DNA of 64,000 nucleotides from positions 124,001-188,000 of the IMG/VR virus record IMGVR_UViG_3300042391_000634; one strand, 5' to 3'. Of this stretch, positions 1 to 64,000 are shown piece by piece. Each line of letters opens with the position of its first letter. Position 1 is the first letter of the stretch. The notes below the pieces were generated by a model. That model searched no databases. It worked only from the letters and a program-made list of their open reading frames with translations, and was not told the origin of the DNA. This DNA comes from a virus. Made by a program: the position numbers and the translations under genes.

Positions 1-948
1 GATTCGGATGTTGATGCTGACGTTGACATGGATACCGATATGGAATCTATGAGTGACGAAGGTTCAATGGATGATGAAGATGTTATGGATATGACTGGCG
101 CTTCAGATGATGAAGTTCTTAAAGTATTCAAGGCTATGAAACCAGAAGATGGTATTGTAGTTAAAAAAGACGGTAACAATGTAGAATTCGGTGACGGAGA
201 AGATGAATACATCATCAAATTAGATGGTGGAGATTCTGGTCTTGATGCTGGTATGGACATGGGAACTGATGTTGATTCTGAAATGGATTCTGAAATGGAT
301 TCTGAAATGGATTCTGACGTTGATACTGATATGGATACAGATATGGACACAGATGTTGATGCTGATACTGATGTTGACGCTGAAACAGATGAGGAAACAA
401 TCTATGAAATAGAATTAGACGAGGAAGACGAAATTGAAGAACCTAAAAAAGTTGAAGCTACTGAAGCTGCTCGCACAAAATCAAACCCTCATGGAAACAA
501 GAATGGTATGAATCGTGCTGGCTTACCAAGTAAAAAAACTTATAAGGCCGGTTCATCAATCAACGAAGAAGTTGAAACATTGAAAAAACAAAATGCTGAA
601 TATAAAAAGGCGTTAGTGTTATTCAAAGATAAATTAAATGAAGTTGCTGTGTTTAACGCAAACTTAGCTTACGCTACACGTTTGTTCACTGAACATTCAA
701 CTACAAAACAGGAGAAATTGAATATATTAAAGAGATTTGATACAGTTTCTACTATGAATGAAGCTAAGTCTTTATTCTCAACAATCAAAACTGAATTAGG
801 TTCAAAAACTACGGTTACCGAATCAGTTGCGAAAAAAATCTCTAACACTCCATCAACATCTTCTTCTACAGAGGTATTATCTGAGTCAAAAGCTTATGAA
901 AATCCTCAATTCAGTAGAATTAAAGAAATGATGAGAAAAATAAAATAA
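1..948 (+). CDS. 22: Prohead core scaffolding protein, gp22-like (5' partial)
   Basis: Internal scaffold around which the capsid shell assembles; in T4 it is degraded by the prohead protease. The frame is open to the left edge, so the true start lies upstream; 315 codons are visible. Roughly the first 140 residues are extremely acidic, with D-x-D/E-M/V dipeptide repeats. The C-terminal part is a coiled coil (about residues 185-275) containing NANLAYATRLF and EKLNILKRFD, which I recognise as the gp22 family signature. The gene ends 22 bp before the capsid gene, the T4 22-23 order. The extreme C-terminus (SRIKEMMRKIK) resembles the ends of two unknown proteins at 16670 and 18098. The acidic low-complexity part is unusually long. 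Confidence 0.8.
   Translation, partial: DSDVDADVDMDTDMESMSDEGSMDDEDVMDMTGASDDEVLKVFKAMKPEDGIVVKKDGNNVEFGDGEDEYIIKLDGGDSGLDAGMDMGTDVDSEMDSEMDSEMDSDVDTDMDTDMDTDVDADTDVDAETDEETIYEIELDEEDEIEEPKKVEATEAARTKSNPHGNKNGMNRAGLPSKKTYKAGSSINEEVETLKKQNAEYKKALVLFKDKLNEVAVFNANLAYATRLFTEHSTTKQEKLNILKRFDTVSTMNEAKSLFSTIKTELGSKTTVTESVAKKISNTPSTSSSTEVLSESKAYENPQFSRIKEMMRKIK
274..309 (+). repeat. Three perfect 12-bp tandem repeats in the scaffold gene
   Basis: The unit GATTCTGAAATG occurs three times in a row (274, 286, 298) and encodes DSEM. More degenerate D-x-D-M/V repeats continue to about 390. Being in multiples of three, copy-number change would keep the frame. Confidence 0.95.
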
Positions 949-970
949 AAAATTAAAACCAATATTAAAA

Positions 971-2746
971 ATGGGAGCATTATTAGAAAGCGGTATGGTT
1001 GGTAACATAGGTCTTAAGCACCTACGTGTTATCAAAGAAGATACCATCAAAAAATGGGACGAACTAGGATTCTTAGAAGGTCTAGAAGGTCACCAAAAAG
1101 ATAACATCGCGCAATTGTATGAAAACCAAGCGTCTTACTTAATCAACGAAGCGGCAGTAGCTGATGCGTCTGGTTCTTTCGAGACTGTAGTTTTCCCTAT
1201 CATTCGTCGTGTGTTCTCTAAATTATTAGCTAACGACATCGTGTCTGTTCAAGCTATGAACTTACCAATCGGTAAATTATTCTTCTTCATTCCTAAAATT
1301 CAGGAAAGAACTGGAACAGACCATTACTCACCTTATGGTGGAGCAAATAACGATTTAGGTTTACCTACAAATCCAACATCAGGATACCCTACAACTGCGA
1401 AAAGTCTTTACGATCGTTTTTACGAAGGATCTGACGCTAATGACCAAGGTCTTTTTGATTACTCAAAAGGTAAATATGCGGTAACAAGTTTAGTTGTTAA
1501 CGGTTTTACAACTTTTGCAAATGGTGTTGTAACTACAAGTTCATCTGCTTTAACAAGTGCAACTTGTGTAAACAAATCATATGTAATCATCGAGGTTACA
1601 GGATTTACATCGGCAGGTGCTGGTAAATTAAAAGGTGCTAACGGTAATGAAATGGATTCTGAAGAATTCTTAGCTTCATTACAAGTTACTACTACTGACG
1701 CAGGTTTGTTAGCTCACTTAGGTGTTACTGATTCAACTGCATTACCAATCAATATCGTAACTCAGAAATACGGTAAAGGTATTGTTGAATATGGTGCAAA
1801 AGCAGGTTCTGCTCAAGCTCAATATTATGATGTTTGTGATGCTGACGGTAAAATCTATATTCAAGTTGATCTTGAATCATATAGTGCAACTGCAGGTTTC
1901 ACTCCATTCACTTTAACCGGTTCAACTACACTTGCTACCTCTGAATTAGTTTCAACATTCCGTTTGTATGAGTCTTTAGAATTTGAAGAGCAAATTGGTG
2001 AAGTATCTTTCGATTTACAATCAGTAACAGTTTCTGTAACTGAAAGAAAATTAAGAGCTAGCTGGTCTCCAGAATTAGCACAAGATGTTAGTGCATTCCA
2101 CAACATCGACGCTGAAGCTGAATTAACAGCTTTATTATCAGAGCAAATCGCTGCTGAGGTTGACCGTGAAATCTTACGTGACTTACGTAAAGGTGCAGCA
2201 TGGAAAGCTAAATGGGATTACAATGAATGGAAATATGGTGGAAACTCTGGTGCAACCTTACAAGGTTATACTCAGAAAGATTGGAACCAAACTTTGGTTA
2301 CAAAAATCAACCAAATTTCTGCTCAAATCCACAAAACTACGTTAAGAGGTGGTGCTAACTGGATCGTTGTTTCTTCAGAAGTTTCTGCAGTATTTGATGA
2401 TTTAGAGTATTTCCACGTTTCTAACGCAGAACCAGAACAAGATCAGTATAACATGGGTATCGAGAAAATCGGTACAGTAGGTGGACGTTACCAAGTGTAT
2501 CGTGACCCTTACTTCCCAGCTAACAAAATCTTGATTGGTCATAAAGGTAAGTCTTTGTTAGATGCAGGTTATGTATACGCACCATATGTGCCATTACAAT
2601 TAACTCCTACAATGTACAATCCATTTAACATGACTCCGATTAAAGGTATCATGACTCGTTACGCGAAAAAAATGGTAAATAATCGCTACTTTGGCGTTAT
2701 TGACGTACAAGGTATTCAAGTGTTTGGTTTAGATACATTAAGATAA
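971..2746 (+). CDS. 23: Major capsid protein, gp23-like
   Basis: Hexameric shell protein of the head, 591 residues against 521 in T4. The segment from FETVVFPIIRRVFSKLLAND to VQAMNLPIGKLFF (about residues 69-108) matches the gp23 core, and the C-terminal part ends with a conserved-looking VQGIQVFGLDTLR. Residues 51-60 (ENQASYLINE) are followed by AAVADASGSF. Glu60-Ala61 fits the T4 prohead protease consensus (I/L)-x-E and corresponds to the Glu65-Ala66 cut of T4 gp23, so the mature protein probably starts at Ala61. A rho-independent terminator follows 20 bp after the stop. No late motif precedes it, so it is probably cotranscribed with the scaffold gene. The variable middle (about residues 115-320) may be a surface insertion. 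Confidence 0.93.
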   Translation: MGALLESGMVGNIGLKHLRVIKEDTIKKWDELGFLEGLEGHQKDNIAQLYENQASYLINEAAVADASGSFETVVFPIIRRVFSKLLANDIVSVQAMNLPIGKLFFFIPKIQERTGTDHYSPYGGANNDLGLPTNPTSGYPTTAKSLYDRFYEGSDANDQGLFDYSKGKYAVTSLVVNGFTTFANGVVTTSSSALTSATCVNKSYVIIEVTGFTSAGAGKLKGANGNEMDSEEFLASLQVTTTDAGLLAHLGVTDSTALPINIVTQKYGKGIVEYGAKAGSAQAQYYDVCDADGKIYIQVDLESYSATAGFTPFTLTGSTTLATSELVSTFRLYESLEFEEQIGEVSFDLQSVTVSVTERKLRASWSPELAQDVSAFHNIDAEAELTALLSEQIAAEVDREILRDLRKGAAWKAKWDYNEWKYGGNSGATLQGYTQKDWNQTLVTKINQISAQIHKTTLRGGANWIVVSSEVSAVFDDLEYFHVSNAEPEQDQYNMGIEKIGTVGGRYQVYRDPYFPANKILIGHKGKSLLDAGYVYAPYVPLQLTPTMYNPFNMTPIKGIMTRYAKKMVNNRYFGVIDVQGIQVFGLDTLR

Positions 2747-2766
2747 TCTTAATAGGTATAAAAAAT

Positions 2767-2794
2767 AACCCTCGAGAAATCGGGGGTTTTTTAT
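2767..2794 (+). terminator. Rho-independent terminator after the capsid gene
   Basis: An 8-bp stem AACCCTCG / CGGGGGTT (one G-T pair) with loop AGAAAT is followed by a T-rich run. It closes the scaffold-capsid transcript. Confidence 0.88.
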
Positions 2795-2795
2795 T

Positions 2796-2829
2796 TTTGG
2801 TATATTCTAAATAAAATTACATATATTTG
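2796..2829 (+). promoter_or_regulatory. Bacteroidota-type promoter (TTTG ... TAnnTTTG)
   Basis: TTTG at 2796-2799 is followed after 22 bp by TATATTTG at 2822-2829, matching the TTG / TAnnTTTG pattern of the Bacteroidota primary sigma factor. It lies directly behind the capsid terminator, and its -7 box ends 5 bp before the ATG at 2835. That closeness would give a leaderless message, so the match could be coincidental. Confidence 0.45.
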
Positions 2830-2834
2830 CTATT

Positions 2835-3140
2835 ATGTCGGAAATTAACTACGAAATATTAAGATTAGATGTTTTATCTAAACTCATCGATGAAAGGAAT
2901 ATTTCTTGTAAAAACAAGAAAGAAGAGATGATTAAGTATCTAAAAATGGATGATGAAGACAAATACATTAGAGAGACAACATACGAAAAGTATGGAGGTC
3001 AATTCTTAGTGGGTATAGACCTTAAAAACAAACCTCATTTATCTCAGATGAATAAGTTAGTGGAAAAGAAACAGGCCTTCTATAAAGGTCTGTATGCGTC
3101 TGATAGGATATATTTCGTATCAAATCAAAAATTAATTTAA
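2835..3140 (+). CDS. Small SAP-like domain protein
   Basis: 101 residues, function unknown. Residues about 10-40 (LDVLSKLIDERNIS..NKKEEMIKYLKMDDE) have the spacing of a SAP motif, a helix-turn-helix nucleic-acid-binding fold, which is an inference from pattern alone. The C-terminal half is basic and has no recognised domain. It is the last rightward gene before a strand switch and its stop abuts the stop of the convergent gene at 3141 with no terminator between them. Its own promoter lies just upstream. It could be an early gene, unlike the capsid gene before it. Confidence 0.6.
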   Translation: MSEINYEILRLDVLSKLIDERNISCKNKKEEMIKYLKMDDEDKYIRETTYEKYGGQFLVGIDLKNKPHLSQMNKLVEKKQAFYKGLYASDRIYFVSNQKLI

Positions 3141-3536
3141 CTACCAGCTACGACAAGCCCAATATCTTGGTTTCCAACGAGGACCTGGATTATCACAATT
3201 CATACGTGCTCTAAAGTTCTTTCTTCTTTCAGGGTTATTTTTCTTAATAACCATTCTTTTACCTTTGGCGGATTTACCACCAAAACCGAAATTAACTTTA
3301 ACGACTTTACCTTTATCGTTTTTAACGTATACCTTAAATTTCTTTACGTCCCCTTGCATGATTTTACCCAATTGAACTTTACGTCCTTGATATTCCGCCT
3401 CGTTTAATAAACCACCATTATATTCAAAATTGGTGTTTTCAACAGAACCATCCTCATCTTCGTAAATTAATACGGGAGTTTGTTCGTTATATTCAAAAAG
3501 TCTTTCAAATTGGTCTTCTGTTATTGTTATTATCAT
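3141..3536 (-). CDS. Conserved phage protein with C-terminal RYWACRSW motif; possible internal head protein
   Basis: 131 residues. The N-terminus (ITEDQFERLF) resembles that of the next gene (LKENDLRKYI). At about residue 46 the sequence GLLNE|AEYQGRKVQLGK has an L-x-E protease motif followed by a conserved-looking region, suggesting removal of an acidic propeptide. The basic C-terminus contains RRKNFRARMNCDNPGPRW followed by KPRYWACRSW, a motif I have seen in hypothetical proteins of other T4-like phages; the two cysteines could bind metal or form a disulfide. It overlaps the upstream gene by one base (TAATG), implying translational coupling. Function not established. Confidence 0.7.
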   Translation of the reverse strand: MIITITEDQFERLFEYNEQTPVLIYEDEDGSVENTNFEYNGGLLNEAEYQGRKVQLGKIMQGDVKKFKVYVKNDKGKVVKVNFGFGGKSAKGKRMVIKKNNPERRKNFRARMNCDNPGPRWKPRYWACRSW

Positions 3537-3964
3537 TATTTTTTCTTTTTAGGAACACAATTAGGAACTTCTTTACCGTTCTTCTTTTTCTTACCTACCA
3601 TTTCATATCCTTTCCAACAAGGGTCTTTTTCACCACTTTCCATTTTACCATCTTCATTCATACTAAACTGACCCATATCAGCGGTAACATCTTGTTTATC
3701 TTTACTTTTAGTTTCATTCATAAAGAAATCAAAAACTTGATCCATATTATTCTTAGCCTCAGATACATGATCGTCAGCCCAATCGTGACCATTTTTAATA
3801 ATGTTGTCCAATTCTTGTGGATCCATTTTCATCAACATCTCACATTGTCTATGTATTTGTTGTAAATTACTGAAAAACATGTAGTTTTCAGTTGATTGGT
3901 TTTCCTTTATAATCTTAGCAATATATTTTCTAAGATCGTTTTCTTTTAGTTTAATTACTTTCAT
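3536..3964 (-). CDS. Conserved phage protein, candidate capsid-targeted internal protein
   Basis: 142 residues, lysine-rich. The N-terminal 21 residues (MKVIKLKENDLRKYIAKIIKE) form an amphipathic helix ending in I-K-E, resembling the T4 capsid targeting peptide that the prohead protease removes. The C-terminus has DPCWKGYEMVGKKKKNGKEV followed by PNCVPKKKK, a short conserved motif with two cysteines that recurs in hypothetical phage proteins. A TATTTATA element sits 4 bases before the start. It is probably packaged or head-associated, but the function is unknown. Confidence 0.72.
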   Translation of the reverse strand: MKVIKLKENDLRKYIAKIIKENQSTENYMFFSNLQQIHRQCEMLMKMDPQELDNIIKNGHDWADDHVSEAKNNMDQVFDFFMNETKSKDKQDVTADMGQFSMNEDGKMESGEKDPCWKGYEMVGKKKKNGKEVPNCVPKKKK

Positions 3965-3968
3965 AATA

Positions 3969-3976
3969 TATAAATA
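3969..3976 (-). promoter_or_regulatory. Late-type element TATTTATA
   Basis: Reads CTATTTATA on the minus strand, 4 bases upstream of the start at 3964. Confidence 0.6.
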
Positions 3977-3979
3977 GTT

Positions 3980-5368
3980 TTATTTTTCAGATAATATCTC
4001 AAACTTAATTGAGTCATTATAGTAAATTTCTTCGGTATGTGTCTTAGCTTTAATTTCTAAATAATACTCTCTTGGAATGTAATTAGATGTATTAAAATAG
4101 AATGAATTTTCATTTGTTTTATCTAATAAAGTCCAATCATGTACAACCACATCAGTTGTTCCTTCTTTAATATATAATCTATAATAAACCTCATCAAATA
4201 ATACTGATTTAGGAACATCTAAAGATTTAAAGGTAACAATCACCTTTCTAATATCACCACGTTTAATTTTTTCACCTTGTTTAATACCAAAATATTGTAT
4301 TTTATAACGTTGTAATTCTGTTTGGTTTTCACCAATTGTATATTGTGTTGTAAATGGTTTAGGAACAAATTTTTGTCTTATATCTGAAAGTTCAGCACCA
4401 TCAATTGATAGATTGGTCCAATTATCATAAAAGAATTTTTTACCGTCACATAATATTCCATCAATACCAAAAGTCACTTTATATACACCCTTTTTAACTT
4501 GGGATACTAATATAACATCTTCTAATCCAATTATTGGATTACCATTAGAATCTAAAATATCCACTCTCGGCATATTATCTAAATCATAGAAGTTTGTTCC
4601 TTTAGTAACATATAGATATAAGTTATTAAAAACTCCAGCCGCAAAATTTTGACGATTATCATCTATCCTATCATCAATAAAGGTTTCAACATATGGTTCA
4701 AAGAAAGTTTGTGTATATTTTGTAAAAAATGAAACAGATTGTTCGGTCATAGGTGTTAAATCTTGAAATGGAACTGAAAACGCTAAACCAAATCCTTCAC
4801 AATCACCTAATGTATCATTGTATAACATATAATTAATTTCAGTGGTAATATCAACATCTATATGTTCGTTACCATTATCAAAATGAATAGTTTTTAAAAT
4901 TATTGGATTTTCTGCATATACTCCTGAGGTTGCCCAACTATCTAATGTAGTTCTATCATACCATGTCGATGGTCTTTGGTCAAATGTTTTGTTTCCAGTT
5001 AACGTATCTGCATTAGTGTTAACATAGTCAAATCCAACCCCTTCATCCCAATATTCATCCAATCCAAATAAAATTAAATCAAACGAAGTTGCTCTGTCTC
5101 TACCTGTTGATCTTAGTTGACCTTTAAACCCTTCATCACCAAAAATACAATTAGTTAAACGTAGTCTATGTGTAATTTTATTAAGATTTGCAAGTAACAG
5201 TTCGCCAGTATCAAATTTGTTAATTAAATCACTAAAATCTACTTTAAAAATAAATTTAGAAAATCCACCACCATAATATATCTCAGTTGTTGGGTTTTTA
5301 GCCGTATTAACCTGAGAATTCTTTATAATTGTATTATTCTTCTCAAAATAGGAACGTAAATATGACAT
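3980..5368 (-). CDS. Probable virion structural protein, tail or baseplate
   Basis: 462 residues, no recognised family. The sequence is rich in aromatic and beta-prone residues with few cysteines. It includes a DRTTLDSWATSGVY stretch and a C-terminal half with Ig-like beta-strand character (KIKRGDIRKVIVTFKSLDVP, YYLEIKAKTH). It reads as a secreted or virion surface protein, not an enzyme. It is the first gene of a leftward run with the gp5-like hub protein, so a baseplate or fibre role is the likeliest guess. It has its own late-type element. Nothing identifies it more exactly. Confidence 0.6.
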   Translation of the reverse strand: MSYLRSYFEKNNTIIKNSQVNTAKNPTTEIYYGGGFSKFIFKVDFSDLINKFDTGELLLANLNKITHRLRLTNCIFGDEGFKGQLRSTGRDRATSFDLILFGLDEYWDEGVGFDYVNTNADTLTGNKTFDQRPSTWYDRTTLDSWATSGVYAENPIILKTIHFDNGNEHIDVDITTEINYMLYNDTLGDCEGFGLAFSVPFQDLTPMTEQSVSFFTKYTQTFFEPYVETFIDDRIDDNRQNFAAGVFNNLYLYVTKGTNFYDLDNMPRVDILDSNGNPIIGLEDVILVSQVKKGVYKVTFGIDGILCDGKKFFYDNWTNLSIDGAELSDIRQKFVPKPFTTQYTIGENQTELQRYKIQYFGIKQGEKIKRGDIRKVIVTFKSLDVPKSVLFDEVYYRLYIKEGTTDVVVHDWTLLDKTNENSFYFNTSNYIPREYYLEIKAKTHTEEIYYNDSIKFEILSEK

Positions 5369-5378
5369 CTTTTTTATT

Positions 5379-5386
5379 AATAAATA
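5379..5386 (-). promoter_or_regulatory. Late-type element TATTTATT
   Basis: Reads GATATTTATT on the minus strand, 10 bases upstream of the start at 5368. Confidence 0.55.
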
Positions 5387-5391
5387 TCAAA

Positions 5392-6915
5392 TTAGTTGAT
5401 TCTAATCGATTTATTTAATATGTCATTTTCAAGGGTCTTAAAAAGTTCTTTTAATTGGTTACCGTCATCGTAATCATACTGACCAACAATCGGCATTAAT
5501 GGGTTATGTCTATGGGTAAAAATAACCTCAATCATCTTGGTAAGTAATTTTAACAAGTTTTCACCTCTAACGGTTGAAAATGTGGCTGTACCTATACGTT
5601 TTATATAATCTTCCTGTGTTAACTCGTAACCGTTTAAATCAAAAAATGGGACAGGATTATTAGATTCATTATTACCCAAATCGGTGGATAATAGATATAT
5701 TTTATCTGCGGTAACTGAACCAAATGTTTGTTCAGGACTATTAGGGTCAATTTTTATTCTCTCTTCTATAGAGTCAACACTTTTAACTTCAGACTTAGCA
5801 TTTTTAGCTGACCATATTAATCCACTTGAAGGTCCTACTCTTAAAACATTAATATTATTTAATATAGTCTGTCTATTAGTATTTTCTTCTGTGGTTGTTA
5901 AAATTCTAGTTTTAAATGTTTTTCTTGGTCTGAAATAAAAAGGATGTGCATCACCACTCTCATATTGTTCATTTAATTCATTAAGACCTTTATCGTGTAT
6001 TAAAAAAATCTTATCTCTAATTTCTTTATAAATGTCATTTATAGAAGATGCTGTTATTGTGTATGTGGTGGTAACACTATCATTTTCAGTATTAACTAAT
6101 TTTACTAAAGAGTCTGTAATTATTGAATGTTCAGTAAAATAGTTTGTTTTAAATTCATCACCAAAAGGTGTAACAACTTTATAAACATATAGATCTATTT
6201 TAGCTGTATTTTCATCAGATAAATCTTTTAATTTATCCACCTCATATTCTATGATGTATTTTAAATCTTTATTTTCTGATACACTATTTTTAACAACAAC
6301 TTCTTCTATCACCATTTTCTTCGGAAACTTTTTTAAATAAATTCTAGCCGATTTTTTGGCCATAATCGGATGGTCAAGTAATATCGTTCTATTTGCAACA
6401 CTTGCCGCTTCTTTTGATAATAATTTACCACCTCTTAATTGTAATCCATTTTCAGTAAAAAGAACGTCGGATCCGTTCTTACCATATATGGCAAAATCTT
6501 TTTCGTTTGCAAACGCATTATTAGATTTTTTATTGATGTATTCACCAGTGGTATTAAGTATATTTGGTTTGTTTTTTACATTAGAACCATACGTTGTATT
6601 GGCAACTTGTTGTGAAAATGTTTGACCATTATAATCATACATTGTTGTAAATGGTCCTGCGATGTATTCAACGTTTACGGTATCTTTGTCGGTGTCATAT
6701 TGAATAATTTTAACAGACTGATTAATTTCTGGTATAAAATTAATATTATTAGGTAAAAATGGTTTAGCTAAAAATAAATCTCTATCTCCCCATGGTTCAT
6801 AGTCAATAGCCTTTTCTTTTTGCCCCGTATATTCGTTATAACGACTAACTCGTATTCTACCAATACCTAATGGGTCAACATTATCAATACATTTACCAAT
6901 ATCTATTATTTTCAT
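5392..6915 (-). CDS. 5: Baseplate hub / cell-puncturing protein with gp5-type OB fold
   Basis: 507 residues. The N-terminus (IGKCIDNVDPLGIGRIRVSR, then FIPEINQSVKII) fits the OB-fold domain of gp5/VgrG/gpV spike proteins. After about residue 140 the motif YGKNGSDVLFTENGLQLRGGK and later TFGSVTADKIYLLSTD recur in T4-like spike proteins near the beta-structured stem. I see no lysozyme domain, unlike T4 gp5, so peptidoglycan hydrolysis must come from elsewhere or from a divergent segment (about residues 170-400). The gene overlaps the upstream small gene by 4 bases (ATGA), indicating coupled translation. The symbol is by T4 analogy. Confidence 0.68.
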   Translation of the reverse strand: MKIIDIGKCIDNVDPLGIGRIRVSRYNEYTGQKEKAIDYEPWGDRDLFLAKPFLPNNINFIPEINQSVKIIQYDTDKDTVNVEYIAGPFTTMYDYNGQTFSQQVANTTYGSNVKNKPNILNTTGEYINKKSNNAFANEKDFAIYGKNGSDVLFTENGLQLRGGKLLSKEAASVANRTILLDHPIMAKKSARIYLKKFPKKMVIEEVVVKNSVSENKDLKYIIEYEVDKLKDLSDENTAKIDLYVYKVVTPFGDEFKTNYFTEHSIITDSLVKLVNTENDSVTTTYTITASSINDIYKEIRDKIFLIHDKGLNELNEQYESGDAHPFYFRPRKTFKTRILTTTEENTNRQTILNNINVLRVGPSSGLIWSAKNAKSEVKSVDSIEERIKIDPNSPEQTFGSVTADKIYLLSTDLGNNESNNPVPFFDLNGYELTQEDYIKRIGTATFSTVRGENLLKLLTKMIEVIFTHRHNPLMPIVGQYDYDDGNQLKELFKTLENDILNKSIRIN

Positions 6916-7115
6916 TTACCAGTATATCTTTTTTCTAATTCCTTATTAACTTTATTATATAACCCCTCAACCCCATCTAAATGACGTGTTAAATCAATAA
7001 TCAATTCCTTTGTTTTTTCAAATTCTTCTAACAATTCATCTGCAACAATGACTAAATCTTTATTAGATTTATTTCCAACATCGTTTGCTATTTCAATTAA
7101 TTTTTGACTTTCCAT
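6912..7115 (-). CDS. Small coiled-coil protein of unknown function
   Basis: 67 residues, predicted almost entirely helical (ADELLEEFEKTKELIIDLTR), with charged heptad-like spacing. It is sandwiched between the 652-residue structural protein (3-base gap) and the gp5-like gene (4-base ATGA overlap), so it is translated as part of a baseplate operon. It could be an assembly chaperone for a neighbour. No family recognised. Confidence 0.6.
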   Translation of the reverse strand: MESQKLIEIANDVGNKSNKDLVIVADELLEEFEKTKELIIDLTRHLDGVEGLYNKVNKELEKRYTGK

Positions 7116-7118
7116 ATT

Positions 7119-9077
7119 TTAATTTTTCATTAATGCATATGATGGTGTTCCAACAGGTCCATTAACACTTTTAAATGGTGTAATGGCTAAGTTATCGGCA
7201 AAACCTTGTACTTGTGCTGACGTTGATAAGACATGATAATTAGGTTCCCCATTTATATCTCCAGTTGGTATTCCCATATTTTGCATTTTTTCAGTTATAT
7301 CCATTGTTGTTTTAACCGCACTAAATCCAGGTAATTTACCGGCTAATAATAATAAAGGATTTGGTATATCTAAACCACCTGAAGCACTAAGTGCTCCACT
7401 AATTGCCGCACCAATTGCGGCGATAATCGCTTCACAACTGTCTAATCCTGTTTCAAGTACTTGTTTTAATAGAGCAATTAATGCTGCTATAACTAAATAA
7501 TATCTTTTTAATTTATCTTTTAATATTTTTCTAATTATTTTCATTAAGAAATTCTTAAGGTCGGCTTTAACTCTTTTCCAAAACTCCCTAATAAATTTCC
7601 AAAATAATTCTTTTATTGTACAAGTGAAGATTTTTTTAAGTTTTTTCATTAAATCTTTAGCATCAACAATTGCATTTTTAGCTCCGGCAACAAATTGTTT
7701 ATATATTATTACAAATGGTAAAAACATTTTTGGTGAAAGAATACTCATTATTAATGCTTTAGGAATATTAAAAATAAAAGATAAGTTAATTGAAATTTGA
7801 AAACTAGGTAAGTCAATTGAAAAATCTGACTGTTCATATGCATCCGATGCTGCCTTATTTAATGCACTATCTATTAATTTTCTTCTATCTTGTTTATCTT
7901 CTAAATAAACAAAATCCTCCATGTGAACTGTATTATATGGAACTTCATAGTTATTACAGTCAGCAAATTTTAACACCTTTCTTCGTCTTGCGTCTTCATC
8001 ATCTAAATCAATACCCTCAACATCATCAAAATCAAAATAAAATTCATCATTTTCTTCGTCATCATTAAATAAATTGGTTGGTGTTGAACCGGTTAATCTA
8101 CCACTATTACAGAATGCAAAAATTTTATTTAACATTCTCTCAAGATTTTGAATTGCCTCATCTAAAGACGGAGCAAAATCTAAAGGATTTTCCATACCAC
8201 TAAACGAACCACCAACACTAACACCATTTTTATCAGCAGACGCATTACATGCTTTTAATGTCATTAACATTGCCTTTTTAACAATCTCATTCAAATCTGG
8301 CATTTCTATATTTGAATAATAATCATTAAAAAAATCACCGACATTTACAAAACCATATTGACCCACCCCATTACCTTGAGTTAAACCTGTGATTTTAAAC
8401 CATTGGTGTTCTGATTGCCATGTAGAAGTAAATAAAGTTTTATTACTCGGTGTGTCATATTGATATTGGATTCCGATTGGTGTTGTTGTTCCTGAATTTA
8501 TAAATGTTTGGTATAAACCATAATTTATTTGAGCTTTATTACCATTTCTTTTTTTAGGGTCTTCATACATTATTTTACCATAGTCACTTTCAGGTGGAAC
8601 TTTAAACATACCTAAAAAATCAATTTCTCTTGGGTAAATGTTAACTTCGTCCATTTCTTGTGTTCCACCCATAACTTGATTTGTACCACAAATACCATCA
8701 TTTGCAAAAAATGCGTTTTTAACACAATCCATAAGGATTTGTTTAGCTGAATTTTTTGTAACATCAACTGAATCCAATACGTGTTGTCTAAGTCTTTGAG
8801 TTGATTGAAATCTATCGGGATCGTTAACAGTTCTACCCGCATCTAAAAATTTATTAACAACTGAAACAACTTCTTCAAATATGTTTTTTTTGTTTTTAGT
8901 TTTCGGTTTTTTGTTTCCTAATTTAGATTTAAGTTGTTCTAATTTGGTATTTAAATTTGGAAGGTTTGGTTGAAACTTTTTTAAAGCATCTTCAGGACTT
9001 ATGTTAAGATTAGCATATTTGTCTTGGTCAACACTTTTTTGTATAATATCAATAGTATTTTTTAGTGATTCAAACAT
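7119..9077 (-). CDS. Large baseplate/virion protein with basic amphipathic and hydrophobic segments
   Basis: 652 residues, no family recognised. Residues 1-75 are helical and lysine-rich; the middle has an acidic stretch (NDDEENDEFYFDFDDVEGI) around residue 345. From about residue 425 to 560 it alternates hydrophobic segments (FNIPKALIMSILSPKMFLPF; YYLVIAALIALLKQ) with strongly basic amphipathic helices (KELFWKFIREFWKRVKADLK), followed by small-residue-rich IIAAIGAAISGALSASGG. This looks able to contact membrane. Its place beside the gp5-like hub suggests a tip or hub component that acts on the host envelope during DNA delivery; this is inference. It overlaps the upstream gene by one base. 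Confidence 0.6.
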   Translation of the reverse strand: MFESLKNTIDIIQKSVDQDKYANLNISPEDALKKFQPNLPNLNTKLEQLKSKLGNKKPKTKNKKNIFEEVVSVVNKFLDAGRTVNDPDRFQSTQRLRQHVLDSVDVTKNSAKQILMDCVKNAFFANDGICGTNQVMGGTQEMDEVNIYPREIDFLGMFKVPPESDYGKIMYEDPKKRNGNKAQINYGLYQTFINSGTTTPIGIQYQYDTPSNKTLFTSTWQSEHQWFKITGLTQGNGVGQYGFVNVGDFFNDYYSNIEMPDLNEIVKKAMLMTLKACNASADKNGVSVGGSFSGMENPLDFAPSLDEAIQNLERMLNKIFAFCNSGRLTGSTPTNLFNDDEENDEFYFDFDDVEGIDLDDEDARRRKVLKFADCNNYEVPYNTVHMEDFVYLEDKQDRRKLIDSALNKAASDAYEQSDFSIDLPSFQISINLSFIFNIPKALIMSILSPKMFLPFVIIYKQFVAGAKNAIVDAKDLMKKLKKIFTCTIKELFWKFIREFWKRVKADLKNFLMKIIRKILKDKLKRYYLVIAALIALLKQVLETGLDSCEAIIAAIGAAISGALSASGGLDIPNPLLLLAGKLPGFSAVKTTMDITEKMQNMGIPTGDINGEPNYHVLSTSAQVQGFADNLAITPFKSVNGPVGTPSYALMKN

Positions 9078-9454
9078 TATAATGAATAGTTACTTGTTTT
9101 ATTATCGTTTCCATCATTAACCAATCTATCTAAAATCTCACGATCTTCATCAGATAAAGTCAATTTACCCATAGAACCTCCACCACCTGAACCACCGGTG
9201 GTTTGTTTAAGTAAAACACTTTGTAATTTAACTAGTGAAATTTTCTTTTCAGTACAATCGTTTAATATCTTCTGTTGTTCTTTAATAACAGGTCCAATTG
9301 TACTCATGTCTTCGGCGTCCTTCATAAAACTCATCATTTTTCTCAAAATGGTGGATGCAGTATTTCTGTTCTCAACAACATCGTTGTAGATTTCCTGCAT
9401 TAAGGCTAACGCTGAATCAACATCTAATGTAATATTGTTTCTTTGTGTTCTCAT
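9077..9454 (-). CDS. Helical protein with Gly-rich linker; possible small terminase (weak)
   Basis: 125 residues: a long helical segment (about residues 10-85), a flexible GGSGGGGS linker, then a short charged helix. The layout, with a central coiled coil and residues KEQQKILND, loosely recalls T4 gp16 (small terminase), but I cannot match sequence motifs. The gene lies between the sigma factor and the 652-residue baseplate protein and is preceded by a late-type element at 3 bases. Equally it may be a tail assembly factor. Confidence 0.5.
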   Translation of the reverse strand: MRTQRNNITLDVDSALALMQEIYNDVVENRNTASTILRKMMSFMKDAEDMSTIGPVIKEQQKILNDCTEKKISLVKLQSVLLKQTTGGSGGGGSMGKLTLSDEDREILDRLVNDGNDNKTSNYSL

Positions 9455-9457
9455 ATC

Positions 9458-9465
9458 AATAAATA
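9458..9465 (-). promoter_or_regulatory. Late-type element TATTTATT
   Basis: Reads CTATTTATT on the minus strand, only 3 bases before the ATG at 9454. Confidence 0.5.
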
Positions 9466-9468
9466 GAT

Positions 9469-10170
9469 TTATTCTAAAAATCCACCCAAAATACCGTCAT
9501 ATAGTTTCTTATAACGTTTAAGAGAGACTCTAATCTCTTTTGTTGATAAGGAGGTCATTTCTCGTAAAGAGAGTAAGATAAGGTTCTTATTGAATTTGTT
9601 ACCATCACCTACTTGAAATATCTTATCAAAATTACTGAAGATTTCAAGTAATGCGTAACCTAACTTTCTCTCGTTATCAGATAGATTTTTTTCTTTTTCA
9701 ATAAAATTTTCTAAATCAATTGTAAGTTTAGTGATAACAGAACTATAATCAATTACGAATTCATCCGTAACATATGAATGGTCTTTACTATCCTCAAAGT
9801 CGGAAGATATATCATCATAAGAAACCTGTCTATTCTGTTCTTTGGTATCTTTCTGTATTGCTCCCATAAGGTAGTTTTTACAGATGGTTCCAAAATATGA
9901 ATACGCTTTAGTATTCTTTGTGTGGTCAAATTTGTTAATCTTAGTTATAAGAAAAGACATTGTATCGGTATGAATTTCTTCAAATTCCATATCTTTTCTA
10001 TAAAGTTTATAACGTCGAATAATTGATTCAACCATTATAATTAGGGGTTCACGTAAATATTCATTGAATATCTTATTTCTTTCTGTTTCGTCACTACTTT
10101 CTAAGTAATTGACTACCGCCTTCTCTTGATCCTCCCCAAAATATATTTTTTGGGTTCTTGGTCTTGGCAT
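9469..10170 (-). CDS. 55: Late transcription sigma factor, gp55-like
   Basis: 233 residues against 185 in T4. Residues 62-110 resemble sigma region 2: FEEIHTDTMSFLITKINKFD, then TKAYSYFGTICKNYLMGAIQ, the motif typical of phage late sigma factors. The C-terminal part (LREMTSLSTKEIRVSLKRYKK) resembles a helix-turn-helix. It should bind host RNA polymerase and recognise late promoters; TATTTAT(A/T) sites in this window are the obvious candidate targets. The start overlaps the stop of the upstream glycosyltransferase gene by one base. T4 gp33 and gp45, its co-activators, are not seen here. Confidence 0.8.
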   Translation of the reverse strand: MPRPRTQKIYFGEDQEKAVVNYLESSDETERNKIFNEYLREPLIIMVESIIRRYKLYRKDMEFEEIHTDTMSFLITKINKFDHTKNTKAYSYFGTICKNYLMGAIQKDTKEQNRQVSYDDISSDFEDSKDHSYVTDEFVIDYSSVITKLTIDLENFIEKEKNLSDNERKLGYALLEIFSNFDKIFQVGDGNKFNKNLILLSLREMTSLSTKEIRVSLKRYKKLYDGILGGFLE

Positions 10171-10949
10171 TAAGCTATTTCATAATTTATATCTCGTTTA
10201 TTTTTAAAGAAAAATTCTTTCTTTGCACTCTCTAACCAAAATTTAGATTCATCTTCTGTAAGTTTAGAAGAATCATCATTTTTATATAACCAAAATAATG
10301 AGTCCTCTCTAAAATTTAAATGTTGATAACCTATCTTTGGAACAGTCATAATTTTAACACTATTGTGTGTTAATCTTAATAAAAATTCATATCCAAATGT
10401 AAGTTTAATATTATCCTTTAATGAACCGTTATCTTTAATAGTTTTTGTTCTATACAAACCACCTGAAATTTGATAATTTTGAAAGTCTAATAAAACTTCA
10501 TTATCTAACGTTCCTTGTTTTTCTGTAAACCCATAAGCCCAAACTGACTCATTTGTGAAACTAATAAAATTACCTTCACTATTAATGTCCTTAACCACAG
10601 GTAAAAAAACGTCAACATCTGTATATTTTTTTACGTATTCATCGATAGATTTTAACCAAATTGGTTTATACTCATCATCCACTTCTAAAATACTAAACCA
10701 TTCAGTATCACATTTTTCAATACCCAAATTAATTTGAGAACAAAAATCAGTTTTAGAACTATTGGTAACTATGTTAACATCTAATACCTCAGAAATATTT
10801 GTTAATTCAGATTTAACTGAAGGAGGACAAACAATCATTAATTTAACATCTTCGTGAAATTGTTCTACGGATTTAATTGCGTTATCTAACATTACACGGT
10901 AACTATCTTCTATTCTATGTACTGGTAAAATTATTGTTATATTTTTCAT
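10170..10949 (-). CDS. Family 2-like (GT-A) glycosyltransferase
   Basis: 259 residues. The N-terminus NITIILPVHRIEDSYRVMLD is the nucleotide-binding start of GT2 enzymes, and EVDDEYKP at residues 89-96 is the D-x-D-type metal and sugar-nucleotide site. Later SGGLYRTKTIKDNG and FGYEFLLRL fit the acceptor side. It would transfer a sugar from an activated donor to an unknown acceptor (DNA, virion protein or host glycan). It sits between the sigma factor and a second glycosyltransferase with near-zero spacing, so all are cotranscribed. No signal peptide or membrane segment, so it acts in the cytoplasm. Confidence 0.82.
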   Translation of the reverse strand: MKNITIILPVHRIEDSYRVMLDNAIKSVEQFHEDVKLMIVCPPSVKSELTNISEVLDVNIVTNSSKTDFCSQINLGIEKCDTEWFSILEVDDEYKPIWLKSIDEYVKKYTDVDVFLPVVKDINSEGNFISFTNESVWAYGFTEKQGTLDNEVLLDFQNYQISGGLYRTKTIKDNGSLKDNIKLTFGYEFLLRLTHNSVKIMTVPKIGYQHLNFREDSLFWLYKNDDSSKLTEDESKFWLESAKKEFFFKNKRDINYEIA

Positions 10950-10950
10950 A

Positions 10951-12006
10951 TTATTTATCTTCTTGTTTTAAATTTTCTAATGCTTTTGATAATAGTTCAA
11001 TTCTTTTATTTGTAAATGAATTGAAGATAGACAAAATATTATTTTTAGTTATTTCTGTATCATATGGTAATAACGTTTCTTTCATTTTTTCTTTAACTTC
11101 GTTAGTTAATTCAATACCATCTAACCAAGCTAAAACAAATGTACCTAAAATGTCAACTAATTTATTTTCATCATATGTCCACATACCGTTTTCACTTAAC
11201 CAATCAGGTTCTATGTTTGGTATTTTACCGATAATTGGAACACCTGATTTCATTGATTCTAATGGGAATGTTCCAAATGTTGATTCGTCGTCGGCCCATA
11301 ATGAAACCATACAGTCTTTTAATCCTTCAGAGAATTCTTCATAAGTCATTTGTACCATATCTCTAAAAGTAATCCAACGTAAATGTGGATATTTTAAATA
11401 AAACTCAGAAATGAATTTTCTATGTTTAACTCTATCTCTACAACTAATTGCAATATATGGTTTAACAATATCTTCAGTAGGTTTAAAATTATCACCAATA
11501 ATTGGTGGAATAATATGAACTAACATTTCTGGAAAAATTTCATTAATATATTTTTTTGTTGCTTCAGTTGTTACAATTACACGATCAAATCCATAATCAC
11601 TCCAACGACTACCAACAGGTAATGTTTCAAAAATATATTCTTTTTGTTGTACTAACATTATTTTAGTACATCTTACATTTGCCAATTGTTGTAAAACATT
11701 TGAATAATATTCAGGAACAACAATAACGTCATCAATTGAAATATTAATCTTATCTTCTTTAATTGATACGAGTTCTAAAACATCGTATTTTTCACCCAAC
11801 CATTCTGGTTTGATGTATGATTTATCTTCTGTTAAAATTTTTGAATTATATCCATTTTCTTTTAACGTAAGTGCCATATCGTAGATATGTTTAATTGCTG
11901 CTCTCGCATTGTTTTTAGTGTCATATGTTAAAAAATATATGACATTTTCTTTTGTTTCTAACCTTCCTAAGGCTGATTCAAGTTTTTCTATGTTTTCTTT
12001 ACTCAT
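10951..12006 (-). CDS. GT-B glycosyltransferase (GT4-like)
   Basis: 351 residues. The N-terminal Rossmann-like half is divergent (ENVIYFLTYDTKNNARAAIK). The C-terminal half has the donor-site pattern FGTFPLESMKSGVPIIGK at residues 244-261, corresponding to the E-x7-E loop of GT4 enzymes. YIAISCRDRVKHRKFISEFY (184-203) could be the start of the second domain. The substrate cannot be read from the sequence. It overlaps the upstream 94-codon gene by 8 bases and is one base from the GT-A gene, so the two transferases probably act in one pathway. Confidence 0.8.
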   Translation of the reverse strand: MSKENIEKLESALGRLETKENVIYFLTYDTKNNARAAIKHIYDMALTLKENGYNSKILTEDKSYIKPEWLGEKYDVLELVSIKEDKINISIDDVIVVPEYYSNVLQQLANVRCTKIMLVQQKEYIFETLPVGSRWSDYGFDRVIVTTEATKKYINEIFPEMLVHIIPPIIGDNFKPTEDIVKPYIAISCRDRVKHRKFISEFYLKYPHLRWITFRDMVQMTYEEFSEGLKDCMVSLWADDESTFGTFPLESMKSGVPIIGKIPNIEPDWLSENGMWTYDENKLVDILGTFVLAWLDGIELTNEVKEKMKETLLPYDTEITKNNILSIFNSFTNKRIELLSKALENLKQEDK

Positions 12007-12283
12007 CTTCGTCTTCTATTAAAATTTGATTTTTTATTAATGTATTAAATGCAATTCTGAAAGATACCGATGTTCCCTCTTGTGCAAATTTCCCAAGTTC
12101 TTCATCTACGTCATCAATTTCACCTAAAACCCTATCCAAACACATTTTTATAATTTCGTATTTGAATATGTTCACTTCAGTTACTTCTGTTCCGTCTTCG
12201 TCTGGTATTGTTCCACCTGTTCTACATTTTTCTGTGATTCCATCAAGGTCAATGTAGTAGTTTTTTCCAAAGATTTCAACCAT
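11999..12283 (-). CDS. Small acidic protein of unknown function
   Basis: 94 residues, acidic (ends IEDEDE). The body VNIFKYEIIKMCLDRVLGEI..VDEELGKFAQEGTSVSFRIAFNTLIKNQI looks like a real folded helical domain. Its first 103 bases overlap the 3' end of the HAD-like gene in another frame, and it overlaps the following glycosyltransferase by 8 bases. No family recognised. Confidence 0.62.
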   Translation of the reverse strand: MVEIFGKNYYIDLDGITEKCRTGGTIPDEDGTEVTEVNIFKYEIIKMCLDRVLGEIDDVDEELGKFAQEGTSVSFRIAFNTLIKNQILIEDEDE

Positions 12284-12867
12284 GGTTCTTGTATTTCATT
12301 TAATTTAGTTATTTCTTTACCATAAGTAAAGAATTGATTATAAGTGGTATTAAATTTCATTCCTATTTTATTTTCGGGACATAAATCTAAAATACTTTTA
12401 TTGTCGGTAATCCATACATCACATTTACTCCAACAATCTTCAATATCTTTAGTTTTAATAAACTTAATATTATTACCAAGATATCCATTTTTTGATAAAA
12501 AGAATAGTGTTGCGGGTTTTGATTTACCTAACTCGTTTAACCCAACTAATGTAAAGTTGTGTTCAGTATTTTCAAATAAAATTTTGTGTAAATCTGTGAA
12601 AGTGGTGGAATAACTTATTCCGGCATGACCAAAAATCTCAATAGGGTATTCAATGAATAAAAAGTTTTCAAACTCTTCTTGTGATTGAAATTTGTAAGAA
12701 TTTAAAAGATTATCATTTTGAATAGGTTCAGTAACCGCATATTCAAATGTGTTTTCTTCTTCACCTTCAATTATAATATCACTATTAAAATATGATTCAT
12801 TATAATGATAATCAAACTTTTGAATTGTATTTCTTAAAACACCATCAATACTAATATATATTTCCAT
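12181..12867 (-). CDS. HAD-like protein with substituted nucleophile
   Basis: 228 residues. The start IYISIDGVLRNT mirrors HAD motif I (hhhDxDGVL), but the position of the nucleophilic Asp is Ser8. VWITDNKSILDLCPENKIGM (about residues 151-170) fits the acidic motif IV, and NFTLVGLNELGKSKPATLFF could carry motifs II and III. It resembles the phage 5'-nucleotidase/HAD group but probably lacks phosphatase activity unless another residue substitutes. The last 34 codons overlap the next gene and give a low-complexity T/Q/E tail (VEQVEQYQTKTEQK), so the natural protein may have grown by stop loss. Confidence 0.6.
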   Translation of the reverse strand: MEIYISIDGVLRNTIQKFDYHYNESYFNSDIIIEGEEENTFEYAVTEPIQNDNLLNSYKFQSQEEFENFLFIEYPIEIFGHAGISYSTTFTDLHKILFENTEHNFTLVGLNELGKSKPATLFFLSKNGYLGNNIKFIKTKDIEDCWSKCDVWITDNKSILDLCPENKIGMKFNTTYNQFFTYGKEITKLNEIQEPWLKSLEKTTTLTLMESQKNVEQVEQYQTKTEQK

Positions 12868-12904
12868 TATAAAAATATACGATGATTAAAATCATAAGTA
12901 AATA

Positions 12905-13639
12905 CTAATCATATCTTTGTAAAATATCACCAATAATTGGATTACGAACAATGTCTTGCATTCCAAACTCAAAAATTCCAATTCCTTTAACATCTTGTAA
13001 TCTCATTTTAGCATCGAATAAACCAGATTTAGTTTTATCTCTAAATTTATCTGATTGTTCAAGATCTCCTGAAATAAAGAATTTTGAATTAAATCCAATA
13101 CGAGTTAATAATAACTTAATCTGTGATGGGGTGGCATTTTGAGCTTCTTCAAAAACAAGAATAGTATTATCTACGTTCCAACCTCTCATATAAGCAAGAG
13201 CAGCAACTTCAATGTAACCTTGGTCTTTTAATTCTTCGCGAGCCTCTTTACCAATAATTTTATTTAATAGATAATATGATGGATAAATGTATGGGTCTAA
13301 TTTCTCTTCTAAACCCCCTGGAAGTGACCCTAATTTCTCCTCAGCTTCAACTGCGGGTCTTACTATGATAATCTTCTCATACTTGTTAGAATCGTCGTAT
13401 AATAGGTCTACCGCACGTTTCATTGCTATGTAGGACTTACCTACACCTGCTGGACCGAAACATAATGTAATTTGATTTTCTCCAAGAATGTTCCAATATA
13501 TTTCTTGGTTTTTTGTAAGGAACTTTTCTTTAGGACGTTTAATGATTTGTCTAATCCTATCTTTATGTGATATCTTCTTCTCTTCTACTAATACAGGTGG
13601 TGGTTGGTGAGATGTTTTGATTCTTGTTTTATAAGCCAA
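12905..13639 (-). CDS. phoH: PhoH-like ATPase
   Basis: 244 residues, the single-domain phage form. Walker A is GPAGVGKS at residues 62-69. The Walker B region reads TILVFEEAQNATPSQIKLLL, with Glu where most PhoH proteins have Asp (DEAQN). FISGDLEQSDKF is the conserved sensor stretch. PhoH proteins are NTPases linked to RNA handling; the phage role is unproven. No ATG precedes the conserved domain, and the upstream stop leaves TTG at 13639 as the best start. A TATTTATA element lies 32 bases upstream. Confidence 0.88.
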   Translation of the reverse strand: MAYKTRIKTSHQPPPVLVEEKKISHKDRIRQIIKRPKEKFLTKNQEIYWNILGENQITLCFGPAGVGKSYIAMKRAVDLLYDDSNKYEKIIIVRPAVEAEEKLGSLPGGLEEKLDPYIYPSYYLLNKIIGKEAREELKDQGYIEVAALAYMRGWNVDNTILVFEEAQNATPSQIKLLLTRIGFNSKFFISGDLEQSDKFRDKTKSGLFDAKMRLQDVKGIGIFEFGMQDIVRNPIIGDILQRYD

Positions 13640-13671
13640 AGTGAATAGTTTTAATTGTTCCGTTTATTGTT

Positions 13672-13679
13672 TATAAATA
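13672..13679 (-). promoter_or_regulatory. Late-type element TATTTATA
   Basis: Reads GATATTTATA on the minus strand, 32 bases before the presumed TTG start of phoH and just after the dut stop. Confidence 0.45.
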
Positions 13680-13682
13680 TCA

Positions 13683-14330
13683 TCAAACACCGGTAGATCC
13701 AAAACCACCTGACCCTCTTTCTGTATTAGATAATTCAGGAACCTCAGTCATATATATGGTAGGATAAGGTAATATGATAATCTGAGCACCTCTTTCACCC
13801 ACTTTATATTTAATTGAGTCTAAACCTTGAGTTTTCTTGAATGTTGCTTGTAATTCTCCTCTATATCCACTATCAATAACACCAACACAATTTGATAATA
13901 TTAAATCTTGATTTCTAACTGATGAACGAGGAAATACTAACCCAACATAACCTTTAGGAATTTCCATCGCAATACCAAAACCATATGAAACACTAAAAGA
14001 TGTATTTTCGATTTCTTTTGTAATGGTTAAATCCATACCAGCATCACCAACTTTTGAGTATGAAGGAATAACCGCATTAGAATCTAATTTTTTTACTTTA
14101 ACTAAAACACCACCACCCGTCATCGTTGATTGAGTGTTAATTATATTTTGTTCAGTAACAGGAGGAGTTCCTAAATCTTCTTGTAATTTATTTAATAAAT
14201 CATTTAATTCAGTAACAAAATTTAAATCAATTTCATCGTCATCCGATCCTATTGTTTTTTCAAAACCTTCTAATTGTTTTAGATAGTTTTCAACATCTTC
14301 TTTTTCCATTCTATTTGTTTTTCTTTTCAT
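13683..14330 (-). CDS. dut: dUTPase with N-terminal extension
   Basis: Hydrolyses dUTP to dUMP, keeping uracil out of DNA and feeding dTMP synthesis. All five trimeric dUTPase motifs are present: GDAGMDL (95-101), PRSSV, GVIDSGYRGEL, GERGAQIII and the C-terminal RGSGGFGSTG. Usual family length is about 140-150 residues; here about 74 extra N-terminal residues are helical and acidic (VENYLKQLEGFEKTIGSDDD) and have no recognised domain. The start overlaps the upstream gene by 20 bases. The extension might mediate multimerisation or contact another replication protein. Confidence 0.92.
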   Translation of the reverse strand: MKRKTNRMEKEDVENYLKQLEGFEKTIGSDDDEIDLNFVTELNDLLNKLQEDLGTPPVTEQNIINTQSTMTGGGVLVKVKKLDSNAVIPSYSKVGDAGMDLTITKEIENTSFSVSYGFGIAMEIPKGYVGLVFPRSSVRNQDLILSNCVGVIDSGYRGELQATFKKTQGLDSIKYKVGERGAQIIILPYPTIYMTEVPELSNTERGSGGFGSTGV

Positions 14331-14526
14331 CCAACCATTTATCTAACGCCTTAATTCTTTGTTTAAGGTTATCGTCTTGGGGTCGTAAACATATCTCTAC
14401 AAATAAATCGGTAATCCTTACCAACTCTTCAAGAGTAACAGAAACACCAACTGATGTTACATATTCCAATGCCATTTTACTTTGTGATTGACGCATGATT
14501 TGTATCTCACGACTATAAAATTCCAT
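14311..14526 (-). CDS. Small helical protein of unknown function
   Basis: 71 residues, helical, ending KQRIKALDKWLDEKKNK. It overlaps the 5' end of dut by 20 bases and follows the DUF4494-like gene closely, so it belongs to the same leftward transcript. No family recognised; the coding call rests on context and regular codon use. Confidence 0.55.
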   Translation of the reverse strand: MEFYSREIQIMRQSQSKMALEYVTSVGVSVTLEELVRITDLFVEICLRPQDDNLKQRIKALDKWLDEKKNK

Positions 14527-14546
14527 ATCAGTTGGTGTTTAAATTG

Positions 14547-14783
14547 TTATTTACTTTTGTAATACTCGGGTGTGTTCTTTTCGTCGATAACACACTCAAT
14601 TGGAAATTTAGCGACACTTAAACTTTCGCTACCTCTAATGTCACCTTCACGATATCTTGCCGCAACAATTGTTGCTTCTTCTACCGATTCGGCTTGAATT
14701 ACGTATTTTACTTTTTTAACACGAGGGTTTCCTTCTCTGTCCATTTGTTCGGTTTCATAACCGATTGTAACTTGATAATACAT
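14547..14783 (-). CDS. DUF4494-like protein
   Basis: 78 residues. The pattern YQVTIGYETEQMDREGNPRV followed by KKVKYVIQAESVEEATIVAA and PIECVI matches my recollection of DUF4494, a small alpha/beta domain of unknown function common in Bacteroidota genomes. Its presence supports a Bacteroidota host. It lies 7 bases downstream of the second GT-B glycosyltransferase gene. Confidence 0.6.
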   Translation of the reverse strand: MYYQVTIGYETEQMDREGNPRVKKVKYVIQAESVEEATIVAARYREGDIRGSESLSVAKFPIECVIDEKNTPEYYKSK

Positions 14784-14790
14784 GTTGTTT

Positions 14791-16014
14791 CTATTTAATT
14801 ATTGATTTAAAAAATTCTACTCTATCTTTACATACTTTCTTTAATGAGTATGTATCTTTAACTGTTTCATATAAACGGTTTCCTAAGTCTTCAATCATAT
14901 TAGGATTTTCCACTAAACGTTTCATATGTTTCGCCCAATCTTTATGATTCTTTTTTGTTCCTACTAATAACGCATTTCCTTTATCGTTAAATTTACCTTC
15001 ATCAACTGCCGAAATTAAATCAATTGTAAAAGGGTCAACATCACTTGCAATAATTGCCTTCTTAAAAAATCCAGCCTCAATTATTTTCAATTGTGATTTA
15101 TTTGCGTTAAACACAGATTCAACTAACGGTGCTAATGAAACATCAAAGGTATTATAATTTGTCGCGTAGGTATTAATATTTTTAGTCCATCTTCTTCTAT
15201 ATGGTTCGTTTTCATCATTATATGGAGTTTCCACAAATGTTTCTAAATAACTTTTATATTCGGGACTTAACACTTTATAATTGTCTGTAAAGAATTTTTC
15301 ATACTTATACCAAACAGTCTCTATAGGTTGGATAGGTCTATTTTTTTGTTCTTTTGTTTCTGGATTAATTTCAGTAACACTTCCTCTTAAATCAAATCCA
15401 CATAAAACAAATTGAACTTTGTCTTTAAAAGAATTGTGTGTGGATGAAATACCATTTTCCATTAATTCTAAATCATAAAGATGTGATGAACCACCTAACC
15501 AACCAAATCTAATTTTGTCTGATTTTACAATTTCATTTTTAAATTGTGGTTCATCTTCATTAACTGCATTTGGGAAAACCTCAACATTCTTTACTTTTAA
15601 TTTATCCTTAATTGTTTTTGCAAAAATAGATGTTGTAGTTGTTACATAATCAACCTCCTTTAACATCTCCATCTTCATCTCACCTATTTTATTATTCTTA
15701 ATTGCATAATACATTGGGTGTCTTTGGTCTACAAACCATAAATCGTCAATATCCATTATGGTAATAATACCTTTAGATTTTAACCATTTAATTCTTTGAA
15801 TATTATTAGCGTGGTTTGTTTGATGAATAAATGTATGAAATACAACAATATTATAGTTTAAAAAAACTTCATCTCTATCCTCAACGTTATATGATATATC
15901 AACATGGACATCATCAGAATGTTTATCACCAATTAAAACATATGGATCTGTTATTCTAAATTTACCCACACCAAATTTATCTGAGGGAATTGCTAAAATT
16001 CTTATTTTCGACAT
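14791..16014 (-). CDS. GT-B glycosyltransferase (GT4-like), third transferase
   Basis: 407 residues. MDIDDLWFVDQRHPMYYAIK (about 92-111) is a motif shared by phage and bacterial GT-B enzymes, RFGWLGGSSHLYDLEL (about 169-184) begins the second Rossmann domain, and KSQLKIIEAGFFKKAIIASD (about 309-328) is the donor-binding loop with the conserved Glu. It differs from the transferase at 10951, so the phage encodes at least two GT-B enzymes plus a GT-A enzyme. The acceptor is unknown; virion or DNA glycosylation are both possible. Confidence 0.82.
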   Translation of the reverse strand: MSKIRILAIPSDKFGVGKFRITDPYVLIGDKHSDDVHVDISYNVEDRDEVFLNYNIVVFHTFIHQTNHANNIQRIKWLKSKGIITIMDIDDLWFVDQRHPMYYAIKNNKIGEMKMEMLKEVDYVTTTTSIFAKTIKDKLKVKNVEVFPNAVNEDEPQFKNEIVKSDKIRFGWLGGSSHLYDLELMENGISSTHNSFKDKVQFVLCGFDLRGSVTEINPETKEQKNRPIQPIETVWYKYEKFFTDNYKVLSPEYKSYLETFVETPYNDENEPYRRRWTKNINTYATNYNTFDVSLAPLVESVFNANKSQLKIIEAGFFKKAIIASDVDPFTIDLISAVDEGKFNDKGNALLVGTKKNHKDWAKHMKRLVENPNMIEDLGNRLYETVKDTYSLKKVCKDRVEFFKSIIK

Positions 16015-16066
16015 TAATCATTAATTATATTGTTATAATATAACTAAAAAAAATGAAAAAACAAAA

Positions 16067-16636
16067 TTACTTTGCTTTATTTACTCCTGTGATTTTACCT
16101 TTGAATATCGAATCTCCTACCTTTAATACTAAATTTTCATTGATTGAAGATGTTGTGGATGCAGTAAGGATTTGATTTAATTTTTCATCCATTACTTTAC
16201 GAACTGTATTCTCAATAAGAACGGCCATTGCATTCATATCAATATTGTTATTAACAATAGTTTGTTTTGGTTGTGCCGATGGTCTTGTTGCCACACCTTC
16301 TTGTTCCATTAAACGTTTTGCACCTTTAACAAAATCCATATCTAAAGTATCATTTAAAGAAATTTGTTGAATTGGATTTTCCATCATTGCTTTTTTAATT
16401 GCGTCAGGTAACTTTGAATTTTGAATTTTATCAACACTCATATTAGCACCTACAGGTCTTGTATTAGGTTGTTGTGGGGTCTGCATTTCCATTAATTCTG
16501 ATGGGTCGGATCTTAACATTTCACTATTAACATGACCTCTTTCATAATTTCCACCATCCACTTTGTTCATAATTTTTTTAGCTTGAACTAATTTTTTCAT
16601 TAAATCGTTAGACGATATTGTTCCTTGTTGTGCCAT
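16067..16636 (-). CDS. Unknown protein, possible virion-associated
   Basis: 189 residues. The N-terminal half is low in hydrophobic residues, with many Gln, Pro and Met (MEMQTPQQPNTRPVG). A predicted helix (NAMAVLIENTVRKVMDEKLN, about 133-152) is followed by a small beta-rich end, NLVLKVGDSIFKGKITGVNK, that could be an SH3-like or binding module. The late-type element 3 bases upstream argues for late expression with structural genes. No family recognised. Confidence 0.55.
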   Translation of the reverse strand: MAQQGTISSNDLMKKLVQAKKIMNKVDGGNYERGHVNSEMLRSDPSELMEMQTPQQPNTRPVGANMSVDKIQNSKLPDAIKKAMMENPIQQISLNDTLDMDFVKGAKRLMEQEGVATRPSAQPKQTIVNNNIDMNAMAVLIENTVRKVMDEKLNQILTASTTSSINENLVLKVGDSIFKGKITGVNKAK

Positions 16637-16639
16637 GTT

Positions 16640-16647
16640 AATAAATA
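16640..16647 (-). promoter_or_regulatory. Late-type element TATTTATT
   Basis: Reads ATATTTATT on the minus strand, 3 bases before the ATG at 16636. Confidence 0.5.
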
Positions 16648-16669
16648 TTTTATATAATAATAAACCTTT

Positions 16670-17404
16670 TTAAGAAAACATTAAACGCTTAATATTTTTA
16701 ATACTTTCTTGTAAATTTTTATTTTCTTCATCTTCCTCAGGATTAACAACCGGTTTTTCTTTCTGTTTTGGTTGTGGTAATTCTTTTACTTTTGGTTCCT
16801 CAGGTGTTGTTGGTTCAGGTTTTGATACAACTTTTTCTGGTTTAGTTTGAGGTTTTGGTTGTGGTAGTTCCGTTGTCTTCGGTTCCGTAGGTGTTACTTC
16901 GGGTTCCGTAGGGGTTACCTCAGGTTCCGTAGGGGTTACCTCAGGTTCCGTTTGAGTTTTAGGTTTAATTATTCTTGGTTTCTTAACCTCAGGTTTTTTA
17001 GTCCAATCTGTTGTTACATATGTTACACTTAGTCCGCTATCATCACCTTCTTTATAACCTGGTCTTTTTTCATCAAAAATTTCATCTGTTATTTCTGTTC
17101 CACTCATTCTACTTAACATAAATGTCCTCCATCCATGTTTGGCAAATCCTTTTTTTGATACGGACGGTGGTTGAACAAACGCTCTCATTACTAAATTACC
17201 CTTTTTACTTAATCCCAAAGCAACCACTTCCGCCTTTACACGATATCCAGCCTTTACACTATTTTTTTTAGGTTTTCTTGGCCCTGAATAATAGAATGTA
17301 ATTTTCTTCCTATTTTTGATGGCATCAACAATAGGTTTTGTTCTTGTCGTTTTAAGTGCAAGTTGTTCTTCTAATATTTCAAATATGGTATTTGTAAAAC
17401 TCAT
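16670..17404 (-). CDS. WYL-like domain protein with TPTEPEV repeats
   Basis: 244 residues. Residues about 25-115 (IVDAIKNRKKITFYYSGP ... RVKAEVVALGLSKKGNLVMR ... GWRTFMLSRMSG) have the order of a WYL ligand-binding domain: basic helix, Y-x-G strand, then a strand-rich body ending in an R-hxLxRhxx motif. No helix-turn-helix precedes it, unlike bacterial WYL regulators. The linker holds three TPTEPEV repeats and is rich in Pro, Lys and Glu. The C-terminus (SIKNIKRLMFS) resembles that of the 163-residue protein at 18098. The N-terminus ILEE could be a prohead-protease site. It overlaps the upstream repeat gene by one base. Confidence 0.6.
   Translation of the reverse strand: MSFTNTIFEILEEQLALKTTRTKPIVDAIKNRKKITFYYSGPRKPKKNSVKAGYRVKAEVVALGLSKKGNLVMRAFVQPPSVSKKGFAKHGWRTFMLSRMSGTEITDEIFDEKRPGYKEGDDSGLSVTYVTTDWTKKPEVKKPRIIKPKTQTEPEVTPTEPEVTPTEPEVTPTEPKTTELPQPKPQTKPEKVVSKPEPTTPEEPKVKELPQPKQKEKPVVNPEEDEENKNLQESIKNIKRLMFS
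16881..16943 (-). repeat. Three 21-bp tandem repeats encoding TPTEPEV
   Basis: Units at 16881, 16902 and 16923; the last two are identical and the first differs at a few positions. A partial unit follows. The length keeps the frame, so copy number can vary. Confidence 0.95.
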
Positions 17405-18096
17405 TATGTTGTTGGGTGTCTATTATATTCTTTTTTAGTATTATAACTATTTTTACCTGTATTTTCAGTTCTAGTTAATATATCTGTTTTAGAACCTATG
17501 GTTCCATTTTCATCTTTTTGTCCTTTACCATATTCATCACCGTCGGATAGGGCGTCGGGATTTTTACTATTATAAAGATTTTTTTTAGTAAATTTATTTT
17601 TAACTAAATTTTCTGTTCTTTTTAATATATCAGTTTTAGAACCGACTTCTCCTGTTTCACCTTTTTGCCCTTTACCAAATTCGTCACCATTAGATAATGC
17701 ATTAGGGTTATTAGTATTATATTGATTATTTTTACCGTAATGATTTTTACTCATTAATAAATTTCTGTTTGCAATATCAATAGAGGTTCCTATAGCGACA
17801 TTATCTTCTACTTGACCTCTACCTTTTTCATCTCCATCAGCTAACGCATTTGGATTTGTAATACCATATTGGTTATTTTCATTATATGAATTTCTTCCTA
17901 AACTTGAAATTCTATTTTGAATGTCTGTTGTTGAACCTACAGTGCCGGTGTCTCCCTTTTGTCCCTTACCTTTTTCATCTCCACTAGATAATGAGTTTAC
18001 ATTCTGACTATTGTATAGGTTTTTTTCACCATAAGAATTTCTTGTTACAGATTCTTTTCTAAATTGTTCTGATATTTGGTCTAATTTTGTTGCCAT
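17404..18096 (-). CDS. Protein of four 49-residue tandem repeats
   Basis: 230 residues: an 18-residue lead, four repeats of exactly 49 residues (19-67, 68-116, 117-165, 166-214) and a 16-residue partial repeat. Each has the pattern [RK]N-x-[YF]-x4-N-x-Y, N-P-[ND]-A-L-[SA]-x-GDE-x-G-[KR]-GQ, then GS-[KT]-TDI. The repeats are polar, almost free of hydrophobic core residues, and rich in Asn, Gly and Lys, so they probably form an extended or metal-binding chain; GDE and DxD-like positions could bind calcium. It lies in a run of head-type genes. Function unknown. Confidence 0.68.
   Translation of the reverse strand: MATKLDQISEQFRKESVTRNSYGEKNLYNSQNVNSLSSGDEKGKGQKGDTGTVGSTTDIQNRISSLGRNSYNENNQYGITNPNALADGDEKGRGQVEDNVAIGTSIDIANRNLLMSKNHYGKNNQYNTNNPNALSNGDEFGKGQKGETGEVGSKTDILKRTENLVKNKFTKKNLYNSKNPDALSDGDEYGKGQKDENGTIGSKTDILTRTENTGKNSYNTKKEYNRHPTT
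17455..18042 (-). repeat. 147-bp coding tandem repeats (4 copies)
   Basis: Four diverged 147-bp units encode the 49-residue repeats. They are protein repeats with no spacer pattern, so not a CRISPR array. Confidence 0.9.
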
Positions 18097-18097
18097 A

Positions 18098-18589
18098 TTA
18101 TAACATTAATTTTTTTATTCTTTCAAGTTGTTCAAATAACCCCGTTAATTTTATTGATGATATTGAATTTTTTTCTGAATTAGAATTAAATTTAAATGAA
18201 GGTAACCAACTTGATTTTTTTGTATGTTTCTTTAAGAAACTATTTTTTCTTTCTCCTGTGGTGCTTGAAATATCATCAGATTGTTTTCTACCTTCTTTTC
18301 TATTTTGTATTAAATCTCTTTCTCCTTGGAGATGTTGTTTAGACCAATTGTCCATTAAATCACCACCAGCCAAGTCATACCTAATTTTATCAGCAACTTT
18401 ATCCATACTTTGTATGTCATGAATAATACGTTTAAGTTGACCATATGTTACTTTTTTATCGGTTAAGAGTTTTTTAGCTCTCATTACCCCATGCATATTT
18501 TGACCGTTAAGACCTGTAACCGTGTGGTTGATCTTATCTAAAATGTTCTGTGGTAAATCAAAGTCCCTATTTTTTAACTCTTTATTCAT
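18098..18589 (-). CDS. Conserved phage protein of unknown function, basic
   Basis: 163 residues. The segment YGQLKRIIHDIQSMDKVADK followed by IRYDLAGGDLMDNW looks like a conserved helical domain (about residues 54-87). The following 50 residues are polar and basic, and the C-terminus GLFEQLERIKKLML forms a short amphipathic helix like the ends of the gp22 scaffold and the WYL-like protein. That tail might dock to the capsid or to a common partner. It overlaps the upstream gene by 8 bases and lies one base from the repeat gene. Confidence 0.6.
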   Translation of the reverse strand: MNKELKNRDFDLPQNILDKINHTVTGLNGQNMHGVMRAKKLLTDKKVTYGQLKRIIHDIQSMDKVADKIRYDLAGGDLMDNWSKQHLQGERDLIQNRKEGRKQSDDISSTTGERKNSFLKKHTKKSSWLPSFKFNSNSEKNSISSIKLTGLFEQLERIKKLML

Positions 18590-19337
18590 TATCGTCTTTA
18601 AGTCCTTTTAAAATATGGTCGGGTTTAAGACCATAAGTTTTCATACTATTTTTAAGTGATTTTATTTGTTTTGCAACTATTGGATTGATTTCAATTTCTT
18701 CAACCTCTTCTTCTTTAGATAATACATCGTTGTCTTTTCCTTTTTGTTTTAAAAGATTGTCAATGTATTCCTCCATGAATTTTTTAGGATTTTCAACCAA
18801 TCTTACTTTGTCTTCAGGTAAACTTGGGTCAAAACCTAATTGTTTTGCTCTTTCATCTCGTTCAACAGGATCTTCAATACCTAAATTTTCAAATTCACCT
18901 TCAGCATCCTCATAATCAACATTGTCAGAATGTAATAATTTATCAGCACCCAATACTTTACTCATATCAGATTCACCCCAATATCTTCTAAAACCCATAC
19001 CTAATTTTGGTGATATTGATGATTGTCCCGCACCTGTTAATGCCACTTCATCACTTGTTGAATTTGATGATATACCTTTAGTATTAAAATCTCCTGGTTT
19101 TTTACTCTTTGCAAAATTACCGGCAGCATCTACAATTTCATCAACCTCTTCTTCTTTTTCTACTTTATTAGGGATTTTATCATAATCTGTATCATCGGAG
19201 AATTCTTTAGCCCATTTTGACCATTTCTTCTTTTCTTTCTTGGGTTTACCCTTTTCATTCGCCTTAGCGTAGAAAAATCTTTGTTGTGCTTTTGAAGCAA
19301 ATTTCTCTTCAATTACCTGTTTTATAAAATTATTCAT
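18582..19337 (-). CDS. Candidate capsid-targeted protein, DUF3008-like N-terminus
   Basis: 251 residues, strongly charged. The N-terminus MNNFIKQVIEE|KFASKAQQRF has a short amphipathic helix ending in I-E-E, a prohead-protease-like site, then ASKAQQRFFYAKANEKGK, which recalls the short basic motif of DUF3008 proteins. The middle contains KLGMGFRRYWGESDMSKVLG and a very acidic stretch. It starts a leftward operon of five genes (19337-16670 with overlaps or 1-base gaps) and is preceded by a late-type element. Function unknown. Confidence 0.62.
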   Translation of the reverse strand: MNNFIKQVIEEKFASKAQQRFFYAKANEKGKPKKEKKKWSKWAKEFSDDTDYDKIPNKVEKEEEVDEIVDAAGNFAKSKKPGDFNTKGISSNSTSDEVALTGAGQSSISPKLGMGFRRYWGESDMSKVLGADKLLHSDNVDYEDAEGEFENLGIEDPVERDERAKQLGFDPSLPEDKVRLVENPKKFMEEYIDNLLKQKGKDNDVLSKEEEVEEIEINPIVAKQIKSLKNSMKTYGLKPDHILKGLKDDNE

Positions 19338-19352
19338 CTAAATGGACTTTTA

Positions 19353-19360
19353 TATAAATA
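19353..19360 (-). promoter_or_regulatory. Late-type element TATTTATA (divergent pair, left)
   Basis: Reads GATATTTATA on the minus strand, 15 bases upstream of the start at 19337. Its mirror partner lies at 19378 on the other strand. Confidence 0.62.
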
Positions 19361-19377
19361 TCAAATGTTATGAAAGA

Positions 19378-19385
19378 TATTTATA
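19378..19385 (+). promoter_or_regulatory. Late-type element TATTTATA (divergent pair, right)
   Basis: GATATTTATA ends 5 bases before the ATG at 19391 and lies inside the longer alternative frame from 19370, which favours the later start. Confidence 0.62.
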
Positions 19386-19390
19386 TTATA

Positions 19391-20929
19391 ATGAATAGAC
19401 AGAATATTTTAAACTATTACGGATCTAAATTGGATTTAAAGTTAGATTCATCGGAACTTTACGACTATCAGTTAACTACAAATGAGGTTGATTACGATAT
19501 AGATGTGTTAGATTTATCTACCCCAATCGTATATAGTGCACTTACAATTAACGATAGTTTAGAAGATTTGGGTTGCGCCAAAACAAGAATAACTCTTGTT
19601 GAGGATAACATAAATGATTTGTTAACTCCATATTCATATTTAGGATTATCAATGACTTTATCATATAATAATTTTGTTTCTTATTTTGGAACGGGTTATA
19701 CGTATACAATTTTAGATGGTAATAGATTTAAATTTACACTTTTAAACAATGAAAATCACTATTTTAAAATATACGGTTATAATCATACCGGTTTAACTTC
19801 TACAGTTTTATCAGGTTATACGGAATCAGAACTAATTTCAGGATTTACCACAAATGTTTACGTGGACAGAAGAAATATAGTAAATGTTTTTGCCTGTTCA
19901 TCACAAGCACCAAAAACAAACGTAAAACCTTGGGCGTTTAATTTTAATGAGGGTTTGGGAACCGATAAATGCACCCCAATATTAAAAAGAAGAACTGAAA
20001 AGGGATGGTCTTTGGATTTTATATTTAATAGAGAAAACTTATCTTGGTCAAATGGTAGTGTGTTTTATTATGTGGGTGTTAGAGGAGATAATGATATTGC
20101 CGATTATAGTGATAACAATTTATCTTTTGGATTTACATCAGATGGTAGAATTAAATGGACATCAAAACATTACTCAGGAACATGTGTAAATGATACATCA
20201 TATAATGAATCGTATTACACCTCGAGTGGACAAACTCCGACTTTATGTACAACGGGATTAACAAAAGATTTTAATGTTACAATTGTTTTTAATAGGTATA
20301 AACGTTACACCGATTGTGATATTGAAAATATGGGTGGACAAAATGATTTAATTATTGGTCCTCACCCTACGGATTATATTATTAATACTGGAGTCACTGC
20401 GGTTACATCTACTCAAGTAGTAACAGGATATTTGATTACGAACTCTTTAGATGTTTTAACAGGTGCAACACCTGTATATCAATATATTGAAACATTAAAT
20501 AAAAAATGGTCAGACGAAAGAGATAGAAGATTAGGAACCCTAAAAATATATTTAAATGGAAATTTAGTTTATAAATTAGAAGATTGGGAAGAGGTTATTC
20601 CTTCAAAAAGGGGAGAACAACCGTTTATTCAATCTTGGGGAGGGGGAACCGGATTAATGGGTGGAGTTCATGAAGGTGTTTGTTGTTTTAATATTAAATC
20701 AATAAAATATTATGAGGAACCATTAGATTTTATTCACGTTAAACATAACTTTATAACAAGATTAGATAACTTTGATTTTGAAATATGTAATGCACCTTGT
20801 GTGGATGATGTATATCAATATGTCCCACCAACCGCAACACCTACCCCTGTACCAACTAGTACCCCAACTCCAACCCCAACATCAACCCCAACTCCCACTC
20901 CAACGGCAACGCCTACACCGACAATATAA
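19391..20929 (+). CDS. Tail fibre / adhesin-like protein with Pro-Thr tail
   Basis: 512 residues from 19391; an in-frame ATG at 19370 is possible but overlaps the late element. The central part (WSLDFIFNRENLSWSNGSVF, YYVGVRG, SFGFTSDGRIKWTSKHYSG and LGTLKIYLNGNLVYKLEDWE) has the strand pattern of a concanavalin/LamG-like lectin sandwich, suggesting carbohydrate binding. The last 35 residues are PT repeats (TPTPTPTS) that look like an extended stalk or linker. It is the first gene of a rightward run of surface-type genes. Exact fibre role is inferred. Confidence 0.6.
   Translation: MNRQNILNYYGSKLDLKLDSSELYDYQLTTNEVDYDIDVLDLSTPIVYSALTINDSLEDLGCAKTRITLVEDNINDLLTPYSYLGLSMTLSYNNFVSYFGTGYTYTILDGNRFKFTLLNNENHYFKIYGYNHTGLTSTVLSGYTESELISGFTTNVYVDRRNIVNVFACSSQAPKTNVKPWAFNFNEGLGTDKCTPILKRRTEKGWSLDFIFNRENLSWSNGSVFYYVGVRGDNDIADYSDNNLSFGFTSDGRIKWTSKHYSGTCVNDTSYNESYYTSSGQTPTLCTTGLTKDFNVTIVFNRYKRYTDCDIENMGGQNDLIIGPHPTDYIINTGVTAVTSTQVVTGYLITNSLDVLTGATPVYQYIETLNKKWSDERDRRLGTLKIYLNGNLVYKLEDWEEVIPSKRGEQPFIQSWGGGTGLMGGVHEGVCCFNIKSIKYYEEPLDFIHVKHNFITRLDNFDFEICNAPCVDDVYQYVPPTATPTPVPTSTPTPTPTSTPTPTPTATPTPTI
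20823..20926 (+). repeat. Pro-Thr coding low-complexity repeat
   Basis: Repeats of ACCCCAACT/ACTCCAACC type encode alternating Pro and Thr at the end of the fibre-like gene. Slippage could vary its length. Confidence 0.9.
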
Positions 20930-20987
20930 TTTACACCTACATCAAGGAAAATTCATATAAAAAAAATAAAAAAGACAAAAATAAAAG

Positions 20988-20995
20988 TATTTATA
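20988..20995 (+). promoter_or_regulatory. Late-type element TATTTATA
   Basis: GTATTTATA ends 7 bases before the ATG at 21003. Confidence 0.6.
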
Positions 20996-21002
20996 TAACA
21001 TA

Positions 21003-21872
21003 ATGGCAACAACAAGACCCTTCGCATACAACACAGGATCCACCATAGATGGAACAACACAAATTGGAAACATCGCAATAGGTGTTTCAGATCAAGATTA
21101 TTCACAAAATCCAGGTGGGGTTAAATGGTGGATGGGACCTGACGAAGATTTGGGTTATGTTATTGCATACGAGGTACCAACAGGAGATCAACCAACACAA
21201 GTTGAGGTGGATGCGTACCTTAATTTTTGGAGATCAACAAGTTTAACGGATCAATCTTTAGTTGATTTATTAAACTCAATACCACCTACAAATGGTTTAC
21301 CATTATTTACAAATAAAACAGACGCATTAGATTGGTTAAATACTAATGGATATTTTACATCATATTCAAGTTTTGGTAGTTCAGGATTTCAATGGATGAC
21401 TATTAACTCAATTACCGATACAACCGCATCAGGTGTAGGTCAAAACGGCATCACAGTTACAATTACACAAGACAATGGAGGTATGGAAACGGAGAATGGT
21501 ATGTACAGCCCAACGACATTTCCAGAACAATACGGGGTTCCACTAAATGGTAATCAAATCCGAAACACTAAAGATGGTGTATTTACGGCAACATTTAGTC
21601 AACCTGTTTTAAATCCACTAATTGCATTTGCTAGTGTAGGTAATCCAAATTTATCAGTTCCAGTTCAATCAACTTTACCGTTTACTCCAATTTGGGAGCA
21701 GTCAACAACTTATCAAAACGCATCAGGTCCAACTCAATACACTCAATTCACAGGACAAGAAGGATTCAATATTATTCGAATAGATGGTACTGTAAGTAGC
21801 GTATCTTTTTTATATACAGTTGAGGAATATTATTGCACAGTTTGTTTTGGATTTGTAGATCAGAACTCGTAA
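21003..21872 (+). CDS. Probable tail fibre or surface structural protein
   Basis: 289 residues. The N-terminal part (PFAYNTGSTIDGTTQIGNIA ... GGVKWWMGPDEDLGYVIAYE) is a domain I have seen repeated in virion proteins of Bacteroidota phages. The C-terminal half (GVFTATFSQPVLNPLIAFAS and FNIIRIDGTVSSVSFLYTVE) is beta-rich and lectin-like. It sits alone between two late-type elements, next to the LamG-like protein and the BppU-like protein, consistent with a receptor-binding or decoration role. Confidence 0.58.
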   Translation: MATTRPFAYNTGSTIDGTTQIGNIAIGVSDQDYSQNPGGVKWWMGPDEDLGYVIAYEVPTGDQPTQVEVDAYLNFWRSTSLTDQSLVDLLNSIPPTNGLPLFTNKTDALDWLNTNGYFTSYSSFGSSGFQWMTINSITDTTASGVGQNGITVTITQDNGGMETENGMYSPTTFPEQYGVPLNGNQIRNTKDGVFTATFSQPVLNPLIAFASVGNPNLSVPVQSTLPFTPIWEQSTTYQNASGPTQYTQFTGQEGFNIIRIDGTVSSVSFLYTVEEYYCTVCFGFVDQNS

Positions 21873-21878
21873 TAGTTG

Positions 21879-21886
21879 TATTTATA
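21879..21886 (+). promoter_or_regulatory. Late-type element TATTTATA
   Basis: GTATTTATA ends 4 bases before the ATG at 21891. Confidence 0.6.
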
Positions 21887-21890
21887 ACAT

Positions 21891-22262
21891 ATGGAATTTC
21901 ACATAAGACAAGGGGCAACTGACCCAATATTAAAAATGAGAATGATTGACGACGGTAAAAACGATAAGTCATCATTTAATGAAATGTTAGCCACAGGTTC
22001 AACAATTACATTTGAAATGTCCGATGTAACAACTGGGGAGCCTATGGTTGTAGGTGGGGAATGTTTATTAACCAATAGGGTAAAGAAATATGATTATACA
22101 ACAGATGAGAATTATATTACATATAGATTCACAGAAGAACAAACATCACAAGTAGGAAGATTTGAGGGTAAGATTACGGTTCAATTTAAAGACACTAATC
22201 AAAACCCAACAACCAAACTTATTCTACCAATTAAAGAAAAACTTTACATTAATATTTTTTAA
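21891..22262 (+). CDS. BppU N-terminal-domain-like baseplate protein
   Basis: 123 residues. FHIRQGATDPILKMRMIDDG near the start, GSTITFEMSDVTTGEPMV in the middle and SQVGRFEGKITVQFKDTNQN near the end follow the order of the BppU_N Ig-like domain that anchors receptor-binding proteins to baseplates in other phages. Only the anchor domain is present; the receptor-binding part would be another chain, perhaps one of the two fibre-like proteins upstream. Confidence 0.58.
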   Translation: MEFHIRQGATDPILKMRMIDDGKNDKSSFNEMLATGSTITFEMSDVTTGEPMVVGGECLLTNRVKKYDYTTDENYITYRFTEEQTSQVGRFEGKITVQFKDTNQNPTTKLILPIKEKLYINIF

Positions 22263-22304
22263 TACCCTATTTTTTAATTATAATTTATTAAAATTAAAAA
22301 ATAA

Positions 22305-22685
22305 ATGTCAAATCCAATTAACGAAAGTGGTTCAAAACTAGAAGATTTAGTGGAGGGATTTTTATTTAAAAATAATTATAAATTTATTGATGGAGGTAGT
22401 ATAGATATAGATTTTATTATTGAAACAAGAAATGAAAGGATATATGTTGATTGCACCAATCAAAACACAGAAGGGAGTGTTATAGATAAATTACCTCACA
22501 AAATTTACAAATATTATAAAAAACATAAAATGAATGATTTTTATATTATTAGAGGATTATATAAAAATTTTCCAAAATCCGTATTTGAACATATTAATTT
22601 TTTAGAGGATTATTTTAATTTTAAAGTAATAATATTAACATATGATGAATTTATTGAGATGTTAATAAATAAAAATATGATATAA
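22305..22685 (+). CDS. PD-(D/E)XK nuclease-fold-like protein with altered active site
   Basis: 126 residues. GSKLEDLVEGFLFKNNYKFI (about 9-28) offers the helix with acidic residue, SIDIDFIIETRNERIYVDCT the strand pair that normally carries D ... E-x-K, and QNTEGSVIDKLPHKIYKYYK the following helix with the G-S-V-x-x-K-L pattern of the superfamily. The expected E-x-K is D-C-T here, so catalysis is doubtful. It might bind DNA or protect against a host enzyme. Leader A/T-rich, no late-type element; it could be early. Confidence 0.5.
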   Translation: MSNPINESGSKLEDLVEGFLFKNNYKFIDGGSIDIDFIIETRNERIYVDCTNQNTEGSVIDKLPHKIYKYYKKHKMNDFYIIRGLYKNFPKSVFEHINFLEDYFNFKVIILTYDEFIEMLINKNMI

Positions 22686-22737
22686 TTTTTTATTCCTCCT
22701 TTTTTTTCTTATACTTATTAATGTAAACAAGGCAAAC

Positions 22738-22752
22738 TGTGATTTAATCACA
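22738..22752 (+). promoter_or_regulatory. Palindrome TGTGATTTAATCACA before DNA polymerase
   Basis: Two 6-base arms around a TTA centre, ending 32 bases before the polymerase ATG. It could be a repressor operator, or an RNA hairpin for polymerase autoregulation as T4 gp43 does. The 99-bp gap holds nothing else clear. Confidence 0.5.
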
Positions 22753-22784
22753 AGCTAATACGTCACATTAAAAAAATATAAAAC

Positions 22785-25682
22785 ATGAAAGAGGTTATCT
22801 CTCAGGAGGTTATTGAAGGCTTCCTCAATGGTGGAGACGATGAAATGTATATCGTCGGAGTTGAATACGACTACCCAACCAACACAATTTACAAGATTAT
22901 ACAAGACCCAATTGAGGGTAAAATTATTAAAACTGATACATTTACTCCGTTTTTATGGGTAGGTGATTTAACAGGTTTAAATTTCTATAACAACTCAAAA
23001 GCCATGCAAAAGAAACGTATGGGTGAGTTTGGTATATTAATTGAAAAGTTAGATACACATAATAACGAACGTTTAGAAAATGGTATGACCCATATCGTTA
23101 AGAGTATTAAATCTTATACGGATTTAGTTTCGTTTTTTAGAATGGGTGGATTGAATCCTTGGGACGAAAAAGTTAGACATAATTTTACAATCTTAAACCC
23201 TGTTGAACAATACCTTATACAAAAGAAAAAAAGATTATTTAAAGGTATTGATGAGTATAGTGGTGTGAATAGATTTGTGTTTGATATTGAAACCACAGGT
23301 CTTGACCCTGAAACTTGCGTTATTATATTAATTGGGGTTAAGGATAACCGTGGTATGAATGAAACTATATCAGCGTTCGGTGAAAATGGAGAAAAGAAAT
23401 GTATTGAAAGATTTTTCAAATATATAAAAGATTTAAAACCAACCATTGTTGCAGGATATAACTCTGCCTTCTTTGACTGGCCCTTTATTTTAAAACGTGC
23501 TGAAATACTTGGTGTCGATGTTGATGGTTTAACACAAATCTTTACATCTCAAGGAATGAAAGAGAAAGAAGGTATGTTAAAACTTGCCAATGAGGTTGAA
23601 CCATATAAACAACACGTTATATGGGGATTTAATATTATTGATATTGCACATTCTGTAAGACGCGCTCAAGCGATTAATTCTGAAATTAAATCTTGGGGAT
23701 TAAAATATATTACAACATATTTGGAAAAAGAAAAACCTAATCGGGTTTATGTTGAAGGTTCTAAAATTTCAAAAATATATTTGGATAATGAAAGTTATTA
23801 TGTAAATCCAAAGACAGGTGGATATAAACAAATTGGAGAACCTGGAACAGAAAATTTAACACAAAAATATCCAGGTAAGTATGAGATATGGACAGGTAGA
23901 AAAATTGTAGAACAATATCTAGATGATGACTTGTATGAAACAATGGTTGTAGATGATTCATTCTCTCAATCAACATTTTTACTATCAAAACTCGTTCCTA
24001 CAACGTATGAAAGAATTGCCACAATGGGAACCGCAACACTATGGAAAATAATAATGTTAGCTTGGTCTTATGAAAATAATTTAGCAATACCAGCAAAAGA
24101 TGAGAAACGTGCTTTCACGGGAGGTTTATCTCGTTTATTAAATGTTGGGTTTGCAAAGAACATTGTTAAGTTTGACTATGCGTCACTTTACCCATCTATT
24201 CAATTAGTTTATGATGTGTTTCCCGCTTGTGATGTAATGGGTGTTCAAAAATCAATGTTAAAATATTTCCGTGATATTCGTATTAAATATAAACATCTTG
24301 CGGGTTCGTTAGCAAAAACAAATCCCGTTGAAGCTGAGATGTATGATAGAAAACAATTACCAATTAAGATTTTTATCAACGCATATTTTGGTAGTTTATC
24401 CGCTCCACACGTATTCCCTTGGGGAGAAATGGATTCAGGTGAAACCATTACCTGTATTGGTCGTCAGTGTTTAAGAATGATGATTATGTTCTATATGAAG
24501 AAAGGATATAAACCACTTGTAATGGATACGGATGGTGTGAACTTTGAAACACCTGAAGGAATTGAAAATACAAAGTATATCGGTAAAGGATTAAATGAAT
24601 TGGTTATAGAAGGAAAAGAATATTCAGGTATTGAAGCAGATACCGCAGAGTTTAATGATATATTCATGAGAAATGAAATGGGGTTAGATATTGATTATGT
24701 TGCACCGGCTTGTATTAATGTTTCTCGTAAGAACTATATTATTAAGATGATGAAGAAAGGTAAAGAGAAAATTAAATTAACAGGTAATACAATTAAATCT
24801 AAAAAGTTACAAACATATGTGGTGGAATTTTTAGATGAAGGATTAAAGTATTTGTTAAATGGTGATGGACATTCTTTTGTGGAATTATATTATGATTATG
24901 TAAGTAAAATATTTGAGAAAGAAATACCATTGTCTAAAATGGCAAACAAAGCACGTGTTAAACAAAGTGTTAATGAATACAAAAAGTATGTAACGAAAAC
25001 TACTAAAGCTGGTTCATTAATGTCTCGTCAAGCACATATGGAATTAATTATGAATAATAATTATCCCGCAGGTTTAGGAGATACAATTTATTATATTAAT
25101 AACGGAGTAAAAAAATCATCAGGCGACGTTCAGAAAATAACTAAACCAACAAAGAAACAACAAGAAGAGTTTACGGCGAAGAACGGATATCCAATGCCCG
25201 ATAATTTTATTGAGGTTAATTGTTATATGATTGATGAAAAGGAAATAACAAATAATCCAGATTTAAAAGGTGATTATAATGTTCCTCGTTATTTAAACAT
25301 TTTTAATAAACGTGTAGAACCATTATTAGTTGTTTTCAATCCAGCAATTAGAGAAGATATATTAATTGAAGACCCAAAAGATAGACAATACTTTACAAAG
25401 GCACAATGTGATTTAGTTAATGGTTTTCCATTAAAAGAAGAAGGTCAAGATAAGTTAGATGAGGTTATGACTTTATCTGATAGTGAGGTTATATTTTGGA
25501 ATAAAGTTCAAAGAGACCCTTTCTTTATGTATGTAGAAAATAGTTTAGAACTTGCTGACCAATATTGGGTGGAACATAATAGAAAAGTTGTTACACTACA
25601 AGCTGAAAGTATTAAATCTAATGAAGAAGAAATAATCGAGAATAACAATCACGATTATGCGTTTCACGCAATAGAAATTTAG
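22785..25682 (+). CDS. 43: DNA polymerase, family B, gp43-type
   Basis: Replicative polymerase with 3'-5' proofreading; 965 residues against 898 in T4. Exo I is FVFDIETTGLDPE (about 163-175) and Exo II VAGYNSAFFDWPFI (about 221). Motif A is FDYASLYPSIQ (about 463), motif B LPIKIFINAYFGS (about 524), and motif C reads VMDTDGVNF (about 577-586), with DTDG instead of the usual GDTDS. The two catalytic Asp residues remain. Its stop overlaps the convergent neck-protein gene by 4 bases. No late-type element is present, fitting early or middle expression. Confidence 0.95.
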   Translation: MKEVISQEVIEGFLNGGDDEMYIVGVEYDYPTNTIYKIIQDPIEGKIIKTDTFTPFLWVGDLTGLNFYNNSKAMQKKRMGEFGILIEKLDTHNNERLENGMTHIVKSIKSYTDLVSFFRMGGLNPWDEKVRHNFTILNPVEQYLIQKKKRLFKGIDEYSGVNRFVFDIETTGLDPETCVIILIGVKDNRGMNETISAFGENGEKKCIERFFKYIKDLKPTIVAGYNSAFFDWPFILKRAEILGVDVDGLTQIFTSQGMKEKEGMLKLANEVEPYKQHVIWGFNIIDIAHSVRRAQAINSEIKSWGLKYITTYLEKEKPNRVYVEGSKISKIYLDNESYYVNPKTGGYKQIGEPGTENLTQKYPGKYEIWTGRKIVEQYLDDDLYETMVVDDSFSQSTFLLSKLVPTTYERIATMGTATLWKIIMLAWSYENNLAIPAKDEKRAFTGGLSRLLNVGFAKNIVKFDYASLYPSIQLVYDVFPACDVMGVQKSMLKYFRDIRIKYKHLAGSLAKTNPVEAEMYDRKQLPIKIFINAYFGSLSAPHVFPWGEMDSGETITCIGRQCLRMMIMFYMKKGYKPLVMDTDGVNFETPEGIENTKYIGKGLNELVIEGKEYSGIEADTAEFNDIFMRNEMGLDIDYVAPACINVSRKNYIIKMMKKGKEKIKLTGNTIKSKKLQTYVVEFLDEGLKYLLNGDGHSFVELYYDYVSKIFEKEIPLSKMANKARVKQSVNEYKKYVTKTTKAGSLMSRQAHMELIMNNNYPAGLGDTIYYINNGVKKSSGDVQKITKPTKKQQEEFTAKNGYPMPDNFIEVNCYMIDEKEITNNPDLKGDYNVPRYLNIFNKRVEPLLVVFNPAIREDILIEDPKDRQYFTKAQCDLVNGFPLKEEGQDKLDEVMTLSDSEVIFWNKVQRDPFFMYVENSLELADQYWVEHNRKVVTLQAESIKSNEEEIIENNNHDYAFHAIEI

Positions 25683-26794
25683 ATAACAATAATAGATGAA
25701 GGCATTGCTCTAAATTTAAGTGCCTTATTAAGATTCTCCGCCTCACCCGCTTTTCTTTCAAGAAGTTTGTCGGGGCGGAGTCTTTCTAATCTAGCCATAA
25801 GTTCCTCAACCAATTTAGATTTTTCATCTTTACCTTCCGTAATTAATGATGAGTAATCTAATTTAACTGAACTATCTGGAACTTGTAAGTCCCCACTAAA
25901 TTTACCCCAAATACGACCTAAACCTTCCTTAGCATAAGCAATCAAATACTTTCTAATCCAGTTTTGTGCGGGTTTATTTAATTGGTCCCATGTTAATTCT
26001 TCAGTCATAACATCAGATGGTAATTTAATTACATCTTTGTTATTTTTTAAACAAGTGTCTCTATCCATAGTATCATAATACCAATACCAAACGTTGTAAT
26101 TTTTTTGTTGTATAGAACCAAAATCAAATTTACCACCAGGTACATTGTGTAAGTGAACTAATTTTTTACCTTCAGGACCCGCAGTAATTCTATAAGTTAA
26201 ATCGCCACCAATTAATCTATTTTTCATAGACCTATCTTGCATCCTCAATAATAAGTCAAATGCTGGCATCATAAAGTAAGAACCCGCGTTACCAGCTTGA
26301 GCAAATCCACCCGCACCACCAAATCCCATACCACCAAGACCACCAAATCCAGCCATAAACGGATCAACAAATGAATCATTTAGTTCGGCACGTGTAAACC
26401 ACAAAAGTTCGTTTATTTCACGACCGGCAGGGATTTCATATGTTTGAGTTCCACCTGTAAGTTCAAAAAAATCCTTTTTCAATTCACTTGTTCCTCCAGC
26501 CTGTAAACCTACAATTTTAGAATATGAGTGTGTATATTGAGTTTCGTAATCTAAACTTCTTGTTGTAAATGCTCTTGATAATGATTGTGTATCCACATCT
26601 AAACCAGCTAAGGCCGACCATTGAGATTCGATTAACCAATCACTAACATATTGTTCATATTCAGATAAAGATAACTCCATAAAGGTATCCATTTGTTCTT
26701 CCGTAAGTTCAATACCACGAACTGGCATACCTAAAAGATGAAATACTTGGGTATATAATTTATCTTTCTCCGCTTGTGAAATAATTTGAGACAT
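25679..26794 (-). CDS. 13: Neck protein, gp13-like
   Basis: 371 residues. Near the N-terminus LLGMPVRGIELTEEQMDTFM followed by ELSLSEYEQYVSD matches the start of phage gp13-type neck proteins, and AQNWIRKYLIAYAKEGLGRI followed by WGKFSGDLQVP (about 275-305) is the second conserved block. It closes the filled head and joins it to the tail. The middle has a Gly-rich loop (GGLGGMGFGGAGGF, about 150-163) that looks like a local insertion. It is isolated on the minus strand between polymerase and a small plus-strand gene. Confidence 0.65.
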   Translation of the reverse strand: MSQIISQAEKDKLYTQVFHLLGMPVRGIELTEEQMDTFMELSLSEYEQYVSDWLIESQWSALAGLDVDTQSLSRAFTTRSLDYETQYTHSYSKIVGLQAGGTSELKKDFFELTGGTQTYEIPAGREINELLWFTRAELNDSFVDPFMAGFGGLGGMGFGGAGGFAQAGNAGSYFMMPAFDLLLRMQDRSMKNRLIGGDLTYRITAGPEGKKLVHLHNVPGGKFDFGSIQQKNYNVWYWYYDTMDRDTCLKNNKDVIKLPSDVMTEELTWDQLNKPAQNWIRKYLIAYAKEGLGRIWGKFSGDLQVPDSSVKLDYSSLITEGKDEKSKLVEELMARLERLRPDKLLERKAGEAENLNKALKFRAMPSSIIVI

Positions 26795-26809
26795 AATTTG
26801 ATTTATTAT

Positions 26810-26817
26810 TATAAATA
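26810..26817 (-). promoter_or_regulatory. Late-type element TATTTATA
   Basis: Reads GATATTTATA on the minus strand, 15 bases upstream of the start at 26794. Confidence 0.6.
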
Positions 26818-26832
26818 TCTTATATTTAGGTT

Positions 26833-27033
26833 ATGAACAAACCATTATTAGACTTATTTGAAACTGCGGGTAAGAACGATTTTGAATTCACTTATAAAAC
26901 AGGTGATGGAGATAATGTTTTAACTTTGGATTTAGAGAATAAAAAATTAACATTAATTATTGGGAACCCTGAAGATGAAAATTTAGAAACAACACTAAGG
27001 GACGCTATTTTAACCATTAAAGGAGACTCTTAA
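26833..27033 (+). CDS. Small acidic protein of unknown function
   Basis: 66 residues, acidic, with a beta-hairpin-like pattern (FEFTYKTGDGDNVLTLDLEN, KKLTLIIGNP) and a C-terminal helix. TATATTTA ends 4 bases before the ATG, a variant of the start-proximal elements seen elsewhere. The last 17 bases overlap the 3' end of the convergent helicase gene. No family recognised. Confidence 0.55.
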   Translation: MNKPLLDLFETAGKNDFEFTYKTGDGDNVLTLDLENKKLTLIIGNPEDENLETTLRDAILTIKGDS

Positions 27034-28768
27034 GTAAATCCTTACTAAACGATTCAGAGTATTCCCCGTCCCCCATAACTTGGTCTATAATTCCTTTTTT
27101 CTTTTGTAAAATATTATAAATTATCTTTTCAACTGTATTCTCAAAAACGGGATAATAAACTAATACACTATTCTGTTGTCCATAACGATATGCTCTATCT
27201 TCGGCTTGACTATGATGTGCAGGAACAAATGATAAGTCATTCATAATAACAACCTCACCGGCGGTTAAAGTAATACCAACACCACCAGCAATAATATTAG
27301 AAATGAATATTTTTACTTTATCTTCATTTTGAAATCTATCAACACTTTCTTGTTTCTTTTCTTTAGACATACTACCATTTAATATTACAGAGTTCTTTTT
27401 GTATTTCTCATGTAACATATCTAATGACATTGTAAAGTTGGTGAATACAATTACTTTCTTTCCTTGGTCTAAACATTTATCTATAATCTCACAAGTATAT
27501 GGAATTTTTTCGTAAGCAATAAGTTGTCTAATTTTCATTAAACGATTTAAAGTCACACTTAATGTTTCTTTATCTTTATTGTCATTACTAATTCTTGTAA
27601 ACTCTTCTAACTCCTCATCATACATTTTACTACTTAATTCCACAAACACAGGAGTAACAATCTTTTCAGGTAAATCTAAAATATCGGTTTTCATTCTACG
27701 AAGAACATATGATTTTGTTCTTTCACGTAATTCGTCTAAATTACTTGCCCCACTTGTGTTCCACACTTTTCTATTTCCAACTGTGAATTGATATCCTTTA
27801 CAATAACGACGAACGTATGATTGCCAATTTAATGTTAAAGGTGAATCAACAATCTTCAATAAGTTGAAGTAATTTATTGGTCTTGATGTCATCGGTGTTC
27901 CCGTCAATAACCAAACTCTTGGTATGGTTTCCAATACGTCATTTAATAAACGAGTTCTATTTGCCGTGGAGTTTGAAACATAATGAGCCTCATCCACAAT
28001 TGCCAAATCAAACTTTTCATTTACCAATAACTTATAGTCGTCACTATCTTCACTTTTTTCTGTGGTATGATAATTCTTTAATATATCGTAATTAATAATA
28101 TAGTAATCAAAAGTAGACCCCCACTTACGACCTTCAACTATTAAAACTTTTCTATCTGTGTAATTTTTAATCTCCCTGTCCCAATTTATTTTAAGAGATG
28201 CTGGACATACAATTAAAACTTTCTTAGCTCCACTTTCCATTGACGCAATAACCGCTGCCGTCGTTTTTCCAAGACCCATATCGTCAGCTAATATAAACTT
28301 ATTGTTCGCTAATAACTTCTCAATGGCAACCTTCTGGTGTTCCATAGGGGGACGATTATCATATGGACTATAATCAATAACACGATTTAACTTTTTCTCA
28401 TCTTGAACAATGGCGGACTTAGGTAACCACATTGCGTAGTTTTGTTCTTTTTCAATTACTTTACCCCAAATATGATAAGCTTTATCTGACTCACATAATA
28501 ATTTTTCACACCATATTTTTTCAGGAACTAACGGAAGTAATCTCTCCTCCATTATTTTCTCACCAAATGTAGAAACGATATTAATATACTTACGAGCTAC
28601 CTTTGGGTCGGTATCTTTATATTTTAGGACATATTCAGACTGAGGACGAGTTAGTTTAAAATTTTTAACTTCCACAAATTTGCGTTTGTATTCCAACAAA
28701 ACATTATTGGAACCGATATAATCGTTTAACATTTCCCTTGCTTCAACCTCAGGTATTTTCTTTTCCAT
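27017..28768 (-). CDS. SNF2-family helicase (SMARCAL1-like; UvsW-type role)
   Basis: 583 residues. Motif I ADDMGLGKTT (161-170), Ia LIVCPASLKINW, II VDEAHY (258-263), III LLTGTPMTS, then the second RecA domain with IIAGGVGITLTA and motif VI QAEDRAYRYGQ (near residue 520). The SNF2-type annealing helicase fold suggests branch migration, fork reversal or R-loop removal, the job done in T4 by UvsW, though the sequence is nearer to SNF2 proteins. About 140 N-terminal residues precede the helicase core (FVEVKNFKLTRPQ; HIWGKVIEKEQNYAMWLPKS) and may bind DNA. Confidence 0.88.
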   Translation of the reverse strand: MEKKIPEVEAREMLNDYIGSNNVLLEYKRKFVEVKNFKLTRPQSEYVLKYKDTDPKVARKYINIVSTFGEKIMEERLLPLVPEKIWCEKLLCESDKAYHIWGKVIEKEQNYAMWLPKSAIVQDEKKLNRVIDYSPYDNRPPMEHQKVAIEKLLANNKFILADDMGLGKTTAAVIASMESGAKKVLIVCPASLKINWDREIKNYTDRKVLIVEGRKWGSTFDYYIINYDILKNYHTTEKSEDSDDYKLLVNEKFDLAIVDEAHYVSNSTANRTRLLNDVLETIPRVWLLTGTPMTSRPINYFNLLKIVDSPLTLNWQSYVRRYCKGYQFTVGNRKVWNTSGASNLDELRERTKSYVLRRMKTDILDLPEKIVTPVFVELSSKMYDEELEEFTRISNDNKDKETLSVTLNRLMKIRQLIAYEKIPYTCEIIDKCLDQGKKVIVFTNFTMSLDMLHEKYKKNSVILNGSMSKEKKQESVDRFQNEDKVKIFISNIIAGGVGITLTAGEVVIMNDLSFVPAHHSQAEDRAYRYGQQNSVLVYYPVFENTVEKIIYNILQKKKGIIDQVMGDGEYSESFSKDLLKSLL

Positions 28769-28809
28769 CTATTATATATAATATAACTAAATAGAACGGA
28801 ACATTAAAC

Positions 28810-28817
28810 TATTTATT
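28810..28817 (+). promoter_or_regulatory. Late-type element TATTTATT
   Basis: CTATTTATT ends 5 bases before the ATG at 28823. Confidence 0.58.
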
Positions 28818-28822
28818 AAGAT

Positions 28823-29335
28823 ATGAACAATAAGTTACCAATTACCCGTTTAGGTAAATTCTTCTCACAAGACGATTTTGATGTTAATATTCAAATGGGT
28901 CAGGAGTATCTACATGGAGATTTGAATATGAAATTGGTCTTATATCGTGTAGATAGACAAAAGACCGATAATGACGATGTTTATGCTGAAGCAGGTATGG
29001 ATGAAATTAAGTTTTTTCCTCCTGTTGAGTTTAATGCATTAGTTAAAATAGATGAACCTAAAAACGCATCATATACAAAAGGTCTCATGAGGTATAACGA
29101 ACCAGGTAATATGACATTATCTATTTATATCACACATCTTAAAGAATTGGGGATAGACATAAGATACGGTGATTATATAGGTTATGCAGATTCTGAAGAA
29201 AGATTAAGATATTATACCGTTACAAACGACGGTAGAGTAACGTCGGATAATAAACATAAAATGTTTGGATACAAACCACATTATAGAACGGTAGTTTGTG
29301 CACCAACACAAGAAGGTGAATTTAGAGGAGTTTAA
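28823..29335 (+). CDS. Neck / head-tail connector protein (gp14-like by position)
   Basis: 170 residues. Contains FFPPVEFNALVKIDEPKN, LMRYNEPGNMTLSIYITHLK, a GDYIGYADSEERLRYYTVTN block and a C-terminal HYRTVVCAPTQEGEFRG, resembling small beta-rich connector proteins. It is 3 bases upstream of the gp15-like gene, near the gp13-like gene and before sheath and tube, matching the T4 13-14-15-18-19 order, so a gp14-like neck role is the best guess. No T4 gp14 motif is recognised directly. Confidence 0.55.
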   Translation: MNNKLPITRLGKFFSQDDFDVNIQMGQEYLHGDLNMKLVLYRVDRQKTDNDDVYAEAGMDEIKFFPPVEFNALVKIDEPKNASYTKGLMRYNEPGNMTLSIYITHLKELGIDIRYGDYIGYADSEERLRYYTVTNDGRVTSDNKHKMFGYKPHYRTVVCAPTQEGEFRGV

Positions 29336-29338
29336 TAT

Positions 29339-30598
29339 ATGGGAATACCTAAAAGAAAAAACATGATTAATGTTTACGGAAATAAGGACACTTATGAAGG
29401 TGAACATATTGGAAAAAGAAGACAAGAGTTATTGGATAAAATAACAAAGTCAGATTCTTTTTTACCTGATTCTATTTTACATGATGATTTAGATAAGGGG
29501 ATGTTGGATTATGTAAAAGATAATTTAAAAGTGGTTTCTGATGCAGTTCAAATTCCAATTATAGAAAAAATTCTTACAATACAAAGATGGGGTGAATTTA
29601 CCTCAAATTGGTCTTTTTCTGATGATGACGGTAATGTTAAATTACCTTTTATTGCAATTATTAGAAAACCAGATGTACAATTTGGAACAAACCCATCAAT
29701 ACAAAGAACCATTCCTGATAGACATCAGTTTCATTATGCAACCGTTCCTACTTGGGATGGAACATCTGTGGGTGCTGATATATACAAAATACCACAACCA
29801 ATACCGTGTGATATTAGTTATGATATTACAATCGTTTGTAATAAGTTTAGAGATTTAAATAAGTTTAATAAAATTATTCTACAACATTTCTCATCTAGAC
29901 AAGCCTATACACAAGTTAAAGGACATTACATTCCTATTATATTAGAAACAATTGAAGATAACACACCAATGGATACAATAGATGGACGTAGATTTTATAT
30001 GCAAAACTATAAATGCACAATGTTAGGGTTTCTGATTGATAGTGATGAGTTTGAGGTAAAGCCAGCAATAAGTCGAGCATTTATTGTTAATGAATCTTTA
30101 GGTGGGGCAACTTTTAAGAAAAAATATGTAAATAAATCGGTAGACATAGTTATCTCAACAATCATAGCGGGAGAAAACCAAACAATATTTACGGTTGGAG
30201 AAAGTATTACAGTTTTATTTAATGTTGCAATAAATGGAATCGTTCAAGAAAAAGATATACATTATAGACATATTGGAGGAACATCTAATATTATATTTGA
30301 TTTAGTTGGAACTCCATCATTAGGTGATGTTATTACGATTAGTTATTATAAAGGAAAAAATAATAAGATGTATGATCAATTTGGTTATGAACTTACGGTT
30401 GGACGTGAAAGTTATACTTTTAATGGAACCAATTTATCTTTTACGTTATTACATAAAATTAGTTCTGTTATCAGTATTACCACAAATGGTTTGGTTGAAT
30501 ACAACGATGAGGGATATCAATTAACCGATACAAATGAGGTTACTTTAACAAGTGCACCAGTCAACGGGTCAAAAATGGATTTTGTTTATCTTTATTAA
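29339..30598 (+). CDS. 15: Tail completion / sheath stabiliser protein, gp15-like, with two C-terminal beta domains
   Basis: 419 residues against 272 in T4. Residues about 95-245 (LPFIAIIRKPDVQFG, then QPIPCDISYDITIVCNKFRD and YIPIILETIED) follow the gp15 layout of tail terminators. From about residue 265 two tandem beta domains follow, each of the pattern F-x-V/L ... NG ... Y ... I-x-L ... P-x-x-G-x-x-I-x-x-Y, a module common in phage fibres. So a head-proximal tail protein seems to carry fibre-like decorations. Cotranscribed with the preceding gene. Confidence 0.6.
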   Translation: MGIPKRKNMINVYGNKDTYEGEHIGKRRQELLDKITKSDSFLPDSILHDDLDKGMLDYVKDNLKVVSDAVQIPIIEKILTIQRWGEFTSNWSFSDDDGNVKLPFIAIIRKPDVQFGTNPSIQRTIPDRHQFHYATVPTWDGTSVGADIYKIPQPIPCDISYDITIVCNKFRDLNKFNKIILQHFSSRQAYTQVKGHYIPIILETIEDNTPMDTIDGRRFYMQNYKCTMLGFLIDSDEFEVKPAISRAFIVNESLGGATFKKKYVNKSVDIVISTIIAGENQTIFTVGESITVLFNVAINGIVQEKDIHYRHIGGTSNIIFDLVGTPSLGDVITISYYKGKNNKMYDQFGYELTVGRESYTFNGTNLSFTLLHKISSVISITTNGLVEYNDEGYQLTDTNEVTLTSAPVNGSKMDFVYLY

Positions 30599-30753
30599 TC
30601 ATCTCCATAAATGTCCTTTTTCTTAGGTTTTACCAAATCCTCAATGTGTTTTTCTAAGACTTTATAAATTTTAAGTCCATTATTATCACAATAATTTTTT
30701 AGTATTTCATGGTGTTTTACACTTATTTTAACGTTTTTTTGATTCTTTTCCAT
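30595..30753 (-). CDS. Short ribbon-helix-helix-like DNA-binding protein
   Basis: 52 residues, ATG at 30753, TAA at 30597-30595. NVKISVKHHEILKNYCDNNG followed by LKIYKVLEKHIEDLVK has the strand-helix-helix pattern of Arc/CopG-type regulators: a short strand, a helix starting at about residue 13, a turn at NNG, and a second helix. The stop overlaps the gp15-like gene by 4 bases. It faces left in the gap before the sheath gene and could regulate phage transcription. There is no late-type element at its start. Too short for usual ORF cutoffs. Confidence 0.65.
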   Translation of the reverse strand: MEKNQKNVKISVKHHEILKNYCDNNGLKIYKVLEKHIEDLVKPKKKDIYGDD

Positions 30754-30823
30754 AATAAAGATATTAAAAGATAAATAACTATCTTTTTTAAAAAAGTTGG
30801 GAAATCTTTGATAAAAACAAAGA

Positions 30824-30831
30824 TATTTATT
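30824..30831 (+). promoter_or_regulatory. Late-type element TATTTATT of the sheath gene
   Basis: GATATTTATT lies 38 bases before the ATG at 30870, the same distance as for the tube gene. Confidence 0.6.
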
Positions 30832-30869
30832 AGATAAGTAATAAAATTAATTTAACCAAACAAAAATCA

Positions 30870-33767
30870 ATGGCAAGTAATAACAGAGTTTTCGTGTCTC
30901 CAGGTGTCTATACATCCGAGCTCGATTTAACATTTGTAGCACAGAGTGTAGGTGTTACCACATTAGGTTTATCAGGTGAGACTTTAAAAGGTCCAGCTTT
31001 TGAACCAATTTTAATTTCTAGTTTTGACGATTTTAAATTGTATTTTGGTAGTACATCACCAGAAAAAGATGGTAACGGTAATCCTAAATATGAATTAGGA
31101 TATGTTGCAAAATCATATTTACAAGAATCAAATCAATTATTCGTAACAAGAGTATTAGGTCTTACAGGATATAAACCATATAAAACATTCGGTATTAAAA
31201 CTATCGGAGGTGTTATATTACAAGAATATCAAACTATAACAGAATGGACAGGTACATCTGGATTAACACCGACAACAGTTGGTATTGATGATATATCTTT
31301 AATTTATAATCATTTGTCGAATAAACCGGCACATGATGGTACTATGATTACTGATTATATTGTTAAAAATTACAGTGGATTAACAAATGCAGATAATGGT
31401 AAGTGGTTTGTAATGGGAGCAATTCCATCTGAAGAAATATCATTACTACCAAGTTCAACTTTAGAACTTGAGTCTCCATTAACAGGAAAAGTTAATAGTG
31501 ATAATAATAATACTAAAGAATGGACTAATGTATTATTCAATTTAGCAACACCGAGTGATCACACAACTGTAGATGGTGTTTATTCATATTTATTTGAATG
31601 GAAAAGTGGTACAACTAAATTTGATGTAACAAGATTTAATTGGGATGCTGAATTGGCTGTAGATTATGATAACATAATTGTTGCCGCTTTTAGACCTAGA
31701 GGTCGTTACAGTGGACAAACATTAATTCATGAGGTTACAACAAATACGGGTTTCACTTTAACTGAGATTGATGATATGGAACATAATCCATTAGGAGAAT
31801 TTACAATAAATGTTGTAGGTCATACAGAAGGTGCAAAAGAATTTACATGTACATTTGACACCACTTCATCAAAATATATTACTAAAGTTTTAGGAGTTGA
31901 TGTTTTCGATAAAGATTATCGTGATTACCCCATTTATATTCATGAATCATATCCAAATTTTTTAAAGTCAGGATTTGAAAGAGGTTTAATTAGAGGTATT
32001 TCTATGGATGTTTCTTACGAGACAGAGGGAAATAATTTCTTACAACAATGGGACACAACAATTTCTCCAATGGTAGTTTCTGAAGTTCGTGGTGGTAGTG
32101 TTGCTGATTTATTCCAAGTTATTACAATTTCAGATGGTGAGGCCGCTAACTTTGAAGTAAAAATTAATATTCAAAACATTAATTTAGATACTATGGAGTT
32201 TGATTTAGTAGTTCGTGATTTTAATGATACTGATGACAATCAAGTTGCTTTAGAGAAATATACAAGATGTTCAATGAATCCAGATGTTCCAGGTTATATA
32301 GCTAAGAAAATAGGTACATCTGATGGTGAATATGCATTGGTTTCAAAAAGAATCATGTTAATGATGGCAGACGGAGCACCTGTGGATGCAATTCCAGCTG
32401 GATTTAAAGGTTTTGCTAACAATGAACAATTTGGGGCAGATAACGATACATTTGGTAGTATTATATATAAAACAAAATATAATGACGCTGGCGATGTTGT
32501 AACATATGATACAACAGGAGCACCTAATATTGAGGGTGGAGATAAAGTGAGAAAGGTTATTTTAGGATTATCAAGTACAGTTGGTTTTGACCGAGATTTG
32601 TTAAAATATAAAGGTGTAAATGCGTCAACTGAAACATTCGGTTTCCATTTATCCGTAAATGCGGCAACAATTACAGGTACAACTTTTCATACTACCGAAT
32701 ATGATTTAGAAGGACAAACTAATGAAGAAACAAATAAATTAACAAATATCAACTATCGTAAATTTGCTTTTGCAGTATATGGTGGTAGAGATGGTTGGGA
32801 CATTTATAGAAATGTTAGGACTAACGACGATCGTTATATTTTTGGTAAAACAACTTATAAGTCAGAAGTTTTACTTACAGGTGTGTTTAATCCAACTATC
32901 GGTAATTCTGACTATTATGCTTATTTACAAGGTATTGAAACATATTCAAACCCTGAAGCTGTTGATATTAACGTATTTGCAACCCCTGGTATTAACTTTT
33001 ACGACCATAGTTCTTTAGTTAATCAAGCAATTGACATGATTGAAACAGATAGAGCGGATTCTTTATATGTTATGAATTCACCAAATATCACAGGTCCTTC
33101 TGCAACGGAAGATATTGTAAATGCTTTAGACAGTGCTTCAATTGACTCTAACTACTCAGCAACATATTGGCCTTGGATTCAAGTAAGAGATGTAGATAAT
33201 GCAACTCAATTATATATCCCACCAACAGGTGAGGTATTGAAAAATATCGCCTTAACTGATAATGTATCATATCCTTGGTTCGCAGTTGCGGGTTACAGTA
33301 GAGGTTTGGTTAACGCAGTCAAAGCAACCAAAAAATTAACTTTAGACGATAGAGACGTATTATATAAGAATAGAATTAACCCAATTGCAACATTCTCTGA
33401 TACAGGAACCATTATTTGGGGTAACAAAACGTTACAAGTTAGAGAATCTGCACTTGATAGAATCAACGTAAGAAGATTGTTATTAAGAGCAAGAAAGTTA
33501 ATTTCAGCTGTTTCTGTAAGATTATTGTTTGAACAAAACGATGACCAGGTAAGAAACGAATTCTTAAGATTGGTAAATCCTATCTTGGATGCAATTAAGA
33601 AAGAAAGAGGTTTGTATGACTTCCGTGTAACAGTATCTAACGATCCTGAGGATATCGACGCAAACACAATGAGAGGTAAGATTTACATCAAACCAACTCG
33701 TTCTCTTGAATACATCGATGTAGAATTCATTATTACTCCAACAGGAGCTTCATTTGAAAATATCTAA
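30870..33767 (+). CDS. 18: Tail sheath protein, gp18-like
   Basis: Contractile sheath subunit; 965 residues against 659 in T4. The start NRVFVSPGVYTSELDLTFVA is the family signature, and the end FRVTVSNDPEDIDANTMRGK, IYIKPTRSLEYIDVEFIITP matches the conserved C-terminal domain that interlocks subunits. YPWFAVAGYSRGLVNAVKAT is another conserved block. The roughly 300 extra residues lie in the middle and are probably surface domains. A strong terminator follows. The 38-base A-rich leader has no Shine-Dalgarno sequence. Confidence 0.94.
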   Translation: MASNNRVFVSPGVYTSELDLTFVAQSVGVTTLGLSGETLKGPAFEPILISSFDDFKLYFGSTSPEKDGNGNPKYELGYVAKSYLQESNQLFVTRVLGLTGYKPYKTFGIKTIGGVILQEYQTITEWTGTSGLTPTTVGIDDISLIYNHLSNKPAHDGTMITDYIVKNYSGLTNADNGKWFVMGAIPSEEISLLPSSTLELESPLTGKVNSDNNNTKEWTNVLFNLATPSDHTTVDGVYSYLFEWKSGTTKFDVTRFNWDAELAVDYDNIIVAAFRPRGRYSGQTLIHEVTTNTGFTLTEIDDMEHNPLGEFTINVVGHTEGAKEFTCTFDTTSSKYITKVLGVDVFDKDYRDYPIYIHESYPNFLKSGFERGLIRGISMDVSYETEGNNFLQQWDTTISPMVVSEVRGGSVADLFQVITISDGEAANFEVKINIQNINLDTMEFDLVVRDFNDTDDNQVALEKYTRCSMNPDVPGYIAKKIGTSDGEYALVSKRIMLMMADGAPVDAIPAGFKGFANNEQFGADNDTFGSIIYKTKYNDAGDVVTYDTTGAPNIEGGDKVRKVILGLSSTVGFDRDLLKYKGVNASTETFGFHLSVNAATITGTTFHTTEYDLEGQTNEETNKLTNINYRKFAFAVYGGRDGWDIYRNVRTNDDRYIFGKTTYKSEVLLTGVFNPTIGNSDYYAYLQGIETYSNPEAVDINVFATPGINFYDHSSLVNQAIDMIETDRADSLYVMNSPNITGPSATEDIVNALDSASIDSNYSATYWPWIQVRDVDNATQLYIPPTGEVLKNIALTDNVSYPWFAVAGYSRGLVNAVKATKKLTLDDRDVLYKNRINPIATFSDTGTIIWGNKTLQVRESALDRINVRRLLLRARKLISAVSVRLLFEQNDDQVRNEFLRLVNPILDAIKKERGLYDFRVTVSNDPEDIDANTMRGKIYIKPTRSLEYIDVEFIITPTGASFENI

Positions 33768-33789
33768 TATAAAAGGAGATATAAAAAGA

Positions 33790-33820
33790 AGAAGGATATC
33801 AGAAATGGTATCCTTTTTTT
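33790..33820 (+). terminator. Rho-independent terminator after the sheath gene
   Basis: A 9-bp stem AAGGATATC / GGTATCCTT with one G-T pair and loop AGAAAT, the same loop as in the capsid-gene terminator, followed by seven T. Confidence 0.92.
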
Positions 33821-33877
33821 GTGCTCCACGTGGAACCATATTATATAATAATTATATCTTTATAAGATACCCAGAAT

Positions 33878-33951
33878 ACTGGAACTAGATATACTAGTAT
33901 TTATTATTAATATTAATTTATTTAAGTAGAATGTTAAACTGGAACTAGATA
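33878..33951 (+). repeat. 14-bp direct repeat, two copies 60 bp apart
   Basis: ACTGGAACTAGATA at 33878-33891 and 33938-33951. A shorter GAACTAG occurs again before the gp26-like gene near 34653. Confidence 0.9.
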
Positions 33952-33981
33952 CTGGGGCCTGTAAAAAACTACGAAAAATAA

Positions 33982-34009
33982 TTGACATAAACAACCTTTT
34001 TCATATAAT
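33982..34009 (+). promoter_or_regulatory. Sigma70-consensus-like promoter TTGACA-N16-TATAAT
   Basis: Both hexamers match the enterobacterial consensus exactly. This is unexpected if the host is a Bacteroidota, whose main sigma factor prefers TAnnTTTG. It could be chance in AT-rich DNA. Confidence 0.4.
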
Positions 34010-34042
34010 TAATCTAAAATAAAATTATTTTCCTTTTGGATA

Positions 34043-34050
34043 TATTTATA
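34043..34050 (+). promoter_or_regulatory. Late-type element TATTTATA of the tube gene
   Basis: TATATTTATA ends 38 bases before the ATG at 34089. Confidence 0.6.
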
Positions 34051-34088
34051 AGAAAGTAAATAACTAAAAAAATTTAACAACACACAAT

Positions 34089-34577
34089 ATGGCCGATTTA
34101 TTAATGAAAATGCCGACACCTTACGAACCAAAAAGGACAAACCGATTTATTGTAAGATTTAACTCATCTTTGGGTATAAACGAATGGTATGTATCCTCAG
34201 CCGCAAGACCAAGTGCAAAAATAAAATCTGTAGAGATTCCTTTTTTAAACACTAAAACATATGTTGCTGGTCAATTTGAATGGAACGAAATTAAAGTAAA
34301 GTTCAGAGATCCAATCGGACCTTCAGCAGCTCAAGCTTTAATGGAATGGTTCCGTTTACATGCTGAATCTGTAACAGGTCGTATGGGATATGCTGCTGGT
34401 TATAAAAAAGATGTAGAATTGGAGATGTTAGACCCAACAGGAGTTGTGGTTGAGAAATGGTTATTAGAAGGTTGTTTCTTAACTGATTTAAACTTTGGTG
34501 AATTGGACTACTCAAGAGATGATTTAGCCATGATTGATTGTTCATTAAGAATGGACAGATGTATATTAATCTATTAA
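34089..34577 (+). CDS. 19: Tail tube protein, gp19-like
   Basis: Stacked hexamers of this protein form the DNA conduit inside the sheath. 162 residues against 163 in T4. Conserved features include PYEPKRTNRFIVRF at the start, VEIPFLNTKTYVAGQFEWNE, the DPIGPSAAQALMEWFRLHAE helix, and the end ELDYSRDDLAMIDCSLRMDR. It is a single-gene unit with its own upstream element and terminator, as expected for a protein needed in many copies. Confidence 0.95.
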   Translation: MADLLMKMPTPYEPKRTNRFIVRFNSSLGINEWYVSSAARPSAKIKSVEIPFLNTKTYVAGQFEWNEIKVKFRDPIGPSAAQALMEWFRLHAESVTGRMGYAAGYKKDVELEMLDPTGVVVEKWLLEGCFLTDLNFGELDYSRDDLAMIDCSLRMDRCILIY

Positions 34578-34601
34578 TATTATAATTTTTCATATATTAA
34601 G

Positions 34602-34637
34602 ACCGATAATTCAAAAGATTATCGGTTTTTCTTTTTT
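34602..34637 (+). terminator. Rho-independent terminator after the tube gene
   Basis: Perfect 9-bp stem ACCGATAAT / ATTATCGGT with a 7-base loop, then TTTTTCTTTTTT. Confidence 0.93.
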
Positions 34638-34680
34638 AAAAACTTTACTTTGAACTAGTTATTATTTAAATTAAGATATT

Positions 34681-35430
34681 ATGGAAGAATCAAAAATTGA
34701 CCCAACAATAGGTTACGATGTAATTGAATTACCAAGTAGAGGAATACATTATTCAAGTAAAAGAAAAACATTAAGAGTTGCTTATTTAACGGCTTCAGAT
34801 GAGAACATTCTTTCATCCCCAAGTTTTTTAAGTACAAATACTGTTATTAGTGAACTTTTAAGAAGAAAAATTTTAGATAAAGATTTTCCAATTGATGAGG
34901 TTGTTGAGGAGGATAGACAAGCAATTTTAATATTTTTAAGAAATACTGCTTTTGGAACAGAATATAATATCACCACTACCGACCCAAAAACAAATTTAGA
35001 TTTTACAACAACTGTAGATTTAGAATCTTTAAAATTAAAAGATTTTAATTTAACTGAAAATTCTGAAGGTGAATATGGTTATTATTTAGAAAAAAGTAAA
35101 ACTGATATAACTTTTAAATTTTTAACACAAAAACAAGAAGACGAAATTAATAAAATTAAAGAAAGTTGGAACGGAAACGGAGTAGCTCCTATCATAACAA
35201 AACAACTTGAAATGATGATTAAATCTATTAATGGAGTAAAAGATGCTTTAAAAATTAGGAGTTTTGTGGAGTTGATGCCAATAAGAGATTCACAAAATTT
35301 TAGAAAATACGTTCAAGATAATAAACCAGGGTTAGATTTAACCCAAACAGTAACAACCCCGTCAGGAGACACAATCCAAGTTAATATTGGGTTCGGGGTT
35401 GAGTTCTTTCGCCCTTTCTACTCAATATAA
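34681..35430 (+). CDS. 26: Baseplate hub assembly protein, gp26-like
   Basis: 249 residues against 208 in T4. IELPSRGIHYSSKRKTLRVA, YLTASDENILSSPSFLSTNT, VISELLRRKI (about 15-63) is the signature of this family of hub-assembly/chaperone proteins, and the end GFGVEFFRPFYSI matches the usual FFxP terminus. It is followed by, and overlaps, a second frame that looks like the partner small protein seen next to it in other T4-like phages, before the tape measure gene. Confidence 0.65.
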   Translation: MEESKIDPTIGYDVIELPSRGIHYSSKRKTLRVAYLTASDENILSSPSFLSTNTVISELLRRKILDKDFPIDEVVEEDRQAILIFLRNTAFGTEYNITTTDPKTNLDFTTTVDLESLKLKDFNLTENSEGEYGYYLEKSKTDITFKFLTQKQEDEINKIKESWNGNGVAPIITKQLEMMIKSINGVKDALKIRSFVELMPIRDSQNFRKYVQDNKPGLDLTQTVTTPSGDTIQVNIGFGVEFFRPFYSI

Positions 35431-35563
35431 AAAAGGACAATTAGACGAAATTTTATTTTTAGTTAAAAAAGGATTCACATATGGTGATGTTTTAACTATG
35501 CCCGTCCATTTAAGAAGATATTATGTTAATTATATAATTGAATTAGAAAATAATACTCAATAG
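35399..35563 (+). CDS. Small overlapping baseplate/tail assembly protein (TTG start or +1 frameshift)
   Basis: 54 residues if it starts at TTG 35399; the frame is open from 35354 and is +1 relative to the gp26-like gene, which it overlaps by 32 bases. The sequence FALSTQYKKGQLDEILFLVK, KGFTYGDVLTMPVHLRRYYV recalls the short proteins with a MPxxxRxxY/F motif encoded after gp26 in related phages. The only in-frame ATG (at MPVH) is too late. It may be read from TTG, or by a shift to give a gp26 extension. The stop is immediately followed by the tape measure late element. Confidence 0.6.
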   Translation: MSSFALSTQYKKGQLDEILFLVKKGFTYGDVLTMPVHLRRYYVNYIIELENNTQ

Positions 35564-35571
35564 TATTTATA
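35564..35571 (+). promoter_or_regulatory. Late-type element TATTTATA
   Basis: GTATTTATA begins one base after the preceding stop and ends 3 bases before the ATG at 35575. Confidence 0.55.
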
Positions 35572-35574
35572 GGT

Positions 35575-37446
35575 ATGCCCAATTATTCAAAAATATTAAG
35601 TGAGTCAAGAAACGCAAGTGAAGCAATTAGTAAATGGAAAAGTGAAAATAATAACGTAATTGACGGAGCAACTGAATCATCTTTTAGGGGAGAACCATCT
35701 TCATCATTTAAAGGTGGTAATAATCCACAAACATCCGCAAACAGAGGTAGTATTACAGATCCTAGATCTGTGTTAAATGCGTCGGCGAACGTAAAATCAG
35801 GACTTTCTGAAAAGACAGACACATATGTTACTCCTGAAAAATTAGGAAAAAATTTGGGGGACGAAATTCTAAAACAAATAGAAAGAGAATCTCAATTACA
35901 TACTGACATCAATGAAAAAATGGGTATTACTGGAGAATTATCCAGAGCTTATAGAGATTCAATTATAGAAACAGTTCCAAGTGCAATTAGATTAGGTTTT
36001 GATATTAAAAATTTAACTGAATTAACAACAAAATTAGCTGAGACTTCTGGTAGATTTAATTTAATATCTCAAGATACAATGGAAAAGACCATTGTAACAA
36101 CAAGAGCGTTTGGAACAACAATGTTGGAAATGGGTAATACAATGTCTGAATTTGAAAAAATTGGTCTTGGTCAGTCAGATACATTAGCTAAAATTAATAA
36201 AGCTGGTAGAGATTCATTATCTGTAGGTTTAAATTCTAAAACTGTATTAAAAGATATACAAACTAATTTAGGAAAATTAAATGAATATGGGTTTAAAAAT
36301 GGAGTTGAAGGTTTAACTAGAATGTCTCAAAAGGCGACGGAATTTAGAATGAAAATGGATGAAGCATTTAAATTAGCGGACAAAGTAATGGACCCAAGTG
36401 ATGCAATATCATTAACTGCAAATATGCAAATGTTAGGTGGTGCCATAGGAGACCTTAACGATCCACTTAAGTTAATGTATATGGCAACAAATGATGTTGA
36501 GGGATTACAAGACGCATTACATGGTGCCGCTTCTGGTTTAGCCACATATAATCAAGAACAAGGTAGATTTGAAATTACAGGTGCCAATTTAAGGAGAGCA
36601 AAAGAAATGGCAAAAACTTTAGGTGTTGATTATAAAGAATTTGCTCAAGGTGCTATTGCCGCAAATGAAAGAATTTCAGCTGGTCAGGCGTTAGCGTCTA
36701 GAGGTCTTAATATAGACCCTAAGGATCAAGAATTTTTAACCAATATGTCCCAAATGAAGGGTGGTGAGATGCAAATCACAATACCACAAAGTTTAATGGA
36801 AAAATTTGGTAAAGATTTTAATAATAAAAGTGAGGTAAAATTATCTGAATTAACGGATAAACAAGTAGAAATATTAAAAGAAAATAGAAAGAAACTTGAA
36901 GAAATGAATCCTGAGGATATTGCAAAGGGACAATTTACCGCAATGAAAAACTCAGAAAACTATTTACAATCCATATCTGCTGAGATAGTACAAGGAGGTA
37001 AAAATAAATTAGTAGGTAGAAATGAATATACGGGTACTGTTGATAAAGAAAGAGGTGCTGTAAATTTAGAAGGTGTGGCTCAAACATGGGCTAAAGCTAC
37101 CGATCAACAATCTAAACAAATATTATTAGGTTTTGAAAATCAAATTACAACAACACTTAATAAAACCATTGAAACATTAAGTGTGGCGGTTAAAGGTGCT
37201 TTTGGAGAGACGTTTAAACCTGAAAATATAGATAAAAAACTTAAATCAATCTATGGTATGGGTGGAGGAGATATTAAAAATTTAGAAGCGGAAAATAGAA
37301 GATTAAAAGAATTTTACGATAAAGGTAATGGTAAAGACCAACCAATACCACATTTAGTTAATTTTAAATTTACCACAGTCGGAATGCCAGACGGTTCAAC
37401 ATTAGAGAATACTTCAGGTCGATCTTTTTTATTACCAACCAAGTAG
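35575..37446 (+). CDS. 29: Tail tape measure protein, gp29-like
   Basis: 623 residues against 590 in T4 gp29. Mostly helical, Ala- and Gly-containing repeats without stable globular motifs: ELTTKLAETSGRFNLISQDT, TRAFGTTMLEMGNTMSEFEK, FRMKMDEAFKLADKVMDPSD. The position after the gp26-like gene and before the large baseplate genes fits. It should occupy the tail tube lumen and set the tail length. The first 80 residues are polar and Ser/Asn-rich, perhaps disordered. The last 45 residues (IPHLVNFKFTTVGMPDGSTL) look like a small beta domain. Confidence 0.72.
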   Translation: MPNYSKILSESRNASEAISKWKSENNNVIDGATESSFRGEPSSSFKGGNNPQTSANRGSITDPRSVLNASANVKSGLSEKTDTYVTPEKLGKNLGDEILKQIERESQLHTDINEKMGITGELSRAYRDSIIETVPSAIRLGFDIKNLTELTTKLAETSGRFNLISQDTMEKTIVTTRAFGTTMLEMGNTMSEFEKIGLGQSDTLAKINKAGRDSLSVGLNSKTVLKDIQTNLGKLNEYGFKNGVEGLTRMSQKATEFRMKMDEAFKLADKVMDPSDAISLTANMQMLGGAIGDLNDPLKLMYMATNDVEGLQDALHGAASGLATYNQEQGRFEITGANLRRAKEMAKTLGVDYKEFAQGAIAANERISAGQALASRGLNIDPKDQEFLTNMSQMKGGEMQITIPQSLMEKFGKDFNNKSEVKLSELTDKQVEILKENRKKLEEMNPEDIAKGQFTAMKNSENYLQSISAEIVQGGKNKLVGRNEYTGTVDKERGAVNLEGVAQTWAKATDQQSKQILLGFENQITTTLNKTIETLSVAVKGAFGETFKPENIDKKLKSIYGMGGGDIKNLEAENRRLKEFYDKGNGKDQPIPHLVNFKFTTVGMPDGSTLENTSGRSFLLPTK

Positions 37447-37486
37447 ATAAAGATTATTAATACAATTAAAAAAACTATATATTATC

Positions 37487-37494
37487 TATTTATA
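37487..37494 (+). promoter_or_regulatory. Late-type element TATTTATA
   Basis: CTATTTATA lies 14 bases before the ATG at 37509. Confidence 0.58.
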
Positions 37495-37508
37495 GATAAA
37501 AGAATAAG

Positions 37509-40500
37509 ATGCCGAAATACCTAGATTTTGACGCTACTAAAGATTTTAGGGACGCAATGTTAAAAAGGACATTAAATCCTGTTTACGGAAAAAGTCCATC
37601 CCCTAAAACATTTACAAGTTCAAATTATACAGTTCAAAGTTTAGGAGATAGTGAAAATTTATTACTACCTCAAGTAGATGGTAATAGAAAAAATGACTTA
37701 TCATTACCACAAAAATTTAATATTTTTAAACCAACTGAATTTTTGGTTAAAGATACAATCAAAGATATACCAAGAAGGGCTAATTTAAATTTATATCCCT
37801 ATTTTACACAGACTAATAATACATTAATCGGTATCATGTTAACAAAAAACTACGATACTGAATCTGAATTATTTAAATTTGCTGCGAATAATATTAGAAC
37901 AAATCCACAAGGACCTGTCTTAGCTAGAATAAGTCAAAATCTTAATACCGCAATTAATGCAAAAAATAAGATAGGTGAGGCTTTAGGTGGTAATACGAAC
38001 ACGTTAATTAATATTATTAGAGGTAAACAACCTTTAATTGAGGGAAATGAAAGTATTACGGTATCAAGTAGTTTATTAGGTAAGGGAATTGATTTTTTAC
38101 AGACTGTTGCGGGAACTCAATTACCGTTTAGCACAATACCAGGAGATTACTTAACAAATCCTCGTAATCCGATTAATGTTAGACCAACGGATGTTTCCAC
38201 AGGAACTAAGGTTTGGCAGGATTTAACGGGTGTTTTAGGGTCAATAGTGGGTATTCAGAGAAGACCTTTACCATCAAGAAAACCATCGGATATATTGATT
38301 GAACATATGGGTAGTTCATCAAAAAATAGATTATTTGATTTATTATCATATTCAAAGTATGCTCCAGATTATACCACAACGGCAAGATCACAAATGTCAA
38401 CTCAATTAGGTAAAATACCTAGTCAAATTGCTCAAGGTGTAAAAAGTTTATTAGGTATGGAAGCACCAAATAGTGGTGCTTATATCGGTGATGATAGGGA
38501 AAATAATGTAAAAAACGCAACAACTGATTTATTTAGTGGAAGACCAACAAGAAGTAGTTATTATTTAACCCTTATGTATGATAAGGTATCCGCCGAATTA
38601 TTCCATAATACAAAAAGTATAATTGAGAACGGACCAATAGGTGGTAATTTAACTTGGATTAGTAAAAATAGAACCGATAAGTCCGATATTACAGGTTTAG
38701 GTAAAACAAAATCAACTGATTTTAAATTTAGAACAGATTCAATACTTGAAACTACACAACAAATATTAGACTCAAAACCACAAAATGGTGGTGATGCGTT
38801 ATCTCATATAGGTCGTGTTTTAGATCAGACAAGTAAATATTTTAAAGACGGAGATACATTAATTTCAAGAGGTTCTGGTGTTCGTTATATGGATAATTCA
38901 GGAAGAGATATTGGAGTTGAATATGCGAGAGTTTGGACTAAGGATAGACCATATCTTACATATGGTAATACAATGCCACTTTATAAAGAAACAACAAAAA
39001 AACCATATTATAAAGGTGGTGAGACCCCTTTTAGAAGAACAGGTATAAGAAGATTTGATAGTAGTGTAATGACAAATACTTGGAACCTTAATATGGCTCC
39101 AATGTCAGATGGAACATCAAGTAAAGATTTTCCAGGTTCATCTAATATAGTTAGAAATCCAAATGGAAAAGGTTTTTATGCTAAAAAATATATGTTATCT
39201 ATTGAGAATTTAGCGTGGGCGGCATCAACATTACCAGGATATACAGTTAATGATTTACCATATTCAGAAAGAGGACCTAATGGAGGTCGTGTTATGTGGT
39301 TTCCACCATATGATTTAAAAGTATCGGAACAAAATAGTGCAAAATGGGAACCTAATTTATTTTTAGGTCGTCCAGAACCAATTTACACATATCAAAATAG
39401 TGAAAGAAATGGAACAATTTCTTTTAAAGTAGTTGTCGATCACCCAAGTATATTAAATTTATTAATAAGAGAACATTTTAAATCTGTTAATGAAACAGAT
39501 ACGGATGCTTATATAAACGCATTTTTTGCTGGTGCGAAAGATATCGATTTTTATAGTTTAATTAGACAATATTCTAATTTAGATAGTGATGACATTACGA
39601 TGATACAAAATTACTTAGGTAATAATGGTAACCCTAATGATATTCAAAGATATAAAAATGCCGTTTCTTCACAAGTTGTAAATAATCCAGGTGGAACATC
39701 GACAGCTGATGCTAATAAAGAAAATGTAACAGAAAAATATATACTTCATTTTCCAAATAATTTACCAGGAGTTAAAAATAGCAGTATTTCAAATAAATCA
39801 TATGACGCTATAACAATTGATAAAACAAATAGTATAACTACTTTAACCACCACATTACAATCATTAGTTACAGGAACTGACCCAATAGATGATTCAGATA
39901 GAATTTCTGTTTTTGGTAAAAAAACATTAGAAAGTTTTGAATCAGGAACAACAATAAATAATATTGTAACAGATTTAACTACGTTATTAACAAATAATGA
40001 AACCTCCTTTACAAGTTTTAATACAACATTAGAAACATTAAAAACTAATTTAGAAAATAAAAATATACAAGGTGATGTTGTTATATTAGTTAGTTCCACA
40101 GCTTCTGGTGCCGGAGATGGTAGTGATGAAAATTATAAATTATCAGTAAGAAGATCACATTCAATTTTTCAAACTGTAATCAATAAAATAAAAAAGACAG
40201 ATCCACCTGCAGAAAATAAATGGGATTTTAAAGAATTAGAAGGTATAAAGTTTGCCGCTGGACTTGAAGTGTATCCATATGAGAAATCATATAGTTTTAC
40301 AAATCTAGGTTATGAAGGAGATAAAAGTATAATAATCAGAACAACAAATTACGGATCAAATGCAAATATTGACAAAATTGAATGTGGTAAAATAAAATAT
40401 ACAGGTAAAACAGGTAATGATTTATCAAAATATACACCACTATCTTATGGTTGTAGATCATCCGTAGTTTCAGTTGAATATGATAAAATAAAAAAGACAG

Positions 40501-42245
40501 AACCATCATCAAATGCTTCGGTAAAAAACACACTTACACCAACAGGGGTAATACCAACAAATAAAACTAAACCACCGATAGATTTAATGAAAAGAATTAT
40601 AATGAAAACATTGTCGGAAGAATATTACTTTAAGAAATTAGAGGAAACTTCACCAATGATTTATAGTTCTTTGAAAGAAAAATTAAGATACTTTCATCCG
40701 GGTTTTCACTCAATGACACCAGAGGGGTTAAACTCACGTTTAACATTTTTACAACAATGTTTAAGACCTGGAAATACAATACCTGTTAAAGGTATATCTG
40801 ACAATTCAGATATTAATGCAAGAAATACAACATTCGGACCACCACCAATCTGTGTGTTAAGAGTTGGAGATTTTTATAATTCAAAAGTTATTATAAAAGA
40901 CCTCAATATACAATTTGAGGAAAATACATGGGATTTAAATCCTGAAGGTATTGGCATCCAACCAATGATAGCCAGTGTTACAATGCAAATAAGTTTCTTG
41001 GGAGGACATGGTTTAGAAAAACCGATTGAGAGATTACAAAACGCATTATCATCTAATTTCTTTGCAAATACGGAAATGTATGATGAAAGAGCGGAATCAA
41101 CCAATACAAAAATAGGTGGTAAAGATGCTAACGAATTTACAAAAGAGTTTATACAAAGTTTAAATGACACACTTATACCACCAACAGGTTTAAAAGATAG
41201 TAACGGTAAAGGTTCGGTTGAAGGTCAATATATTGGAACTTTAGAACCTATGCAACCATCAATTAATTATACAACTGTAGTTGATGAACTTTTTAAAAGG
41301 ACAAATACATATTTTACATCATACGAGAGTTTCTATAATAATGTATTAACATCCAATGGTTCAATACTAACAAATTTAATTATTAATAAAGACTATAGAA
41401 AAATTAATACTTACGACGTATTCACTATAACAAGTACCCCAATTAGTTTATTTGGATTATATAAAGATAAAACATTACCAACCTATATTAATGACCTATC
41501 TACAAAATTAAATACATATTTAAAAGATTCAAATCCTTTATATTTGATTGATACGTTTGACTTAAATAATATTATACCACAAAAATACCAAACAGACATT
41601 AATCAAATATTAAGTAATAATATAATTAATATAACATCAACAAAATTAAATGAAATTAATGAGTTAAAAAGTATTAAAGAGTTTGAAACAAAAAGAAATG
41701 AATTAATTGAATCGTTAGACAAATTAAACTATATAACTCAAAATAGTTATGATGTTAAAACTGAAAAAAATAAATCTACCAAATTAACATTAGGAACTGG
41801 AGATTTTAATCCAATTGAATTTTATTCAAATTATAGTACGAATATTGATTATATTAATAGTAACACAACAAAAATGTATGAAAAGTTAGACACAAGTTTA
41901 AATTTTGAAAATATAGTAATAACACATGACGTTGTAAAAAATATATTAAATGCAATATTAAAGAATAGTGTCGATGATATTATTGTAGGAGTTGAAATTC
42001 CATTACCACAAGAAGACTATTCACTTTCACCTAAAATTAAAGACGGTATTACTAAATGGTTTACTAAAATAAAAGAGGAAAAATTAAAGTTTGGAAAACC
42101 ACCAATTCGTAAAAATAGTAAACCAGTTGTTTATACGATGCCACCATTAGACGTTAGTGAATCTGAAATTCCAACAACCGATGAAATAAAATGGTTATTT
42201 GGTCAAAAACATAATGTTACAGATAAATTAAATTATTATAGATAA
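37509..42245 (+). CDS. Giant baseplate protein with OmpA-like domain
   Basis: 1578 residues. The N-terminal 700 residues end in a block (WEPNLFLGRPEPIYTYQNSE, RNGTISFKVVVDHPSILNLL, about 615-655) like tail proteins that join tube and baseplate. From about residue 740, KYILHFPNNLPGVKN followed by a helix and, at 855-890, GDVVILVSSTASGAGDGSDE, NYKLSVRRSHSIFQTVI has the pattern of an OmpA-like peptidoglycan-binding domain. Residues about 1060-1170 (MTPEGLNSRLTFLQQCLRPG ... PPPICVLRVGDFYNSKVII ... WDLNPEGIGIQPMIASVTMQ) form another structural block. It shares a TAATG junction with the gp53-like gene. A hub role is inferred. Confidence 0.6.
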   Translation: MPKYLDFDATKDFRDAMLKRTLNPVYGKSPSPKTFTSSNYTVQSLGDSENLLLPQVDGNRKNDLSLPQKFNIFKPTEFLVKDTIKDIPRRANLNLYPYFTQTNNTLIGIMLTKNYDTESELFKFAANNIRTNPQGPVLARISQNLNTAINAKNKIGEALGGNTNTLINIIRGKQPLIEGNESITVSSSLLGKGIDFLQTVAGTQLPFSTIPGDYLTNPRNPINVRPTDVSTGTKVWQDLTGVLGSIVGIQRRPLPSRKPSDILIEHMGSSSKNRLFDLLSYSKYAPDYTTTARSQMSTQLGKIPSQIAQGVKSLLGMEAPNSGAYIGDDRENNVKNATTDLFSGRPTRSSYYLTLMYDKVSAELFHNTKSIIENGPIGGNLTWISKNRTDKSDITGLGKTKSTDFKFRTDSILETTQQILDSKPQNGGDALSHIGRVLDQTSKYFKDGDTLISRGSGVRYMDNSGRDIGVEYARVWTKDRPYLTYGNTMPLYKETTKKPYYKGGETPFRRTGIRRFDSSVMTNTWNLNMAPMSDGTSSKDFPGSSNIVRNPNGKGFYAKKYMLSIENLAWAASTLPGYTVNDLPYSERGPNGGRVMWFPPYDLKVSEQNSAKWEPNLFLGRPEPIYTYQNSERNGTISFKVVVDHPSILNLLIREHFKSVNETDTDAYINAFFAGAKDIDFYSLIRQYSNLDSDDITMIQNYLGNNGNPNDIQRYKNAVSSQVVNNPGGTSTADANKENVTEKYILHFPNNLPGVKNSSISNKSYDAITIDKTNSITTLTTTLQSLVTGTDPIDDSDRISVFGKKTLESFESGTTINNIVTDLTTLLTNNETSFTSFNTTLETLKTNLENKNIQGDVVILVSSTASGAGDGSDENYKLSVRRSHSIFQTVINKIKKTDPPAENKWDFKELEGIKFAAGLEVYPYEKSYSFTNLGYEGDKSIIIRTTNYGSNANIDKIECGKIKYTGKTGNDLSKYTPLSYGCRSSVVSVEYDKIKKTEPSSNASVKNTLTPTGVIPTNKTKPPIDLMKRIIMKTLSEEYYFKKLEETSPMIYSSLKEKLRYFHPGFHSMTPEGLNSRLTFLQQCLRPGNTIPVKGISDNSDINARNTTFGPPPICVLRVGDFYNSKVIIKDLNIQFEENTWDLNPEGIGIQPMIASVTMQISFLGGHGLEKPIERLQNALSSNFFANTEMYDERAESTNTKIGGKDANEFTKEFIQSLNDTLIPPTGLKDSNGKGSVEGQYIGTLEPMQPSINYTTVVDELFKRTNTYFTSYESFYNNVLTSNGSILTNLIINKDYRKINTYDVFTITSTPISLFGLYKDKTLPTYINDLSTKLNTYLKDSNPLYLIDTFDLNNIIPQKYQTDINQILSNNIINITSTKLNEINELKSIKEFETKRNELIESLDKLNYITQNSYDVKTEKNKSTKLTLGTGDFNPIEFYSNYSTNIDYINSNTTKMYEKLDTSLNFENIVITHDVVKNILNAILKNSVDDIIVGVEIPLPQEDYSLSPKIKDGITKWFTKIKEEKLKFGKPPIRKNSKPVVYTMPPLDVSESEIPTTDEIKWLFGQKHNVTDKLNYYR

Positions 42246-42571
42246 TGAGTAGAGATTATTTTGACAGATATCAATTTTTTATAGATGACGGTAAATTTAG
42301 AATTGTACCGGGTATAGAAATTGCGATTAAAGGAACAGACAAATACATACAATATAAAAAAGGTAAAGATAGATTGGATAAAATGTCACAAGAGTATTAT
42401 GGTAGTCCTACTTTCGGTTGGTTGATATTACAATCAAACCCAACGGCTGGAGGGATAGAATTTGAGATACCCGATAATTTCTTTTTAAGAATACCATATC
42501 CATTAATTAGCTCTTTACAAGATTACAAAAGAGGTGTAGAATTGTATAATCTATATTATGGTGAAAAATAA
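42245..42571 (+). CDS. 53: Baseplate wedge protein, gp53-like (LysM-like)
   Basis: 108 residues against 196 in T4. IQYKKGKDRLDKMSQEYYGS, PTFGWLILQSNP is a LysM-like fold start, and FFLRIPYPLISSLQDYKRGV the conserved end of the gp53 family. In T4 it clamps neighbouring wedges together. It overlaps the gene on each side (1 base and 14 bases), so its translation is coupled to both giant proteins. Confidence 0.8.
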   Translation: MSRDYFDRYQFFIDDGKFRIVPGIEIAIKGTDKYIQYKKGKDRLDKMSQEYYGSPTFGWLILQSNPTAGGIEFEIPDNFFLRIPYPLISSLQDYKRGVELYNLYYGEK

Positions 42572-45500
42572 CGTATCAAATAGTGAGGATATACATGTTA
42601 AGGTAGATCAAAATAATTTAATTTATATTGACCCAAACTCTACTATCGACAATCAGGGTAACATTTCCCCAAGAAATATTAAGGCGGAAAAATTAGTTAT
42701 GTATGTTAATCTTGAGGCGGATATAATATCTAGATCAACATTAACATCAAATACGGATTCTAATACATTAACAAGTATTGCAAGTGGAACTTTAAATTTT
42801 CTTAAAAACGGAGACGGACAAGATTATGATACTTCATGGACTAACGCATTTTTAAATACACAAGAAAAAAAAGACGGTAAAGGAAATCCAACAGGTGAAT
42901 TTTACCAATCTGACAAATCGGGACAAACATTTGGTATTAATGATATTAAAATAGATATTAAAGGTTTTAATGCAATACCAACAATAACTATTAATTTTTT
43001 AGATGTAAGAGGTAAGACGTTATTTGAATCACCTGAAAATTCACCATATCAAGCGTTTTTTCATATCCCATGGCCAATATTTTATTTAACAGTAAAAGGG
43101 TTTTATGGTAAAGCTATAAAGTATAGATTACACTTAGTAAAGTTCAGTAGTAAATTCAATGAATCAAACGGTAATTTTGAGGTTAATACATCATTCGTTG
43201 GGTCAACATATGCGTGGTTATCCGATATACCATTACAAGGTATTTTAAATGCGCCATATCTTTTTCCAAGTGAGTCTGTTAAATCAGATAAAACAAATAC
43301 AATAACACTTAAAGAACTTGAAACAATCAAAAAATCTTCAAGAGGTTATGAAATATTAAAAACGGTTTATAATGAATATAAATTAAAAGGACTTATACCA
43401 AACGATTTTCCCATTAAAACATTACGAGAAGTTTTAACAATTGGTGAATCATTAGATTCATTATTAGAAAAACAAATATTTGACCAAGTTGTAGATATGA
43501 GATTATTTGCGGCAATGAAAGAATTCGGTCAAAATATTGATGACTTTGAAAAATCAATTAGAGGTTGGGCTAAAGAACGTTTAGAAACCAACCCCGTTCC
43601 ATCTATGATGGAACCTAATCCTACTGACCCATTAAACCCAATCCAATGGTATTATGTAAATGAAAAAGATAAAATTAAAGATGGTAGATTATATATTTCA
43701 GGATTGGAGGAAGGAAGGTTAGAACGTTTATTTAATTTATATATTGGAAAAGAAGGTAAGATTACAAAAAGTCAATTATTTGCTGAAAATTTAATAAAAG
43801 AAGGACAACCAACAATGATTAATAATACGGGTTCTTCTTTTACAAAAGGAGGATTAAAGGTTAGCACTATCGGAGATGTTAATCTTTATGTTAAAGAAGA
43901 TGATGATAAAAAAGTAGTTGTTAAAATTGATGAATTAATAAACGGCATAAGAGAAATTAGAAAAAACTTTCAACAACAAAGAGATAAATTGGAGAAAGAT
44001 GTTGAGAAAAAAATGAACGAAATTGTTCGTAATAAAAAGAACGGTTTTGGATTTGAACCAACAATTAGAAATTTATTTGCGGTTATTTTATCAAACGCAG
44101 AAGTTTTAATACGTATTATGAAAGATGTCCATAATAAGGCATTTGACCAAGCAGACACAAGAAAAAAAATAGTAGGTAATTTTTCTAAAGAAAGTAAAGG
44201 AGAATCAATATATCCATGGCCAGAATTAAAGGCCACAGTTCTTAATAAAGAAAATATAATTATATATCCAGGTGACCCTGATTTTCAAACCTTATTAGGT
44301 TCAGATAATTCAGTTAGATGGCCTGAGGTTGCATTTTTAGAAAGCTATATTGGTATTGCAACCAACAAAGTTGACCCGTTAGCGGAAAAAGAAAGTGGTA
44401 ATAGTAAAATTACCAATCAACCAGAAAATGATGTTGATATTAAAAAAATAAAAAAAATCAGCACATCAAATGCTATTTCTAGTATCATACCATATGTTAA
44501 TAAAGAACCCGATTCTTTTTTATATGAAATATATGAAAGGGCTTTCAATTCTACTTTAATAGATTCATTCAATGCATATAGTATTAAACAATTAGTAGAT
44601 GTAGAGTTTAATAATATATCAGAATCGGTTAAAAACGAAGGAAGTCTTAGAAAAATATTAAAAGAAAATGTTACCAGTAAAACAACATTAATTAATCAAT
44701 TAAATAAGTTATCTCCATTTGAAAAATATGCGTATTATAAAGATAACTTACCAACAACGAATTATTTAAAGGCTTTTTATGAGGTTCAATCATTTAATAT
44801 TGAACAATATCAAATATCAAATGATTATAATGATAAAAAATCATTTGAACTTTTAGATACAGAATTACAAAATTATATTCCCGAAACATATAGAAAAAAT
44901 ATATATCCGTTTTCTTCAAATACATATTTAAATTATATTGAAACAGGTAGAACATCAATAGACGACAATTTATTAGATTGTAAAAATTTTTTAAATATAG
45001 ACACAACACAAGGATTTATATCAGGTAAAATAGATCCTAAATTTTGGGTTAAAAATAGTGGTGCAACGGTAAATTTATTTTCACAAAAGTTTAATGTAGT
45101 TGATACATCCACAAATATTTTAAACACACCTTATTTTCACAAACAATTATTTTCAGATTTTAATGATATTACAATTAATAGTTCATATGGAAAATATGCC
45201 GGTTCGGCTTATCTTCTATTAAATTCATTACCATTTGTTGGTTTAGATGAAATAAAAACTGAAAATGTTAATAAAGTTTTAGTTTCTTCTTTATTTAGGG
45301 AAATTGGTTCTTCACAATATGTTCCATATCATTTAATGTTAAAATGGGGTTCCATTTATCATAGATATAAAAAATACTTAACCGAAGGAAAAGATATTTT
45401 AGGTGACCATTATGATGGTCTTGGTAATTTAACAAAAGAGGGTTGTATCACAACTGGATTTACAACGAATACAATTGACGGATCGACATTTTTTGATAAT

Positions 45501-48401
45501 GGGAATGGTTTATTATATCAAATTGATACAAATTTAATTTCATATAACGATACAACTATCGGTATTTTTCCACTTATAATTCCTATTACAGGACATAAAA
45601 ATGTTGGTATTCATCCCTATTATGACGATGTATTTCATAGTATAGTAAATGGTTATAGTTATTATGATTTTGTAACCAGCGGCACAACTGGTTATACCGA
45701 ATCAATATCAAGAGGAGTGTTAAACGTAAAAAATGATGTAAAAACAAGTACTGGAGGAACATTGAATTATTGGACACAATATGTCGATAATTCAAAATTA
45801 GATTCAAAGGATACAAAATTTACATTATTACCATCCGTGGGTGGAAATACTCGTATAGGTGAAAAAAAATCAAAAATAAGTGAATCTACAAGTTCAAATA
45901 ATACTTTTTCAATTGAAGAACAAAATTACTTTAGAATTATATGGGACGATGAATTATTAAATGATAATTTCAGTGGAAAAACATTTAATTCACCTATTGA
46001 ATGTGAAACAACAATATCAGGGAGTTATGGCATAGGTTCAAATTATAAAAAGGTAATGGATTTAATTGCCACATTCAGTCCTCCAATATTAGATGAATTT
46101 GAAAAATATTTTCTAAACTTTGCTTCTGAAAGGTTTAATTTAAACGTATCTGATAAACCGTTTCAAAATGTTGTTTATAGTAATTTTCAAGATTTATTAA
46201 AAGAAATTGTTACGGTAACAAAAAAGACAGACGACACTTCTATACAAGTTCAAGATTTAAAAAATAAACAAAAAACTAATTTAGAGAGTATCACAAATTT
46301 TATTTTATCAAATAATAATTTAATTAAAATTACAATTGGTAATCCTAAGGAAATAGACCCACACGTTTTAGTCGGTTTTATTGGTAAAAATAAAGATAAT
46401 AGTTTTACATATAAACCATACGAAGACCCAACCTCACCACAAAATGAATTGGAAAGAAGAAATTTAATAAAATTATATTTAGGTGTAGAACCTGAAAATT
46501 TTTCAGGATCAACAAATGGTTGTTATGAAGATTTTTTTATTGATAACGATGTTGAATTTAGTGAAGAAAATTTATTAATTTTTAGACCCATTATTTATAT
46601 TTATGCTGGATTTAAAAAACTTAATTTAACAAATAAATTATTTAAAGACTATCTTAATGAAAAAATTTTTACAGAACCAGGAAGGGCAGATGAAAGATTG
46701 GATAGATTTTTACAAGAATTGACATTAAGATTTAAAGAGTTTAATTTTGAACAAGACCAAACAAAAATTGATTTTTTTGATGGTTATAATAACAAACCAT
46801 TAAAGGTTGAATTATATAATTTCTTTAAGTCCATGAATGATAAATGGATAGCGGGAAACTCAATTGGACAGAAATCGTTATTAGAGGAATTCTTATTCTT
46901 AGATAAAGCAAATAAGGATATTGGTAATGATTATTATTTTGATATTACAAGGTTAAAAAGTTTGGGTGACCCCAAAAACGTAAAACAAAGTTTATATGGT
47001 TCCATATCTGTTTTATTACAAGGAACTGGATTTGATATAAGAGCACTCCCATCCTATATAAATTTCTACGGAACCAACTTTTCAAACACACCAAAGTTAA
47101 CTCCGTCTAAAAAAATTGCTCAGAATTTATTCGGAACATTTTTAGAGGTCGATTATCAAGAGTCATCACCTAAAATTATTATACAGTATGTTGGTAAAAA
47201 TTCAACACGTCCAGATATGCAAGACAACAGTAAGTATAAATTTACTGATGATAGTTTTAATATTGGAAATGTTAATAATAACCCAATTATGATAACATTA
47301 CCTAAAGTTTTTAAAACGGGTGATTTAGCTAAAACAAATAAAGTTGTTGCATTTGAGGTTAGTTTTGGTGACCAAAATCAAAGTATATTTAAAGGTGTTA
47401 CATTAGACCAAGCAACAATAAAAAATACAAGTGAATCTTTTTACGTATTAGAAAATTTGGCAAGGTCTGAATCAGGTTCAGCATCACATAATGTGGATAT
47501 TGGTTTATATGATTATTATAGACAAGCGGCATATTCATGTGATGTAACATGTATGGGTAATTCAATGATTCAACCAACAATGTATTTTTATCTTAAGAAT
47601 ATTCCAATGTTTAAAGGAACATATTGGATTACTGAAGTTTCACATTCAATTAGAAATGGTTCTATGACAACAACATTTAAAGGGTCAAGAATGCCATACA
47701 CGGCGTTACCTGACTTGAAAGATTCATTTATGTCAAGTTATAGAACGTTATTTGACAAAATACAACAAAAGGCGGTTAATAGAATTAATGGTTCGGATAA
47801 GGTAACAACAACAAGTCAACAACTTACAACATCCAATGGAACATTCACATATGATCTTGGTGACCCTAAATATCATGTTAATGGTGAGGTAACCACAACG
47901 GAGGCCGATATTACAAAGTCAGGTATTCCATATAATGGTTTTAATAATTCTAGATATATTACACAAGTAACACATCCATCGGGTACGTGGTTAAGAGCAC
48001 AAGCGGTTACTATGGGTGAAAAAAACTATATGTTAAATAACGATTCAGTTATGTCAATTATATCAAAATCAACCTCTCAAGCAAAACCAACTGTAACATG
48101 GGAGACCGCTTTTAAATATACTAACGAATATCAATTCTATACAACTAAATTCGTAATGGATAAGATTAGTGTCTCTGGAACTACAACAACATTTTTTAAC
48201 CCAAAAACAAATGGTAAAACAGTAAAAGTGGAGACTGTATTTGATGTCGATAGAAGTAATAACCCAACAATTCCTCAAAAATTCTCAGGACCTATTGATG
48301 TAATGAAAGAAACGGAACCATATGGAATTGCGTTATCAAGTAAATTAATGAGAGATTTAAAATTGGAAGAGGGTCATATAGTATACTTTAAAATTGAATA
48401 A
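42558..48401 (+). CDS. Giant baseplate hub-like protein (1947 residues)
   Basis: Largest gene of the window. Residues about 120-240 (INDIKIDIKGFNAIPTITIN, FFHIPWPIFYLTVKGFYGKA, YAWLSDIPLQGILNAPYLFP) and about 1630-1720 (YRQAAYSCDVTCMGNSMIQP, TMYFYLKNIPMFKGTYWITE, VSHSIRNGSMTTTFKGSRMP) look like the two halves of a gp27/gpD-type hub domain separated by some 1400 residues. The last 200 residues (GIPYNGFNNSRYITQVTHPS ... VYFKIE) form a separate domain that I do not recognise. It probably makes the hub under the gp5-like spike. It starts within the gp53 gene. Confidence 0.6.
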   Translation: MVKNNVSNSEDIHVKVDQNNLIYIDPNSTIDNQGNISPRNIKAEKLVMYVNLEADIISRSTLTSNTDSNTLTSIASGTLNFLKNGDGQDYDTSWTNAFLNTQEKKDGKGNPTGEFYQSDKSGQTFGINDIKIDIKGFNAIPTITINFLDVRGKTLFESPENSPYQAFFHIPWPIFYLTVKGFYGKAIKYRLHLVKFSSKFNESNGNFEVNTSFVGSTYAWLSDIPLQGILNAPYLFPSESVKSDKTNTITLKELETIKKSSRGYEILKTVYNEYKLKGLIPNDFPIKTLREVLTIGESLDSLLEKQIFDQVVDMRLFAAMKEFGQNIDDFEKSIRGWAKERLETNPVPSMMEPNPTDPLNPIQWYYVNEKDKIKDGRLYISGLEEGRLERLFNLYIGKEGKITKSQLFAENLIKEGQPTMINNTGSSFTKGGLKVSTIGDVNLYVKEDDDKKVVVKIDELINGIREIRKNFQQQRDKLEKDVEKKMNEIVRNKKNGFGFEPTIRNLFAVILSNAEVLIRIMKDVHNKAFDQADTRKKIVGNFSKESKGESIYPWPELKATVLNKENIIIYPGDPDFQTLLGSDNSVRWPEVAFLESYIGIATNKVDPLAEKESGNSKITNQPENDVDIKKIKKISTSNAISSIIPYVNKEPDSFLYEIYERAFNSTLIDSFNAYSIKQLVDVEFNNISESVKNEGSLRKILKENVTSKTTLINQLNKLSPFEKYAYYKDNLPTTNYLKAFYEVQSFNIEQYQISNDYNDKKSFELLDTELQNYIPETYRKNIYPFSSNTYLNYIETGRTSIDDNLLDCKNFLNIDTTQGFISGKIDPKFWVKNSGATVNLFSQKFNVVDTSTNILNTPYFHKQLFSDFNDITINSSYGKYAGSAYLLLNSLPFVGLDEIKTENVNKVLVSSLFREIGSSQYVPYHLMLKWGSIYHRYKKYLTEGKDILGDHYDGLGNLTKEGCITTGFTTNTIDGSTFFDNGNGLLYQIDTNLISYNDTTIGIFPLIIPITGHKNVGIHPYYDDVFHSIVNGYSYYDFVTSGTTGYTESISRGVLNVKNDVKTSTGGTLNYWTQYVDNSKLDSKDTKFTLLPSVGGNTRIGEKKSKISESTSSNNTFSIEEQNYFRIIWDDELLNDNFSGKTFNSPIECETTISGSYGIGSNYKKVMDLIATFSPPILDEFEKYFLNFASERFNLNVSDKPFQNVVYSNFQDLLKEIVTVTKKTDDTSIQVQDLKNKQKTNLESITNFILSNNNLIKITIGNPKEIDPHVLVGFIGKNKDNSFTYKPYEDPTSPQNELERRNLIKLYLGVEPENFSGSTNGCYEDFFIDNDVEFSEENLLIFRPIIYIYAGFKKLNLTNKLFKDYLNEKIFTEPGRADERLDRFLQELTLRFKEFNFEQDQTKIDFFDGYNNKPLKVELYNFFKSMNDKWIAGNSIGQKSLLEEFLFLDKANKDIGNDYYFDITRLKSLGDPKNVKQSLYGSISVLLQGTGFDIRALPSYINFYGTNFSNTPKLTPSKKIAQNLFGTFLEVDYQESSPKIIIQYVGKNSTRPDMQDNSKYKFTDDSFNIGNVNNNPIMITLPKVFKTGDLAKTNKVVAFEVSFGDQNQSIFKGVTLDQATIKNTSESFYVLENLARSESGSASHNVDIGLYDYYRQAAYSCDVTCMGNSMIQPTMYFYLKNIPMFKGTYWITEVSHSIRNGSMTTTFKGSRMPYTALPDLKDSFMSSYRTLFDKIQQKAVNRINGSDKVTTTSQQLTTSNGTFTYDLGDPKYHVNGEVTTTEADITKSGIPYNGFNNSRYITQVTHPSGTWLRAQAVTMGEKNYMLNNDSVMSIISKSTSQAKPTVTWETAFKYTNEYQFYTTKFVMDKISVSGTTTTFFNPKTNGKTVKVETVFDVDRSNNPTIPQKFSGPIDVMKETEPYGIALSSKLMRDLKLEEGHIVYFKIE

Positions 48402-48425
48402 TAAGAATATTAATAAAAGTTGGGA

Positions 48426-48433
48426 TATTTATA
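48426..48433 (+). promoter_or_regulatory. Late-type element TATTTATA
   Basis: GATATTTATA lies 17 bases before the ATG at 48451 and within a longer in-frame reading from 48394, favouring the later start. Confidence 0.58.
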
Positions 48434-48450
48434 CATATAAAACAAATATT

Positions 48451-48654
48451 ATGGAAAATAATAGATTAAATGATACCATGGATCAGTTTTTAAACCCTAA
48501 AAAAGTTAAAAACGTATCTAATGACGGTATGGAAAGAGAAGAATGTGATATAGTAACAGGAGAATGTTACACAATCAGAGAAAAAGACGGAATCGTTGAA
48601 AGAATAAATAAAAAATACGTTACAAACGACGGTAGACAATTATTACAAGATTAA
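48451..48654 (+). CDS. Small conserved phage protein with Cys pair
   Basis: 67 residues. MDQFLNPKKVKNV, EECDIVTGECYTIREKDGIV and NKKYVTNDGRQLL form a compact beta-rich sequence that I have seen in hypothetical proteins of related phages. The C-x6-C pair may bind metal or form a disulfide. An ATG at 48394 would give 86 residues but overlaps the previous gene and the late-type element, so 48451 is preferred. It precedes the head-type gene at 48659 by four bases. Confidence 0.6.
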   Translation: MENNRLNDTMDQFLNPKKVKNVSNDGMEREECDIVTGECYTIREKDGIVERINKKYVTNDGRQLLQD

Positions 48655-48658
48655 TACT

Positions 48659-49336
48659 ATGTTAGAGAAAAAATTATTAGAAGAAGTTAAACGTTTTAAT
48701 GCTATCAACAAGTATAGTAAGAAAATGATTACAGAGCAAGATGCTCCACCACCTGCACCAATAGATGCACCAATAGACGCACCGACAGATGTACCAACGG
48801 ATGTTCCACCACCGCCACCAGCGGGAGATATGGGAGCACCAATGGACACCCCACCACCGGCAGGTGATATGGGAACTCCTCCAATGGATGAAGCAGGTAT
48901 GGGAGGAGATACAGAAGAAATTGATATTACAGATTTAGTTAACATGACTAAGAATATCAAAAACGATCTTGAAAATAATAAACAAGACAATTCTGCGGTT
49001 ATTAATAAAATGGATGACGTATTCACTAAATTAAATGACTTAGAAGGTAAGTTGGCTCAAATGGACCAAGTAATGGCTAAGATAGACCAATTGGGAGCGT
49101 CGGTTGAAGCTAACAAACCTAAAAGTGAAGTTGAAAAACTTGAAATGAGATCTTTAGATTCCTATCCGTTTAATGAAAAACCACAAGAATTCTTTGCACA
49201 CAAACAAGGTGAAATGAGAGCTAGTGGTAAGAACGAATATGTATTAACTAAGGATGATGTTGAGAACTATGCACCTGATGCGTTAAGAAGTTCATTTAAC
49301 CCAAACGAAGACCAAAAAGATGAATATAGCTTCTAA
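48659..49336 (+). CDS. Candidate capsid-targeted internal protein, Pro/Ala/Asp-rich
   Basis: 225 residues. N-terminus LLEEVKRFNAINKYSKKMIT ends in I-T-E|Q at residue 26, a prohead-protease-like site after an amphipathic targeting helix. Then a low-complexity stretch (PIDAPIDAPTDVPTDV, PPPAGDMGAP) and a coiled coil (about 95-150, KMDDVFTKLNDLEGKLAQMD). The end (SYPFNEKPQEFFAHKQGEMR ... YAPDALRSSFNPNEDQKDEY) looks folded and conserved. The start TTAATACTATG suggests reinitiation after the previous gene. Probably a head or neck protein. Confidence 0.62.
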   Translation: MLEKKLLEEVKRFNAINKYSKKMITEQDAPPPAPIDAPIDAPTDVPTDVPPPPPAGDMGAPMDTPPPAGDMGTPPMDEAGMGGDTEEIDITDLVNMTKNIKNDLENNKQDNSAVINKMDDVFTKLNDLEGKLAQMDQVMAKIDQLGASVEANKPKSEVEKLEMRSLDSYPFNEKPQEFFAHKQGEMRASGKNEYVLTKDDVENYAPDALRSSFNPNEDQKDEYSF

Positions 49337-49691
49337 AATAAAGTTCCTTATGGAACTTCAGGCTCAAGTTAAGATTAACCATTGGCAAACCAAAGGTTAC
49401 GCAAGACATAAAGCCTTTGACAAGTTATATGAAGGATTAGTTGATTTGACAGACACGTTCGCTGAGGCCGCGATGGGTAAGTATGGTAGATTCACATTGG
49501 AGAATGATGATAAGGCACTAAACATTGTGAATTTAACTGAATTGGATTTAAAAGAGATGTTACAAACATCTAAAGAGGCGTTAATCCAATGGAATGATGA
49601 GTTCGATTCAACAGATACGGATATAATGAATATACGTGATGAAATTTTAGGATTATTAAATAAAATAACATATCTATTAACATTAGAATAA
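49320..49691 (+). CDS. Dps/ferritin-like protein (DUF5856-like)
   Basis: 123 residues, helical. KINHWQTKGYARHKAFDKLY, EGLVDLTDTFAEAAMGKYGR (about 18-57) resembles DUF5856 proteins of T4-like phages and also the Dps ferroxidase motif. His30, Asp34, Asp45 and Glu49 have the same spacing (+4, +15, +19) as His63, Asp67, Asp78, Glu82 of E. coli Dps, and His21 sits where the other histidine is expected, three residues closer. It might store iron, protect DNA from peroxide, or just keep the fold. It overlaps the preceding gene by 17 bases. Confidence 0.62.
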   Translation: MNIASKIKFLMELQAQVKINHWQTKGYARHKAFDKLYEGLVDLTDTFAEAAMGKYGRFTLENDDKALNIVNLTELDLKEMLQTSKEALIQWNDEFDSTDTDIMNIRDEILGLLNKITYLLTLE

Positions 49692-49712
49692 AAACAAAAA
49701 AAAATATTTAAG

Positions 49713-49940
49713 ATGCAATCAGGATCAGCAGCAAGAACGGCTTCAAATACGGCAACAGGTTCATTAACATATATTGATGGTTTAATATCGGGAGCAACAG
49801 CTCAAGGACTATATCAAATTAAGTTAGACCCAAGATATGTGAATAGTGCAATAGTAACCACATTAACAAATTATGGTTATAAGGTTCATACTAAGAACGA
49901 TTTTATGGGAACCAATAATGATTATGTTATTAGTTGGTAA
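49713..49940 (+). CDS. Small structural-type protein with A/T-rich repeat motif
   Basis: 75 residues. GLISGATAQGLYQIKLDPRY and VTTLTNYGYKVHTKND follow a pattern (I-x-x-A-x-x-x-G-x-Y-x-I ... L-x-x-x-GY-x-V) that I associate with short domains in phage virion and fibre proteins. It is followed by a strong terminator closing the structural transcript before the replication cluster. Function unknown. Confidence 0.58.
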   Translation: MQSGSAARTASNTATGSLTYIDGLISGATAQGLYQIKLDPRYVNSAIVTTLTNYGYKVHTKNDFMGTNNDYVISW

Positions 49941-49964
49941 GAAAAAATACTTTTAAAATAAATT

Positions 49965-49993
49965 AACCCAGATTTTACAGTCTGGGTTTTTTT
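49965..49993 (+). terminator. Rho-independent terminator between structural and replication genes
   Basis: Perfect 8-bp stem AACCCAGA / TCTGGGTT, loop of 8, then a run of T. Confidence 0.93.
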
Positions 49994-50040
49994 ATGTATA
50001 TTATAACATAAATGATTATTAAAATTTAAATCAAAATCAC

Positions 50041-50880
50041 ATGTCTACATTTGACGCAGTACTAGCACAGTACGAAAAAAACAAAAACGCCACAAGTGGC
50101 AACAACAAGATATCCTCCGAGGATAGATTAAAACGTTATTTCACAACCGTATTACCTAAGGGTTCTAAGGGTGAAGAAAGACGTATCCGTATATTACCCA
50201 CAAAAGACGGTTCATCTCCATTTGTTGAGGTGAAATTCCACGAAGTTCAAGTGGACGGAAAATGGGTAAAATTATACGACCCAGCACAGGAAGGAAAACG
50301 TTCCCCATTAAATGAAGTTTATGAAGGTTTAATGATGAGTGGTGTGGATTCTGACAAAGAATTAGCACGTAACTATCGTTCTCGTAAATTTTATATCGTA
50401 AAAGTTATCGATCGTGACCACGAAGCGGATGGAGTTAAATTTTGGAGATTTAAACATAATCACAAAGGTGATGGTGTTATTGATAAAATCTTCCCAATCT
50501 TCCGTAACAAAGGTGATGTTACCAATCCTGAAAATGGACGTGACTTAATCTTATCTTTAACCTTAACAAAGGCGGGAACAGGTAAAGAATACACAGTTAT
50601 TAATTCGGTATTAAACGACGACCCAAGTGCATTACATTCTGACGCTAATGTTGCAAAAACATGGTTAGATGATGAATTAACTTGGTCTGATGTTTATTCT
50701 AAAAAGGGCGATGATTATTTGGAAATGGTTGCAAGAGGTGAGGTTCCACGTTGGGACACTGCAAGTAGTAAATGGGTTTCTAATTTAACAACAGAAGAAA
50801 CTATCGGATCACCGAAGTCTTCAACTCCTGTTGTTGACCCACAAGATGACGCAGAAGTGGATGGTGATTTACCATTCTAA
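50041..50880 (+). CDS. 32: Single-stranded DNA-binding protein, gp32-like
   Basis: 279 residues against 301 in T4. It coats single-stranded DNA and organises replication and recombination proteins. LKRYFTTVLPKGSKGEERRI, RILPTKDGSSPFVEVKFHEV is the OB-fold start; the acidic tail VDPQDDAEVDGDLPF is the typical protein-interaction end. The protein contains no cysteine at all, so the His/Cys3 zinc site of T4 gp32 is missing; the segment YDPAQEGKRSPLNEVY stands where it would be. Confidence 0.9.
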   Translation: MSTFDAVLAQYEKNKNATSGNNKISSEDRLKRYFTTVLPKGSKGEERRIRILPTKDGSSPFVEVKFHEVQVDGKWVKLYDPAQEGKRSPLNEVYEGLMMSGVDSDKELARNYRSRKFYIVKVIDRDHEADGVKFWRFKHNHKGDGVIDKIFPIFRNKGDVTNPENGRDLILSLTLTKAGTGKEYTVINSVLNDDPSALHSDANVAKTWLDDELTWSDVYSKKGDDYLEMVARGEVPRWDTASSKWVSNLTTEETIGSPKSSTPVVDPQDDAEVDGDLPF

Positions 50881-50889
50881 TTATTTAAC

Positions 50890-50917
50890 GGGGTGGTGAA
50901 ATATCCACCCCATTTTT
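50890..50917 (+). terminator. Hairpin between gp32 and uvsX (terminator or attenuator)
   Basis: Perfect 7-bp GC-rich stem GGGGTGG / CCACCCC, followed by ATTTTT. It lies between the SSB gene and uvsX, so it could lower downstream expression relative to gp32. Confidence 0.85.
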
Positions 50918-50929
50918 AAAAACAAAAAC

Positions 50930-51910
50930 ATGGCAGGTATTAAAAAAACAGATTTCTCGGCTATTAAGAAAAAATACTCGAAAGAGGCAGAATATAAACC
51001 AGATCGTTTCTTTGATTTAGGAGATGCTTTCTTAGACGCTTGTGGTATTCCAGGTCCAGCAATGGGTCATATCAATATGTTGTTAGGACATAGTGATACG
51101 GGTAAAACTACAGCATTAGTTAAAGCGGCAGTAGATGCTCAAAAGAAAGGGGTTGTTCCTGTATTTGTTATTACAGAACAAAAATGGAGTTGGGACCATG
51201 CTGAATTAATGGGTTTTGATAAATCTCAAGATTACCTTTTTAATAGTGATTTTGAGTATATTGAACAAATTACAGAATATATTAATGAGTTATTAGACGC
51301 TCAAGAAAAAGGAGAATTACCTCACGATTTATTAATTCTTTGGGATTCGGTAGGTTCAGTTCCTTGTAAAATGACTTACGATGGTAAAGGTGGTAAACAA
51401 CACAACGCGTCGGTTTTGGCTGACAAAATTGGAATGGGTATCAACCAACGTATATCAGGTTCAAGAAGGACAGATAAACCTTATACGAACACATTAATCA
51501 TTGTTAACCAACCTTGGGTAGAATTACCTGACAATCCTTTTGGACAACCAAAGATTAAAGCAAAAGGTGGAGAAGCAATTTGGTTAAACTCAAGTATAGT
51601 ATTCTTATTTGGTAATCAAAAAGGTGCGGGAACAACAAAAATCTCAATCACTAAAGATAAAAGAAAAGTAAAAATTGCAACAAGAACTAAAATCTCAATT
51701 ATGAAAAACCACATCAATGGTTTAGGATATGAGGATGGACGTATCTTGGTTACATCACACGGATTTATGCCAGGTAGAGAAGACGCTGAAGAGAAGAAAT
51801 CTATCGAAGAGTATAAAAAAGAAAGTGGTGATTACATCAGTAAGATGTTAGGTGTTAATGTTACAGACATTACGGACGTAGAAGTTGTAACAGAAGAAAG
51901 TGATCTTTAA
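50930..51910 (+). CDS. uvsX: Recombinase UvsX (RecA family)
   Basis: Forms filaments on single-stranded DNA and pairs it with homologous duplex. 326 residues against 391 in T4. Walker A GHSDTGKT (about 53-60), the Glu of TEQKWSW (about 83), LLILWDSVGSVPCK as Walker B-like strand, and NQPWVELPDNPFGQPKIKAK, GGEAIWLNSS as the DNA-binding loop region. The C-terminus ends in acidic VTEESDL. Followed after 9 bases by the exonuclease gene. Confidence 0.93.
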   Translation: MAGIKKTDFSAIKKKYSKEAEYKPDRFFDLGDAFLDACGIPGPAMGHINMLLGHSDTGKTTALVKAAVDAQKKGVVPVFVITEQKWSWDHAELMGFDKSQDYLFNSDFEYIEQITEYINELLDAQEKGELPHDLLILWDSVGSVPCKMTYDGKGGKQHNASVLADKIGMGINQRISGSRRTDKPYTNTLIIVNQPWVELPDNPFGQPKIKAKGGEAIWLNSSIVFLFGNQKGAGTTKISITKDKRKVKIATRTKISIMKNHINGLGYEDGRILVTSHGFMPGREDAEEKKSIEEYKKESGDYISKMLGVNVTDITDVEVVTEESDL

Positions 51911-51919
51911 ATTAAATGA

Positions 51920-52954
51920 ATGTCGGTTTTACTTGTTGATGGTGATAATCTTTTAACAATTGGTTATTACGGAGCGAAGAATGTGTTTTATAGAGGAACA
52001 CATATAGGTGGTATCTACCACTTTCTAAACACCTTAAGAAGGTCTTTCGAGGAATACCAATTAGACAAGATTGTTGTTTTTTGGGATGGTCGAGAAGGGT
52101 CGCAAAATAGAAGAAAGATTTATGCTCATTATAAGGAAAACAGAAGAGAAAGGGTTAGAACAGAAGAGGATTTACAATCTTATTTATATCAGAGAGATAG
52201 GATTAAACAATATCTTGAAGAACTATATGTAAGACAAGGGGAATTTGAGTATTGTGAGACTGATGACAACATCGCTTACTATACTCAAAATTCACCCAAC
52301 GAAAGGAAAATTATTTATTCATCAGACGGGGATTTAATACAACTCGTTTCAGAAAACACACAAGTTTACAATCCTTCACACAGGAAATTATATTCACAAA
52401 ATGATATAATCGTTTACGAACACGAAGAAATTCTCATTGAGAACGTTCGGTTAGTTAAAATGATATGTGGAGATCCATCAGATAACATTGCAGGAATAAG
52501 AGGAATGGGACTTAAAAGATTATTGTCTTTGGTTCCTGAACTAAAAAATCAACCAATTACGGTTGAACAGGTTAAAGATAGATGTAACCTATTATTTGAA
52601 CAAGATAAACACAATAAGTTAATTGCAAATTTTTTAACTGGTGTAACAAAACACGGAGTTCTTGGTGAGGAATTCTTCGACGTAAACAATCGAATTGTAA
52701 GTTTGGATGAACCGTTTTTAACGGATGATGCAAAAGAGGTTATTAACCTATTGATAAGTGAATCGTTGGACCAAGAAGGTAGGTCATATAAAAACGCAAT
52801 GAAAATGATGCAAGAAGATGGACTTTTCACCGTTCTACCAAAATCAGAAGATGCGTGGATTAATTTTTTAAACCCTTTTCTTAGATTAACAAGAAAAGAA
52901 AAAAACATAAACAATAACAAAATAAAAACAATTAAAGTAAGACCCTATGAGTAG
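51920..52954 (+). CDS. 5'-3' exonuclease / RNase H (FEN family)
   Basis: 344 residues; T4 RNase H is 305. VLLVDGDNLLTIGYYG carries the first metal Asp residues, VFWDGREGSQNRRKIYAHYK is the basic helical arch start, ETDDNIAYY and IYSSDGDLIQL hold further acidic ligands, and MICGDPSDNIAGIRGMGLKR is the H3TH DNA-binding motif (about 178-197). It should remove RNA primers and flaps during lagging-strand synthesis. It overlaps the next gene by 8 bases. Confidence 0.9.
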   Translation: MSVLLVDGDNLLTIGYYGAKNVFYRGTHIGGIYHFLNTLRRSFEEYQLDKIVVFWDGREGSQNRRKIYAHYKENRRERVRTEEDLQSYLYQRDRIKQYLEELYVRQGEFEYCETDDNIAYYTQNSPNERKIIYSSDGDLIQLVSENTQVYNPSHRKLYSQNDIIVYEHEEILIENVRLVKMICGDPSDNIAGIRGMGLKRLLSLVPELKNQPITVEQVKDRCNLLFEQDKHNKLIANFLTGVTKHGVLGEEFFDVNNRIVSLDEPFLTDDAKEVINLLISESLDQEGRSYKNAMKMMQEDGLFTVLPKSEDAWINFLNPFLRLTRKEKNINNNKIKTIKVRPYE

Positions 52955-53405
52955 AGATTACCAAAACCAAGATAACATAACTAAATTTGAGTTCTTGTTA
53001 TCATTAGAAGGACACATTGTCTGTCAAAGATTTTTTAACGTTAGAGACCATGTTGAACAAGCTAGACGTTCAATGGATCTTCATTACTACATAAAAAATA
53101 TTTCTGAAGATTTTATGGAAGATTTGAAAATAAAAAGTTCCAACTACCTATGTGAGAATCAAAACTATATCCTCAATTTAGAGGCTGTGGATGATACGGC
53201 AACTTTAGAAAAAGAACATTTTTTATTAGAAATAAAGCTAGGCGAAGATGTATTTATTCAAAGACAGTTTCCCGCATACCTTTACCACCCAAAGGCGAGA
53301 TACACGGTAGATATTCGCCCAAGATTAAAGAGAATTTTGTCAGATTTGACAGACATTTTGTCTTCGGAAGAATTGGAAACAAGTTATTTAGGACACGAAT
53401 TATAA
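52947..53405 (+). CDS. Conserved small protein in the replication cluster, unknown function
   Basis: 152 residues. ITKFEFLLSLEGHIVCQRFF, NVRDHVEQARRSMDLHYYIK and FIQRQFPAYLYHPKARYTVD are regular alpha/beta segments without a recognised motif. Its fixed place between the exonuclease (8-base overlap) and the gp41 helicase gene (25-base gap) suggests a replisome accessory role, for example a gp59-like helicase loader or a late-transcription factor. I cannot assign either by sequence. Confidence 0.6.
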   Translation: MSRDYQNQDNITKFEFLLSLEGHIVCQRFFNVRDHVEQARRSMDLHYYIKNISEDFMEDLKIKSSNYLCENQNYILNLEAVDDTATLEKEHFLLEIKLGEDVFIQRQFPAYLYHPKARYTVDIRPRLKRILSDLTDILSSEELETSYLGHEL

Positions 53406-53430
53406 GAAAAACAATATATATAAGAACATT

Positions 53431-54807
53431 ATGGAAGAAAGGAATTTTGGGTATTTGGGGTTTTCGTTTCAACAATCCCTTATCAAAGCAATCATTGAAG
53501 ATAAGAAATACGGAGAAACAATTATTGATGTATTAGAAAGTAAATTTTTTGATAATAACTCATTCAGATTTATTATGGAAAACACGAAGGAGTTGTATCG
53601 TAATTACAACAAAATCCCTGATTACAATACATTGGCTCAGAAAATTATGGCCGAAGGTGGTAATAAAGATTCCTCTAAAATTCACGTCGATACATTAGAA
53701 GCGATTAAAAATAACGAGTCTCAAATTGAATATGTAAAAGACACGGCACTTAATTTCTGTAAACAACAAAACTTAAAAAGAGAGTTAAAAAGTGTGCAGA
53801 GTATTATTGAAAGTGGTGAGTTTGAGGCTTATAATAAAATTGAGGAAATTATACAAAAGGCATTACAAGTTGGTATTTCCAACGATGAGGCAACAGATGT
53901 ATTTCATGATATCGATGGAGCGTTAGAGAAGGATTTTAGACACCCATTACCGACAGGTATTGTGGGAATCGACAACTTACTTAAGGGTGGGTTGGGAATC
54001 GGAGAATTAGGGGTTGTATTAGCACCTACTGGTACTGGTAAAACTACCTTACTTACTAAGTTCGCTAATACCGCATATAACTTAGGTTATAATGTTGTTC
54101 AGATTTTCTTTGAGGACAATCCGGGTAATATTAAAAGAAAACACTATACGATTTGGACTGAAATTGCACCCGACAGCCAACCTGAATTTAAAGAAGAAGT
54201 TAAGGCTAAAGTAGAAGAGGCTCAAGCTAAATCTAAAGGTAGTTTAAAGTTATTAAAATTGGCAAGTGATAATGTTACCGTTTCTGAAATTAAAAATAAA
54301 ATCAGAAAGATGAATTCTGATGGTAATAAAAAAGTTGATTTATTGGTAATAGATTATGTGGATTGTATTTCAACTGATAAATCTTCTAATGGTGAAGAAT
54401 GGAAAGGTGAGGGTTCTATTATGAGAAGTTTAGAATCAATGACCGGTGAATTTGAAATGGCAATATGGACAGCAACACAAGGTAATCGTGAATCAATTTC
54501 AAGTGAAGTTGTTACAGGAGACCAAATGGGTGGTTCAATTAAGAAAGCACAAATTGCTCACGTTATAATATCTATTGGTAAAACATTAGAACAAAAAGAT
54601 CATAATTTGGCAACACTTACATTATTAAAATCACGTATTGGTAGAGATGGTGTTGTATTCCAAAACTGTAAATTTAATAATGAGTTTCTTATTATTGATA
54701 CGGAGTCTCAAAATACATTATTAGGACATGAAGAACAAAAGGTTCAGATAAACGCCAACAGAGCCGCTGAAGCATTTAAGAGAAGACAACAAGTTGCAGG
54801 AAAATAA
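53431..54807 (+). CDS. 41: Replicative DNA helicase, gp41-like (DnaB family)
   Basis: 458 residues against 475 in T4. Walker A APTGTGKTTLL (about 198-208), the Glu of FFEDNPGNIKRK, Walker B LLVIDYVDC, the glutamine motif TATQGNRES and GGSIKKAQIAHVIISIG for the hexamer interface. Forms the ring that unwinds the fork ahead of the polymerase; a primase partner (gp61) is not seen in the window. It is followed by the ribonucleotide reductase genes. Confidence 0.93.
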   Translation: MEERNFGYLGFSFQQSLIKAIIEDKKYGETIIDVLESKFFDNNSFRFIMENTKELYRNYNKIPDYNTLAQKIMAEGGNKDSSKIHVDTLEAIKNNESQIEYVKDTALNFCKQQNLKRELKSVQSIIESGEFEAYNKIEEIIQKALQVGISNDEATDVFHDIDGALEKDFRHPLPTGIVGIDNLLKGGLGIGELGVVLAPTGTGKTTLLTKFANTAYNLGYNVVQIFFEDNPGNIKRKHYTIWTEIAPDSQPEFKEEVKAKVEEAQAKSKGSLKLLKLASDNVTVSEIKNKIRKMNSDGNKKVDLLVIDYVDCISTDKSSNGEEWKGEGSIMRSLESMTGEFEMAIWTATQGNRESISSEVVTGDQMGGSIKKAQIAHVIISIGKTLEQKDHNLATLTLLKSRIGRDGVVFQNCKFNNEFLIIDTESQNTLLGHEEQKVQINANRAAEAFKRRQQVAGK

Positions 54808-54827
54808 AATAAACAAGATATTAAAAA

Positions 54828-55841
54828 ATGAGTAAATTATTTACAGATAGAATTGCATATAAACCATTTGAATTTCCTGATTATTATAATGAAGGTTGGT
54901 TAAAACAAATGCAGGCATTTTGGTTACACACTGAAATACCAATGCAAGGAGATATAAAAGATTGGAATGAAAATTTAACAAAAGAAGAAAAACATTTAGT
55001 TGGTAATATTCTTTTAGGTTTTGCACAAACCGAATGTGCGGTATCAGACTATTGGACGGGTATGGTTACCAAATGGTTTCCAAAGCATGAGATTAGACAA
55101 ATGGCAATGGCATTTGGTTCTCAAGAAACAATTCATTCAGTAGCATATTCATATCTTAATGAAACATTAGGATTAGATGACTTCGCAGGTTTTATGCATG
55201 ATGAAGTTATGAAAGAAAGATTTGAGTTGTTAACAAATACAACCGCAGATTGGACTCCAAAAGATTTAGAAAAGAATCATACTGCTAGAGTTGAGGTTGC
55301 TCGTTCACTTGCAATATTTTCGGCATTTGCAGAAGGTGTGGCATTATACTCATCATTTGCTGTGTTATATTCTTTCCAAATGAGAAATCTATTGAAAGGA
55401 ATTGGACAACAAATGAAGTGGAGTGTTAGAGATGAATCCCTACATTCAAAGATGGGTTGTCAATTATTTAGACATATGTGTCAAGAGTTTCCTGAATTAT
55501 TAGAGGAAGCTAAAAAAGATATCTACGAAGCTGCACTAATCATTAGAGATTTAGAACATAAATTTATTGATAAGATTTTTGAACAAGGAGATTTAGAAAA
55601 TCTTAAAAAGAATGACTTAAAAGAATTTATTACAAAAAGAATTAATGAGAAATTAGCGGAGTTAGGATACAGCCCAATTAAAGGTACTGAAGATTATTTT
55701 GAATTTAACGAAAAGAAAGCATCTGAATTAGATTGGTTTTATCATTTGACTGGCGGCGTTACACATACGGATTTCTTCGCAATGAGACCTACTGATTATA
55801 GTAAGGCCGGTGAAGGAGAAAATTGGGACGATATATTTTAA
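54828..55841 (+). CDS. nrdB: Ribonucleotide reductase beta subunit
   Basis: 337 residues. It generates the radical used by NrdA. Metal ligands are visible: Glu69 (QTEC, in the place of the usual Asp), Glu100 and His103 (QETIH), Glu169 (FAEGVAL), Glu203 and His206 (DESLH). Tyr107 stands four residues after His103, as Tyr122 of E. coli NrdB does, so a tyrosyl radical is likely. The C-terminus ends AGEGENWDDIF, the peptide that docks on the alpha subunit. The order nrdB then nrdA is the reverse of most operons. Confidence 0.95.
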   Translation: MSKLFTDRIAYKPFEFPDYYNEGWLKQMQAFWLHTEIPMQGDIKDWNENLTKEEKHLVGNILLGFAQTECAVSDYWTGMVTKWFPKHEIRQMAMAFGSQETIHSVAYSYLNETLGLDDFAGFMHDEVMKERFELLTNTTADWTPKDLEKNHTARVEVARSLAIFSAFAEGVALYSSFAVLYSFQMRNLLKGIGQQMKWSVRDESLHSKMGCQLFRHMCQEFPELLEEAKKDIYEAALIIRDLEHKFIDKIFEQGDLENLKKNDLKEFITKRINEKLAELGYSPIKGTEDYFEFNEKKASELDWFYHLTGGVTHTDFFAMRPTDYSKAGEGENWDDIF

Positions 55842-55859
55842 AAAAAAAATTAATAGATT

Positions 55860-57638
55860 ATGAAATACTACGGAGAAGAACTCGGGTGGGAAATTGGTGT
55901 CGACTACCCTGAATGGGCAAACACAGAAATATATGTTAAAACTATTTCAAAAGGTTATTTACAAGAAGGTGAAAAACCAAAAGATGCATATTGGAGAGTT
56001 GCAACAACGGTTGCCAAAAGATTAGGTAAACCAGCGTTAGCAACAAAATTTTTTGATTACATTTGGAAAGGTTGGTTATGTTTGGCAACACCTGTATTAT
56101 CAAATACAGGAACAGATAGAGGATTACCAATCTCTTGTTTTGGTATTGATGTAGGTGATAGTATTTATGAAATTGGTAACAAGAATTTAGAATTAATGTT
56201 ACTTGCAAAACATGGAGGTGGTGTTGGAGTTGGTATTAATATGATTAGACCCGCAGGCACAAAAATAACAGGTAACGGAACTTCAGATGGTGTAATTCCA
56301 TTTATTAAAATTTACGATTCAACAATCCTTGCAACAAATCAAGGCTCAGTTCGTAGAGGTGCGGCATCAGTTAATATTAAAATTGAACATAAAGACTTTG
56401 AAGATTTTTTAGAAGTTAGAGAACCAAAAGGTGATGTGAATCGTCAATCACTTAACTTACATCAATGTGTTGTGGTTAGTGATAAGTTTATGAAGAAGTT
56501 AGAGGAAGGTGATAGTGAAGCTCGTAGAAAATGGGGAAAGTTATTACAAAAAAGAAAGGCAACAGGAGAACCTTATATTATGTTCAAGGGTAATGTAAAC
56601 AAAGCAAATCCTGAAATGTATAAGAAGAATGGATTGAAAGTTCACATGACTAACATCTGTTCTGAAATTGTTTTACACACAGACGAACAACATTCATTCG
56701 TTTGTTGTTTAAGTTCTTTGAACTTAGCAAAATATGACGAATGGAAAGATACAGATTTAGTTTATACATCTACTATTTTCTTAGATGGCGTATTAGAAGA
56801 GTTCATTCAGAGAGCAAAAAATATGAGAGGATTTGAAAACGCGGTTCGTTCAGCTGAAAGAGGAAGAGCACTTGGTTTAGGTGTATTAGGATGGCACACA
56901 TACCTACAACAAAAAGGTATTCCATTTGAAGGGTTACCAGCACAATTTGAAACTCGTAAAATATTTTCTCAAATCAAGATTGAATCTGAAAGGGCAAGTA
57001 GAGATATGGCAAAAGAATTAGGAGAACCATTATGGTGTAAAGATTTTGGTATGAGGAATACACACTTAAGAGCGGTGGCACCTACAGTATCAAACTCTAA
57101 ATTGAGTGGTAATGTAAGTAGTGGTATTGAACCATGGGCGGCAAATGTATTCACCGAACAAACATCAAAAGGAACTTTTATTCGTAAAAATCCTGAATTA
57201 GAAAGAGTGTTACGTAAAATGGGTAAAAATACAAAAGAGGTATGGGACCAAATTTTATCTGACGGTGGTTCGGTATTGGGTTTGGATTTCTTGGATGATT
57301 ATTGTTTTATTGATTCAAAAGTGGTTGAAGTTAAAGATGTTGAGGAAGTGAATAAATATAAAATGATTCCAATTAGAGATGTGTTCAAAACATTTAAAGA
57401 AATTAACCAATTAGATTTAATCAGACAAGCTGGCATTAGACAACAATATATTGACCAAGCGGTTTCGTTAAACTTAGCTTTTCCCGCAGTTGCTGAACCA
57501 AAATGGGTAAATCAAGTTCATTTAGAGGCGTGGAAACAAGGTGTTAAGACACTATATTATATGAGAACTGAATCGGTATTGAGAGGTGACATTGCACAAC
57601 AAGCAATGAATCCAGATTGTGTAAGCTGTGAAGCATAA
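55860..57638 (+). CDS. nrdA: Ribonucleotide reductase alpha subunit, no ATP cone
   Basis: Reduces ribonucleotides to deoxyribonucleotides. 592 residues against 761 for E. coli NrdA. Cys93 (LPISCFG), Cys267 (NICSEI) and the CC of FVCCLSSLNL (about 282) match the active-site cysteines, and CVSCEA at the end is the C-x-x-C that thioredoxin reloads. YYMRTESVLRG holds the radical-transfer tyrosines. The N-terminal ATP-cone domain is missing, so dATP feedback inhibition at that site should be absent. The next gene is a thioredoxin. Confidence 0.95.
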   Translation: MKYYGEELGWEIGVDYPEWANTEIYVKTISKGYLQEGEKPKDAYWRVATTVAKRLGKPALATKFFDYIWKGWLCLATPVLSNTGTDRGLPISCFGIDVGDSIYEIGNKNLELMLLAKHGGGVGVGINMIRPAGTKITGNGTSDGVIPFIKIYDSTILATNQGSVRRGAASVNIKIEHKDFEDFLEVREPKGDVNRQSLNLHQCVVVSDKFMKKLEEGDSEARRKWGKLLQKRKATGEPYIMFKGNVNKANPEMYKKNGLKVHMTNICSEIVLHTDEQHSFVCCLSSLNLAKYDEWKDTDLVYTSTIFLDGVLEEFIQRAKNMRGFENAVRSAERGRALGLGVLGWHTYLQQKGIPFEGLPAQFETRKIFSQIKIESERASRDMAKELGEPLWCKDFGMRNTHLRAVAPTVSNSKLSGNVSSGIEPWAANVFTEQTSKGTFIRKNPELERVLRKMGKNTKEVWDQILSDGGSVLGLDFLDDYCFIDSKVVEVKDVEEVNKYKMIPIRDVFKTFKEINQLDLIRQAGIRQQYIDQAVSLNLAFPAVAEPKWVNQVHLEAWKQGVKTLYYMRTESVLRGDIAQQAMNPDCVSCEA

Positions 57639-57644
57639 GTTGGA

Positions 57645-57652
57645 TATTTATA
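57645..57652 (+). promoter_or_regulatory. Late-type element TATTTATA
   Basis: GATATTTATA lies 11 bases before the ATG at 57664, just after the nrdA stop. Confidence 0.5.
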
Positions 57653-57663
57653 AAAAAAAGAAA

Positions 57664-57927
57664 ATGGTAGAGGTAAAAAAATTTGGGGCTTCTTGGTGTG
57701 GCCCGTGTAGAGCATTAGCACCTATATTAACTGAAATAAAGTCACAATTTAATAATGTTTTATTTACAGAACATGATGTTGATGATGATTATGAAGAGGC
57801 AACAAAATACGAAATAAGGTCCGTCCCAACAGTCATCTTAATAAAAGATGGTGTGGAGGTCGATAGAATAATTGGTTTAGCCGCAAAATCCAAATATGTT
57901 GGATTGATAAACGAACAGACAAATTAG
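57664..57927 (+). CDS. trx: Thioredoxin / glutaredoxin-like reductant
   Basis: 87 residues, short for the family. FGASWCGPCRALAP carries the WCGPC active site at residues 11-15, and YEIRSVPTVILIKDG the cis-proline. Likely reduces the CVSCEA tail of NrdA. A GTG at 57628 in the same frame would add 12 basic residues but lies within nrdA and before the upstream element, so ATG 57664 is preferred. A terminator follows. Confidence 0.9.
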   Translation: MVEVKKFGASWCGPCRALAPILTEIKSQFNNVLFTEHDVDDDYEEATKYEIRSVPTVILIKDGVEVDRIIGLAAKSKYVGLINEQTN

Positions 57928-57937
57928 TAAAATTTAG

Positions 57938-57966
57938 AAACCAAGACTCAAATCTTGGTTTTTTTA
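57938..57966 (+). terminator. Rho-independent terminator after thioredoxin
   Basis: Perfect 9-bp stem AAACCAAGA / TCTTGGTTT, 6-base loop, then T-rich. It ends the replication/nucleotide cluster. Confidence 0.93.
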
Positions 57967-58002
57967 TTAAAACTATATACATAACCATTTTGTGTTTGTT
58001 TA

Positions 58003-58010
58003 TATTTATT
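58003..58010 (+). promoter_or_regulatory. Late-type element TATTTATT
   Basis: TATATTTATT ends 4 bases before the ATG at 58015. Confidence 0.58.
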
Positions 58011-58014
58011 GAAT

Positions 58015-58467
58015 ATGGCAGTAACATACGGTATTGATTATCCATTTAGAGACAGTTCCAAGGGAGATTATCTGAACATGACAGAAATCCCTGAGAAAGA
58101 GATTAGGGCCAACCTAATACACCTTATTTTAACAAGAAAAGGTAGTAGGTATTATTTACCTGATTTTGGAACTAGAATGTATGAATTTATTTTTGAACAG
58201 AATGATTTTGTTACACATAATTTAATTGAAGAAGAAGTAAGGGAGGGTGTAAAAAAATACATACCAAATTTAGAGATTAATTCAATATCAATAATGTCAG
58301 CTGAAGATGACCCTGATGAACGTAGAAGTTCCAATCAAGAAGAAGATGAAAGACTATATAGAGTTTCTGAGGAATCAACAAAACCATATACTGCGGTGGT
58401 TAAAATAGATTATACCGTAAATAATGGATCATTTTCCACATCTGACTTTATAATTTTAAACATATAA
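58015..58467 (+). CDS. 25: Baseplate wedge protein, gp25-like
   Basis: 150 residues against 132 in T4. IRANLIHLILTRKGSRYYLP, DFGTRMYEFIFEQNDFVTHN is the gp25/GPW signature, and the following helix carries IEEEVREGVKKYIP. This protein nucleates sheath attachment at the baseplate. It has an extra acidic loop (SAEDDPDERRSSNQEEDERL) near residue 100. ATG at 58015 is chosen over TTG at 58009, which touches the late-type element. One base separates it from the gp6-like gene. Confidence 0.88.
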   Translation: MAVTYGIDYPFRDSSKGDYLNMTEIPEKEIRANLIHLILTRKGSRYYLPDFGTRMYEFIFEQNDFVTHNLIEEEVREGVKKYIPNLEINSISIMSAEDDPDERRSSNQEEDERLYRVSEESTKPYTAVVKIDYTVNNGSFSTSDFIILNI

Positions 58468-58468
58468 A

Positions 58469-60301
58469 ATGAGCAAACAAATATCATACGCAACAAGAGA
58501 TTTCCAAGGATTAAGAAATGAATTGGTAACACTAACTAAAGATTATTATCCTGACTTAGTTAAGAATTTTAACGATGCATCGGTCTATTCGGTGTTATTG
58601 GATATCAATGCTGCGGTTGCGGATAATCTACATTTTCATATAGATAGAGTTTGGCAGGAAACTATGTTGGATTTTGCTCAACAAAGACAATCATTATATC
58701 ATATTGCTAAAACATATGGATTAAAAATACCTGGAGTTAGACCTTCCGTTGCGTTATGTGATTTTTCAATAACAGTACCGGTGAGAGGTGATAAAGAAGA
58801 TACGAGATATTTGGGTATATTAAAAGGTGGGGCTCAGGTTTCTGGCGGAGGTCAAATATTTGAAACAATAGAGGATATAGATTTCTCAATTCCATTTAAT
58901 AAGAAGGGAGAACCCAATAGATTAAAAATACCGAATTTTGATGCAAATAACAGATTAATATCATACACAATCACAAAGAGAGAAGCGGTTGTAAATGGTG
59001 TTACTAAAATATACAGAAGGGTTATAAATCAAATTGACCAAAAACCATTTTTAAAATTATACTTACCCGAACAAAACGTTTTAGGTGTTACATCGGTTAT
59101 ACATAAAGACGGAACCAATTTTGCTAGTAATCCAACATCAAATGAATTTAATAGTGCAACAAATAAGTGGTATGAGGTAAAATCGTTGATGCAAGATAAA
59201 GTTTTTATTCCTGACCCAAGTGCAGTATCTGATACTAATAACTTTACGGCGGGAACTTTCTTAGGTGTTAATAATAAATTTGTAACAGAATATACACCTG
59301 AAAATTATTTTTCATTAACTTTTGGTTCTGGAACGGTTAATCCACTTGATAATTTGGATGATTACATGACAGGAAAATTAAAAGTTAATTTGGCTAGTTA
59401 CCTTAATAACCTATCGTTAGGTTCTACACCAAAACTTAATACCACCATATTCGTGAAATATCGTGTTGGTGGGGGTAAAGACAGTAATTTAGGGGTTAAT
59501 GTTATCACAAGTGTAGATGATGTTGAATTTACAGTTTCAGGTCCCGTATCGACAATAAATTCACAAGTTGTTCAATCTTTAAGAGTTCTTAATATAACAC
59601 CTGCTGTAGGTGGTGCAGACCAACCAACAACTGAAGAGGTTCGTAATATGGTTTCGTATAATTTTGCAGCACAAAACAGAGCCGTTACATTAAATGACTA
59701 TAAATCATTAATTGAAACTATGCCATCCACATATGGTGCTCCGGCTAAAGTTAACGTTATGGAGGAAGACAATAAGGTTAGAATTAAATTATTATCATAT
59801 GATGATAAGGGTAATTTAACGGATACCGTTTCTAACACATTAAAATCCAATATATTATCATATCTTTCTGAATATAAAATGATTAATGACTACATTGACA
59901 TTGTAAGTGGTGAGGTTATTGATTTAGGTTTAGAGATTGATTTAAACATTGATAAAAACGCTAATCAAACCGATATAACCCAAACTGTTATTGATGATGT
60001 AATAAGTTATTTTGACTATTCTAAACGTAAAATGGGAGATCCATTATTCATTGGAGCGTTAAACAAAATAATCGGTAGTGTAACTGGAGTTATTAATGTA
60101 ATTGAAATTAGAGCTTACAATAAAATAGGTGGAGAATATTCATCCGCTCAGGTTTCTCAAACATACAAGGATAACACAACTAAAGAAATTGCACAATCAG
60201 ATAGTATTATATTCATGAAATCAAATCAAATATTTCAAATCAGGTTCCCAAATAAAGACATCAAGGTTAGAGTTAAAACTTTAGGGACGACTACCTTTTA
60301 A
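58469..60301 (+). CDS. 6: Baseplate wedge protein, gp6-like (baseplate J family)
   Basis: 610 residues against 660 in T4. FNDASVYSVLLDINAAVADN, LHFHIDRVWQETMLDFAQQR (about 34-73) is the conserved start. VRNMVSYNFAAQNRAVTLND, YKSLIETMPSTYGAPAKVNV (about 392-431) is the baseplate-J core. Gp6 dimers form the ring that holds the wedges together and rearranges on contraction. Follows gp25 directly, the common T4-like order. Confidence 0.88.
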   Translation: MSKQISYATRDFQGLRNELVTLTKDYYPDLVKNFNDASVYSVLLDINAAVADNLHFHIDRVWQETMLDFAQQRQSLYHIAKTYGLKIPGVRPSVALCDFSITVPVRGDKEDTRYLGILKGGAQVSGGGQIFETIEDIDFSIPFNKKGEPNRLKIPNFDANNRLISYTITKREAVVNGVTKIYRRVINQIDQKPFLKLYLPEQNVLGVTSVIHKDGTNFASNPTSNEFNSATNKWYEVKSLMQDKVFIPDPSAVSDTNNFTAGTFLGVNNKFVTEYTPENYFSLTFGSGTVNPLDNLDDYMTGKLKVNLASYLNNLSLGSTPKLNTTIFVKYRVGGGKDSNLGVNVITSVDDVEFTVSGPVSTINSQVVQSLRVLNITPAVGGADQPTTEEVRNMVSYNFAAQNRAVTLNDYKSLIETMPSTYGAPAKVNVMEEDNKVRIKLLSYDDKGNLTDTVSNTLKSNILSYLSEYKMINDYIDIVSGEVIDLGLEIDLNIDKNANQTDITQTVIDDVISYFDYSKRKMGDPLFIGALNKIIGSVTGVINVIEIRAYNKIGGEYSSAQVSQTYKDNTTKEIAQSDSIIFMKSNQIFQIRFPNKDIKVRVKTLGTTTF

Positions 60302-60341
60302 AATGTTTTTTCGTTATAATAATAGAAAATCACATAGTTTC

Positions 60342-60349
60342 TATTTATT
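60342..60349 (+). promoter_or_regulatory. Late-type element TATTTATT
   Basis: CTATTTATT ends 6 bases before the ATG at 60356. Confidence 0.58.
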
Positions 60350-60355
60350 ATAAGA

Positions 60356-63300
60356 ATGATACAAAAGCATAGAATTTCGACTGACATTGGTAAAGACCAA
60401 AAGATTACGGTAGAATTGAAACAAGATTTTGATGTGCTTGAAATTTTATCATTAAAATTCAGTCAACAAGATATCTACACTTCAATTTGTTCGGACTATG
60501 GTGTTGTTTGTGGTAGAATTACCGCTAACAATGGTTTTGGAGTTGGTAACGCTCGTGTTTCTATTTTTATCCCTTTAGATACGGAAGATGAGGATGATCC
60601 GGTGATATCTAAATTATACCCATACAAAGAGGTTACCGATAAAGACGATTCTAATTATAGATATAATTTATTACCATCAAGACAACAACACGGAGGACAT
60701 GCGGCAACAGGTACATTTCCTGACCAATCTGATATTTTAACAAGAGAAGAGGTTTTAGAGGTATATGAAAAGTATTACAAATACACAGTAAAAACAAATA
60801 GTGCTGGTGATTTTATGATTTGGGGTGTGCCGACAGGTAATCAAACAATTCATGTAGATGTTGACTTATCTGATATTGGTTGTTTTTCATTAAGACCTAA
60901 TGATTTTATTAGACAAGGGGTTGGACTTGATGCGTTTAAAAACAAATACTCTTTTAAAGCTTCTGAAGATATAAATTCGTTACCTCAAATTATTACGTTT
61001 GATAAAATAATTGAAGTATACCCATTTTGGGGAAATGAGGATATATGTGAAATTGGTATTACAAGAAGTGATTTTGATTTAACAGAAAAAGGAGTTAAGA
61101 TACAACCTAAGGCACATCTTATTGGTGGAATTTATACAGATAGTGGTAAAAATGCAATTAACAAAAGCTGCACTCCAAGAAGAAAGATGGGTAGAAAATG
61201 TGATATGGTTGCTAAATCTGGAAAAATAGAGGCTATTCGGTTTCTACCAATTAAAGATGAACTTAATAGACCATATTTAGAATATGTTGAATTAAATGAA
61301 GATATACCAGATGATGGTGGATTTGTATTACCATTAGAAATGAATATGGACTATGTTTATACAAATGAATTTGGTGAAAATGAAATTACAAATGACCCAA
61401 ATAAAGGTATCCCAACGTCCGCTTGTTATAGATTAAGAATTAATTTAAACGATAATGGTTTATCAAGAGTTAGAGCTAATGCCGATTATTTAATTCCAAA
61501 CATTAGAGAATATAGTAACGATATTGATAGTTCATATTATTTTGGCACGGAATATAGTGGTTATCCGTCAGGTGCACAAAGTTTAATTTTAAATAATGAA
61601 GGTGGAGAATTTTATCCACAAGATTATTTTTATCGTTTTAATTATAATAAAGTTTATACATTATCAGAATTTCATAGTCATTATATTGGAAATGATATTT
61701 TAGGAAGACCAGGATTTGCTAACATAACTGATTTACATCCAAGTGAAGAGGAAGACTGTGGAGATAAATTAACACCACCATCTAATTTTGGTTATAAAAA
61801 TTATTCATTCACATTATTAATTGCCGATTTTTTATTGTTATTAGATTACGCTGTTAAATTTGTAACATTACAAGCGTTAAATTTTTTGGTTAAAGATGTA
61901 TTAGGACCTTTTGCTGAATTATTAATTGATATTGGGCTTACTAAAGGTGCAGGTAGAAGATTAAGAAGAACAGTTAGTTTATTACAGATTAATAATACAA
62001 CAAATTTACAATTAATAAATTTTCCAGAGTGTGAAGAATGTGATGGAAGTAACACTGGTAATTGTACTATGTATGATAATGTTTATGATGATAATTTAGC
62101 CACCGGATATTTTATTGATAATGGTTTAGGTGGAAGAACATACGTTGCAAATATAACAGTTGGTCAAACAATTGTAGGTGTTTTATTAGCGGGAGACAGC
62201 ACCTATGTTCGTAGATCACAACCAACTTATGCGGGTGACCCAAATATTAGAGATATGGAAGGTGAAGTTTGGTATTTACAAGCTTTACCATTAAGTCATA
62301 GAAGTGAATTTAGTAATGGTGTTTTTACTGTTGTTCCAGGAACACAAACAACATCTAGATTAACACAAATTTTAAAAGAATATTATAAAAGAAAAAGAGT
62401 AGGTAAAATGTTTTGTGGAGGAATAGTCAATTATGGTTTTATTGATAATTGGTTATCTGGATCTTTATATTTTTTACAATTTAAAGTTAAAGGATTATCA
62501 TCTGGAGTTGAAACATCCATAAGATATTGTAGAGATTTAGTTAGATTTGTGGGTAATGGTGTAAATAGATTTTATTACAGATCAGCACCATTTAATGGAA
62601 GCAACTTTACATCTGTAAAACATCCTACAACATTTGTTGATTTAGGACCTAGAGATGAATTTATTAAAGAAATATGTGTTGATTCAACATTAGATCCAAA
62701 CTGTTCAGTATCACGTTCAATTGGTGCAACATCTTATCAAGATATGGGTGAATTAATAGGGTTAGCAATTAATTATAGAATGGACGTTGCTGGTGTAAAC
62801 GGAAATTTGGATATATTTTTTGATAATAAAGGTTTCTCAAGTAAAGTGTCGTTACCAAAAGTTTTAGATGGTGATATATTACAATTATTATCAATAAATA
62901 ACGAAGTCGGAATAAAACAATTTGATTTACAAAGTTCAAGATATGTTGGGTATCAATTTAACTATTTAGATCCAGAAGAATATCCTGAATTTTTCAAAGT
63001 TAATGGTGATTGGGGTCCCCTACCTGTAACATTTGAATTAGATGAAGATGACGGTGAAAGAGTTAGATTATGTTTAAATGAACCAACACATTTAGGATAT
63101 ACGGGAAATGTAGTGCAAGGTAGATTAACAGAATCATCACAAAGAATACCATTTTATTTATGGGATAAAGGAGGACCTGGATTTGGCCCAAGTGGAATTA
63201 ATCAAAACAACCAATCTTGGGATTATGGAACATTACAGGTGCAACCATTACAAGGTATGACATATGGTTACAATATACCACATACATCACCAAATGATGA

Positions 63301-63748
63301 TAGTGACCCATATATGTTATTACCAATGACAAATAATTTTTCAGGTAAAACGGTAACAGGATTAGACCTTGTTAGTTCTATTGAATTTAATGTCATTTCC
63401 GCAAACGATAAAAACCCATCATACGATGGTGAATACCCTGGTTTTAGTTATTTATATGTTCCAGGTTGGAACGAGATTGATGAACCAACATCAGGGACGT
63501 TATATATAAGAGTTGGACCTGCTGAATATAACTCACCCGATAGTTTAGTAGTTAATGGTTGGCAAACAATATCATGGAACACAAGTGTGGATATAATTTT
63601 ACCATATAGAAAAGATTATTACGATGGAAATAAACAAATACTTTCAACCCCATTCCAATTTTATTTTGGATTAAATGCGGGTAAAACGGGTATGGATAAA
63701 TTTATTGACCTATTCGGTCCTAATGGGGCATTCCCAACTGCAGAATAA
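60356..63748 (+). CDS. Large baseplate wedge protein with carboxypeptidase-regulatory-like domain (gp7 position)
   Basis: 1130 residues; T4 gp7 is 1032. Residues about 50-170 (VCGRITANNGFGVGNARVSI ... YTVKTNSAGDFMIWGVPTGN, QTIHVDVDLSDIGCF) have the CarboxypepD_reg-like beta fold common in Bacteroidota surface proteins. A hydrophobic helical part (FTLLIADFLLLLDYAVKFVT, about 485-515) and a Cys cluster (FPECEECDGSNTGNC, about 555) follow. The position after gp25 and gp6 fits gp7. It overlaps the next start in a TAATG junction. Confidence 0.62.
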   Translation: MIQKHRISTDIGKDQKITVELKQDFDVLEILSLKFSQQDIYTSICSDYGVVCGRITANNGFGVGNARVSIFIPLDTEDEDDPVISKLYPYKEVTDKDDSNYRYNLLPSRQQHGGHAATGTFPDQSDILTREEVLEVYEKYYKYTVKTNSAGDFMIWGVPTGNQTIHVDVDLSDIGCFSLRPNDFIRQGVGLDAFKNKYSFKASEDINSLPQIITFDKIIEVYPFWGNEDICEIGITRSDFDLTEKGVKIQPKAHLIGGIYTDSGKNAINKSCTPRRKMGRKCDMVAKSGKIEAIRFLPIKDELNRPYLEYVELNEDIPDDGGFVLPLEMNMDYVYTNEFGENEITNDPNKGIPTSACYRLRINLNDNGLSRVRANADYLIPNIREYSNDIDSSYYFGTEYSGYPSGAQSLILNNEGGEFYPQDYFYRFNYNKVYTLSEFHSHYIGNDILGRPGFANITDLHPSEEEDCGDKLTPPSNFGYKNYSFTLLIADFLLLLDYAVKFVTLQALNFLVKDVLGPFAELLIDIGLTKGAGRRLRRTVSLLQINNTTNLQLINFPECEECDGSNTGNCTMYDNVYDDNLATGYFIDNGLGGRTYVANITVGQTIVGVLLAGDSTYVRRSQPTYAGDPNIRDMEGEVWYLQALPLSHRSEFSNGVFTVVPGTQTTSRLTQILKEYYKRKRVGKMFCGGIVNYGFIDNWLSGSLYFLQFKVKGLSSGVETSIRYCRDLVRFVGNGVNRFYYRSAPFNGSNFTSVKHPTTFVDLGPRDEFIKEICVDSTLDPNCSVSRSIGATSYQDMGELIGLAINYRMDVAGVNGNLDIFFDNKGFSSKVSLPKVLDGDILQLLSINNEVGIKQFDLQSSRYVGYQFNYLDPEEYPEFFKVNGDWGPLPVTFELDEDDGERVRLCLNEPTHLGYTGNVVQGRLTESSQRIPFYLWDKGGPGFGPSGINQNNQSWDYGTLQVQPLQGMTYGYNIPHTSPNDDSDPYMLLPMTNNFSGKTVTGLDLVSSIEFNVISANDKNPSYDGEYPGFSYLYVPGWNEIDEPTSGTLYIRVGPAEYNSPDSLVVNGWQTISWNTSVDIILPYRKDYYDGNKQILSTPFQFYFGLNAGKTGMDKFIDLFGPNGAFPTAE

Positions 63749-64000
63749 TGGAAAAGAAAGAAATATTATTACCGAGTAAAAGATACTTTAAGGCAGAAGA
63801 ACAAGATTTAAATCTTAGTGTTAAGTTAGATAATGATGAAACATTATTAAGAGAGGGAGATAAAGACATAGTATTAAATTTATCTGAATTATTTGATGAT
63901 GAAAGAAATGAATCAATTAATTATAAAATTTACGGTAAAATAAAAATGGTATTTAGAAACATGTATTCTGGATATACAGATTATACCCCTCTATTAAAAA
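63748..64000 (+). CDS. Unknown structural-type protein (3' partial)
   Basis: 84 codons are visible, open to the right edge. It begins MEKKEILLPSKRYFKAEEQD with an acidic LREGDKDIVLNLSELFDDER stretch. The ATG overlaps the previous stop by one base, so it belongs to the baseplate wedge transcript. A gp8- or gp10-like role is possible by position, but no motif supports it. Confidence 0.55.
   Translation, partial: MEKKEILLPSKRYFKAEEQDLNLSVKLDNDETLLREGDKDIVLNLSELFDDERNESINYKIYGKIKMVFRNMYSGYTDYTPLLK

What the first reader, a model, noticed from the sequence alone, without database searches (positions are those of the whole stretch)
3969..60349. Start-proximal element TATTTAT(A/T) at 19 genes: candidate late promoter giving leaderless or short-leader mRNAs
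Seen: TATTTATA or TATTTATT on the coding strand 3-38 bases before 19 start codons on both strands (+: 19378, 20988, 21879, 28810, 30824, 34043, 35564, 37487, 48426, 57645, 58003, 60342; -: 3969, 5379, 9458, 13672, 16640, 19353, 26810), often preceded by GA, G or C. A rough estimate from base composition gives about one by chance. It is the reverse complement of the T4 late box TATAAATA. Polymerase, gp32, uvsX, gp41, nrdA/B and the SNF2 helicase lack it. In twelve cases the spacer is 10 bases or less; with T4-like spacing transcription would begin at or near the ATG. A gp55-like sigma factor is encoded here. Inference: late promoter; alternatively a translation-start element.
Basis: partly seen in the sequence, partly recalled or inferred. 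Interest (0 to 1): 0.72.

Follow-up and report, generated by a model that had tools for sequence, protein, structure and literature searches.

The report
Late promoter with leaderless phage messages
A large group of giant lake phages marks the genes it needs late in infection with a short DNA signal (TATTTAT), and at about four in ten of those genes the signal sits so close to the start codon that the messenger RNA should begin at the start codon itself, which would be unusual and suits hosts that lack the standard ribosome-binding signal.

Summary
All 19 sites exist. Genome-wide (335,630 bp phage record, 375 called genes), TATTTATA is the strongest 8-mer before start codons: 61 genes against 10.5 expected. 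The core is TATTTAT. It is conserved in place at orthologous late genes of uncultured relatives (tail tube 42 of 42 distinct upstream regions, most others 90-100%) and almost absent from orthologues of unboxed genes. It also occurs in the cultured Flavobacterium phage immuto and in Microcystis phage Mel-JY01. Best explanation: the -10-type late promoter of a T4-like, gp55-dependent system. In Mel-JY01, whose genes often carry Shine-Dalgarno (SD)-like sequences, the same box lies mostly 40-50 nt upstream. In the Bacteroidota-type phages, which lack SD, the distance is bimodal: box starts at -11 to -15 (105 of 279 genes, four genomes), almost none at -16/-17, then -18 and beyond. T4's late box spans -13 to -6, so the first class should be leaderless and the second have short A-rich leaders. 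Published metatranscriptomes of apparent sister phages fit the predicted transcription units, but no 5' end has been mapped. Recognition by this gp55 is inferred; a gp45 clamp was not found. Verdict: observation right, interpretation largely right; a new variant of a known kind.

The parts
3969..3976 (-). late box before gene 3536-3964, spacer 4 nt (leaderless class)
   Evidence: boxed in 26 of 29 distinct orthologous upstream regions
5379..5386 (-). late box before gene 3980-5368, spacer 10 nt
   Evidence: 44 of 44
9458..9465 (-). late box before gene 9077-9454, spacer 3 nt (leaderless class), directly behind the sigma gene
   Evidence: 47 of 48
13672..13679 (-). late box before the PhoH-like gene 12905-13639 (TTG start, 32-nt spacer)
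   Evidence: 35 of 36
16640..16647 (-). late box before gene 16067-16636, spacer 3 nt (leaderless class)
   Evidence: only 18 of 37; degenerate versions at the same place in some others
19353..19360 (-). late box before gene 18582-19337 (divergent pair)
   Evidence: 29 of 29
19378..19385 (+). late box before the gene whose likely ATG is at 19391, spacer 5 nt (leaderless class, divergent pair)
   Evidence: 16 of 21, the rest TATTTATC/G at the same place
20988..20995 (+). late box before gene 21003-21872, spacer 7 nt
   Evidence: no orthologue found among the fetched loci
21879..21886 (+). late box before gene 21891-22262, spacer 4 nt (leaderless class)
   Evidence: no orthologue found
26810..26817 (-). 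late box before gene 25679-26794 (head-tail adaptor-like)
   Evidence: 16 of 18, the other two TATTTATC
28810..28817 (+). late box before gene 28823-29335, spacer 5 nt (leaderless class)
   Evidence: 23 of 23
30824..30831 (+). late box before the tail sheath gene 30870-33767, box start at -46 (leadered)
   Evidence: 29 of 29
34043..34050 (+). late box before the tail tube gene 34089-34577, box start at -46 (leadered)
   Evidence: 42 of 42
35564..35571 (+). late box before gene 35575-37446, spacer 3 nt (leaderless class)
   Evidence: 2 of 2
37487..37494 (+). late box before gene 37509-42245, box start at -22 (leadered)
   Evidence: 29 of 32
48426..48433 (+). late box before gene 48451-48654, box start at -25
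   Evidence: no orthologue found
57645..57652 (+). late box before gene 57664-57927, box start at -19
   Evidence: no orthologue found
58003..58010 (+). late box before gene 58015-58467, spacer 4 nt (leaderless class), after a terminator
   Evidence: 29 of 29
60342..60349 (+). late box before gene 60356-63748, spacer 6 nt (leaderless class)
   Evidence: 28 of 28
9469..10170 (-). gp55-like late sigma factor, 233 aa
   Evidence: phrog_234; profile best PDB match T4 gp55 7d7c_F E 2.9e-4; conserved C-terminal GFL(E/D)
971..2746 (+). major capsid protein gene without its own box, 22 nt behind the boxed gene that starts at genome 123686
   Evidence: phrog_138 E 3e-65

Best explanation
TATTTAT (usually followed by A or T, preceded by A, G or C) is the -10-type late promoter of a T4-like jumbo phage infecting Bacteroidota. 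The phage's gp55-like sigma factor directs host RNA polymerase to this single box, without a -35 element, and transcription starts about 11-15 nt downstream of the first T. In roughly 40% of boxed genes this start falls on, or within a few bases of, the A of ATG, giving leaderless mRNA; in the rest it gives short A-rich leaders without a Shine-Dalgarno sequence. Shown: motif, position, orientation, conservation, gene class, two spacing classes. Inferred: transcription start, recognition by gp55, leaderless translation.
For: Top de novo 8-mer upstream of starts; sense orientation and fixed position; at divergent starts and after intrinsic terminators; rarely together with host-type TAnnTTTG promoters (p 0.004); conserved at orthologous late genes and not elsewhere; at structural but not replication genes in immuto; known boxed genes here are terminase, prohead protease, sheath, tube, tail fibres, endolysin; same box at leadered distance with SD-like sequences in Mel-JY01; bimodal spacing with gap that matches T4 box positions -13 to -6 (PMC1524935); gp55-like sigma; published transcription units in apparent sister phages (PMC9723584).
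Against: No mapped 5' ends. The box differs from all T4-type late boxes named in the review read (TATAAATA and close variants, PMC2988020). No gp45 clamp detected, gp33 not searched. Gene starts rest on a simple caller. Gene 16067 keeps the strict box in only half of its relatives. phrog_234 also rings in 7 of 14 control genomes, so that hit alone is weak.
Confidence: 0.87

Rival explanations
1. The box is a translation-start element of the mRNA, read by the ribosome or an initiation factor.
For: It lies very close to many start codons, and these hosts lack Shine-Dalgarno signals.
Against: Distance varies from -11 to about -50 and drifts up to 11 nt among orthologues; Mel-JY01 has the box plus separate SD-like sequences; Flavobacterium ribosomes favour A at -3, -6, -12, -13 (PMC6847099), whereas the close class is T-rich there; several boxes directly follow a terminator; genes that abut their upstream neighbour almost never have it (2 of 166).
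Confidence: 0.03
2. The box is a promoter, but read by a host alternative sigma factor or another phage factor, not by the gp55-like protein.
For: Direct recognition was not tested; the box is not the T4 sequence; a gp45 clamp was not found.
Against: The gp55-like sigma travels with the box in immuto, Mel-JY01 and the jumbo phages, across very different hosts as stated in the records.
Confidence: 0.1
3. The box is the late promoter, but the close class makes mRNAs with short leaders of 1-5 nt rather than true 5'-AUG messages.
For: Start choice may vary by a base or two; offsets spread over -11 to -15.
Against: The nearly empty -16/-17 positions and the sharp limit at -11 suggest that leaders of a few nt are avoided.
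Confidence: 0.15
4. The sites are T4-type TATAAATA promoters on the opposite strand, firing away from the genes.
For: TATTTATA is the reverse complement of TATAAATA.
Against: Boxes sit in sense orientation at tandem genes with nothing to drive on the other strand; copies upstream of starts are in the TATTTATA sense while TATAAATA is at background.
Confidence: 0.01

Closest known systems
T4-type late promoters (TATAAATA, gp55/gp33/gp45)
   Same: Single 8-bp AT box near late structural genes, no -35 element, gp55-like sigma encoded; box position relative to the presumed start fits -13 to -6.
   Different: Box is TATTTAT(A/T), with TT instead of AA in the middle; many boxes 3-7 nt before ATG (T4 in the stretch tested: box start -22 to -36, with SD); no clamp detected.
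Late genes of Flavobacterium phage vB_FspM_immuto
   Same: TATTTATA at late genes, related gp55, sheath and tube genes.
   Different: Mostly leadered (4 of 33 boxed genes in the leaderless class) and a second, different start-proximal motif.
bS21-encoding Bacteroidetes myoviruses (PMC9723584)
   Same: bS21 on the reverse strand in the terminase-portal-protease-capsid cluster; genome size; predicted hosts.
   Different: That study does not mention promoters, sigma factors or leaderless mRNAs in its text.
Bacteroidota housekeeping promoters (TAnnTTTG)
   Same: Found at other genes of this phage in comparable positions.
   Different: Different sequence, rarely at the same genes as the box.

Membership tests
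T4-type gp55-dependent late transcription | phage-encoded gp55-like sigma | tested here: met
   distant, E 2.9e-4 to T4 gp55 over the sigma-2-like region
T4-type gp55-dependent late transcription | box TATAAATA | tested here: not met
   TATTTAT core instead; TATAAATA at background
T4-type gp55-dependent late transcription | no conserved -35 element | tested here: met
   box-aligned upstream regions show no further strong block
T4-type gp55-dependent late transcription | late structural genes, not replication genes | tested here: met
T4-type gp55-dependent late transcription | activation by the sliding clamp gp45 via C-terminal epitopes | tested here: inconclusive
   no clamp found, but the sigma ends in a conserved hydrophobic/acidic GFL(E/D)
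T4-type gp55-dependent late transcription | co-activator gp33 | not tested
   not searched
Leaderless mRNA | mRNA 5' end at the start codon | not testable with these tools
   inferred from box-to-ATG distance and the T4 box position (PMC1524935)
bS21-encoding Bacteroidetes myoviruses | bS21 gene on the reverse strand within the TerL, portal, protease, MCP cluster | tested here: met
   PF01165 at genome 122185-122331, minus strand, E 5e-12; neighbours (the portal assignment rests on position)

The most novel reading that the evidence does not exclude
The phage changes the ribosome as well as the promoter: late, leaderless 5'-AUG mRNAs are preferentially translated by ribosomes carrying the phage's own bS21, whose gene is itself under a late box in the leaderless position here. 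Leader class would then be a second layer of late gene control.
Probability: 0.12. Interest if true: 0.85.

Novelty: new variant of a known kind. Interest (0 to 1): 0.62.

Why it matters
It gives the late promoter of an abundant but mostly uncultured group of lake phages, so late genes and transcription units can be read off the sequence. It also suggests that one promoter system adjusts its distance to the start codon to the host's way of starting translation (SD leaders in Mel-JY01, leaderless or A-rich leaders in Bacteroidota phages), and predicts a large set of leaderless mRNAs in hosts where these are rare (5.5% of mapped mRNAs in Flavobacterium psychrophilum, PMC9723704). That makes leaderless translation by SD-blind ribosomes, and the role of phage bS21, directly testable.

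Tried and rejected
Chance from AT richness: rejected by Markov and anagram controls and by equal sense/antisense counts inside genes. Reverse-oriented T4 box: rejected. Translation element: disfavoured (see rivals). Test of A at -3 and -6 in leaderless against leadered genes: direction as expected but not significant, so not used as support. AlphaFold model of the gp55-like protein (30 close homologues): low confidence (mean pLDDT 61.8); the Foldseek list is dominated by sigma factors but nothing is significant. Sliding clamp searches: nothing. Literature: no paper in the held library joins TATTTATA, phage and late promoter, and the searches for leaderless late transcription in Bacteroidota phages found none; most subscription papers are not covered. 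The start-codon preference of leaderless genes cannot be judged because my caller prefers ATG. A box at the bS21 gene is present in four of seven bS21 loci of this clade looked at (own, G001, G003, G008) and not in strict form in G002 and G005 (G007 gave no separate row), so it is not universal.

Full report
WHAT WAS CHECKED. The window is bases 124001-188000 of a 335,630-bp virus record. All 19 sites exist. I fetched the record in stretches, called 375 genes with a simple codon-model caller and asked which words are over-represented in the 45 nt before starts, without assuming the motif. TATTTATA comes first among 8-mers (61 genes, 10.5 expected). It lies almost only at -11 to -50 on the coding strand; TATAAATA, TTATTTAT, TATTATTA and other AT words do not behave this way. 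Among its 56 anagrams the mean is 9.1 genes against 63. Inside genes, sense and antisense copies are equal (40 and 40), so those are background.

PROMOTER OR TRANSLATION SIGNAL. Boxes are frequent at divergent genes (15-16 of 38, depending on the start assigned to one gene) and at tandem genes with an intergenic gap (10-99 nt: 44 of 104), and rare where genes abut (2 of 166). Several follow an intrinsic terminator so closely that a new transcript must start in the few bases before the ATG, for example the terminase gene: hairpin, T run, then GTATTTATACATATATG. Other genes after terminators carry TAnnTTTG, the Bacteroidota -7 element, in the same place, and box and TAnnTTTG rarely coincide (Fisher p 0.004). 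This looks like two promoter classes: host-type (presumably early) and phage-type late.

CONSERVATION. I fetched 240 IMG/VR loci around relatives of the tail tube, the gp55-like sigma and the 60356-63748 gene and compared upstream regions of orthologues. Thirteen boxed genes with enough orthologues keep the box: tail tube 42 of 42, sheath 29 of 29, 3980 gene 44 of 44, 9077 gene 47 of 48, 58015 gene 29 of 29, 60356 gene 28 of 28, 28823 gene 23 of 23, and others somewhat less; the PhoH-like gene adds 35 of 36. Several of the exceptions have TATTTATC or TATTTATG at the same place, so the core is TATTTAT. Orthologues of about 25 unboxed genes have it in 0 to 2 cases each. The distance drifts for leadered genes (tube -40 to -51) but stays within a few bases for the close class.

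SPACING. Box start to ATG is bimodal. Pooling four jumbo genomes (279 genes): 105 at -11 to -15, one at -16/-17, then a second broad peak from -18, and only three closer than -11. Neighbouring positions average nine, so the gap has Poisson P 3e-7. T4 late boxes span -13 to -6 (PMC1524935). Transferred here, the close class starts transcription at the ATG; the far class has leaders of about 5-40 nt, A-rich and without SD (SD-like words in 2-5% of genes). Codons 2-11 of most close-class genes vary most at third positions among relatives, so the assigned start codons are probably right (gene 16067 is an exception).

OTHER PHAGES. The Flavobacterium phage immuto has the box at sheath, tube, hub, tape measure, terminase and portal, but at none of 27 replication or metabolism genes. 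Microcystis phage Mel-JY01, whose genes often carry SD-like sequences (37% of genes, 59% of boxed genes), has the same box mostly 40-50 nt upstream with the SD-like sequence between box and ATG. So the box travels with the phage lineage, while the distance fits the host's translation. As a control, 50 kb of T4 run through the same pipeline returns TATAAATA at -22 to -36.

THE FACTOR. The gene at 9469-10170 (minus strand) is a gp55-like sigma: phrog_234 and, with a profile of 30 homologues, T4 gp55 as best PDB match (E 2.9e-4). Relatives among public phages are only immuto, Mel-JY01 and one uncultured 484-kb phage; the first two were examined and have the box. I could not find a gp45 clamp, so clamp activation is open. 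That this protein reads the box is inference.

INDEPENDENT EXPRESSION EVIDENCE. The genome encodes ribosomal protein bS21 on the reverse strand inside the head cluster, the hallmark of the bS21 phages of Chen et al. (PMC9723584), predicted to infect Bacteroidetes. Their metatranscriptomes show that the head region is not one operon and that the major capsid gene may be transcribed with its upstream gene. Here terminase, the presumed portal, bS21, protease and the gene before the capsid gene each have a box, and the capsid gene (phrog_138) has none and follows 22 nt behind the boxed gene. That study's text does not mention promoters or leaderless mRNAs.

VERDICT. This is a new variant of T4-type late promoters with a strong prediction of leaderless late mRNAs. 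Mapped 5' ends are the missing proof.

Noticed in passing
genome 122155-122346, minus strand (L015:2155-2346), upstream of the window: A bS21 ribosomal protein gene on the reverse strand in the head cluster; it has a TATTTATT box at -12 and a host-type TAnnTTTG at -25. bS21 genes are also in G001, G002, G003, G005, G007, G008 and Mel-JY01, not detected in immuto.
   Followed up: partly
window 3536-3964 and many genes outside, e.g. genome 15550, 18951, 44070, 45693, 46935: Many leaderless-class proteins start MK(L/I/V)..., e.g. MKLIDIIFES, MKLLDIIFEN, MKIIITEEQL: 13 of 37 against 2 of 39 leadered and 22 of 299 unboxed genes. A shared N-terminal signal, perhaps like the capsid-targeting peptides of T4 internal proteins, is possible.
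   Followed up: partly
NC_055915.1 (immuto), L106-L109: A second start-proximal motif, roughly TATTTAGGTATCAATAATT, is even more enriched than the late box in immuto (16 genes against 0.3 expected); possibly its early or middle promoter.
   Followed up: no
window 12905-13639, minus strand: The PhoH-like gene appears to start with TTG, conserved in 22 of 36 distinct relatives, with a conserved 32-nt leader after the late box.
   Followed up: partly
genome 322996, 325190, 87664, 5395: Some host-type TAnnTTTG elements also lie 4-5 nt before ATG, so presumably early genes may be leaderless as well.
   Followed up: no
PP395634.1 (Microcystis phage Mel-JY01): A phage with a stated cyanobacterial host shares the gp55-like sigma, sheath, tail tube and a head-cluster bS21 gene with this lineage and uses the same late box.
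   Followed up: partly
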